Source: Zoogloea sp. | GTDB taxonomy: Bacteria > Pseudomonadota > Gammaproteobacteria > Burkholderiales > Rhodocyclaceae | Direction of reading: 5' to 3' | NCBI RefSeq assembly: GCF_030157465.1 | Contig: NZ_JAOAUU010000142.1 | Location: 1-36,453, forward strand | Length of the DNA stretch: 36,453 bases | Shown: piece by piece, positions 1 through 36,453 of the stretch | How the letters are laid out: each line of letters opens with the position of its first letter | Position numbering within the stretch: position 1 is the first letter of the stretch | Position numbers and translations under genes: made by a program | Notes under the pieces: model-generated | Told to the model about the DNA's origin: nothing | Databases searched by the model: none | What the model saw: only the letters and a program-made list of their open reading frames with translations

Positions 1-10
1 AATAATACAA

Positions 11-104
11 GGTCGGGTTAGCCCGCAGGGCGTAACCCGACACCAACATGAACATTGATGGACACGTCCGATGTCGGGTTACGCTGCGCTAACCCGACCT
101 ACCC
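11..104 (+). repeat. 95-bp inverted-repeat element, copy 1
   Basis: Two arms that are nearly reverse complements (starting GGTCGGGTTAGCCCGCAG and ending GCGCTAACCCGACCTACC) flank a middle of about 30 bases. The same element occurs inverted at 9799-9899 and in direct orientation at 36213-36311. It is intergenic and looks like a REP/MITE-type repeat. It lies downstream of the operon ending at 201 and could fold in the transcript. Confidence 0.85.
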
Positions 105-124
105 AAGCTTTGATCGAAGTCCGT

Positions 125-142
125 GGGCGACTTCAGTCGCCC
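125..142. repeat. 18-bp palindromic repeat GGGCGACT-TC-AGTCGCCC
   Basis: This is a perfect 8-bp inverted repeat with a 2-base centre. It recurs at 11739, 30785, 36168 and 36352, with a half copy near 9903. It is the second dispersed repeat family of the window and often neighbours the 95-bp element. Here it lies 58 bases past the stop of the acyl-CoA dehydrogenase gene and might act as a transcript-end hairpin, although no T-run follows. Confidence 0.8.
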
Positions 143-200
143 CAACAGAAAATCATCCGTAGCCATTCCTTGTCGCAGCCAGCGCCGCCGGGCGATGCGC

Positions 201-1379
201 TTACGCGCCGTGTCGGGCCTTGGGCTCTTTAAGGATGTTGCGTGCCAGGCTCCAGCGGTGCACTTCGGACGGGCCGTCGTAGATGCGGAAGGCGCGCATG
301 TCGGACCAGATGCGGGCCACGATGGTTTCGGCGGTGACGCCCTGGCCACCCAGCACCTGCACGCAGCGGTCCACCACCCGCCATTCGGCCTCGGAGCAGA
401 TCACCTTGGCCATGCTCGATTCGTTCTTGCCCTTGCCGCCCTGGTCCAGCACCCACGCGCAGTGCCAGATGGCCAGGCGGCTGGTGTGCAGGTCCATCTC
501 GTTGTCGGCCAGCATGAAGCCGACGCCCTCGTGTTCGCCAAGGGCTTTGCCAAAGGCCTGGCGGCGGCGCGCGTAGGCGCTGGCCACGTCATGGGCCCGC
601 CGGGCCTGGCCCAGCCAGCGCATGCAGTGGGTCAGCCGCGCGGGCGCGAGGCGCACCTGGGCATAACGAAAGCCCTCCCCTACCTTGCCCAGCACGTCGC
701 TGGCCGGCACGCGCAGGTTGTCGAAGCGCACCACGCCGTGACCGCCGGTGAAGCAGGCATCCAGCGCGTCCATGCTGCGCTCGACGGTGATGCCGGGCGC
801 GTTCATGTCGGACAGGAACATCGTGGCCGTGCCGTCTTCCATTTTGGCCATGATGATGGCGTAGCTGGCCCCGGTGGCGCCGGTGATGAACCACTTGCGG
901 CCGTTGATCACGTAATCGTCACCGTCCTTGACTGCAAGGGTTTGCAGCATCGACGGATCGGCACCGGCGCCCGGGTCGGGTTCGGTCATGCAAAAACAGG
1001 ATCGGATCTTCCCTTCCACCTGGGGCTTGAGCCAGCGATCCTTCTGCGCCTCGGTGGCGACGGCTTCCATCAGGTGGATGTTGCCTTCGTCCGGCGCGGC
1101 GATATTGAGCGCGGTCGGGCCGAGGGTGGAATAGCCGGCTTCCTCGAAAACGATGGCCTTGGCAAAGTGATCCAGCCCAAGGCCGCCCAGCTCCACCGAC
1201 GCATGGGGCGTCAAGAGGCCGGCGGCCTTCGCCTTGGCGACCAGCTCGTTGCGGAGTTCCTCGGTCGGGCCGTGGGACGTGACGCGGGGGTCTTTCTCGA
1301 AGGGGATGATTTCCTCGGCGATGAAGCGCCGGGTCTTGTCCTGCAAGGCCTTGAGTTCGGCCGGGATGTCGAAGTTCAC
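201..1379 (-). CDS. Acyl-CoA dehydrogenase family protein, LvaC/ACAD10-11-like
   Basis: This 392-residue protein has the full acyl-CoA dehydrogenase fold, including FCMTEPDPGAGADPS near residues 128-142 and the C-terminal IYDGPSEVHRW segment. In classical enzymes the catalytic Glu lies in YEG; here Asp368 takes that place (YDG), as in the ACAD10/ACAD11 group. The two upstream genes encode a phosphotransferase and a small protein, which is the LvaA-LvaB-LvaC order of levulinate catabolism. In that pathway the LvaC-type enzyme acts on a 4-phosphoacyl-CoA and leads to a 3-hydroxyacyl-CoA. It is therefore probably a phosphate-eliminating isomerase rather than a simple dehydrogenase; this is inferred. 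The start is GTG at 1379, preceded by AGGAG. It is the last gene of its operon. Confidence 0.85.
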   Translation of the reverse strand: MNFDIPAELKALQDKTRRFIAEEIIPFEKDPRVTSHGPTEELRNELVAKAKAAGLLTPHASVELGGLGLDHFAKAIVFEEAGYSTLGPTALNIAAPDEGNIHLMEAVATEAQKDRWLKPQVEGKIRSCFCMTEPDPGAGADPSMLQTLAVKDGDDYVINGRKWFITGATGASYAIIMAKMEDGTATMFLSDMNAPGITVERSMDALDACFTGGHGVVRFDNLRVPASDVLGKVGEGFRYAQVRLAPARLTHCMRWLGQARRAHDVASAYARRRQAFGKALGEHEGVGFMLADNEMDLHTSRLAIWHCAWVLDQGGKGKNESSMAKVICSEAEWRVVDRCVQVLGGQGVTAETIVARIWSDMRAFRIYDGPSEVHRWSLARNILKEPKARHGA

Positions 1380-1396
1380 GTTCTGTCTCCTGTGGC

Positions 1397-1771
1397 TCAG
1401 TTCAGGCCGGCCTGCTTGAGGTATTTCGGGTTGGACACCCGCAGGCGGGCCGTCACTTCGGCCAGCAGCAGTTGGCCGACGGTGTCGAGGCGGGCATCGA
1501 AGCGGCCGGCCCGCAGGTCATGGGCCAGGTGTCCGGCCAGGGCGTCCATGCCTTCGTCCGGTGCGGCGCTGCCGTAAAGCTCGTGCAGCAGCGCGGCCTC
1601 GGCCTTGTGCTGGCTGTCGTCGGCCTGGATTTCGCGCATGGAAATGGCCAGCGCATTGGCGGCCATCAGCGCGGTGTAATGGTGTTCCTTGGGCAAATGG
1701 GGCAGCAGCTCGTTGAGCAGGCCCTCACGGGCGATCTTCAAGAGTTCGGCGGCGGTGGGCAGGCTACGCAT
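1397..1771 (-). CDS. Small LvaB-like protein (probably DUF6285)
   Basis: This 124-residue, mostly helical protein is rich in Ala, Leu and Glu, with no signal peptide or membrane segment. It lies between the phosphotransferase and the acyl-CoA dehydrogenase genes, exactly where LvaB lies in the levulinate operon. There LvaB is a small partner needed by the kinase LvaA. I recognise it mainly by size and context. ATG at 1771 is preferred over GTG at 1780, because GGAG stands 10 bases before the ATG but only one base before the GTG. The gene overlaps the end of the kinase gene by 8 bases, suggesting translational coupling. Confidence 0.75.
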   Translation of the reverse strand: MRSLPTAAELLKIAREGLLNELLPHLPKEHHYTALMAANALAISMREIQADDSQHKAEAALLHELYGSAAPDEGMDALAGHLAHDLRAGRFDARLDTVGQLLLAEVTARLRVSNPKYLKQAGLN

Positions 1772-2825
1772 GGCGGGCACGCTCCTTTTCGATGGTCTGG
1801 ATTTCCTGGATCAAGTCCAGTTCGATTTCCGGCAGCATGCGGCCGGTTAGGGCCAGTTCCAGCGAAGGCTGCTCACCGGACACATGGCGTTCGGCCTGCA
1901 TCAGGGCGATCACCGCCCAGCGCATGATGCCCATCACTTCCCAGTAGGGCAGCAGCGACAGATCCACGGGCTTGCCCGCAATGGACGCGTAGCCGCGGGC
2001 CAGGGCCGCCGTGCCGCCAACGCCGCCGACTTCATGTTCCCAGGCGCCGAAGCGCCAGCAGCGGGCGCACAGCCAGCCCAGGTCTTCCATCGGGTCGCTC
2101 CAGCCGGCGAACTCCCAGTCGAGCACGGCCGACAGATGCTTGTCCTCGACCATGTAATTGCCGGTACGAAAATCGCCGTGGGTCAGCGTTGTTTCGGTGC
2201 TGGCCGGGGCGTTGAGTTCCAGCCAGCGCAAGGCCCATTCGAGCGTCGGCTGGGGGCGGCCGATGGCGTCGATCAGGCGCCGATATTCGGCCACCCGGGA
2301 TTGGGCCGGCGTGCCGTCGGGCATTGGCAGAAAATCGAGCGACGCGACCGGCGGCCGCACCGTGTGCAGCTTGGCCAGCTCGCCACCCAGCTCGAAAAGC
2401 AGGGCATCCCGCTCGTCGGTGGTGAGATCGCCCCGCACCAGCGGCCGGGCCGCGGCCGAACCGCCGGCTTTGCGCATGAGATAGAAATCCTTGCCCAGCT
2501 CGCCGGCATCCTGGTGCAGCCAGAGGGGCTCGGGCACCTTCACGCCGGCGGCAAAAGCCACCTTCAGCACCGCGAACTCCTCGGCGCGGCCCAGGCTCAC
2601 CGCCAGGCTGGACGGCGAATCGGTGCGCAGCACCAGTTCGTGGCGCCCGGCCCACGGCCCGCCGGTGATCGTCAGATCGAGGGCCAGGTTTTCCTGGATC
2701 GCCCCGCCACCAAGGCGTTTGCAGCTATGAATCTCGACTCCATCCGCGCCGGTTTCCTTTTTCAGGAAGGCGGCGGCGAAGGCGGCGATGTCCGGCGTGC
2801 CGGTTGTTTCCTTGTTCGCGTCCAT
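1764..2825 (-). CDS. APH-family phosphotransferase, LvaA/ACAD10-11 kinase-domain-like
   Basis: This 353-residue protein has the aminoglycoside-phosphotransferase/choline-kinase fold. The catalytic loop HGDFRTGN is at residues 216-223 (His216, Asp218, Asn223) and the metal-binding DWEF begins at Asp236. Next to a small protein and an acyl-CoA dehydrogenase it is best read as an LvaA-like kinase that phosphorylates the 4-hydroxyl of a 4-hydroxyacyl-CoA, the role of the N-terminal kinase domain of ACAD10/11. Drug resistance is unlikely from context. GGAGAGGAG precedes the ATG. It begins 44 bases after the pntB stop with no terminator visible between, so it is probably co-transcribed with the transhydrogenase genes. 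Confidence 0.87.
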   Translation of the reverse strand: MDANKETTGTPDIAAFAAAFLKKETGADGVEIHSCKRLGGGAIQENLALDLTITGGPWAGRHELVLRTDSPSSLAVSLGRAEEFAVLKVAFAAGVKVPEPLWLHQDAGELGKDFYLMRKAGGSAAARPLVRGDLTTDERDALLFELGGELAKLHTVRPPVASLDFLPMPDGTPAQSRVAEYRRLIDAIGRPQPTLEWALRWLELNAPASTETTLTHGDFRTGNYMVEDKHLSAVLDWEFAGWSDPMEDLGWLCARCWRFGAWEHEVGGVGGTAALARGYASIAGKPVDLSLLPYWEVMGIMRWAVIALMQAERHVSGEQPSLELALTGRMLPEIELDLIQEIQTIEKERARHA

Positions 2826-2869
2826 TGAAACTCCTCTCCTTTATGGGGTGTTTTTTTCGTGTTGCTGCG

Positions 2870-4264
2870 TTAAACCGACATGGCCTTCACGTGCTGGATG
2901 ACTTCACCAATCGCCTGCTGGGCCGAGCCGTACAGCAAGCGGGTGTTGTCCTTGTAGAACAGCGCGTTCTCGATGCCCGAGTAACCCGTGCCCTTGCCGC
3001 GCTTTACAACGATGACGTTCTGCGCCAGATCGGCGTTGAGAATCGGCATGCCGAAGATCGGGCTGGATTTGTCGGTGCGGGCCGACGGGTTCACCACGTC
3101 GTTGGCGCCGATCACCAGGGCCACGTCGGCCTGGGCGAAATCACCGTTGATCTCTTCCAGGTCGAAGATCTTCTCGTAGGGCACACCGGCCTCGGCCAGC
3201 AGCACGTTCATGTGGCCGGGCATACGCCCCGCCACCGGGTGGATCGCGAACACCACCTCGACGCCCGCCTCTTCCAGCATTTCGGTCATTTCCCAGACCT
3301 TGTGCTGGGCACCGGCCACCGCCATGCCGTAGCCCGGAATGATGATGACCTTGCTGGCGTAGCGCATCATTGCCGCCGCATCCATCGCGCCGATTTCCTT
3401 CTGCTCGCCTTCCACCGCCTCACCGCCACCGGCAGCTGCCATCGGAACGAAGAGAATGTTGCTGATCGGACGGTTCATGGCCTTGGCCATCAACTGGGTG
3501 AGCAGCGTGCCCGCTGCGCCGACGACGATACCGGCGATGATCAGTGCCGGAATGCCCATCACGAAGCCCTCGAAACCCACAGCAAGGCCGGTAAAGGCGT
3601 TGAACAGGGAAATCACCACCGGCATGTCGGCGCCGCCGATGGGCAGCGTGATGACCATGCCGAGGATCAGCGCGAGCACGAAGAAGGCGCCAACCAGCAT
3701 CGGATCGATCTGCGGAGCGATCACGATGGCCGCGCCAAGCCCGACCGTAGCGAGCGCCAGCACGATGTTCACCGCATTCTGGGCAGGCAGCCGGAAGGCC
3801 GACTTCATCACCCCCTGCAACTTGGCCCAGGCCACGACCGAGCCGGAAAACGACACTGCGCCGATCAGCGCACCCAGCGTCGCCAGCAGCGTGATCACGA
3901 CACCATGCATCTCGCCGCGGGCAAATTCCACCGCCGCAATGGCCGCCGCCGCGCCGCCGCCCATGCCGTTGTAGATGGCGACCATCTGCGGCATGTCGGT
4001 CATCGCCACCTTCTTGCCAGACACCCAGGCCACCACGGTACCGATGGCAATGGCCAGCACCATCAGGCCGAAGTTCTGCATGCCGGGCCAGGCAAAGGTG
4101 ACCACCGTGGCGGCGATCATCGCGTAGCCTGCCCACACCACCCCGCGGCGGGCGGTAACGGGTGAGCTCATGGCCTTGAGGCCGAGAATGAAGACCACCG
4201 CCACCGCAAAATAGGCCGCGTGGATGAAGCCGAGAACCGGAAACTGCGAGAAATGTGCGCTCAC
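2870..4264 (-). CDS. pntB: NAD(P) transhydrogenase subunit beta
   Basis: The 464 residues start with a membrane domain of about eight or nine hydrophobic helices (roughly residues 1-260), followed by the soluble NADP(H)-binding domain III. The nucleotide-binding motif PGYGMAV starts at Pro310, and later segments include GANDVVN and KRGKGTGYSG. With PntAA and PntAB it forms the inner-membrane proton-translocating transhydrogenase, which couples proton entry to hydride transfer from NADH to NADP+. The length is normal for the family. Its ATG overlaps the pntAB stop by 4 bases. NADPH supply for the reductases of the neighbouring pathway is a plausible role. Confidence 0.96.
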   Translation of the reverse strand: MSAHFSQFPVLGFIHAAYFAVAVVFILGLKAMSSPVTARRGVVWAGYAMIAATVVTFAWPGMQNFGLMVLAIAIGTVVAWVSGKKVAMTDMPQMVAIYNGMGGGAAAAIAAVEFARGEMHGVVITLLATLGALIGAVSFSGSVVAWAKLQGVMKSAFRLPAQNAVNIVLALATVGLGAAIVIAPQIDPMLVGAFFVLALILGMVITLPIGGADMPVVISLFNAFTGLAVGFEGFVMGIPALIIAGIVVGAAGTLLTQLMAKAMNRPISNILFVPMAAAGGGEAVEGEQKEIGAMDAAAMMRYASKVIIIPGYGMAVAGAQHKVWEMTEMLEEAGVEVVFAIHPVAGRMPGHMNVLLAEAGVPYEKIFDLEEINGDFAQADVALVIGANDVVNPSARTDKSSPIFGMPILNADLAQNVIVVKRGKGTGYSGIENALFYKDNTRLLYGSAQQAIGEVIQHVKAMSV

Positions 4265-4557
4265 TTGGTGGCCCCCTTCTTGCCCTTGAACATGGCCAGC
4301 ATGCGTTCGGTCACCACGTAGCCGCCGGCCGCGTTGGCGGCGCCGAGCAGCACCGCGGCAAAGCCGATGGCGAGCTGCAAGGGTTCGGCCGGATCGGCGT
4401 TGCCGAGGGCCACCATGCCGCCCACCAGCACCACGCCGTGCACAAAGTTGGAGCCGGACATCAGCGGGGTGTGCAGGATCACCGGCACGCGGGAAATCAC
4501 TTCATAGCCGGTAAAACCGGCCAGCATGAAGATGTAGAGGTAAGCCAAACCTTCCAT
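4261..4557 (-). CDS. pntAB: NAD(P) transhydrogenase subunit alpha, membrane part (PntAB)
   Basis: This 98-residue protein has three to four hydrophobic helices. Residues such as GFTGYEVISRVP and LHTPLMSGSNFVHG are typical of the membrane domain that in E. coli is fused to the end of PntA. A longer reading frame starts at 4644, but ATG at 4557 is right: the family begins with a sequence like MEGLAYLYIFML, and a GGAG ribosome-binding site precedes it. The extra upstream frame would overlap pntAA. It is co-transcribed with pntAA (16-base gap) and pntB (4-base overlap). Confidence 0.94.
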   Translation of the reverse strand: MEGLAYLYIFMLAGFTGYEVISRVPVILHTPLMSGSNFVHGVVLVGGMVALGNADPAEPLQLAIGFAAVLLGAANAAGGYVVTERMLAMFKGKKGATK

Positions 4558-4573
4558 GGTCGTTTCTCCAGGT

Positions 4574-5698
4574 TTAAAGGCCGAGGGCCTGGCGGACGCC
4601 GGCGTGTCGTACCGCGCCGTCGTGGGTAAGGCAGGCGCCGGCAATCACTTCGTCTTCCCAGTCGAGGGACAGCGCGCCGCTCTTGATGAACGGGGTGGCA
4701 AAGTTAAGGAAGTTCTTGGCCAGCATTTCGGAGGCGTGGGCCGGCATGCGGCTGGCGATGTGGGTGGGGCCCAAAAGCAGCACGTCGTTCACCCAGGTTT
4801 TTTCGCCGGCCACCGTGCCTTCCACGTTGCCGCCGGTCTCAGCGGCCATGTCGACCACCACCGAGCCAGGCTTCATGCGCGCCACCATGTCGGCGGTGAT
4901 GATCACCGGCGCCCTGCGGCCCGGGATCGCCGCGGTGGTGATCAGCGCGTCGCACTGGGCAACCGCCCGGCCGAGGCGCTCGGCCTGTCTGGCCTTTTCC
5001 TCGTCGGTCAGCTCCCGGGCGTAGCCGCCGGTGCCGGCCGCCGACACGCCGGTATCCACAAACTTGGCGCCAAGGGATTCGATCTGCTCGCGGGTTTCCG
5101 GGCGCACGTCATAGGCTTCGACCATCGCGCCGATGCGCTTGGCGGTGGCAATGGCCTGCAGGCCGGCCACGCCGGCGCCGATCACCAGCACCTTGGCCGG
5201 GCGGATGGTGCCGGCCGCGTAGGTGAGCATCGGAAAGAAGCGCGGCGAATGGTCGGCGGCGATCAGCGCACATTCGTAGCCGGCCACCGCGGCCTGGCTG
5301 GACAGCACGTCCATGCTCTGGGCGCGGGAGATGCGGGGCAGCAGCTCCAGGGCGAAGGCGGTGATCTTGCGTCCGGCCAGATGGCGGGCGCGTTCGGCGC
5401 TGCCCCAGGGCTGCAGCATGCCAAGCAGCACGGCGCCCGGCTTCATCGCATCCACCAGTTCGGCAGACGGAGGCTGTACGCACAGCACGATGTCGGCGCG
5501 GGCAAAAATCTGCTCGACCTGGTCGACGAATTCCACGTCGGAAAAGTCTTCGTCGCGGTAATGGGCCTGGCGGCCGGCGCCCTTCTGCATGAGCACCTTG
5601 GCGCCAAAGGCCAGGTATTTTTTGACCACGTCCGGCACAACAGGCAAGCGCCGTTCGCCGGACAGGGTTTCTGCTGCAATTCCGATGGTCAGGGACAT
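4574..5698 (-). CDS. pntAA: NAD(P) transhydrogenase subunit alpha, NAD-binding part (PntAA)
   Basis: This 374-residue soluble domain I of proton-translocating transhydrogenase is related to alanine dehydrogenase. The N-terminus has the family ETLSGERRLPVVPDVV block, and the Rossmann motif GAGVAG lies at residues 174-179. It binds NAD(H) and passes hydride to NADP+ on PntB. The split PntAA/PntAB form is common in proteobacteria. It is the first gene of the operon. The leader carries one strong copy of the shared palindrome at 5871-5890, about 170 bases before the ATG, so transcription is probably controlled with the catabolic genes. Confidence 0.95.
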   Translation of the reverse strand: MSLTIGIAAETLSGERRLPVVPDVVKKYLAFGAKVLMQKGAGRQAHYRDEDFSDVEFVDQVEQIFARADIVLCVQPPSAELVDAMKPGAVLLGMLQPWGSAERARHLAGRKITAFALELLPRISRAQSMDVLSSQAAVAGYECALIAADHSPRFFPMLTYAAGTIRPAKVLVIGAGVAGLQAIATAKRIGAMVEAYDVRPETREQIESLGAKFVDTGVSAAGTGGYARELTDEEKARQAERLGRAVAQCDALITTAAIPGRRAPVIITADMVARMKPGSVVVDMAAETGGNVEGTVAGEKTWVNDVLLLGPTHIASRMPAHASEMLAKNFLNFATPFIKSGALSLDWEDEVIAGACLTHDGAVRHAGVRQALGL

Positions 5699-5870
5699 CT
5701 GCCGCTCTCTTGTTGTGGTGATCCTCCCGCTGGAGCCGGTGCGTCTCCCGTGGCCGGGGAGAAAGATCCGGGTGGCTGCGGTGGGCGACCACCCGGATGA
5801 AGCTGCAGATAAGCGCTAGGGAGAGAAATACGCTTAAAGCAGGGAGACACACCTTGCGACACACAACAAA

Positions 5871-5890
5871 AACAAACCGTCGTGTTCGTT
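5871..5890. promoter_or_regulatory. Putative operator, copy 1
   Basis: AACAAACCGTCGTGTTCGTT fits AACnAACnnnnnnGTTnGTT perfectly. Its length and symmetry are typical of a TetR-family dimer site. It is 172 bases upstream of pntAA. The 22491 copy matches it at 15 of 20 positions. Confidence 0.65.
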
Positions 5891-6002
5891 TTTAATAGTA
5901 AGCATAAAAATCCGGCCTGCCAAGCTCTTTCGATCAATTTGTTGTGTGCTTTGCCAAAACGCTGCCCGGCTTGCGCCAGCACGTGAACGCCCGCTCATTA
6001 AA

Positions 6003-6022
6003 AACCATCAAACTTGTTTTTT
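6003..6022. promoter_or_regulatory. Putative operator, copy 2 (weaker)
   Basis: AACCATCAAACTTGTTTTTT fits the same consensus with two mismatches in the twelve fixed positions and matches the copy at 22491 at 16 of 20 positions. It lies 73 bases upstream of the thiolase ATG. The T-rich right half makes chance similarity more likely than for the other copies. Confidence 0.45.
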
Positions 6023-6095
6023 TGATAAGATCTGATCACACCCGGCCCTGCTGCCGGAATGCAGCACATCACCCACCCAAGGAACGGACTCCATC

Positions 6096-7280
6096 ATGAC
6101 GCAGCGTGAAATCCTCGTAGTCGGCACCGCCCGCACCGCCATTGGCACCTATGGCGGCAGCCTCAAGGACACTCCCCTCAGCCAGCTCGCCACCACCGCA
6201 GTCAGCGCCGCGCTGGCCCGCTCCGGTGTCGACGCCGCGGAAGTCGGCCATGTGGTGATGGGCAACGTGATCCCCACCGAACCCCGCGACGCCTACCTGA
6301 GCCGCGTGGCCGCCATCGACTCGGGCATTCCCATCGAAACGCCGGCCTTCAACGTAAACCGCCTGTGTGGTTCCGGGCTCCAGGCCATCGTTTCGGCGGC
6401 CCAGTCGATCCTGCTGGGTGATACCGACATCGCCATCGGCGGCGGCGCCGAGGCCATGAGCCGCGGCCCCTACATCCTGCCGACCCTGCGCTGGGGCGCG
6501 CGCATGGGTGACACGCCGGCTCTCGATTACATGAACGGAATCCTCCACGACCCGTGGCAGAAGTTCCACATGGGCGTCACCGCCGAAAACGTCGCCGCCC
6601 GCTACGGCATCACCCGCGAAATGCAGGACGCCCTCGCCCTGGAAAGCCAGCAGCGCGCCGTTCGCGCCATTGCCGAAGGCCGTTTCCGGGACCAGATCAC
6701 CCCGGTTGAAATCAAGACCCGCAAGGGCATGGTGGCCTTTGACACCGACGAGCACGTGCGCGGCGACGTGAGCCTCGAAGCCCTGAGCAACATGAAAGCC
6801 ATCTTCCAGAAAGGCGGCACCGTAACGCCGGGCAACGCCTCCGGCCTCAACGATGGCGCGGCCGCCGTGGTGCTGATGGAAGCCAGGCGCGCGGCAACGT
6901 TGGGCGTCAAGCCGCTGGCCCGCCTGGTGGGCTATGCCCACGCCGGCGTCGAACCGGCCTACATGGGCATCGGCCCGGTTCCGGCCACACGCCTCGTGCT
7001 GCAGCGCACCGGGCTGCGCATCGAGGATCTGGACGTCATCGAGGCCAACGAGGCCTTTGCCGCCCAGGCCTGCGCAGTCACCCGCGAACTCGGCCTCGAT
7101 CCGGCCAAGGTGAACCCCAACGGCTCGGGGATTTCCCTCGGCCATCCGGTCGGCGCCACCGGCGCCATCATCACCACCAAGGCCATCGCCGAACTGCACC
7201 GCAGCGGCGGCCGCTACGCGCTGGTGACCATGTGCATCGGCGGCGGCCAGGGCATCGCCGCAATCTTCGAACGCATTTAA
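6096..7280 (+). CDS. Acetyl-CoA acyltransferase (beta-ketothiolase)
   Basis: This 394-residue degradative/biosynthetic thiolase carries all expected catalytic residues: the nucleophile Cys91 in NRLCGSG, His350 in GHPVGATG and Cys380 in CIGGGQG. It cleaves a 3-ketoacyl-CoA with CoA to acetyl-CoA and a shortened acyl-CoA, or runs in reverse. BktB/PhaA-like enzymes have this length. The 3-hydroxyacyl-CoA dehydrogenase gene follows 27 bases later, so the pair performs the last two steps of beta-oxidation. AAGGA precedes the ATG. Substrate chain length cannot be told from sequence. Confidence 0.93.
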
Positions 7281-7307
7281 CAACACCCCCGAACAAGGAG
7301 ACGAAGC

Positions 7308-8156
7308 ATGGCAATCAAGACAATCGGAGTGATCGGTGCCGGCACCATGGGCAACGGCATCGCGCAGGTGTGCGCAGTGGCGGGCCTGGACGTGGTGATG
7401 GTGGATATATCGGCCGACGCCGTTCAGCGCGGGCTGGGCGTGGTGGCGGGCAGCCTCGACCGGCTGCTCAAGAAGGAAAAGATCACCCAGGCCGACCGGG
7501 ATGCCGCCGTCGCCCGGATTCGGGGCTCCACGGCCTACGCGGATCTGGCCGGCGCCGATCTCGTGATCGAGGCGGCCACCGAGAACGAAGGCCTCAAGCT
7601 GCGCATCCTCAAGGAGATCGACGCGATCGTTTCACCGGCCGCCGTCATCGCCAGCAACACCTCGTCCCTGTCCATCACCAAGCTTGCCGCCGCGGTGTCG
7701 CATCCGGATCGGTTCGTCGGCATGCACTTCTTCAATCCGGTGCCGCTGATGGCCCTGGTCGAACTGATTCGCGGCCTGCAAACCTCCGACGCCACCCTGG
7801 CCGCGGCCCAGGGTTTTGCCGCCACCATCGGCAAAACCGCCATCGTGGCCAGAAACAGCCCGGGCTTCGCGGTGAACCGCATCCTGTGCCCGATGATCAA
7901 CGAGGCCATCTTTGCGCTGCAGGAAGGCCTTGCCAGCGCCGCCGACATCGACGAAGGCATGAAGCTCGGCTGCAACCACCCCATCGGCCCCCTGGCCCTG
8001 ACCGACCTGATCGGCCTTGACACCATGCTGGCAGTGATGGAAATGTTCTACGCCGGCTTCAACGACCCCAAGTACCGGCCTGCGCCGCTGCTCAAGGAAA
8101 TGGTGGATGCCGGCTACCTCGGTCGCAAGAGCGGCCAGGGTTTCTACAGCTACTGA
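7308..8156 (+). CDS. 3-hydroxyacyl-CoA (3-hydroxybutyryl-CoA) dehydrogenase
   Basis: This 282-residue soluble enzyme oxidises (S)-3-hydroxyacyl-CoA to 3-ketoacyl-CoA with NAD(P)+. The Rossmann motif VIGAGTMGNGIA occupies residues 7-18. The family segments IASNTSSLSIT and MHFFNPVPLMALVE (with the catalytic His) follow, and the C-terminal domain ends with GYLGRKSGQGFYSY. The length is typical of the single-function PaaH/Hbd type. A strong AAGGAG precedes the ATG. It works with the preceding thiolase and also offers a route for the 3-hydroxyacyl-CoA expected from the LvaC-like pathway. Confidence 0.94.
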   Translation: MAIKTIGVIGAGTMGNGIAQVCAVAGLDVVMVDISADAVQRGLGVVAGSLDRLLKKEKITQADRDAAVARIRGSTAYADLAGADLVIEAATENEGLKLRILKEIDAIVSPAAVIASNTSSLSITKLAAAVSHPDRFVGMHFFNPVPLMALVELIRGLQTSDATLAAAQGFAATIGKTAIVARNSPGFAVNRILCPMINEAIFALQEGLASAADIDEGMKLGCNHPIGPLALTDLIGLDTMLAVMEMFYAGFNDPKYRPAPLLKEMVDAGYLGRKSGQGFYSY

Positions 8157-8248
8157 CCCGCCCCCGCGTCCCGCCGTTGCCCGGTGAGCCGGGCGCGGCA
8201 GACCTCCGGGGCAGCCCCCTGCCCCGGCCAACCGGAGCCCTCCACCCT

Positions 8249-8950
8249 ATGCAAGGCCTTCCCGGCAACCGCCGCCGCATCTACCTGATGCGCCACGCCC
8301 AGGTCAGCTATTTCGACGCCAGCGGCAATCCCTACGACCCGCGCAGCGTGCCCCTCACCCCGGCCGGCCGCGATCAGGCCCGTGCCGCGGCCGAAATGCT
8401 CGGGGGCGTCCCCTTCGATCTGGCCCTGTGCTCGGGCCTCGCCCGCACCGTCGAAACCGCCCGCATCGTGCTGGGCGAACGCACCCTTCCCCTTGCCGAA
8501 GAGCATCGCCTCAAGGAAGTCCGGGCTGGCCGCCTGCGCGAGATTCCGCCCGAACACCAGGAGCGGGAAATCGCCTACGCCTACGAAACCGCCCACGATC
8601 CGGACGGCGCCTTCATCCGCGGCGAGGCCTGGCGCGACCTGGCCACCCGCGTGCACGCCGCCTGGAACGATCTGCTCGCCCGGGACGACTGGCGCACTGC
8701 GCTCGTCGTGGCCCACGACGGCGTCAACCGGGTGCTGCTGACGCACGTGATCGGCGCCGACATCGCGGCCATCAAGGCTTTCGAGCAAGATCCGGCCTGC
8801 GTCAATATCATCGAAGTCGACCTCAACGCCGGGCGCCTCGAGCGCGCCTTCCTGCGCGCCGTAAACATCGCCCCCTACAATCTCACCCGCCACGACCAGC
8901 CCCTGATGGTGATGGAGAAGATCTACCGGGACTACCGGGCCCGGGGCTAG
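8249..8950 (+). CDS. Histidine phosphatase family protein
   Basis: This 233-residue protein is of the phosphoglycerate-mutase-like superfamily. The phosphohistidine motif YLMRHAQ is near the N-terminus (His16), SGLARTVETA follows, and the second active-site histidine is in VVAHDGVNR. The substrate is unknown. ATG at 8249 with CGGAG upstream is preferred over an in-frame TTG at 8177. It sits between acyl-CoA genes with short spacers, so it is probably in their operon. A phosphatase in this setting could act on a phosphorylated pathway intermediate, given the kinase-dependent lva-like chemistry nearby, but that is speculation. Confidence 0.85.
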   Translation: MQGLPGNRRRIYLMRHAQVSYFDASGNPYDPRSVPLTPAGRDQARAAAEMLGGVPFDLALCSGLARTVETARIVLGERTLPLAEEHRLKEVRAGRLREIPPEHQEREIAYAYETAHDPDGAFIRGEAWRDLATRVHAAWNDLLARDDWRTALVVAHDGVNRVLLTHVIGADIAAIKAFEQDPACVNIIEVDLNAGRLERAFLRAVNIAPYNLTRHDQPLMVMEKIYRDYRARG

Positions 8951-9000
8951 AAAGGCCCCCACCAAAACCTGCCCAAAAATTCAAAGGAGCGAGACAAGCA

Positions 9001-9783
9001 ATGAGCACCCATCAAAGACTCGGCGGCCGTGTGGCCATCATTACCGGCGGCGCCTCCGGCATTGGCCGGGCCACGGTTGAACTGTTCGCCGCCGAAGGCG
9101 CGTCGGTCGTGGCCGTGGATCTGCCCGGCTCGGCCATCGCCAGCGTGCATGCCGGCAACCCGAACATCGCCGCGCTGGCGCTCAACGTCACCGACGCCGA
9201 TGCCCCGCAAAAGATGGTCGCCCTCGCCCTCGAGAAGTTCGGCGGGCTCGACATCCTCTTCAACAACGCCGGCATCGTGCCCGTCTCGCCGGTATCCGCA
9301 ATGCCCGACGACGACTGGCTGCGCACCTTCGAAGTCAACGTGCATGCCGTGATGCGCACCTGTCGCCACGCCATCCCCGTGCTGATCGAACGCGCCAGGA
9401 CCACCGGCCGCGGCCGCATCATCAACACCGGCTCGATCCTCGCCCACTTCACCGACCACAGCTGCGGTGCCTACGCCGCCTCCAAGCACGCTGTGGCCGG
9501 CCTCACCAAGACCATCGCCAAGGAAGTCGGCCGCTTTGGCATCACCGCCAACTACCTGCTGCCGGGCGCCATCGAAACCGGCATGACCGCCGGCCTGTTT
9601 GAGATCCCCGAAGTGCGCGCCCAGTGGGAGCAGGCCGCCGCCGTCAAACGCCTCGGCCGCCCCGAAGACATCGCCCGCGCGGCCCTCATGCTGGCCAGCG
9701 ACGACGCGGATTTCATCACCGGCCACGGCCTCGTCGTCGATGGCGGCGTGACCCTCACCGCCGGCCCCCAGTTGCCCATGTAG
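9001..9783 (+). CDS. SDR family oxidoreductase
   Basis: This 260-residue classical short-chain dehydrogenase has the cofactor motif TGGASGIG near residue 15, NNAG near residue 90, a catalytic Ser in NTGSILAH and the YAASKHA motif (Tyr and Lys). An acidic residue after the second strand (VAVDLPG) suggests NAD(H). The start is ATG at 9001 behind AAAGGAG; a longer open frame reaching to 8428 runs through the phosphatase gene and is not real. Possible roles are oxidation of a ring or side-chain alcohol, or interconversion of 4-oxo- and 4-hydroxyacyl-CoA as LvaD does. Confidence 0.88.
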   Translation: MSTHQRLGGRVAIITGGASGIGRATVELFAAEGASVVAVDLPGSAIASVHAGNPNIAALALNVTDADAPQKMVALALEKFGGLDILFNNAGIVPVSPVSAMPDDDWLRTFEVNVHAVMRTCRHAIPVLIERARTTGRGRIINTGSILAHFTDHSCGAYAASKHAVAGLTKTIAKEVGRFGITANYLLPGAIETGMTAGLFEIPEVRAQWEQAAAVKRLGRPEDIARAALMLASDDADFITGHGLVVDGGVTLTAGPQLPM

Positions 9784-9798
9784 GCCATGAAAGCCTGA

Positions 9799-9899
9799 GT
9801 AGGTCGGGTTAGCCCGCAGGGCGTAACCCGACATCGGACGTGTCCATCAATGTTCATGTTGGTGTCGGGTTACGCCCTGCGGGCCAACCCGACCTACCC
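9799..9899 (-). repeat. 95-bp inverted-repeat element, copy 2 (inverted)
   Basis: The arms are the same as at 11-104, but the asymmetric middle reads in the opposite direction, so the element is inserted in reverse orientation. The right flank continues CCCGTGCTGAAGTCGCCCC, which matches the flank of the copy at 36213 after an internal deletion. It lies between the SDR and enoyl-CoA hydratase genes. Confidence 0.85.
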
Positions 9900-9968
9900 G
9901 TGCTGAAGTCGCCCCAACACAGGCACAACAGCGCACCTGCACCTGACGCAAAAAAAGGAGACAACACC

Positions 9969-10748
9969 ATGAGCGACACCCCCATCATCGAAACCCGCGA
10001 AGGCGGCGTTCATCGCCTGCACTTCAACCGGCCCAAAGTGCTCAACGCCATCGACAGCGCTACCGCCCAGGCCCTGCTGGCCGCCGTCCGCCGCCTGCAG
10101 GCCGACCCTGAAGTGCGCGTCGTCATCCTCAGTGGCGAGGGCCGTGCCTTCATGGCCGGCGGCGACATCAGCCAGTTCCGCGACGATCCGGCCTCGGTGC
10201 CCGCCACGCTGATCGAACCCCTCAACGCCGCGCTGGCAATCCTCACCACGCTGCGCGCGCCGGTGATCGCCAGCATCCAGGGCCCGGTGGCCGGCGCCGG
10301 CATGAGCATGGCCCTCGCCTGCGACCTGATCGTCGCGGCCGACACCACCCGCTTCAATTTCGCCTATGTAAATCTCGGAACCTGCTGCGACCTCGGCGCC
10401 TCCTGGAGCCTGCCGCGCACCGTCGGCCTGCACAAGGCGCTGGAAATCGCCCTGCTCTCCGACCCCATCGACGCCGCCGAAGCCCTGCGCCTCGGCCTCG
10501 TCAACCGGGTCGTGCCGGCCGACAGCCTGGCCGACGAAACGAACACGCTGGCCCGCCGCCTTGCCGCCGGCGCGCCCATCGCCCAGGGCACCCTCAAGCA
10601 GCTGATGCGGCGCTCCTTCGAGCGGGATTTTGCCGGCCAGCTCGAAGCCGAACGCCAGGGTTTTGCCACCTGCGCCGCCACCGCAGATTTCAAGGAAGCC
10701 GTCGACGCCTTCCTCGGCAAGCGTCCGGCCACCTACAAGGGCTGCTGA
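9969..10748 (+). CDS. Enoyl-CoA hydratase/isomerase family protein
   Basis: This 259-residue crotonase-fold protein has the oxyanion-hole segments GRAFMAGGDISQF and GPVAGAGMSMALACD in the expected places, and FNRPKVLNAID at the N-terminus. It probably hydrates a 2-enoyl-CoA or isomerises a double bond. At the usual glutamate positions the sequence reads NLGTCCDLGASW, so one catalytic Glu seems replaced and a different crotonase reaction is possible. ATG at 9969 behind AAAGGAG is chosen over an upstream in-frame start inside the repeat. The next gene begins two bases after its stop. Confidence 0.88.
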   Translation: MSDTPIIETREGGVHRLHFNRPKVLNAIDSATAQALLAAVRRLQADPEVRVVILSGEGRAFMAGGDISQFRDDPASVPATLIEPLNAALAILTTLRAPVIASIQGPVAGAGMSMALACDLIVAADTTRFNFAYVNLGTCCDLGASWSLPRTVGLHKALEIALLSDPIDAAEALRLGLVNRVVPADSLADETNTLARRLAAGAPIAQGTLKQLMRRSFERDFAGQLEAERQGFATCAATADFKEAVDAFLGKRPATYKGC

Positions 10749-10750
10749 AC

Positions 10751-11278
10751 ATGGCGCTGCCGATCCGCCAGATCGCCTACTTCGTCCCCGACGTGCGCGT
10801 GGCGGCGGCACGCCATGCCGCCCTGTTCGGCTCCGGCCCCTACTTCGTCGCGGAGCACATCCCGCTGCGCAAGGCGCTGTACCGGGGCCGCGAAGGCCGG
10901 CTCGACCACAGCTCCGCCTACGGCCAGTGGGGCGAGCTGATGGTCGAGTTCGTCCAGCAGAACAACCCCGGCCCGTCGGCCTTCCACGACATGTACCCGG
11001 AAGGCAGCGGCACCGAAGGCATCCACCACGTCGCCCTGTTCGTGGACGACCTGCCCGACGCCATCGCCGCCCACCAGGCCGCCGGGCGCGAGATCGCCCT
11101 CTACGCCGAAATGAACGACGGCTTTGCGTTTGCGATGGTCGACACGGTGGCCGAGTACGGCCACATGATCGAGCTGTACAGCCCCACCGACGCGCTCACC
11201 GGCTTCTACGCCTTCGTAAAAACCGCCGCCGAGGGTTTCGACGGCACGGACCCTGTGCGGGATATCCGCTTCGACTGA
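10751..11278 (+). CDS. VOC (glyoxalase/bleomycin-resistance) family protein
   Basis: This 175-residue protein has two beta-alpha-beta-beta-beta modules. Possible metal ligands are His in IHHVALFV and Glu in GHMIELYSP. Its general shape resembles methylmalonyl-CoA-epimerase-like VOC proteins. The gene starts 2 bases after the hydratase stop, so both are probably translated together and may serve the same pathway. Isomerase, lyase or ring-cleavage activity are all possible in this superfamily and sequence alone does not decide. It is the last gene of the plus-strand operon. Confidence 0.8.
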   Translation: MALPIRQIAYFVPDVRVAAARHAALFGSGPYFVAEHIPLRKALYRGREGRLDHSSAYGQWGELMVEFVQQNNPGPSAFHDMYPEGSGTEGIHHVALFVDDLPDAIAAHQAAGREIALYAEMNDGFAFAMVDTVAEYGHMIELYSPTDALTGFYAFVKTAAEGFDGTDPVRDIRFD

Positions 11279-11305
11279 GCTGGGCAGACATTGCTCTCAA
11301 CTTAA

Positions 11306-11497
11306 CGCCAAACCCCTTGGCCAGTTGAAGGGCGCTGGGTCCGTCGTCGGGAAGTCAGCGCCCAGGCGTTCAACAAGGCCCGAAGCGGGTTTTCGGCGGA
11401 CGTGTTCCGACTCGCCGGCCGGCACCTGCTGGCGCTGGCCCAGCCGCAGATCGATGCGGTGCGCTGGAATGTCACGGACAAGCTCTATCTACGATAG
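11306..11497 (+). pseudogene. Possible transposase N-terminal remnant (IS4-like)
   Basis: An open frame without a start encodes about 63 residues including REVSAQAFNKARSGFSADVF, then DAVRWNVTDKLYLR and a stop. The SAQAFNKAR-type segment recalls the N-terminal region of IS4-family transposases, but I recognise it only weakly. No terminal inverted repeats were seen. If correct, it is a decayed insertion sequence in the spacer between two operons. Confidence 0.35.
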
Positions 11498-11541
11498 TCA
11501 GGTCTGGAACTCGTTCCGGGCCTTTATTAACGGTGGTGAAC

Positions 11542-11748
11542 ATGAAAACAGCTAACACTGAACACTGGTCGGCGGAACTGGTTCGCATCGGCAATCAGGC
11601 AGTGCGTGGGGCGCAAACCCGGAACGCCGCAGCTACCCAGCAGGTGCTCCTGGTCGAGCGCCTTCGTGCCGCAATCGCGCGCCTTAACCCGCAGCTGACC
11701 AGCGCCGCCTGGGACGAAGCGCTGCAATCAGGGCGCGTGGGCGACTGA
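11542..11748 (+). pseudogene. Small ORF, possible remnant of a type I restriction HsdR N-terminus
   Basis: This 68-residue frame has ATG at 11542. The segment VERLRAAIARLNPQLTSAAW resembles the stretch found near the N-terminus of many HsdR subunits, which are ten times longer. The frame ends inside the 18-bp palindromic repeat, which supplies its TGA stop. It is probably a fragment cut off by rearrangement at the repeat. It could also be an unrelated small hypothetical gene. Confidence 0.35.
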
Positions 11749-11756
11749 AGTCGCCA
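11739..11756. repeat. 18-bp palindromic repeat, imperfect copy
   Basis: GGGCGACTGAAGTCGCCA has one end base changed compared with the perfect copies. The TGA inside is the stop codon of the short frame that begins at 11542. The rest of the spacer up to 11835 holds nothing else that I recognise. Confidence 0.7.
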
Positions 11757-11835
11757 CTACAAAGTGTGCGGCTATTAACCCGGCTCTGCCTCTGCCTTTC
11801 GACACACTTAGAGCGAACGGATCTTTCTGGTTCTG

Positions 11836-12549
11836 CTACCAGGTTTCGCCAAACGGCCGCAGTTCATGGAGAAAGCTCCACGCGCTGCGGTCCTGGTGGG
11901 CCAGGTGCCAGACCTCACCGGCGATGGCGGCCGGCTGCATGAAGAAACTGTCCGGCTGCGCGGCAAAGGCGCGGCGGGTCCATGGCACGTCGATCACCGC
12001 GTCGATGACCACGTAGGCCACATGCACCCCCTGCGGCCCGAGTTCCCGGGCCATCGATTCGCACAGGATGCGCTGGGCCGCCTTGGTGGGCGCCAGCCCG
12101 GCAAACGGCGCCCGGCCGCGCTGCGATGACGTGTTGCCGGTGACGATGATGGCGCCCGCGCCGGCGGCGATCATGTCCGGCGCCAGCGCGCGGGCCAGGT
12201 GCAGCAGGGCCATCACGTTGACCTGGAAACCCCGCTCCAGCAGCGACGGGTCCATGTCGAGGAAGGAGGCTCGACCGCCCGCCACCGCGTTATGGATCAG
12301 CACCGCGGGAGTGCCGAGTTCGGCCCGCACCCGGGCCAGCACCTCGGCCACCGCCGCGCTGTCGCTCACGTCGCAGGCAAAGGCCCGGGCATCGGGGAGT
12401 TCCGCCTCCAGTGCGGCCAGCCGGCTCGCGTCGCGGGCCAGCATGGCCACCCGGTAGCCGCCGGCCACGAAGCGCCGCACCAGGGCCGAGCCTGTGCCCG
12501 GCCCGACGCCGGTGATGAGCGCCACGGGCTTCTTGTCGCTTGAATTCAT
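11836..12549 (-). CDS. SDR family NAD(P)-dependent oxidoreductase
   Basis: This 237-residue protein begins MNSSDKKPVALITGVGPGTG. The glycine-rich cofactor motif is GVGPGTGS, the NAG motif is altered to HNAVAG, and the active site reads VTGNTSSQRG with APTKAAQ. The usual catalytic Tyr of YxxxK is therefore absent (TK remains), so it may be an atypical or non-classical SDR. The start at 12549 has GGAG upstream and overlaps the transporter stop by 4 bases; a longer frame running to 13404 lies within the transporter gene. It is the last gene of the large operon. Confidence 0.82.
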   Translation of the reverse strand: MNSSDKKPVALITGVGPGTGSALVRRFVAGGYRVAMLARDASRLAALEAELPDARAFACDVSDSAAVAEVLARVRAELGTPAVLIHNAVAGGRASFLDMDPSLLERGFQVNVMALLHLARALAPDMIAAGAGAIIVTGNTSSQRGRAPFAGLAPTKAAQRILCESMARELGPQGVHVAYVVIDAVIDVPWTRRAFAAQPDSFFMQPAAIAGEVWHLAHQDRSAWSFLHELRPFGETW

Positions 12550-13469
12550 GATGTTCTCCGTTTGAGGAAGGCCGGCAGCGCCGGCAGGCCCCGTTGATGC
12601 AGGAACAGGCCTGCACTGATCGTTGCGGCCCCGGCCCACACCTGGGCCGGCAGCGCTTCGTCGTTGAAAAAGCGCCCCAGAAACAGCGCCAGCAGCGGCG
12701 TGACGACGGTGATCAGGGCCAGCGCCGCCGCGTCCATGTGCTTCATCAGATAGTAGTAAAGCGCAAAGCCGAGCACCGAACCGAAGACGCCCAGATAGGC
12801 AATCGCCAGCACACTGCGCAGCGGCAGGCTGGCCGGCCAGTGGCCGTCGGTGATCAGCCAGGCGAGGCCGAAGAGCGGCAGCGAGACCAGCATCACTCCG
12901 GCGGTGATGGCCAGCGGCGGGGTGTGGCCGGCCACGCGCTTCATCCACACCAGGCCCGCCGAGTTGATGAAGACCGCCAGCAACACGGCGGCCAGTCCGA
13001 TGCTGGCCTGCGGGCTGCCGAGGCCCTGCCCGTCGCCAAACACGATCACCAGCCCGCCCAGCGCGAGCAGCATGCCCACCACGCGCACCGGCGTCAGCGC
13101 ACGCTCCTTCAGCCACAGCACCGCCATCACGCTGGTAACCAGCGGCGACAGGCCGAAGATCACCGAAAGCAGGCCGGAGTGGATGAACTGCGCGCCCCAG
13201 TAGGTGCACAGCATGGTGCCGAATAGGCTCGTGCCGCCGACCAGATAGGCCGGCCACACCTCCCGCCGCAGCGGAAAGCCCACGCCGGTGGCCAGCAGCA
13301 CCAGCACCGCGCACAGCAGCCCGATGAGCATCCGCGAGAAGACGGCGAAGGCGAAGCTGCCGCCCTCGAGGCTCCAGTTGATTGCCAGCGGCGTGGTGGA
13401 CCACAGCAGGACCACCGCCAGCCAGGCGGCAGGCACGGACGCGGGGCGCCCGGTGGCGGGGCCGCTCAT
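12546..13469 (-). CDS. EamA/DMT-family transporter
   Basis: This 307-residue integral membrane protein has about ten hydrophobic helices in two EamA repeats (roughly residues 10-145 and 160-295). Typical segments are LLWSTTPLAINWSL, LGGLVIVFGDGQGL and LGVFGSVLGFALYYYLMK. DMT proteins export or import small metabolites, and the substrate is not predictable. Its place in a catabolic operon suggests export of an intermediate or uptake of the growth substrate. It starts 3 bases after the reductase stop and overlaps the SDR gene by 4 bases. Confidence 0.9.
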   Translation of the reverse strand: MSGPATGRPASVPAAWLAVVLLWSTTPLAINWSLEGGSFAFAVFSRMLIGLLCAVLVLLATGVGFPLRREVWPAYLVGGTSLFGTMLCTYWGAQFIHSGLLSVIFGLSPLVTSVMAVLWLKERALTPVRVVGMLLALGGLVIVFGDGQGLGSPQASIGLAAVLLAVFINSAGLVWMKRVAGHTPPLAITAGVMLVSLPLFGLAWLITDGHWPASLPLRSVLAIAYLGVFGSVLGFALYYYLMKHMDAAALALITVVTPLLALFLGRFFNDEALPAQVWAGAATISAGLFLHQRGLPALPAFLKRRTS

Positions 13470-13472
13470 GCG

Positions 13473-14432
13473 CTACAGATCGAGAACAAGCAGCTTGCCT
13501 TTGGCGCGGGAGCAGCAGGGCATGAACTGGTCATTGGCGGCTTTTTCCTCGTCGGTGAAGTACTGGTCGCGGTGGTCGATCTCGCCGTCGAGCACCCGGG
13601 TCAGGCAGGTTCCGCACACGCCCTGCTCGCACGAAACCTCGATATTGACGCCGGCCTCGCGCAGGGCCACCACCACGGTCTTGGTGGGCGGCACGGTGAC
13701 GATCTTGCCGCTGCTGGCCAGCTTGACATCAAAGCTGCCATCGAGCGAGGTATCCACCTTCTGGCCGGCGAAGTATTCAAAGTGCACGCGCTCCTGCGGC
13801 CAGCCCAGCGTTGCCGCGCCCTGGGTGACAAAGTCGATGAAACCGCCCGGGCCGCAAACATACAGGTGGGTGTCGGCCGCAGCCCCGGCGAGCACCTCGG
13901 CGAGCTTGAGCTTCTGGTCGGCATCGCCGTCGTCGTAATGAAAATGCACCCGGTCGGCAAAGCGCGAGGCGCGGATGCGCTCGACAAAGGCGGCACGGTC
14001 GGCCGAGCGGGCGCAGTAATGCATCTCGAAATCGGCCCCGCTCTGGGCCAGGCGCTCGGCCATGCACAGGATGGGCGTCACGCCAATGCCGCCGGCAAAA
14101 AGCAGCGAGCGCCCCGCCGGCACCAGCGCAAAGTGGTTGCGCGGCGCGCTGATGCGCAGCACCTGCCCTTCCTGCAGCAGGTCATGCACCGCCGTGGAGC
14201 CGCCCCGGGATGCGGGGTCGCGCAGCACGCCGATCAGGTAACGGTGGGATTCGGTGGGGTCGTTGCACAGGGAATACTGGCGTACCAGGCCGGGCTTCAC
14301 CTCCACGTCGATGTGGGAGCCGGCGCTGAAGGGCGGCAGGCTGGCGCCTTCCAGCGGGGCCAGTTCCAGTGAAACGATGTCAGTGGCCTCGACAGCCTTG
14401 CGGCTGATGCGAACCGAGATTTGGGTGTCCAT
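13473..14432 (-). CDS. Ferredoxin-type oxidoreductase (FMN/NAD/2Fe-2S, VanB/phthalate-reductase-like)
   Basis: This 319-residue electron-transfer protein has domains in the order flavin-binding (RQYSLCND), NAD-binding (FAGGIGVTPILCMAERL; VCGPGGFIDF) and a C-terminal plant-type 2Fe-2S domain with CEQGVCGTC and a fourth Cys in MPCCSRAK. Class IA oxygenase reductases have this order. It most likely passes electrons from NADH to the Rieske oxygenase encoded in the same operon at 19425-20822, although five genes separate them. Confidence 0.92.
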   Translation of the reverse strand: MDTQISVRISRKAVEATDIVSLELAPLEGASLPPFSAGSHIDVEVKPGLVRQYSLCNDPTESHRYLIGVLRDPASRGGSTAVHDLLQEGQVLRISAPRNHFALVPAGRSLLFAGGIGVTPILCMAERLAQSGADFEMHYCARSADRAAFVERIRASRFADRVHFHYDDGDADQKLKLAEVLAGAAADTHLYVCGPGGFIDFVTQGAATLGWPQERVHFEYFAGQKVDTSLDGSFDVKLASSGKIVTVPPTKTVVVALREAGVNIEVSCEQGVCGTCLTRVLDGEIDHRDQYFTDEEKAANDQFMPCCSRAKGKLLVLDL

Positions 14433-14459
14433 TGTGCTTCTCCTTCAGCCTTGTCGGGC

Positions 14460-16106
14460 CTATGCCTCGAGGCGCTGGCGAATGTCGGCGCGCAGGCGGT
14501 CCTTGCGAATCTTGCCCGAGGCAGTGCGCGGAAAATCCTCCACGACCACCAGGCACTCCGGGTATTTCTGCCTCGCGACGCCGCTGGCGGCGACAAAGCC
14601 CAGCACGCTGTCGAGGTTCAGCTTCTCGTCGCCGGGCCTGGCGATCACGTAGGCGCACAGGGTTTCGCCGAGGCGCGCGTGAGGCATCGCAACCACCGCG
14701 GCCTCGCGGATCTGGGGCATGCGGTGAAGAATGTCCTCCACTTCCTTGGCGCTGACCTTTTCGCCGCCCCGGTTGATCAGATCCTTCTTGCGCCCGGTAA
14801 CCACGATGGCACCTTCCTGGGTCACGCGGCCCAGGTCGCCCGTGGCGAAGAAGCCCTCCGCGTCGAAACTGGCCGCAGTGGCGTCCGGGTCGCCGTAGCC
14901 CAGGAACATGGACGGCCCGCGCACGCAGATTTCACCCTCCTGGCCAAAGGACAGCGGATGCCCTTCGTCATCGAGGATGCGCACTTCGTAATCGGCGATC
15001 CGGCCATCGGTGGTGGCGGCCAGTTCCATTTCGCCCTCGCCGCAAAAGCCAAGGGTGGTCAGCGGCACTTCGCTGGAGCCATACACCCGGAAGGCGCGGC
15101 ACTGCTCAAGCACCTCATAGGCCTTGCCGATCAGGGCCGGCGGCACCTCGGCGCCCCCGCAGGCAAAAACCTGCAGGCTGGGCAGGCGACGCCCGGTTTT
15201 TTCGGCGGCACCCAGCAACTCGTGAAGAAAGGGCGTGGCGCCGACGCTGGCGGTGACCCGCTCGGCATCGATCAGGTCAAGGGCCTCGTCGGCGCTCCAG
15301 CGTTCCATGAAAACCGTGCGGCTGTCGCTGCAAAAGGGCAGCTCCATGCCGCTCTGGCCGGTAACGTGGGTTACCGGCGAGGCCATCAGCAACACGTTGG
15401 CGATGCCGGCAATGTCCGAACCCCGCGACCAGGTTTCAAAGGCCCGCTCGAGGCGCAGCGGCCCGGTGTTGTGGGTGTGCAGCACGCCCTTCGGCCGCCC
15501 GGTGGTGCCGGACGTGTAAAGAATCATCTTCACCGCGTTGGCGTCCACCTTGGGGCGTTCGGCCAGGCGCCGGCCTTCGCCCACCAGGGCGTCGTAGCTG
15601 CCGCTCTCGCCGCCGTCGCTGCGCACCGGAATGTGCAGCCTGAGGCGCGGCAGTTCCGGCGCCAGGCGCTGCATCATCGCCGCGTACTCGAAACCCCGGT
15701 AACTGGCCGGATAGAACGCGGCCTTGACGCCGGCGTCGGCCAGCATGAAGGCCACTTCGGTGTCCCGGTAGATCGGCACGATGGGCGCCACGACCAGGCC
15801 CAGCATCGTCGTGGCGAGGTCGATGACCACCGCCTCGCGCCAGTTGGGCAACTGAAAACTCACCACGTCGCCCGCTTCCAGCCCACGCTGCTGCAGGGCG
15901 GCCGCAAGCATCTCGGCCTCGGCCAGCAGTTCGCTGACCGTGCAGCGCTGCTCGCCAAAAACGTGGGTGACCCGCTCGGGATCGCGGGCCGCCAGTTCGT
16001 AGGCAAAATCGGCGAGGGTCTTGCCGGGCCAGTCGCCACTGGCGGTGTATCGCTGAATCAGGGCGTCGTCGAGGCGCACCTGCCAGCCGCTTACGTCCGT
16101 GCGCAT
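14460..16106 (-). CDS. AMP-binding acyl-CoA ligase
   Basis: This 548-residue ANL-superfamily ligase activates a carboxylic acid with ATP and CoA. The P-loop motif YTSGTTGRPKG covers residues 197-207. The ATGDLGR and GRKKDLINRGGEKVSAKEVE hinge region follows, and the C-terminus has SGKIRKDRLR with the conserved catalytic Lys. It probably forms the CoA ester of the growth substrate or an intermediate. It is similar in design to cyclohexanecarboxylate or fatty-acid ligases, and is a candidate LvaE counterpart. It lies 12 bases after the preceding dehydrogenase stop. Confidence 0.9.
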   Translation of the reverse strand: MRTDVSGWQVRLDDALIQRYTASGDWPGKTLADFAYELAARDPERVTHVFGEQRCTVSELLAEAEMLAAALQQRGLEAGDVVSFQLPNWREAVVIDLATTMLGLVVAPIVPIYRDTEVAFMLADAGVKAAFYPASYRGFEYAAMMQRLAPELPRLRLHIPVRSDGGESGSYDALVGEGRRLAERPKVDANAVKMILYTSGTTGRPKGVLHTHNTGPLRLERAFETWSRGSDIAGIANVLLMASPVTHVTGQSGMELPFCSDSRTVFMERWSADEALDLIDAERVTASVGATPFLHELLGAAEKTGRRLPSLQVFACGGAEVPPALIGKAYEVLEQCRAFRVYGSSEVPLTTLGFCGEGEMELAATTDGRIADYEVRILDDEGHPLSFGQEGEICVRGPSMFLGYGDPDATAASFDAEGFFATGDLGRVTQEGAIVVTGRKKDLINRGGEKVSAKEVEDILHRMPQIREAAVVAMPHARLGETLCAYVIARPGDEKLNLDSVLGFVAASGVARQKYPECLVVVEDFPRTASGKIRKDRLRADIRQRLEA

Positions 16107-16118
16107 GCTGCTTCTCCC

Positions 16119-17210
16119 TCAGGCCGCCAGCGCGGCGTCCACGAATCGCCCGAAATGAGCATCACGATTGCCGAACAGCGCGGCATTCACCATCAGGCGG
16201 CGGAAGTAATGACTCACGTCCAGCTCGTCGGTCACGCCAAGGCCGCCGTGCATCTGCACGGCCTCGTTGCACACCTTGCGGGCGGCGTGCACCACGTAGG
16301 CCCGCGCGCCGCTGACGATGCGCGTGCGCTCGGCCGCCGGCCCTGCCAGAGCCTGCTGGGCCGCGGCGGTCAGGGCGCGGATTTCCTCCTGCAGCAAAAG
16401 GCAATCCACCATGCGGTGCTGGAGCGCCTGGTTGCTGCCGATCACGCGGCCGAACTGCTTGCGCACCTTCAGGTATTCGGTGGTGATGTGCACCAGGCTG
16501 CGCACGATGCCGAGGCTCTCGGCACACAGGACCACGGCGGCCTCGTCGCGGATATCGGCCAGCGCCGCGTCGGCGCGGGTGCCCGATTCAGGCTGCAGCA
16601 GCTCGGCCACGGCCCCATCAAAATCGACGATGGCCGCACCGCGCCCATCCACCAGCTTGTGCGTGCGGCGGCTCACGCCGGCGCCAGCGGCATCGACGAG
16701 CACCACCACGGCCTCGCCACGGGCGGCGTCCTGCGCCGAAACCAGCAGCTTGCCGGCGATGTCGCCGTGAAGCACACCGAGCTTGCGGCCGCTGAGCCGG
16801 CCGTCCGCAAACACGCAGGGCCTGGCCGCGTCGTCCTCATCGGCCAGGGCCAGCACCAGCGAACCGTCGGCCAGTTGGGGCAGCAGCGCGGATTTTTGCG
16901 CATCCGAGCCCAGCTTGAGCAGCAGGCCGGTGCCAACAACGCTGCTGGCGAGCAGCGGCTCCATCAAAAGGCGGGCGCCGACGATCTCCATGATCGCGCC
17001 GACGGCAACGGCGTCGCCATCGAGGCCGCCGTCTTCCTCGGGCAGGCGCAGGGCCAGAAAGCCGAATTCGGCAAAGTCGCTCCAGGCCTTGCGGCTGTAG
17101 CCTTCGGGCGTATCGAGCACGGCCCAGCGCTGCTGGAAGCTGTAGTTGTCGTCGGCGTAGCGGGCCGCGCTGTCGCGCAGCATGCCGATTGTTTCGAGAT
17201 CTGTTTTCAT
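16119..17210 (-). CDS. Acyl-CoA dehydrogenase family protein, probable non-catalytic partner subunit
   Basis: This 363-residue protein is shorter than classic enzymes. The C-terminal part has QMHGGLGVTDELDVSHYFRR, and no YEG-type catalytic Glu is visible. The N-terminal half is divergent and Ala-rich. Its ATG overlaps the stop of the adjoining dehydrogenase by 4 bases. Such unlike pairs form alpha2-beta2 acyl-CoA dehydrogenases in actinobacterial steroid catabolism (FadE28-FadE29 type), where the FAD site is shared between subunits. I infer the same arrangement here, acting on a bulky or branched acyl-CoA. Confidence 0.88.
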   Translation of the reverse strand: MKTDLETIGMLRDSAARYADDNYSFQQRWAVLDTPEGYSRKAWSDFAEFGFLALRLPEEDGGLDGDAVAVGAIMEIVGARLLMEPLLASSVVGTGLLLKLGSDAQKSALLPQLADGSLVLALADEDDAARPCVFADGRLSGRKLGVLHGDIAGKLLVSAQDAARGEAVVVLVDAAGAGVSRRTHKLVDGRGAAIVDFDGAVAELLQPESGTRADAALADIRDEAAVVLCAESLGIVRSLVHITTEYLKVRKQFGRVIGSNQALQHRMVDCLLLQEEIRALTAAAQQALAGPAAERTRIVSGARAYVVHAARKVCNEAVQMHGGLGVTDELDVSHYFRRLMVNAALFGNRDAHFGRFVDAALAA

Positions 17211-18400
17211 AAGCCCAGCACCACCTTGGCAACGATATTGCGCTGGATCTCCGACGAGCCGCCGAAGATGGTTGCAGCGCGGTTATAGAAATGGTCCTTC
17301 AGGATGCCGCCGGTGTCGTCCGGCCCCAGCGGCGGCAGGCCGGCGCTGTGAAGGGTGGCGATATCGACCGCGACACCCGCCGCGCCAAGGGCTTCGACGA
17401 GGGTTTCCATCACTTCCTGGTAAAGCTCGGTGCCGCGCAGCTTGATCAGCGAGGCCTCGCTGCCATTTTCGGTGCCGTCCACCATCGCCGTCACCGCTTG
17501 GTAGGCGGCCAGCTCCAGGGCCATGAAGCGCAGTTCGTACTCGCCGATGCGGTTGCGCATCAGCGGCTGATTGATCAGCGCGACACCATTCACCCGCGTG
17601 TCGCGGGCGTGCTTCTTGAGGCGGTCCAGCACGTGCCACGCCCAGCCGACGATGGCGCCGGCAGTGCGTTCGTTCTTGAGCAGGAACTTGGCGTAAGTCC
17701 AGCCCTTACCCTCTTCGCCGATCAGGTTTTCGGCGGGCACCTTCACGTCTTCCAGCCACACTTCATTCACATGCTCGAAGCCGTCCATGGTGCGGATCGG
17801 CTTGACCGTCACGCCCGGGCTCTTCATGTCGATGAGCAGAAAGGAGATGCCGGTCTGGGGCTTGTCGTCCCGATCGGTGCGCACCAGGCAGAACAGCCAG
17901 TCGGCCCACTGGGCGTAGGTGGTCCATACCTTCTGACCGTTCACCACGTAATGGTCGCCGTCCTTCAAGGCCATGGTGCGCAGCCCGGCCAGATCGGAAC
18001 CCGCGCCCGGCTCGGAATAGCCCTGAGCCCAGAACTCCTCGGTGGTCTTGATGCCCGGCAAAAAGCGCTGCTTTTGCGCGTCGGTGCCAAAAGCGTAGAT
18101 CACCGGGCCCACGTACTTGACGCCGAAGGGGATCACCCACGGGCAGCCCAGGCGGGCCAGTTCATCCTCGAAGGCGAAGCGCTCCAGCGGCGACCAGCCC
18201 TTGCCGCCCAGCGCTTCGGGCCAGTGGGCAACCGACCAGCCCTGCTTGTCGAGCAGGCGCATCCAGCCAACGTAGTCTTCCTTGCTCAGCACCTGGTGGC
18301 GGTGGGCCTTGTCGCGCAGATCAGCGGGCATCACGGTGGCGTAAAAATCGCGCACCTCCTGGCGCAGGCGCTCGGCCTTCGCTCTCAGTTCCTGGGTCAT
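17207..18400 (-). CDS. Acyl-CoA dehydrogenase, probable catalytic subunit of a heteromeric enzyme
   Basis: This 397-residue protein has well-kept motifs: GYSEPGAGSDLAGL (about 128-141), KVWTTYAQWADW and the C-terminal IFGGSSEIQRNIV. The canonical C-terminal Glu is Gly (FGG). Glu244 in LKNERTAGAI sits where isovaleryl-CoA-dehydrogenase-type enzymes keep their base and is the likely catalytic residue. The ATG at 18400 overlaps the upstream reductase stop by 4 bases, and the next dehydrogenase is coupled the same way. A longer frame to 18865 overlaps the reductase gene and is not used. Confidence 0.92.
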   Translation of the reverse strand: MTQELRAKAERLRQEVRDFYATVMPADLRDKAHRHQVLSKEDYVGWMRLLDKQGWSVAHWPEALGGKGWSPLERFAFEDELARLGCPWVIPFGVKYVGPVIYAFGTDAQKQRFLPGIKTTEEFWAQGYSEPGAGSDLAGLRTMALKDGDHYVVNGQKVWTTYAQWADWLFCLVRTDRDDKPQTGISFLLIDMKSPGVTVKPIRTMDGFEHVNEVWLEDVKVPAENLIGEEGKGWTYAKFLLKNERTAGAIVGWAWHVLDRLKKHARDTRVNGVALINQPLMRNRIGEYELRFMALELAAYQAVTAMVDGTENGSEASLIKLRGTELYQEVMETLVEALGAAGVAVDIATLHSAGLPPLGPDDTGGILKDHFYNRAATIFGGSSEIQRNIVAKVVLGL

Positions 18401-19428
18401 TGCGTGCCCTCTTCCGAAATTTTCACCAACTGGACGCCCTGATTCTTCCCGTGGAAGACGCGGGTCATCGCCTCGACGATCTTGTCGAGGCCGTCCAGCA
18501 CTTCGATCCTGTATTTCAGGCTGCCGTCGGCGGCCCAGTCCTGCAGCGTGGCGATCACTTCGGCGTAGCGATGGAGGTATTCGCTCACCAGAAAGCCTTC
18601 CATCCGCGCCGCCTTGTTCACCAGCTGCATCAGCGCTGCGGTGTTCTGGGTGACGCCGCCGTTGTAGCTGGACACCAGCCCGCACAGCACGACGCGGCCC
18701 TTGTTGCGGAGGCGTTCGATGATCATGTCCATCACCGGGCCACCGACGTTTTCGTAGGCGATGTCGATGCCCTCCGGGCACAGGGCGTCGAGCCGCGCGG
18801 CAACGTCCTCGTGCTTGTAGTCGATGACGTTTTCGATGCCGCACTCGTCCCGCAGCCAGGCGCACTTATCCGCCCCGCCGGCAATGCCCACCACCTTCAG
18901 GCCGAGCTTCTTGCCGATCTGGCACACCAGCGAGCCGACGCTGCCGGCGGCGGCCGTCACCACCAGGGTTTCGCCCGCCCTGGGCTTGCCGATTTCGGTC
19001 AGGCCGCAGTAGGCGGTGAGGCCCTGCACGTCGAGCACCGAGCGGTAGGCGGCCAGCGGCACGCCGGGGCGCGGCTGGATCTTTTGCAGGTGCACAGCCG
19101 GGGCGATGGACCATTCCTGGCAGCCGCCCAGGCCATTTACATAATCGCCGGGCGCCAGCGACGGATCGCGGGACGACTCGACCACGCCGAGGGTGATGCC
19201 GGTCATCACCTCGCCCAGAACCTGCGCCGGGAAGTAGGTGTCCTTCTCGTTCATCCACAGGCGCATGGAGGGCGGAATGAGCAGGTAGAGGTTTCTCACC
19301 CGCACTTCGCCCTCGCCCGGTTCGGGCAGCGGGCTGTGGGTCACCTCGAAGTGTTCGCGGCCGACCTCGCCCGTCGGGCGGCTTGTCAGCCGCCACTGGG
19401 TGTTCATCGCAGGGGCGCCGGTGCTCAC
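18397..19428 (-). CDS. NADP-dependent MDR oxidoreductase (CurA/PTGR-like)
   Basis: This 343-residue zinc-free medium-chain reductase begins with NTQWRLTSRPTGEVG, typical of the curcumin-reductase/prostaglandin-reductase group. The nucleotide-binding part shows VTAAAGSVGSLVCQIGKKLG. Family members reduce the C=C bond of alpha,beta-unsaturated ketones with NADPH. In this operon it could saturate an enone intermediate, using NADPH from the transhydrogenase. GTG or ATG choices exist near the start; ATG at 19428 overlaps the Rieske stop by 4 bases and is chosen, while Met8 is an alternative. Confidence 0.9.
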   Translation of the reverse strand: MSTGAPAMNTQWRLTSRPTGEVGREHFEVTHSPLPEPGEGEVRVRNLYLLIPPSMRLWMNEKDTYFPAQVLGEVMTGITLGVVESSRDPSLAPGDYVNGLGGCQEWSIAPAVHLQKIQPRPGVPLAAYRSVLDVQGLTAYCGLTEIGKPRAGETLVVTAAAGSVGSLVCQIGKKLGLKVVGIAGGADKCAWLRDECGIENVIDYKHEDVAARLDALCPEGIDIAYENVGGPVMDMIIERLRNKGRVVLCGLVSSYNGGVTQNTAALMQLVNKAARMEGFLVSEYLHRYAEVIATLQDWAADGSLKYRIEVLDGLDKIVEAMTRVFHGKNQGVQLVKISEEGTQ

Positions 19429-20822
19429 TTGCCACCTCCGGTGCCAAGGTACTTGTCGAGGGTCTGGTGGTGGTGGCGGATGCGGCTTTCCTGGTAGCTG
19501 GCGAGGCTCACGGCACCTTTTTTCGAGGCCTTGAGGCCCTTGGTCATCGCGCCCAGGTTGCGCATGTCCTGGTCGAACACCGGCCCGAGGGCGCCCAGCT
19601 CAGAAGCCGCCGAGAAGGGCTGGTCGTCCGGCAGGCGGTTGAGCCTGGCCGGCGCCGGCGGCACTTCGCCTTCCTTGTGACGCCACAGCAGCATCACGTC
19701 GAAGATGCAGCTTTCGTGGTTGTCGCCGTCCGGAATCACCCGATAGACGATGTTGCCGCAGTAGCCCGACCAGATCTGGGTGTTGGGGAAGATCGAGTAC
19801 AGGATGGCGTCCTGCAGTTCGGCCAGGGTGGCGTGGGAAAGATCACGACCCGAGGCTTCGCCGAAGATGCTGCGATTGAGCTCGCCGATGTACTGGCGGG
19901 TGGTCTGGCCCTCGGGCAGCGTGTGGGCGTCGGCGTTCGAATCGGCCATGCGGCCGGATTCCGCCAGAATGTCATGGAGCACCAGCGGCTCGACCACACC
20001 TTTGGTGTGAGAGCTGGGCACGGCCATCGGGGTGACGCTGCGGCTGATGTTGTCGCCGTACATGTCGTACTGGCTGTCGCAATCGCCGGTAAAGGTAAGG
20101 ATCTGCGGGTGGGTCACGTGGGCGTGCATGGATTCCATGAACGCCTCCTGGGCCACTTTCCAGTTGGTCGCCACCCGGCGCTGCACGTGGGCGATGATCA
20201 CCGAGCGCTCGAAGGCGTAGTCGCGGAAGTGCTGGGGCAATTCGTTCAGGTAATCGGCCAGCGGGGGGGCGTTGTCGTCCAGGTTGATGAACACGAAGCC
20301 CAGCCAGCTTTCGACGCGAACCTGCGGCAGATCGTTGTTCTGCCCTTCGATGTGCTTGAAATCCCAGGCACAGGGAATGCTTTCAAGCTTGCCCTTCAGG
20401 CTCCAGGTAAAGCCGTGGTACGGACACTTGAGCTTGCCGACGGTGCCCCCGTCCATGCGCAGCGCCCGGCCGCGGTGCAGGCACGAGTTGTGAAAACCGC
20501 GGATCACGCCATCGTCGCCGCGCATCACGATGATGGAGTTGTCGATGATGTCGTACACCAGGTGATCGCCGGCCTTGGGAATCTGCTCTTCACGGCCGAC
20601 GAACTGCCAGGTGCGGGTCCACATCCTGGTGGCTTCGAGGCGATGGAATTCGCGCGAGGCGTAGCGATCGACGGACAGGTCTTCATTGCTGAAGCCCGGA
20701 TAGTGCTCGGCCAGGTAATCGGGCACGGGCACGGTTTCCTGCTTCAGCAGTGTCTGGAACAGCTTCGGGTCGCCGGCCTGATCCTGGGGCAGCAGCGTGA
20801 ATTTTTCTTCGGGTTTGTTCAT
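19425..20822 (-). CDS. Aromatic ring-hydroxylating (Rieske) oxygenase, alpha subunit
   Basis: This 465-residue terminal oxygenase has Rieske 2Fe-2S ligands Cys114, His116, Cys133 and His136 in NSCLHRGR and KCPYHGFTW. The mononuclear iron region reads NWKVAQEAFMESMHAHVTHP, with the two His ligands of the HxxxxH type. It inserts oxygen into an aromatic, alicyclic or terpenoid-like compound. No beta subunit gene is nearby, so an alpha3 enzyme is likely. The PDR-type reductase at 13473 is the probable electron donor. GGAG precedes the ATG. The substrate is unknown. Confidence 0.92.
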   Translation of the reverse strand: MNKPEEKFTLLPQDQAGDPKLFQTLLKQETVPVPDYLAEHYPGFSNEDLSVDRYASREFHRLEATRMWTRTWQFVGREEQIPKAGDHLVYDIIDNSIIVMRGDDGVIRGFHNSCLHRGRALRMDGGTVGKLKCPYHGFTWSLKGKLESIPCAWDFKHIEGQNNDLPQVRVESWLGFVFINLDDNAPPLADYLNELPQHFRDYAFERSVIIAHVQRRVATNWKVAQEAFMESMHAHVTHPQILTFTGDCDSQYDMYGDNISRSVTPMAVPSSHTKGVVEPLVLHDILAESGRMADSNADAHTLPEGQTTRQYIGELNRSIFGEASGRDLSHATLAELQDAILYSIFPNTQIWSGYCGNIVYRVIPDGDNHESCIFDVMLLWRHKEGEVPPAPARLNRLPDDQPFSAASELGALGPVFDQDMRNLGAMTKGLKASKKGAVSLASYQESRIRHHHQTLDKYLGTGGGK

Positions 20823-20858
20823 GTCTTTGTCTCCTCTTTTTTGTATGTAGGAAAGCGC

Positions 20859-22010
20859 TCAGCCGGCCTGAAGGATCGTCACGGCGCTGACGCCGGGCGC
20901 GCCATAGACGTGGGTGTAGCCGAGCCGCGGTGTATCCGCGACCTGGCGCTGCCCGGCCTGCCCGCGCAGCTGGGTGCAGATCTCGATGACCTGGCGCAGG
21001 CCCGAGGCGCCCACCGGCTCGCCGTTGGCAAGGCAGCCGCCGTCGGTGTTGATGGGCAGGCGGCCGTTGATCTCGGTGGCGCCCGAGCGCAGCAGGTGTT
21101 CCTGTTCGCCGTGCTCGCAAAAGCCGTTCTCGGCGATGTGGATCAGCTCCGAGCCGCTGTCGGTGTCCTGCAGCTGGATCACGTCGATATCGCCGGGGCC
21201 GACGCCGGCCAGCTCGAAAGCGGCGCGGGACGCCATCACGGTGGGCGCCGGCGATTGCTGCGCGGCAAGGCCGGGGTTGAACACTTCGAAGGAGCCGTGG
21301 TGGCGGGTGCGCATCACCGCGGCCTTCACGATGACCGGGTTGGCGGTGAACTTGCGGGCATGCTTTGCGCTGCACAGCACCAGCGCCGCGCCGCCTTCGG
21401 CCGGGTTGCAGAACATGTACTTGCGGAGCGGCAGGTTCACCGGCATCGACTCGGCGATCTCCTCATACGAAAGCTCCCGGCGGCGCCACGCATGGGGCGT
21501 CAGCGCGCCGTTGCGAAAGGCGCGCTGGGCAATGCGCACCAGGGCGTCGTCGGTAATGCCGTGCTCGAACATGTAGCGCTGGGTCTTGAGGGCGAAGAAC
21601 TGGGTCGTCAGCATCAGGCCGGTTTCGCCATACCAGTCTTCGAGGCCCCAATCTTTGGGGCGCGGGTTGAAGGCGCCGCGGGGATGCTTGTCGAAACCCA
21701 CCGCCACGCCAATCTCGGCCATGCCCGACTGGATCGCGGCGATCACGCTGGCCAGCGCCGAACCGCCGGTGGCGCAGCCGTTGGCCACGTTCACAAAGGG
21801 AATGCCGGTGAGGCCCAGGTGGTTTGACAGCGCATCGGCATTGCCGCCGTCCTGGCTGCCACCATAGGCGACGCCAACCTGCTTCCATTCGACGCCCGCA
21901 TCCTTGAGCGCCTCCCGCAGCGCGTAGGCGCCCTGCTGCTGCCCGGACAGGCCGTCGGTGCGCCCGAAGGGGTGCAGGCCGACGCCAATGATCGCGACTT
22001 CGTTATCCAT
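20859..22010 (-). CDS. Thiolase-fold lipid-transfer-like protein, possible aldolase (Ltp2/SCP-x-like)
   Basis: This 383-residue thiolase-superfamily protein keeps the nucleophile-position Cys79 in VANGCATGG. The GHP histidine motif of thiolases reads NGEPVGASGL with Glu331, and the final CxG motif is replaced by YGAPGVSAV. A true thiolase needs that His and the second Cys, so retro-aldol or another C-C cleavage of an acyl-CoA is more likely. The partner is the DUF35 protein encoded just upstream (21-base gap), as in Ltp2-ChsH2-type complexes. It may release a short acyl-CoA from a side chain. Confidence 0.87.
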   Translation of the reverse strand: MDNEVAIIGVGLHPFGRTDGLSGQQQGAYALREALKDAGVEWKQVGVAYGGSQDGGNADALSNHLGLTGIPFVNVANGCATGGSALASVIAAIQSGMAEIGVAVGFDKHPRGAFNPRPKDWGLEDWYGETGLMLTTQFFALKTQRYMFEHGITDDALVRIAQRAFRNGALTPHAWRRRELSYEEIAESMPVNLPLRKYMFCNPAEGGAALVLCSAKHARKFTANPVIVKAAVMRTRHHGSFEVFNPGLAAQQSPAPTVMASRAAFELAGVGPGDIDVIQLQDTDSGSELIHIAENGFCEHGEQEHLLRSGATEINGRLPINTDGGCLANGEPVGASGLRQVIEICTQLRGQAGQRQVADTPRLGYTHVYGAPGVSAVTILQAG

Positions 22011-22031
22011 GATGTGTTTCCGGAAAAGGGC

Positions 22032-22466
22032 TCAGGCCGCGGGGGCGAAAGCGTAGGTAAAGACAGGCGCTTCGCCGGGCACCTGGCGGTAGGCCTCGAG
22101 CGTGAGCACCATCGGCATGCCGATCCTGAGCGCGGCCGGATCGGCAACAGTCAGGCGGCTTTCCACCTTCACGCCGGACGGCATCTCCACGTAGCCGACG
22201 CCGTAGGGCTTGAAATCGGCTTCGGATTCGCCGCCGTTGTAGGGCGTCTTGGGCTGAAAGCCCTGGATCGTCCAGGACCACAGCAAGCCTTCGCTGCCGA
22301 GCGTGAAGGGCTCCATGTCGATGGCGCAGCAGCGGGTGCAGCCCTGGCTGGCCGGAAAGTACACCTCGCCGCAGTTGCGGCAACGGCTGCCCATCAGGGT
22401 CGGGTGCCCGCCGTTCAGCTCAAGCTGGTCGGGACAGGCGAGTTTCGGGGGAGTATCGAGCGTCAT
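22032..22466 (-). CDS. DUF35/OB-fold zinc-ribbon acyl-CoA-associated protein
   Basis: This 144-residue protein has a zinc ribbon (CRNCGEVYFPASQGCTRC, two CxxC knuckles, about residues 29-46) followed by an OB fold. DUF35 proteins of this length bind thiolase-fold partners and are needed for their folding or activity. It is the first gene of the ten-gene operon. The shared palindrome lies 24 bases upstream of its ATG, overlapping the likely promoter (TATACA on the minus strand at about 22483-22488). Confidence 0.9.
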   Translation of the reverse strand: MTLDTPPKLACPDQLELNGGHPTLMGSRCRNCGEVYFPASQGCTRCCAIDMEPFTLGSEGLLWSWTIQGFQPKTPYNGGESEADFKPYGVGYVEMPSGVKVESRLTVADPAALRIGMPMVLTLEAYRQVPGEAPVFTYAFAPAA

Positions 22467-22897
22467 TCAGGCCAGCCTCGCTTTGTATAAAACAATCAAT
22501 CCTGTTTGTTATGGTACAGGAAAAGATTCGCAGGTAAAGGGGCTTGTGCGGAAATTTCGTGTGCGAGCGGATTTCGGTTCGAACCGAAGTCCGACGCTGC
22601 CCCGGCTGACGGAGTCAAGCTTGCTGCAACAGCCTTGGTGGGGCGCTCACGCGAGGCGAATTGGCACCCACAGCCGCCGGCTTGCGCAGGCGCCCCGGGC
22701 TACGCACGGCCATCGCCTGCCGCAGCTCATCCAGCTATTACATAAAGCCATGTCATTTGGGCATGGCACATTGCTCTGCTACCCTAATCGGATACGTTTG
22801 AAAAGTGCAGTATTACCAACCCGTCATCCGCAAGGCATGCAACGCGCAGGCGTACGATTAGGGCCTGCCGATTAGTGAATACAGATTGCCCCTGTCC
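22467..22897. other. Intergenic region between catabolic operon and accessory island
   Basis: This stretch of about 430 bases has no convincing gene. It holds the operator at 22491-22510, a perfect 16-bp palindrome TTCGGTTCGAACCGAA at 22573-22588, and AT-rich sequence around 22735-22800 that could hold the promoter of the NERD gene. The 79-residue plus frame at 22506-22745 lacks family features and is not called. Confidence 0.6.
22491..22510. promoter_or_regulatory. Putative operator, copy 3
   Basis: AACAATCAATCCTGTTTGTT fits AACnAACnnnnnnGTTnGTT with one mismatch and matches the copy at 35918 at 16 of 20 positions. It lies 24 bases upstream of the DUF35 start and overlaps a candidate promoter, which is a typical repressor position. 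Confidence 0.7.
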
Positions 22898-23974
22898 ATG
22901 ATCCTGAAAGAAACCGACGCCAAAAGCGTCCACCTCGTAGAACTCGCCTCCCTGCTTACCAACCCCCGCGTGCCGCCAGACAAACAGGCGCTCATCGAAC
23001 GGGAATTGAAGTTCATGCGGGCGGGCATGAAGGGCGAAAGCGAATCCGCCTACGACATCGACTTCTATAGCGGGGCGCACAAAAACCGCATCGTGATCCA
23101 CGACCTGCGCCTCGAACACAATGGCCGGGTCGCCCAGATCGATCACCTGATCCTGAACCGCCTGCTGGAAGTGTATGTACTCGAAACCAAGCACTTCAGC
23201 GAAGGCGTGTCGATTAACGAGCAGGGCGAGTTCTCAATCTGGTTCGGCGGCAAACCCCGCGGTATCCCCTCCCCTCTTGAACAGAATGACCGCCACATCG
23301 AAGTGCTCAAGGACGTTTTCAAGACGATCCAGATGCCCACCCGCATGGGCTTCCGGCTTCAGCCCAGTTTCGAATCGCTGGTGCTGGTTTCCAAGAACGC
23401 CCGCATCGGCCGCCCAAAGACCTTCAAGACGGATCGCGTGCTGAAATCGGATCAACTCGAAACGTGGATCGAGAAGAGCGTCGAAACCGGCTCACCGCTG
23501 ATCATCGCCAAGATCGTCAGCCTCGAAACCCTGGCCGAAATCGGCCGGCAACTCCTTGCCCTGCACAAACCGCTGATGCCGAACTACAAGGCGAAGTTCG
23601 GTATCACGGAAGAGATGCTGCAGCCGGTAGCGCCGCCGCCAGTCGTGGTCCCGGCTCCGGCTCCCGCACCTGCGCCTGCCCGTGAGATTTCCGAAGAATC
23701 CGCGATTGCACCGGCTGTCGAGGCGACACAAACCAAACTGACCTCATCGAAACTGGCCCAGAAGCTGGGGATAAAGACGTCGGAATTGATTGAACGGTTG
23801 GTAACGCTCGGATTGCTGGAATTGCGGGAGGGGAGAACCTTCATTACGCAGAAGGGCAAGGAGGCGGGTGGGGAGTTTCGGGTGAGTCCGAGGTTTGGGG
23901 CTTATTTTTTGTGGCCGGAGGGGTTGGGGCATACCGTTATACACAAGTCCTTTGGCATGTCTAATTCTCATTAA
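22898..23974 (+). CDS. NERD-domain (nuclease-related) protein with C-terminal helical/winged-helix domain
   Basis: This 358-residue protein has an N-terminal NERD-like domain (about 40-150). The segment GRVAQIDHLILNRLLEVYVLETKHFS carries the D...ExK nuclease-type motif. A Pro/Ala linker (PAPAPAPAPA, near 250) follows, then a helix-turn-helix-like region (SSKLAQKLGIKTSELIERLV), as found in DNA-binding proteins. The family is linked to DNA processing and appears in defence islands, and the exact function here is unknown. ATG at 22898 is chosen over TTG at 22886. GC content drops at the 3' end of the gene. Confidence 0.78.
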   Translation: MILKETDAKSVHLVELASLLTNPRVPPDKQALIERELKFMRAGMKGESESAYDIDFYSGAHKNRIVIHDLRLEHNGRVAQIDHLILNRLLEVYVLETKHFSEGVSINEQGEFSIWFGGKPRGIPSPLEQNDRHIEVLKDVFKTIQMPTRMGFRLQPSFESLVLVSKNARIGRPKTFKTDRVLKSDQLETWIEKSVETGSPLIIAKIVSLETLAEIGRQLLALHKPLMPNYKAKFGITEEMLQPVAPPPVVVPAPAPAPAPAREISEESAIAPAVEATQTKLTSSKLAQKLGIKTSELIERLVTLGLLELREGRTFITQKGKEAGGEFRVSPRFGAYFLWPEGLGHTVIHKSFGMSNSH

Positions 23975-24380
23975 AAACAATGACTTGCCATTTTGCATAT
24001 TTTTCGTCAACTTTACCTTCGCTTCCCGTAAAAACAAGCACTTACGCGAGCAAGTGGCTATGCCGAATGAGTTGTGTATAACGGGATGGGGTTGGGGGTG
24101 TGAGCGTGCGGAGTTCGGAGAGTTGGCTATTCGACCGGAGCTACCGTTTACGCCGTTCGCGATGGACGACAGCTACCGACACAAAGCTGACGTAATTTAG
24201 TTGCATCGTGCGGCCCGACGGCTATCACCCTTCCGTCAGTGTTTTTCTACATGAAAGCAAGAAAGCTTCTGCATCTAATTCCTCTATTATTGACAATATC
24301 TTTCCAGGTAATTCTGGCTTGCCAAAAATTGCGCGAAAATTCTCGATTAGATTATTAGTTTATTTTCCCTAAGGACAGTT
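23975..24380. other. AT-richer spacer upstream of the SIR2-HerA pair
   Basis: This 406-base spacer has one half of a 16-base near-perfect inverted repeat (ATACCGTTATACACAA at 23931-23946, inside the end of the NERD gene) and the other half at 24072-24087. A TTGACA box is at 24290-24295, within AT-rich sequence, but no good -10 at 16-18 bases follows. A 35-codon frame at 24251-24358 is listed separately. The 101-residue frame across 23895-24200 is not supported. Confidence 0.5.
24251..24358 (+). CDS. Possible 35-residue lipoprotein-like peptide
   Basis: ATG at 24251 opens a short frame with a basic start (MKARK), a hydrophobic stretch and VILAC before Gln, like a weak lipobox, then a short polar tail ending in TAG at 24358. 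That is 22 bases before the SIR2 start. No clear ribosome-binding site precedes it, so it may be chance AT-rich sequence. Confidence 0.22.
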   Translation: MKARKLLHLIPLLLTISFQVILACQKLRENSRLDY

Positions 24381-25556
24381 TTGACAAACACCGTTCACAA
24401 TCCTGATCAATATATTTTTGATTTTAAACATATCATTTCCCATGGGCGAAAAAAGATAGGATTACTGATTGGCGCGGGGGCTCCAGTCAGCGTAAACATT
24501 GGATCGACGGAAAGATACGAGCCACTGATCCCAAATGTGGCGGGCTTGACGGACCTGATTCGGGAGGGGCTTGAGGATGAATTTAAGGAAGCGTTTGGAG
24601 GTATCGAAAAGCAAATCCAGAACTCGAACATCGAGCTGGCGCTATCACGTATTCGAGCACTAGCCGAGGTATTGGGCGAGTCCAAAGTCTGCGGCCTCGA
24701 TGCGAAAGGCTTTCAATCCCTTTCTCAAAAAATATGTGCTTTGATTTATGAGATAGTCAGCAAGCCCTTGCCTGCTGGAGAGAATCCATTTTCCGATACG
24801 ATCTCTTGGATCAACGGCATCAATCGCAATCACCCGGTGGAAATCTTCACTACCAATTACGACTTGCTTTTTGAGGAGGCTATGGAACGTGTCAAGACGC
24901 CATATTTCGACGGTTTCTCTGGCTCCAAGGCTCCTTTTTTCGATCCGTCCAGCATTTCAAACAATGACTTACCCAAACGTTGGGTGCGCCTGTGGAAGCT
25001 GCACGGCTCCATCGGCTGGTCAAAGAGCGTTAATGGCGAGATTGTTCGCAGCAATGCCGACGCGGGCTCGACGATGGTGTATCCATCGCATATTAAATAT
25101 GACCAAACCCAATCCGCGCCGTTCTCGTCTCTATTTGAGCGTTTGAAGAATTTCTTGCTGGAGCCAGATACCCTACTCATCTGCTCAGGCTTCTCTTTCG
25201 CGGACGCGCATATCTCCGCAAAGCTGAGCGAATGCATGTCCGCTAACCCGTCCTCTGCCTTGATCGCGTTGCAGTATCAAAATCTTGACAAGGAGGTCTA
25301 CGCTGCGGAGCTGGCGTCCCGCTGCCCCAACATGAGCGTCTACTGCCGGGATGGCGCGATTATCAACGGCATCAGGGCCCCCTGGAAGCTGGGCGATCCG
25401 CCCAGCAAAAACTGGGATGCGATCCGCGCGGAATACTGGAATGGAGGCGAGTTCTTGTTAGGGGATTTTAAGTTATTGGCTCGGTTCCTCGCCATGTCTG
25501 GTGGCGGTAAAGCTAAAGCGACAGAGCCCGTGCCTGAGGTTGTCGCAGGTGAATAA
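24381..25556 (+). CDS. SIR2-family NADase-like antiphage effector
   Basis: This 391-residue protein has the SIR2-like NAD-binding fold: LLIGAGAPVSV (about 29-39), FTTNYD (Asn159, Asp161), LHGSIGW (His208) and a C-terminal SGFSFADAHI motif. In SIR2-HerA systems the SIR2 subunit hydrolyses NAD+ when phage infection is sensed, causing abortive infection. The start is TTG at 24381, supported by AAGGA 8 bases upstream, and no ATG lies in the N-terminal part. The HerA gene overlaps its end by 8 bases. Base composition is clearly less GC-rich than the neighbouring operons. Confidence 0.9.
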   Translation: MTNTVHNPDQYIFDFKHIISHGRKKIGLLIGAGAPVSVNIGSTERYEPLIPNVAGLTDLIREGLEDEFKEAFGGIEKQIQNSNIELALSRIRALAEVLGESKVCGLDAKGFQSLSQKICALIYEIVSKPLPAGENPFSDTISWINGINRNHPVEIFTTNYDLLFEEAMERVKTPYFDGFSGSKAPFFDPSSISNNDLPKRWVRLWKLHGSIGWSKSVNGEIVRSNADAGSTMVYPSHIKYDQTQSAPFSSLFERLKNFLLEPDTLLICSGFSFADAHISAKLSECMSANPSSALIALQYQNLDKEVYAAELASRCPNMSVYCRDGAIINGIRAPWKLGDPPSKNWDAIRAEYWNGGEFLLGDFKLLARFLAMSGGGKAKATEPVPEVVAGE

Positions 25557-27336
25557 GGAGCCAACTTATCTGGGCAGCGTCAGCGCCGTGGCGGGCTCGT
25601 CCTTGACCGTAGAGTTGGCGCCGAAGGTGAACTCCGGTCTGCTGATCATTGGCGGAAAAACCCACCGTGTGGGCCAAGTTGGCAGCTTCGTCAGGATTCC
25701 CCAAGGGTATAACAACTTGTATGGCCTGATCGCCGAGACAAGCGAATCCTCCAGCGCTGATCAGGTCGGCAATCCGCATGAGACGGATCGGCGCTGGATC
25801 AAGATTGAATTGGTGGGCGAAACGATCGGCGACGAATTCGAGCGAGGTATCAGCCAATACCCCAGTATCAACGATGAGGCTCACTTGGTCATCGAGAGCG
25901 ACCTCAGAAAGATCTATGGCAGCGCAGACTCCGGCCAAATTGTCGTGGGCACGCTTTCGAGCTCGGACAGCATCAAGGTCAGTATCGACTTGGACAAGCT
26001 GGTGACCCGGCACTCCGCAGTGCTGGGATCGACAGGCTCCGGCAAGTCCACCAGCGTGTCCAGCCTGCTCAGGTCTATCGTGACGGATGAGCATGGAGAA
26101 ACCAGTTATCCAGCAGCGCGGATTGTGTTGATCGACATTCACGGAGAGTATTCGGCGGCGCTGGGCGATATCGCCTCCGTTTTCTCGGTCATCCCAAAAG
26201 AAGGGGAAACCAAACTTCATATTCCCTACTGGTGCGTTTCATCCGAAAATCTAATCGATTTTCTTTGCGGTCCGATTTCTGAGGGCAATAGGAGCTTGAT
26301 TTTTGATCGCATTGTGGAGCAGAAGATTGCGTTTATTAAAAACAACGTCCTCCAGGGAATCGATCTAGGGCGGGTTTCGGCGGATACGCCCATCCCGTTC
26401 AATTTAAAAAAAATCTGGCACGACTTAATGGTCTATGATAATGCCAACTGGGAAGACGAAGAAAAGACGATTCCTTCTTTCACTGAAAAAGGGGACGCGG
26501 AGAGTCTGAGTCCGCCGAAATTCAAGCCGCCTAGCGCAGGGAAGGCCGCACCACATAAAGGTAACGGCGGTGTGATGAAAAAGCAGCTCGATTTGATGCG
26601 GTCCCGCCTATTGGACAATCAATTTTCTTTTTTCATGACCCCTGGAGATTGGCAGCCAGACGCCGACTTGAAAGTGAAAAAAGATCTGCCAGAGCTCATC
26701 AAGAGCTGGCTGGGGCACGATAAGCCGATCACCATTCTCGACCTTTCGGGCATGCCTTCAGCACGCTTGGATTTACTGTTGGGGTCCGTGCTGGAGATTA
26801 TTTTTGAGTCCGCTTTATGGGGGCGCAACTACAAGGAGGGCATGAAAAGTAGGCCGGTACTGCTGGTGCTGGAAGAGGCTCACCGCTACCTGTCTACTGG
26901 TGCGGTCGGCTTGGCCAAGGGCATGGTGCAGAAGATTGCGAAGGAGGGGCGGAAGTTTGGTGTCGGCGCGATGCTGGTCAGCCAAAGGCCCTCCGAAATC
27001 GATGAAACAATCTTGTCTCAGTGCGGAACACTCTTCGCTCTAAGGATCAATAACGCAACAGATCGCAGTCGCGTGAAGTCGGCCATGTCGGAGGGGATAT
27101 CCGGGATCGTGGACAGCTTGCCGGTACTTCGAACCGGGGAGGCCGTTATCGCTGGCGAGGCAGCCCGGTTGCCTATGCGTTGCCGGTTCAAGCTGCCGCG
27201 AGAAGGGCACTTCCCGGATAGCAAGGACCCAGTTGTCGCCACAAGCTGGTCCAAGGCGGTGGGCAAGGAAGATTACTCGGCACTTGTGTCTGCGTGGCGC
27301 AATCAGGACCCAAGCGCTGCGCAAAAGAAGGACTAA
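25549..27336 (+). CDS. HerA-like ATPase (partner of SIR2)
   Basis: This 595-residue HerA/FtsK-superfamily ATPase has an N-terminal HAS-barrel-like region (YLGSVSAVAGSSLTVELAPK), a Walker A motif GSTGSGKSTS (Lys166), Walker B VLLVLEEAHRY (Glu442-Glu443) and the arginine-finger area (NNATDRSRVK). HerA forms hexameric rings that assemble with SIR2 in a large complex and control its NADase. GTG at 25549 is preferred: TGAGG lies about 10 bases upstream, the overlap with SIR2 is only 8 bases, and family members begin close to this point. GTG at 25501 would add 16 residues. Confidence 0.92.
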   Translation: MNKEPTYLGSVSAVAGSSLTVELAPKVNSGLLIIGGKTHRVGQVGSFVRIPQGYNNLYGLIAETSESSSADQVGNPHETDRRWIKIELVGETIGDEFERGISQYPSINDEAHLVIESDLRKIYGSADSGQIVVGTLSSSDSIKVSIDLDKLVTRHSAVLGSTGSGKSTSVSSLLRSIVTDEHGETSYPAARIVLIDIHGEYSAALGDIASVFSVIPKEGETKLHIPYWCVSSENLIDFLCGPISEGNRSLIFDRIVEQKIAFIKNNVLQGIDLGRVSADTPIPFNLKKIWHDLMVYDNANWEDEEKTIPSFTEKGDAESLSPPKFKPPSAGKAAPHKGNGGVMKKQLDLMRSRLLDNQFSFFMTPGDWQPDADLKVKKDLPELIKSWLGHDKPITILDLSGMPSARLDLLLGSVLEIIFESALWGRNYKEGMKSRPVLLVLEEAHRYLSTGAVGLAKGMVQKIAKEGRKFGVGAMLVSQRPSEIDETILSQCGTLFALRINNATDRSRVKSAMSEGISGIVDSLPVLRTGEAVIAGEAARLPMRCRFKLPREGHFPDSKDPVVATSWSKAVGKEDYSALVSAWRNQDPSAAQKKD

Positions 27337-27352
27337 CCAAGCAGGAGACACC

Positions 27353-27562
27353 ATGGAAATGCAATTTGTTGACTCGTCGAACATTGAGCGTATTGGCTAC
27401 GACTTCAGCTCAAGCACTTTGCGCATTGAGTTCAAGTCGAACCGGACATACGACTACGCAAATGTCCCTGAATACATTTTTAATGAACTAAGAAACGCGT
27501 CGTCGGTTGGTAGCTATCACGCGAGGAATATCAAAAATATCTATCCTTACACCGAAATCTGA
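27353..27562 (+). CDS. KTSC-domain protein
   Basis: This 69-residue protein has the KTSC fold pattern: short strands with SSNIERIGYDFSSSTLRIEF, then YDYANVPEYIFNELRNASSV and SYHARNIKNIYPY. KTSC domains occur alone or at the C-terminus of some proteins, and the function is unknown. ATG at 27353 behind AGGAG starts 16 bases after HerA, so it is very likely the third gene of the SIR2-HerA operon. It might assist the system, for instance as a substrate or regulator; this is only a suggestion from position. Confidence 0.85.
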   Translation: MEMQFVDSSNIERIGYDFSSSTLRIEFKSNRTYDYANVPEYIFNELRNASSVGSYHARNIKNIYPYTEI

Positions 27563-27701
27563 AGGTTCCTTGAACGGCAATCGAATAGGGCTGTTTTCGG
27601 CCAGAAGCTGCCGGATGCCTAATCTGGTTGGCTGGCTGTTTTAGGTAACATAGTCGTTAGATTTTCGAGCAACTGCAAAGATCAGTTACTCACTCAGTGA
27701 A

Positions 27702-29048
27702 ATGTCGATGCAACTCCACACTTGTCCAAAAGCTCATAAGGTAAAAATGATTTGTTCAGCTTGTGTCACGCATCCGTCTCTCAGGGATCTAGTCAACTGC
27801 AAGGGGCAGTTCGGTACATGTAGCTATTGCAAAAATACTGGAGCAACTGTTGAAACCAAATTTCTTTTTGACTATATCTACGAATGTGTAAGGGAGAACA
27901 TAGCCGCAGAAGACGACCTGTCGAACTTCGAGCATGTAATGCTCTACGAGTGTGGTTCTGATCAGATTGCAGTCAGCACTTGCGACGTAATTTTTGAGGA
28001 TTGGTTCAATCTTCAGGACGAAGTTTTCTATGATGAACTCTGCGATAGTGTCCCTGCCGATTTCAAAACCAACAGTCACGGCAACGAAACCCATTTTTAT
28101 GAAGACAATGGTCTTTTGGAGCACAACTTCTATGAAAACAAGTGGGCTAACTTTATTGACGAAATCAGGCACGCCCACCGATTTTTCAATCCAACTGCTC
28201 GTGGCTTCCTTGATTCGGTTTTTAAATTCCTTGTCTCGAGCAACGACGAGCTAAAGCCTGAAATCATTCGAACACTCAATAAAGGAACTGAACTGTTTCG
28301 TGCTCGCAGTGCCGATAGCTACGAAAAAGCAAAGGAGATTGCTGGTAGCCCAGCTTTACAGCTCGGCCCTACACCTAAGGATAAAGCCAGTAGCCAGCGG
28401 ATGACTCCGAACGGAATTTCAGCTTTGTACTGCGCCTTGGAACGGAGCACATGCTTGAGCGAAATTCGTTCTATTACTGGTGACGATGTGATCAGTGTTG
28501 CACTGACCCCGATTACAACTTTGAAACTATTGGACTTGACCAAACTGGAGGAGGTCGAAGCCCCTAAGCTGACTTTGCTAGACATGGGCTATCGTGATGC
28601 CTTACACCTTAAGACCTTCTTGAGGTCGTTGGTGAAGAAGATGTCTAAGCCCAAGGGTAGAAACGATGAGTTGAGCTATCTGTCCACTCAGGTTGTCTTC
28701 GAGTACCTACGGCTTCGTTTTGGAAAGCAGGTAGACGGTCTTATTTTTCCGTCTGTGCAGACAGGAAACAAAGGCACTAACCTTGTATTATTCCCAGAGG
28801 CTGGTGTTATCAGTAAATATCAATATGAACCACCTCATGAGATGGATATAGCCTTGGGTGTCAAGTCGCCTGTTGCTTTTGCATCAAATGAAAAGCTTGC
28901 GGTCATAAGCGGATCTGTTCGCTTTCACAAGATAAAGGCCATCAAAACAGAGGCCACCACATACCGGACACTTCACGACTTTTATATGAGCGATGAAGTT
29001 CGTAATCAGCTTGGCTTTGGTATTGATACAGGGGTTGAAGAGTTGTAA
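27702..29048 (+). CDS. HEPN/RES-type protein (putative NAD+-degrading toxin-like RES domain)
   Basis: This 448-residue protein starts with a zinc ribbon (Cys18, Cys21, Cys33, Cys40, Cys43), then a middle domain rich in acidic and aromatic residues, like the N-terminal domain of HEPN/RES proteins. The C-terminal half resembles a RES domain: ELFRARSAD (Arg200, Arg202), CLSEIR (Glu254) and YLSTQVVFEYL (Ser328). RES toxins consume NAD+, so this would be the second NAD+-attacking protein of the island. No antitoxin (Xre/COG5654-like) is next to it. The start is ATG at 27702; no strong ribosome-binding site is seen. Confidence 0.75.
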   Translation: MSMQLHTCPKAHKVKMICSACVTHPSLRDLVNCKGQFGTCSYCKNTGATVETKFLFDYIYECVRENIAAEDDLSNFEHVMLYECGSDQIAVSTCDVIFEDWFNLQDEVFYDELCDSVPADFKTNSHGNETHFYEDNGLLEHNFYENKWANFIDEIRHAHRFFNPTARGFLDSVFKFLVSSNDELKPEIIRTLNKGTELFRARSADSYEKAKEIAGSPALQLGPTPKDKASSQRMTPNGISALYCALERSTCLSEIRSITGDDVISVALTPITTLKLLDLTKLEEVEAPKLTLLDMGYRDALHLKTFLRSLVKKMSKPKGRNDELSYLSTQVVFEYLRLRFGKQVDGLIFPSVQTGNKGTNLVLFPEAGVISKYQYEPPHEMDIALGVKSPVAFASNEKLAVISGSVRFHKIKAIKTEATTYRTLHDFYMSDEVRNQLGFGIDTGVEEL

Positions 29049-29295
29049 GCTTTCTCGGCACGTTTAAGGTTCATGCAAAATAGGTCGTTTGGCCCTACTG
29101 GGTTGCATCGAGAAACTGACTCTATATAGAAAAGCAGTCGGCAATCGAAAAATTGCAAACGACAGTTATGGGTCGTGGGCTGTCTGTCAGATGGTTAGAA
29201 ACAGCCACGCGGCCCAATCGGTTGGTTGGAAATTGTACTTGGCAGTTGTCGGCCAGAAGCTCTGCATCACTAGCCAATGCTTAAGAAGGGTAAAT
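29049..29295. other. Intergenic spacer in the island
   Basis: This 247-base spacer follows the RES gene. A frame from a TTG at 29089 runs into the next gene but has no family match and no ribosome-binding site, so ATG at 29296 is taken as the start. No terminator or promoter was picked out. Confidence 0.5.
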
Positions 29296-29931
29296 ATGGA
29301 AGTGCCGATTAATTACAACGACGATTACTCGAATTCATACCGTAAGCAGCTATCCAATGCCATGCTGGAATCAAGGAAACTAGGCTTCATTCGAGATCCC
29401 ATCATCTCCGAACAGAGGTCGATTTCAGACAACACGCTACGTATCACACACGAGTTGGTGAGCGATCTCTCGGCCACTCTCGACTATGTTCTGCCCGAAT
29501 ATTGGGGAAACTCGTGCCAAACACTGTCAACGAACATTTTTGCCTATTTGAACCATCAGGGCATCGAGGCGAACATCGTTCTCGGCAATGTCATCATCAA
29601 TGGGACTGACGAATTTGAGGCGACACTGGAAAGCTTGCGGAAGGAAGTACTTGCCGCTGCACCTCTGACAGGACATCAAGCAGTTCACGCCTGGATTTCG
29701 TTAGGCGACGACACCATCATTGATGCCGCACTCCCCCCAAGGTTGGTCAAGCACTACAATGCCCCCCTCCGATTCAATGACATAATATTTATTGGCCGGG
29801 CGTCGGAAATGTCCTTTAAATACAAACTTAGGTACCAGCCAATCCTTGTTGGCACAGAGTTCTTTGCCAAGACGAATCCACCGGATCCAATGGACTTACT
29901 GACTGAACTAAAGCAACGACGCCTTCGATAA
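29296..29931 (+). CDS. Putative transglutaminase-like (Cys-His-Asp) protein
   Basis: This 211-residue soluble protein is not recognised at family level. It shows a Cys74 (GNSCQTLS), His131 (VHAWISLG) and Asp143 (IIDAALP) in the order and spacing of papain/transglutaminase-like catalytic triads, with a predicted beta-rich core between. Such proteins are proteases, transglutaminases or acyltransferases. ATG at 29296 has AAGGG 8 bases upstream. It lies 247 bases after the RES gene in the same direction and may be part of the same defence-type region. The Cys-His-Asp reading is mine and unproven. Confidence 0.6.
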   Translation: MEVPINYNDDYSNSYRKQLSNAMLESRKLGFIRDPIISEQRSISDNTLRITHELVSDLSATLDYVLPEYWGNSCQTLSTNIFAYLNHQGIEANIVLGNVIINGTDEFEATLESLRKEVLAAAPLTGHQAVHAWISLGDDTIIDAALPPRLVKHYNAPLRFNDIIFIGRASEMSFKYKLRYQPILVGTEFFAKTNPPDPMDLLTELKQRRLR

Positions 29932-29947
29932 CCTTTCGTTCGAAAGG
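29932..29947. terminator. Short hairpin after the Cys-His-Asp gene
   Basis: CCTTTCGTTCGAAAGG folds into a hairpin beginning just past the stop codon of the preceding gene. No T-run follows, so termination by this hairpin is uncertain. Confidence 0.35.
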
Positions 29948-29960
29948 GCCCCAAAACCCA

Positions 29961-30067
29961 CGTTGAACGTCAGCTTCCCCATGACTCGACTGTCCGTTCA
30001 GGGTCGGGAGTTCGCATTTGCAGGGTTGGAAAGCTGACGTTCGTGCCAATCTGCCGTTGAACGTCAG
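29961..30067. repeat. Direct and inverted short repeats at the end of the island
   Basis: CGTTGAACGTCAG occurs at 29961-29973 and 30055-30067. A perfect 12-base inverted repeat, GAACGTCAGCTT (29965-29976) with AAGCTGACGTTC (30031-30042), lies inside. The function is unknown. Confidence 0.6.
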
Positions 30068-30129
30068 GTAACCAATGCGTTGCCGACCGACAGCCGGCAG
30101 CAAGCCAATGGCAGCTCCGGTCGCCCCCC

Positions 30130-30640
30130 TCACCCAAACACCTCCTCCAAATACCCCAACAACACCTTGATCCGCGCCGGCTGATACCGCCGGCTCGGAT
30201 ACGCCACATACAGCGGCGACGGTTCCCCCCGCGCGTCCGGAAACAGATCCACCAGCCGCCCGGCTTCCAGATCGCCTTCCAAATCGAGCCGTGATTTGTA
30301 GACGATGCCTTGGCCTTGCACGGCCCAGTGGCGCACCAGTGCGCCGTCGTCGGCGGCGCGGTCGCCGCTGACGGTGACTTCGCGTTGCTGGCCCTGGTGG
30401 AAGAGGCGCCAGCGGTTGAACAGTTCGCCGTTGCGGTAGAAACAGATGCAGTTGCGGCGGGTCAGTTCTTCGACGCTGTCGGGCTGGCCGTGGCGGGCGA
30501 GGCGACGAGCACGCGGGTGTTGTCGCACAGCTTGCGGCCGATGAGCTTGGAATCCTGCGAGAGGCCGTAGCGCGGGACGAAGTCGATGAGGCCGTCCGAC
30601 AACAGGTGCATGACGAGACGCAGTTGCGGGTGGTGCTGGC
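30130..30640 (-). pseudogene. LysR-family regulator, C-terminal remnant with frameshift
   Basis: On the minus strand, LSDGLIDFVPRYGLSQDS and KLIGRKLCDNTRVLVASP resemble the ligand-binding domain of LysR regulators. After that the frame shifts near 30497, probably by a small deletion, and continues as RHGQPDSVEELTRRNCICFY to the end SRRYQPARIKVLLGYLEEVFG. The DNA-binding domain is missing. The upper limit is approximate. Confidence 0.7.
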
Positions 30641-30794
30641 CGATCTGGTGGACGAGGGGGCGGTGCGCAGCACGGCGCAGGTGCATCTGGGTTCGATCAA
30701 CGCCGCCAACCTGCGCCGCCCCCACGCGCTGGCCGAAAGCGGCACGGCGCTGGGCAAGATTGTGCTGGAGGGATTCGGGGCTGAGGGCGACTGA
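30606..30794 (+). pseudogene. C-terminal remnant of an MDR-type oxidoreductase
   Basis: The plus-strand frame encodes LGSINAANLRRPHALAESGT and GKIVLEGF, which is the usual C-terminus of zinc-type alcohol dehydrogenase or quinone reductase proteins, followed by five extra residues. The N-terminal 250 or more residues are absent. The stop TGA lies in the 18-bp palindromic repeat at 30785. It abuts the LysR remnant, with a junction near 30600-30640. Confidence 0.6.
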
Positions 30795-30802
30795 AGTCGC
30801 CC
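30785..30802. repeat. 18-bp palindromic repeat, perfect copy
   Basis: GGGCGACTGAAGTCGCCC follows directly on the oxidoreductase remnant and supplies its stop codon. Confidence 0.8.
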
Positions 30803-30862
30803 CTACCGCCGCCTCTGCAAAAGGGGCGGGTTAAAGGCGGACGGAGCGAGGGAACACAGCGA

Positions 30863-30892
30863 TGCGAGGTCGGGCACTGGCCCGACCTCGCA
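30863..30892. terminator. Strong 13-bp hairpin downstream of the TetR gene
   Basis: TGCGAGGTCGGGC and its exact reverse complement flank the loop ACTG. Read from the TetR gene it stands about 50 bases past the stop codon. There is no T-run, so it may protect the transcript end rather than act as a classical terminator. Confidence 0.5.
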
Positions 30893-30942
30893 GGGGAGAA
30901 AACGCTGGAAAACGCGGAAAAGCGGGAGGAAAAACGCGGCGC

Positions 30943-31770
30943 TTACGCCGAAGTAGTCTTGCGCGGCTTGCGGGCCTTGGGCGCGGCTTTGGGGTCAGAA
31001 TCAGACTCGGGCGTCGGCGTCGCCGGAATCTTGCTGCCGTGGGCGGCTTCGTAAGCTTTTTCAAACTCCATCATCGCCACCGAGGCGAGCAGGTGGTGAA
31101 GCCGGTGCAAACGATCACCCTTCATGTAGGGCGTCGGGTTGACCGCCACGCCCTTGAGGGAGTGGAAGAACAAGTCGCGCAGCACTTCGCCGGTTTCGGG
31201 GTAATCCGCCCAGAACGGAAAGCGCTTGAGCATGCTGGCGTTTTTCTTGTCGTCGAGCACCTTTTCGAGGGGCTCCATGACCTGCGCCAGCGCCTTGTCG
31301 GTGCGGGCGCCGCGCTGCAATTCCTGCAGGGCGATGAAGGAGGCGCGACCGTAGTAGTACTTTTGCAGCACGACCAAGGTGTCGAGCATGCTGTCGAAGG
31401 TGGCCAGGTTGCCGGGCGGCAGCTTGATGCGCCGGCAGGCATCTTCGTATTCGGCGGCGCGCAGCTCGGTGATGTACTCGGCGGCAGCCTCGAAAACGTC
31501 GGCCCGGGATTTGAAGTGATGGGTCATCGCCCCCCGGGAGACGCCGGCTTTCTGGGCGATCTTCTCGGTGGTGGTCTGGGTGTAGCCGAGTTCGACGAGA
31601 CATTGCAGCGTCGCGTCGAGAATCTGGGTGCGGGTGGCCAGGCTCTTCTCGGCCTGCCAGGTACCGCCGGCGGCCTTGCTGCGCGCCGCATCCCGCTTGG
31701 GCCGCGTGATCTTGCGAACCGGTGCGGGATCGGATTCGAGCAATGCGTTGGGGGTAGTGTCTTCTGTCAT
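30943..31770 (-). CDS. TetR/AcrR-family transcriptional regulator
   Basis: This 275-residue protein has an N-terminal helix-turn-helix (TTEKIAQKAGVSRGAMTHHF) of the TetR type and a variable ligand-binding domain. It has a basic, unstructured N-terminal extension and a Pro/Lys-rich C-terminal tail. ATG at 31770, with AGGGAG upstream, is chosen over TTG at 31800. It is the only intact transcription regulator in the window and thus the best local candidate to bind the shared palindrome. Its own upstream region lacks that site but has a different palindrome at 31933-31948. Confidence 0.9.
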   Translation of the reverse strand: MTEDTTPNALLESDPAPVRKITRPKRDAARSKAAGGTWQAEKSLATRTQILDATLQCLVELGYTQTTTEKIAQKAGVSRGAMTHHFKSRADVFEAAAEYITELRAAEYEDACRRIKLPPGNLATFDSMLDTLVVLQKYYYGRASFIALQELQRGARTDKALAQVMEPLEKVLDDKKNASMLKRFPFWADYPETGEVLRDLFFHSLKGVAVNPTPYMKGDRLHRLHHLLASVAMMEFEKAYEAAHGSKIPATPTPESDSDPKAAPKARKPRKTTSA

Positions 31771-31932
31771 CGTGTCAGGCTCCCTTTTCCGCGGCCGCAA
31801 TTCGGCGCGGTACAGAAAGGCATCGGGCGGGTGACCGCTTGTGCTGCGGCTTCTTCGTGCCCGAATGCGCTTCTGCTCTCTGTCTTCCCCAGCCCGGCGG
31901 GAGACCGGGCACGAGGGGAATATTAAGCTCGT

Positions 31933-31948
31933 GTTTCAAAAGTGAAAC
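31933..31948. promoter_or_regulatory. 16-bp palindrome GTTTCA-AAAG-TGAAAC
   Basis: A 6-bp perfect inverted repeat separated by four bases, in the spacer of 190 bases between the SDR stop and the TetR start. It might be an autoregulatory operator of the TetR gene; there is no second copy in the window. Confidence 0.4.
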
Positions 31949-31960
31949 TTCTACTGAATT

Positions 31961-32758
31961 CTACGACAAGCGAACCGAGTGTCCATAGTCCACCGTCAAG
32001 ACACTGCCATTCATGTACGACGAGGCATCACTGGCCAGCAGCAGCAGCGGGCCATCGAGTTCTTCCAGGCGGCCGAGGCGTTTGGCGGGCAGATTGGCGA
32101 TTTCCTTGATGCCGGCTTCGGATTCGTAGAACGGGTTGGTCATCTCGCTGGGGAAATATCCCGGCGCGATGGCATTGACCCGGATGCCGTGGCCAAGCAG
32201 GTCGAGCGCCATGTAGCGGGTCATGTGGATCAGCGCGCCCTTGGTGGTGCCGTAGTTCAGGAAGGCCGGATAGGCCAGGTGACCGAGGATGGAGGCGATG
32301 TTGATGATCGAGCCGCCCTTCCCCGCCGCGATCAGGCGCTGGACCACGGCCTGGGCGGCGTAATAGGGGCCAGAGAGGTTCACATCGAGCAGCGATGTCC
32401 ATTGCTCGTCGGACATCTGCTGAAAAACCGTGGGGTTGGACAAACCTGCGTTATTCACCAGGATGTCCACCGGCTGGCCAAAGTGGGCCTCGATGGCATC
32501 CAGCGCCGGGCCGATGGCGGCCTTGTCGGCCACGTCCATGCGGCAGGCCATGGCCTGGCCGCCGGCATCGCGAATGGCCTGGGCAACCGCTTCGACCCGC
32601 TCGACGCGGCGGGCCACGCAGGCCACCCGGGCCCCCGCTGCGGCCAGCACATGGGCCATGCGCTCGCCGATGCCGGAGCCGGAGCCGGTGACCAGGGCAA
32701 CCCGCCCCTCGAGGGAAAAACGTCCGAGGACTTCGCTTGCCTTGATTTGAATGGTCAT
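31961..32758 (-). CDS. SDR family oxidoreductase
   Basis: This 265-residue classical short-chain dehydrogenase has the cofactor motif TGSGSGIGERM (residues 24-34), NNAG, the catalytic Ser region IINIASILGH and YGTTKGA (Tyr, Lys). Arg residues after the second strand (CVARRVERVE) suggest NADP(H). It begins 33 bases after the E2 stop, so it is probably in the same operon as the 2-oxoacid dehydrogenase genes. Substrate unknown; 4-oxoacyl- or 3-oxoacyl-CoA reduction are possibilities. Confidence 0.9.
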   Translation of the reverse strand: MTIQIKASEVLGRFSLEGRVALVTGSGSGIGERMAHVLAAAGARVACVARRVERVEAVAQAIRDAGGQAMACRMDVADKAAIGPALDAIEAHFGQPVDILVNNAGLSNPTVFQQMSDEQWTSLLDVNLSGPYYAAQAVVQRLIAAGKGGSIINIASILGHLAYPAFLNYGTTKGALIHMTRYMALDLLGHGIRVNAIAPGYFPSEMTNPFYESEAGIKEIANLPAKRLGRLEELDGPLLLLASDASSYMNGSVLTVDYGHSVRLS

Positions 32759-32791
32759 ATTCTTGTCCCTTCTTCGAAGTGATGCTGGAAC

Positions 32792-33559
32792 TCAGGCCAG
32801 CGCAGCCGGATCGGCCAGCGCGTCGGCGATGAAGCGGGTGAAGCGCGCGGCATCCGCACCATTGATGACCCGGTGGTCATAGCTCAGCGACAGCGGCACC
32901 ACCGGCACGCTGCTTACCTGGCCGTCCACCAGCTTGAGGCGCTCGGCGCTGCGGGTGACACCAAGAATGGCCAGCTCGGGCGCGTTGATGATGGGCGTGA
33001 AACCGGTGCCGCCGAGGTTGCCCAGCGAGCTGATCGAGAAACAGCCACCGGACATCTCGCTCATCGGCAGGCCCTTGCCGCGGGCCCGTTCGGCCTTGTC
33101 GGCCAGCTCAAGGGCGATTTCGGAGATCGACTTCGTGTCGCAGTCGCGAATCACCGGCACCACCAGCCCGTTGGGCGTTTCAACCGCCACGCCGATGTGA
33201 AAGTAGTGCTTCATCACCAGCCCGTCGCCGGCGGGAGTCAGCGAGGCGTTGAAGCGCGGAAAGGCCTTGAGCGCCTTGACCGCCGCCTTGATCAGGAAGG
33301 GCACCGGGGTCAGCTTGATGCCCAGCTCGGCGCCCATCGTCTTGCGCACGGATTCCAGCGTGGGCACTTCGGCTTCGTCCTGATGGGTTACATGAGGAAT
33401 CTGGGCCCAGTTGCGGGCCAGAAACGAGGCCACCAGCTTCTGGTGACGGGGCAGCGCAAGCGTCTCGACTTCGCCGAACTGGGTGAAGTCCATGACCGGC
33501 ATGGGCGGCAGGCTGGCCGGCCAGGCCGGCGCTGCGGGGGCGTCGGGCTTGGCGCTCAT
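32792..33559 (-). CDS. 2-oxoacid dehydrogenase E2 acyltransferase, catalytic core only
   Basis: This 255-residue protein matches the C-terminal catalytic domain of dihydrolipoamide acyltransferases. The active-site motif is SYDHRVINGADAARF; the Asn instead of Asp in DHRxxxG occurs in some E2 proteins. Upstream domains are missing: no lipoyl domain and no subunit-binding domain are present, apart from a short 30-residue Pro/Ala-rich start. The lipoyl domain is encoded separately just upstream, and TGATG joins the two genes (one shared base). A longer frame to 33727 overlaps that gene and is not used. Confidence 0.88.
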   Translation of the reverse strand: MSAKPDAPAAPAWPASLPPMPVMDFTQFGEVETLALPRHQKLVASFLARNWAQIPHVTHQDEAEVPTLESVRKTMGAELGIKLTPVPFLIKAAVKALKAFPRFNASLTPAGDGLVMKHYFHIGVAVETPNGLVVPVIRDCDTKSISEIALELADKAERARGKGLPMSEMSGGCFSISSLGNLGGTGFTPIINAPELAILGVTRSAERLKLVDGQVSSVPVVPLSLSYDHRVINGADAARFTRFIADALADPAALA

Positions 33560-33789
33560 CACACCAGCTCGCCGATGACGGTGCCGACTTCGTAGGTTTC
33601 GCCGGCTTCCTTGAGAATCTTCAGGGTGCCGTCGGCCGGGGCTTCGACTTCCTGAACCGACTTTTCGCTCTCCATCGTGTAGAGCAGCTGGCCCTTGGAG
33701 ACTGCGCCGCCGTCCGGAATCATCCATTCGGTGAGGATGGCTTCGTTCACCGAAAAGCCGAGCTTGGGGAGAATGATTTCAGTTGCCAT
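33559..33789 (-). CDS. Free-standing lipoyl-domain protein
   Basis: This 76-residue protein is a lipoyl/biotinyl domain: ILPKLGFSVNEA at the start, and MESEKSVQEVEAPADG with the Lys that is lipoylated. It carries the acyl group between E1 and the E2 core. Normally this domain is fused to E2. The gene lies between E1 beta (43-base gap) and the E2 core. Lipoylation machinery is presumably elsewhere on the genome. Confidence 0.93.
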   Translation of the reverse strand: MATEIILPKLGFSVNEAILTEWMIPDGGAVSKGQLLYTMESEKSVQEVEAPADGTLKILKEAGETYEVGTVIGELV

Positions 33790-33832
33790 GATTGTGTCCT
33801 TTGAGTGTCTTCAGCCGGGGCCGGGTTGAATT

Positions 33833-34828
33833 TCAAGCGAGTGTTTCGCGGATGGCCGCGAGGATGCGTTCCCGGGTCGGCACGAAGGCCGTTTCCAGGG
33901 GCTTGGAGAAAGGCACGGGCGAGCGCGCCGCGCCCACCCGGGCGACCGGCGCCTTGAGCTGGCCGAAGAGTTCCTTGTGGAGACGGGCCGAAATCTCGGC
34001 ACCCACGCCAAAATCCACCTGGGCTTCGTGGGCCACCACGGCGCGGCCGGTCTTCCTGGCCGACGCGATGATCGTGTCCATGTCCAGCGGCGAAATGGTG
34101 CGCAGGTCGATCACCTCGGCCGCAATGCCTTCCTTGGCGAGACTCTTGGCCACGGCAATCACCTCGTGCAGGGTCTTGCTGTAGCTGATCAGGGTGATGT
34201 CGCTGCCTTCCTGAACCACCTTGGCCTTGCCGATGGGCACCCGCTCGCCCGGCACCGGCGCTTCGCCCGGCACGAAATACAGGGGCAGGTTCTCGATGAA
34301 GATGCACGGGTCGTCGTCGAAGATGCACGACAGCATCAGGCCGTAGGCGTCGGCCGGGGTCGACGGGGCCACCACCTTGAGGCCGGCGGTGTGGGCGAAC
34401 CAGGCTTCCAGGTAGTCGGCATGCTGGCCGCCGGTGCCAAAGCCGGCGCCGGTGGTGGTGCGGATCACCAGGGGCACATGGGTCTGGCCGCCGGTCATGA
34501 AGCGCAGCTTGGCCGCGTGGTTCACGATCTGGTCCATCGCCACGGTGGTGAAGTTCATCAGCATGATCTCGGCCACCGGGCGCAGGCCGGCCAGCGCGCC
34601 GCCCACCGCGGCACCCACAATCGCCTGCTCGGCGATCGGCGTGGATTTGACCCGGCCGGTGCCAAACCTGGTCGATAGGCCGGCGGTGCACTTGAACACC
34701 CCGCCGCCTTCGCGGTCGGCAATGTCCTCGCCGAGCACGACCACCGAGCTGTCCAGCTCCATGGCGTCGTGAAGGGCCATGTTGATGGCCTGGACGATGT
34801 TGATCTTCTTGGCTTGAACGGTGCTCAT
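33833..34828 (-). CDS. 2-oxoacid (pyruvate/acetoin-type) dehydrogenase E1 beta subunit
   Basis: This 331-residue transketolase C-terminal-type subunit has GEDIADREGGGVFKCTAGL, then FGTGRVKSTPIAEQAIVGAA and GGQHADYLEAWFAHTAGLKV. It pairs with E1 alpha as an alpha2-beta2, thiamine-diphosphate-dependent decarboxylase. The overlap with the E1 alpha gene is 4 bases. The acid used (pyruvate, acetoin, branched or unusual 2-oxoacid) is not clear. Confidence 0.94.
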   Translation of the reverse strand: MSTVQAKKINIVQAINMALHDAMELDSSVVVLGEDIADREGGGVFKCTAGLSTRFGTGRVKSTPIAEQAIVGAAVGGALAGLRPVAEIMLMNFTTVAMDQIVNHAAKLRFMTGGQTHVPLVIRTTTGAGFGTGGQHADYLEAWFAHTAGLKVVAPSTPADAYGLMLSCIFDDDPCIFIENLPLYFVPGEAPVPGERVPIGKAKVVQEGSDITLISYSKTLHEVIAVAKSLAKEGIAAEVIDLRTISPLDMDTIIASARKTGRAVVAHEAQVDFGVGAEISARLHKELFGQLKAPVARVGAARSPVPFSKPLETAFVPTRERILAAIRETLA

Positions 34829-35811
34829 GCTTGGGCTCCCTCGGCAACGACATCCTTGTCGAGTTCGGATACATCGGGATAAGGGCTGGCAAGGCCGAAC
34901 TCGACGGCCTCCTCGAAGGCGGCCACGTTGGTGGCTTCGATGTCGGACAACTGGCCGTCGCTGGCGTGGCCCTCTTCAATCAGCCAGGCGCGGAAGCGCG
35001 GCAGCGGGTCGGCGGCAATGGCGGCGGCCATTTCTTCCTTGGGGATGTAATGGCTGTCGTCGCCCATCAAATGGCCCCGGAAACGGAAGGTGTTGGCTTC
35101 CAGCAGGGTCGGGCCGTCGCCGGCGCGGGCGCGGGCAATGGCGGTGCTGGCCGCCTGCCACATGGCAACGGCGTCGTTGCCGTCCACCTCGACACCGGGA
35201 ATGCCATAGGCCAGGCCGCGGTCGGCGATGGTGGCGGCGCCGGTGCCGTATTCATATTTGGTGTGCTCGGCGTAGCCGTTGTTCTGGCACACGAAGATCA
35301 CCGGCAGCTTCCACACGGCCGCCAGGTTGAGCGCCTCGTGAAAGGCGCCGATGTTGCTGGCGCCGTCGCCGAAGTTCACCACCGTGACCTGGTCGGTGCC
35401 CTTCAGCTGCGATGCCCAGGCCAACCCGTTGGCGATCGGCAGGCCGGCGCCGACGATGCCGGTGGTAACCGGCAGGCCGGAGGCCACGTGGGTCACGTGC
35501 ATCGGCCCGCCCTTGCCCTTGCAGGTGCCGGTGGCGCGGCCAAACAGTTCGGCCACGAAGGGCTTGAGCGGAATGCCCTTGGCCAGCTGGTCGTGGATGC
35601 CCCGGTAGGTGGTGACCACGTAATCGCTGGGCTTGAGGCTCACCGAAATGGCCGCCGGAATCAGCTCCTGACCACGCGGCGAGTAATACGGCGACGCGAT
35701 CTGGCCGGCCTTGATCAGCTCGATGAAGCGGTCGTCGGCTGTCTTGATCAGCGTGGCGATCCGGTAAATATCCAGCAGGACGTCCCTGCCGGGCTGTTTT
35801 GTCTCACTCAT
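34825..35811 (-). CDS. 2-oxoacid (pyruvate/acetoin-type) dehydrogenase E1 alpha subunit
   Basis: This 328-residue subunit carries the thiamine diphosphate motif, which runs from GDGASNIGAFHEALNLAAV to the NN of CQNNGYAE. The N-terminal part (YSPRGQELIPAAI) and RATGTCKGKGGPMH are typical of E1 alpha. It is the first gene of an operon E1 alpha, E1 beta, lipoyl domain, E2 core, SDR. No E3 (lipoamide dehydrogenase) gene is present. The palindromic operator at 35918 lies 107 bases upstream of its ATG. Confidence 0.94.
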   Translation of the reverse strand: MSETKQPGRDVLLDIYRIATLIKTADDRFIELIKAGQIASPYYSPRGQELIPAAISVSLKPSDYVVTTYRGIHDQLAKGIPLKPFVAELFGRATGTCKGKGGPMHVTHVASGLPVTTGIVGAGLPIANGLAWASQLKGTDQVTVVNFGDGASNIGAFHEALNLAAVWKLPVIFVCQNNGYAEHTKYEYGTGAATIADRGLAYGIPGVEVDGNDAVAMWQAASTAIARARAGDGPTLLEANTFRFRGHLMGDDSHYIPKEEMAAAIAADPLPRFRAWLIEEGHASDGQLSDIEATNVAAFEEAVEFGLASPYPDVSELDKDVVAEGAQA

Positions 35812-36163
35812 GCCCTACCTCTCGAATGGGTTGGTGACGCGGGTTTCGGGTCCGGTGGCTAATCCGGCAAACAGGGTTCTTGCTTCAGCTCGCTGCTGCC
35901 TGGGCAGTTGCAAACAAAACCAACAATCCCGTTTGTTTTTTTAAAGTATATCGGCAGTACATGGGCTGCACAAGGGGAGAAGACGAGGGAATTCCGAAGG
36001 GCGCGAAATGCCTTTGCCGGGCAGGCTTTCCCGCTACGTCTTGAGGGCCGGCGCAGCGGATTCCGGCACGCAAGCCGCTCCGCTTCTATGATGGAATCAG
36101 CCACCACGTCACCGTCACCGTTACCAGCGGAATCTTTGCGGCGGCTAATGGTGCTGTGCCTTT
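35812..36163. other. Promoter region upstream of the E1 operon
   Basis: This 352-base noncoding region contains the operator at 35918-35937 in an AT-rich patch and otherwise GC-rich sequence with no convincing gene. The two open frames on either strand here lack family features. Confidence 0.5.
35918..35937. promoter_or_regulatory. Putative operator, copy 4
   Basis: AACCAACAATCCCGTTTGTT is a perfect match to AACnAACnnnnnnGTTnGTT. It is 107 bases upstream of the E1 alpha ATG. Confidence 0.68.
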
Positions 36164-36373
36164 GTAGGGGCGACTTCAGTCGCCCACCGCGCGTTGAATC
36201 ACCGGCAAGCACGGGTAGGTCGGGTTAGCCCGCAGGGCGTAACCCGACACCAACATGAACATCAATGGGCACGTCCGATGTCGGGTTACGCTGCGCTAAC
36301 CCGACCTACCCAAGCTTCGATCAACGGCTTGTCGGTGATTCAACGCGCGCTGGGCGACTGAAGTCGCCCCTAC
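36164..36373. mobile_element. Composite ~210-bp inverted-repeat (MITE-like) element
   Basis: The left arm at 36164-36210 and right arm at 36327-36373 are 47-base reverse complements with two mismatches. Each arm starts GTAGGGGCGACTTCAGTCGC, carrying the 18-bp palindrome. Between them sits the 95-bp repeat (36213-36311) in direct orientation. No coding capacity is present, so mobility would need a helper enzyme. No target-site duplication was identified with confidence. Confidence 0.75.
36213..36311 (+). repeat. 95-bp inverted-repeat element, copy 3
   Basis: It has the same arms and middle as the copy at 11-104, with a few base changes (the middle has GGGCACGTCC instead of GGACACGTCC). It is the core of the composite element. 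Downstream, CCCAAGCTTCGATC matches the flank of copy 1. Confidence 0.85.
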
Positions 36374-36416
36374 CCCAGCCTCGACATCCAGCCCCTGTAC
36401 ATAAAAGGACGCGCAA

Positions 36417-36453
36417 ATGGCCACCGGAAACGCAACAACGCGAACCGAGCACG
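36417..36453 (+). CDS. Start of a gene cut by the window end
   Basis: ATG at 36417 follows AAAAGGA at a fitting distance and opens 12 codons (MATGNATTRTEH) before the window ends. The product cannot be identified. Confidence 0.4.
   Translation, partial: MATGNATTRTEH

Follow-up and report, generated by a model that had tools for sequence, protein, structure and literature searches.

The 20-bp palindrome AACnAACnnnnnnGTTnGTT is probably the operator of one catabolic regulon in Zoogloea, with the TetR-type protein encoded at 30943-31770 (TetR1) as its likely repressor, as judged from sequence comparison. The window, the whole 36,453-nucleotide stretch of DNA that was analysed, contains four copies of the palindrome with 0, 2, 1 and 0 mismatches by coordinate order. 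Their coordinates and mismatch counts agree with the original prediction, as does the placement of each in the promoter region of a different unit, 24 to 172 bp from a gene start; they are also AT-rich, unlike their GC-rich surroundings (window G+C 62.7%). The putative operators are:

5871-5890, operator 1: no mismatch; 172 bp ahead of pntA (start 5698, minus strand)
6003-6022, operator 2: two mismatches; 73 bp ahead of bktB (start 6096, plus strand)
22491-22510, operator 3: one mismatch; 24 bp ahead of the DUF35 gene (start 22466, minus strand)
35918-35937, operator 4: no mismatch; 106 bp ahead of the E1-alpha gene (start 35811, minus strand)

In 100 dinucleotide shuffles of the window, matches averaged 0.55 (sd 0.83, largest 4), and none of the 100 shuffles reached 5. 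A shifted register with two mismatches (35922-35941) overlaps operator 4.

Operators 1 and 2 lie between the following genes:

201-1379, minus strand: acyl-CoA dehydrogenase, co-oriented with pnt
1764-2825, minus strand: APH-type kinase, co-oriented with pnt
2870-4264, minus strand: pntB (Pfam PNTB, 1e-164)
4574-5698, minus strand: pntA, transhydrogenase alpha subunit, a duplicate copy on the island (NCBIfam PRK09424, 4.7e-109; 365 bits, below the cut-off of 383)
6096-7280, plus strand: bktB thiolase
7308-8156, plus strand: 3-hydroxyacyl-CoA dehydrogenase

A second pntA copy is present on contig C49 of the same genome (G000). The claim that the transhydrogenase belongs to the regulon is supported for the island copy behind operator 1, which is a duplicate and not the genus-wide pnt. 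Control of the latter by the same site was rejected, since 18/18 other pntA copies show no match under three mismatches in the 300 bp upstream.

Operator 3 heads a DUF35-thiolase-Rieske-ligase gene string, in which the thiolase-fold enzyme is the probable partner of the DUF35 protein:

22032-22466, minus strand: DUF35/ChsH2-type OB-fold protein (Pfam OB_ChsH2_C, zf-ChsH2)
20859-22010, minus strand: SCP-x-type thiolase-fold enzyme (Pfam Thiolase_C_1; best PDB sequence match the SCP2-thiolase 6hsj)
19425-20822, minus strand: Rieske oxygenase alpha subunit (Pfam Rieske, Ring_hydroxyl_A)
18397-19428, minus strand: ADH_N_2 reductase
17207-18388 and 16119-17210, minus strand: acyl-CoA dehydrogenase pair
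14460-16106, minus strand: acyl-CoA ligase
13473-14432, minus strand: ferredoxin/FAD reductase

Steroids, ibuprofen-type aryl-propionates and terpenoids were weighed as substrates, and none is established; a KstD-like FAD protein in the related genome G017 reaches 131 bits, where the cut-off for a 3-ketosteroid dehydrogenase is 789.

Behind operator 4 lies a co-oriented string, E1-alpha/E1-beta/lipoyl/E2/SDR/TetR, of which the TetR1 gene is the last member:

34825-35811, minus strand: E1-alpha (Pfam E1_dh, 2e-73)
33833-34828, minus strand: E1-beta (Pfam Transket_pyr, Transketolase_C)
33559-33789, minus strand: stand-alone lipoyl-domain protein, 76 aa (Pfam Biotin_lipoyl, 3e-14)
32792-33559, minus strand: E2 acyltransferase, catalytic part only (Pfam 2-oxoacid_dh, 1.2e-71), its start taken as the ATG at 33559 in the open frame 32792-33727
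31961-32758, minus strand: SDR oxidoreductase (Pfam adh_short)
30943-31770, minus strand: TetR1, candidate repressor (Pfam TetR_N, 2.6e-14; 53.2 bits against a cut-off of 24), its start taken as the ATG at 31770 in a frame open to 31800

The stop of the lipoyl protein overlaps the presumed E2 start (TGATG), and E1-alpha was detected as a single copy in its own genome at E ≤ 1e-30. TetR1 belongs to the TetR family by its N-terminal helix-turn-helix domain and all-helical fold. Its AlphaFold2 model has ten helices (mean pLDDT 87.3), and the best-ranked PDB structures among the matches listed are TetR-type regulators.

In the window, operator 3 and the TetR1 gene are separated by a SIR2-HerA defence insert:

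22531-30942, about 8.4 kb, boundaries approximate: NERD, SIR2, HerA and RES genes

The SIR2 and HerA genes were matched by PADLOC (1.8e-171 and 6.2e-151), and the NERD and RES genes by Pfam. The insert is missing from five related islands, in which the TetR gene adjoins the counterpart of operator 3. Nucleotide collinearity stops at 22523-22527 and restarts at 31007-31037, within the TetR gene; a weak likeness to G017 may extend to about 22570.

The occurrence of the sites was followed in 100 genomes, the own genome and 99 relatives. A close ortholog of TetR1 (at least 83%) is present in six, all Zoogloea, and every one of these carries two to four perfect sites (19 places in total); five of the 94 genomes without a close ortholog have a perfect site, one each. 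Fisher's test gives 3.9e-7 for all 100 genomes and 9.9e-6 for Zoogloea alone (6/6 TetR-bearing against 0/17 TetR-less), values not corrected for relatedness; several of the 17 TetR-less congeners are incomplete assemblies (72-89%). The TetR gene and most operators share one island, so the co-occurrence is partly one of shared inheritance. All 19 perfect places precede island-type enzyme genes (pntA 6, including G018, where only the first codons are present before the contig end; E1-alpha 6, Rieske-2 4, Rieske-3 2, GMC 1), and perfect motifs are thus not scattered at random. The proposal of one regulon with four units is supported as to the regulon, on perfect sites and conservation; the number was too low, as contigs C29 and C129 carry sites as well.

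With one mismatch allowed, the picture is less clear than for the perfect sites. The own genome has nine places, one of them an overlapping register, against two for the reversed control pattern, and the forward/reversed counts in the six TetR-bearing genomes are 9/2, 5/3, 9/6, 9/9, 8/6 and 10/1 (50 against 27 summed); ten TetR-less genomes give 5 against 28. The one-mismatch places on C44 (near metH), C46 and C135 of the own genome show no catabolic link. A profile, R1, was built with alignment A4 from 22 of 23 sites, one shifted site of A3 being omitted, and scored 150 of the 477-573 first-look candidates per genome. It finds eight distinct places in the own genome, seven before catabolic genes (six of them in the training set; C129:586 was not), and none in two TetR-less congeners. 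R1 also reports a place at 414563 in G021.

The sites are kept at orthologous promoters of the six Zoogloea; conservation is looser in Thauera, Pseudomonas and a Vitreoscilla MAG. In a gapped alignment of the six Zoogloea, 19/20 bases are invariant in each of operators 1, 3 and 4, against 49/80, 29/80 and 27/80 flanking columns, respectively. The footprint of operator 1 is weaker because its flanks are also well kept; the gapped count was used, as the ungapped one understated this. Conserved AT-rich, promoter-like bases adjoin the same three operators. Operator 2 is looser (11/20 bases, flanks 11/80) and was recovered by R1 at E 0.19, having been part of the training set, and its promoter has a one-mismatch copy in each of the five other TetR-bearing Zoogloea genomes.

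A matrix trained on Zoogloea was applied to 12 of 13 non-Zoogloea loci with a TetR about 48% or more identical. It ranks 22/22 promoter sites 1-3, namely the DUF35 promoters (operator 3 counterpart) at 1-2 in 10/10 loci and the E1-alpha promoters (operator 4 counterpart) at 1-3 in 12/12. Column-permuted matrices average 12.2 such sites (largest 21), with 0/300 reaching 22, and 0/1000 equal the summed score. Two Pseudoduganella E1-alpha sites are not significant against permuted matrices (235/1000 and 130/1000), and the promoter copies with three mismatches in Pseudomonas and Pseudoduganella are matched by 9-42 of 300 shuffles. All the non-Zoogloea loci were collected with the peptide VSRGAMTH or a WQAEKS-like one and are therefore selected for a like helix. 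The thirteenth locus (L064) was left out; neither of the two promoters is present beside its TetR gene, and its best place (3207, score 18.6) is about 118 bp behind that gene. Ten of the loci L070-L085, which have distant TetR genes (26-46% identity), were also scored; several score best just upstream of the distant TetR (L082 at 26.6), and the group therefore does not serve as a clean negative control.

Any AT-rich matrix scores well on AT-rich promoters, and in G017 the one-mismatch count equals that of the reversed control, as would be expected if the matches had no part in regulation and were a repeat element of AT-rich intergenic DNA or due to chance. This explanation was rejected and retains a negligible probability: orthologous promoters contradict it, the sites being conserved at fixed promoters and exceeding both window shuffles and permuted matrices, while perfect sites are lacking in 17/17 TetR-less congeners and other pnt promoters have no site.

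TetR1 is assigned as the regulator because it co-occurs with the sites and its gene lies between two operator-bearing units in the Zoogloea, Thauera, Pseudomonas/Halopseudomonas and Vitreoscilla loci, so that the original choice of this protein as the natural candidate is supported. A TetR paralogue (37-43%) exists in three of the six TetR-bearing genomes; in G017 it carries the same VSRGAMTHHF recognition helix, in G000 the helix begins alike, and it may be a second binder of the sites. It is conceivable, though unlikely, that the single regulon is in fact served by another island protein. The leading candidates would be this paralogue (43%; G000:C129:9501) and, in G017, a BetI-like TetR encoded beside the GMC gene and next to a site. 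The paralogue, however, reaches the E ≤ 1e-20 threshold in just three genomes (G000, G013, G017), whereas the sites are present in all six genomes, and it is TetR1 itself that stands between the two sites in Thauera, Pseudomonas and Vitreoscilla.

With TetR1 as the preferred regulator, we infer its binding, repression rather than activation, autoregulation and the kind of ligand. A TetR dimer would occupy each 20-bp site, beside or over the core promoter, and would control pnt, bktB, the DUF35-thiolase-Rieske-ligase string and E1/E2-SDR-TetR, as well as Rieske and GMC genes at other places in the genome. Since its gene is the last behind operator 4, TetR1 would limit its own synthesis, if the string is one transcript. 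The repressor would be released by an intermediate of the pathway, for which a CoA thioester or the acid itself is the likeliest choice. The varying operator-to-start distances (24 to 172 bp) leave room for different promoter geometries, and TetR1 might bind the sites yet activate or act dually; we regard this as improbable, as most TetR-family members studied are repressors, and the promoter-like bases abutting operators 1, 3 and 4 point, if only suggestively, the same way.

A bolder reading of the repressor scheme, towards which we lean slightly on the sceptical side, is that of a so far undescribed TetR regulon whose regulator-operator pair is kept across beta- and gammaproteobacteria. It would bring a dedicated duplicate of the proton-translocating transhydrogenase, and a 2-oxoacid dehydrogenase with a split E2, under one switch with a Rieske/retro-aldolase degradation pathway. 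A single CoA-thioester ligand would then induce redox supply together with carbon flow, and the operators would travel with relocated genes, such as the Rieske gene on C29. For a degradation island found repeatedly in Zoogloea, which are floc bacteria of wastewater, and in Thauera and Pseudomonas, the analysis provides a concrete putative operator, a candidate regulator and a list of genes. More pathway genes can be sought with the operator, the ligand of the regulator would give a lead to the substrate, and a duplicated transhydrogenase appears to be tied to one catabolic switch.

Literature searches, judged from titles and the starts of abstracts, returned no paper on this regulon, and the half-site letters combined with TetR gave no lead among the matches listed. 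The enzyme set is present elsewhere, with no named pathway: on plasmid pNL2 of Novosphingobium aromaticivorans, DUF35, thiolase, acyl-CoA dehydrogenase, E1-alpha, E1-beta and E2 genes follow one another, and Rieske, GMC and SDR genes lie nearby, as in Zoogloea. Among 23 annotated features in 25 kb, in a gene table incomplete by its own statement, pNL2 has no TetR and a LuxR-type regulator instead, and its E2 is annotated as one 480-aa protein, in contrast to the split E2/lipoyl pair of Zoogloea. KstR and KstR2 act through short palindromic operators, a likeness to the Zoogloea set, but the KstR motif probably differs from the Zoogloea palindrome. KstR chains are weak fold matches to the TetR1 model (TM 0.45-0.48 by query, 15-16% identity), and no KstR is named in the sequence-search rows of TetR1, so that orthology to KstR was not found. 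In mycobacterial cholesterol catabolism, KstR and KstR2 are likewise TetR-type repressors of CoA-dependent ring and side-chain catabolic genes (PMC3068626). A 2-oxoacid dehydrogenase and the transhydrogenase duplicate set the Zoogloea genes apart from the KstR regulons. Sal/Shy and Ltp2/ChsH2 are retro-aldolase modules of steroid side-chain catabolism (PMC12329534). The Sal/Ltp2-DUF35 modules share with Zoogloea a thiolase-fold gene adjoining a DUF35/ChsH2-type partner, together with a ligase and acyl-CoA dehydrogenases. The likeness is one of gene adjacency and families, the Zoogloea DUF35 protein having no hydratase domain in Pfam, in contrast to the modules; compared with these, the Zoogloea set also holds Rieske and E1/E2 genes.

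The window is the complete contig C142 of a 4.7-Mb genome in 174 contigs. The original prediction had placed four copies of a 20-bp palindrome in front of catabolic genes, and all four were confirmed at their positions; when up to two mismatches were allowed, 100 shuffled versions of the window gave a mean of 0.55 matches and never as many as five. The copies, denoted operators 1–4, stand at the following gene strings:

5871, minus strand: operator 1; pntA, pntB, APH-type kinase, acyl-CoA dehydrogenase
6003, plus strand: operator 2; bktB, 3-hydroxyacyl-CoA dehydrogenase
22491, minus strand: operator 3; DUF35, SCP-x thiolase, Rieske, reductase, two acyl-CoA dehydrogenases, ligase, flavin reductase
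35918, minus strand: operator 4; E1-alpha, E1-beta, lipoyl protein, E2, SDR, TetR (the candidate repressor TetR1, 30943–31770)

The E2 is split: the E2 gene encodes the catalytic part alone (32792–33559), and its start is overlapped by the gene of a 76-aa stand-alone lipoyl-domain protein (33559–33789), an arrangement likewise read in Thauera (L056), P. tumuqii (L061) and Vitreoscilla (L066). Repeated, intergenic GGGGCGACTnnAGTCGCCCC-like inverted repeats occur at 36160–36400 and near position 500 of another contig, C129; the Z. oleivorans genome G017 has repeats of similar form in the stretch from operator 3 to the TetR gene.

An ortholog of TetR1 (83–100% identity) is present in six of 100 genomes (this one and 99 others). 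These six hold perfect motifs at 19 places, against one each in five of the other 94, whereas the reversed control, the operator pattern read backwards, occurs perfectly at 20 places across 15 genomes and at none in the six. The 19 places lie upstream of pntA (6), E1-alpha (6), Rieske-2 (4), Rieske-3 (2) and GMC (1) genes. Fisher's test of perfect sites against TetR1 gives 3.9e-7 over all 100 genomes and 9.9e-6 within the genus, both uncorrected for relatedness. Allowing up to one mismatch weakens this contrast, to 50 places versus 27 for the control in the six (nine versus nine in G017) and five versus 28 in ten TetR-less congeners. Since the TetR gene and the operators share one island, co-occurrence alone does not prove interaction. 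There is a duplicate of pntA: its copy on the island has a perfect site in all five genomes in which that copy was found whole. A search of 16 genomes gave 18 further pntA copies, none of them with a site under three mismatches.

Orthologous promoters from six Zoogloea genomes were compared by gapped alignment; these genomes amount to only about four independent lineages because G017/G018 (both Z. oleivorans) and G015/G021 (LCSB751 and the MAG SZAS-78) are close pairs. Operators 1, 3 and 4 are kept, as a shared regulon would predict, with 19 of 20 bases invariant in each; operator 2 has 11. The invariant flanking columns, out of 80, number 49, 29 and 27 for operators 1, 3 and 4, so that the contrast between operator and flank is clear at 3 and 4 and weak at 1, where the flanks are also kept; operator 2 has 11. 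The conserved AT-rich bases beside the operators suggest promoter elements.

Across the whole genome, nine places match with up to one mismatch (one an overlapping register), versus two for the reversed control. Two lie beside catabolic genes outside the window:

C29:3441: site 162 bp upstream of a Rieske gene
C129:28880: site directly before a GMC gene, followed by FMN oxidoreductase, SDR and Rieske genes

The one-mismatch places on C44 (near metH), C46 and C135 showed no link to catabolic genes. A sequence profile trained on 22 Zoogloea sites found eight distinct places in this genome, seven upstream of catabolic genes and the eighth that on C46; six of the seven belong to the training set, and the new one is a Rieske gene site at C129:586. 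The same search of two TetR-less congeners returned no places. The reading frame of the Rieske gene behind C129:586 (C129:658–1782, L122) ends after matching just the beginning of the catalytic domain, and the gene may therefore be frame-shifted or misassembled. A second Rieske gene (C29:3441–5014, L010) has a perfect operator; it adjoins E1-alpha in Z. oleivorans and SZAS-78, but in this genome it is located elsewhere, near a gene resembling fabI by eye.

Loci from Thauera, Halopseudomonas, Pseudomonas, Pseudoduganella and a Vitreoscilla MAG were scored with a matrix whose training set contained only Zoogloea sites. The E1-alpha and DUF35 promoters ranked 1–3 within about 17–21 kb in 22 of 22 cases; palindrome-preserving permuted matrices averaged 12.2 of 22, a mean this high because promoters are AT-rich, with a maximum of 21, and none of 300 reached 22. 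Taken singly, 20 of the 22 windows had scores that no more than 34 of 1000 permuted matrices reached; for the two Pseudoduganella windows the numbers were 235 and 130. The score summed over all 22 was reached by none of 1000. By plain consensus, many Pseudomonas copies carry two or three mismatches, and those with three were matched by 9–42 of 300 shuffles. In four distant TetR loci the best operator-like place is directly upstream of the TetR gene itself (L082:9796, L075:9809, L076:9832 and L070:9811), with mostly weak scores (26.6, 13.2, 6.9 and 5.8, respectively), a hint that a related operator may serve a broader group of TetR proteins.

In loci from Zoogloea, Thauera, Pseudomonas, Halopseudomonas and Vitreoscilla, the TetR gene is flanked on one side by the SDR gene of the E1/E2 string and on the other by the DUF35 operon, with an operator in the gap before that operon. 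In the window about 8.4 kb of inserted DNA splits this gap, which is why the TetR gene had appeared distant from the site at 22491. The insert (22531–30942), missing from five related islands, begins no more than about 60 bp from operator 3 and carries NERD, SIR2, HerA and RES-domain genes; from its gene content it is a predicted SIR2-HerA type defence system. The peptide VSRGAMTH is invariant in 22 aligned TetR sequences, partly through selection, as most of these loci were retrieved with it, and so it does not discriminate between TetR1 and its paralogue. TetR1 is predicted to adopt a TetR fold; the matching solved structures share 14–22% identity and therefore give no pointer to the ligand.

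These observations are best fitted by a self-limiting TetR repressor. TetR1 would bind the operators and repress their gene strings, would limit its own synthesis, and would be released by a pathway intermediate acting as ligand. The pathway appears to depend on CoA and to include Rieske oxygenation, and its pairing of a thiolase-fold enzyme with a DUF35 protein resembles the steroid side-chain aldolases (PMC12329534). Plasmid pNL2 carries the same enzyme set, but its E2 is annotated as one 480-aa protein, in contrast to the split E2 here, and the 25 kb seen contain no annotated TetR; the regulator–operator pair therefore appears to have been added on top of a more widespread enzyme module.
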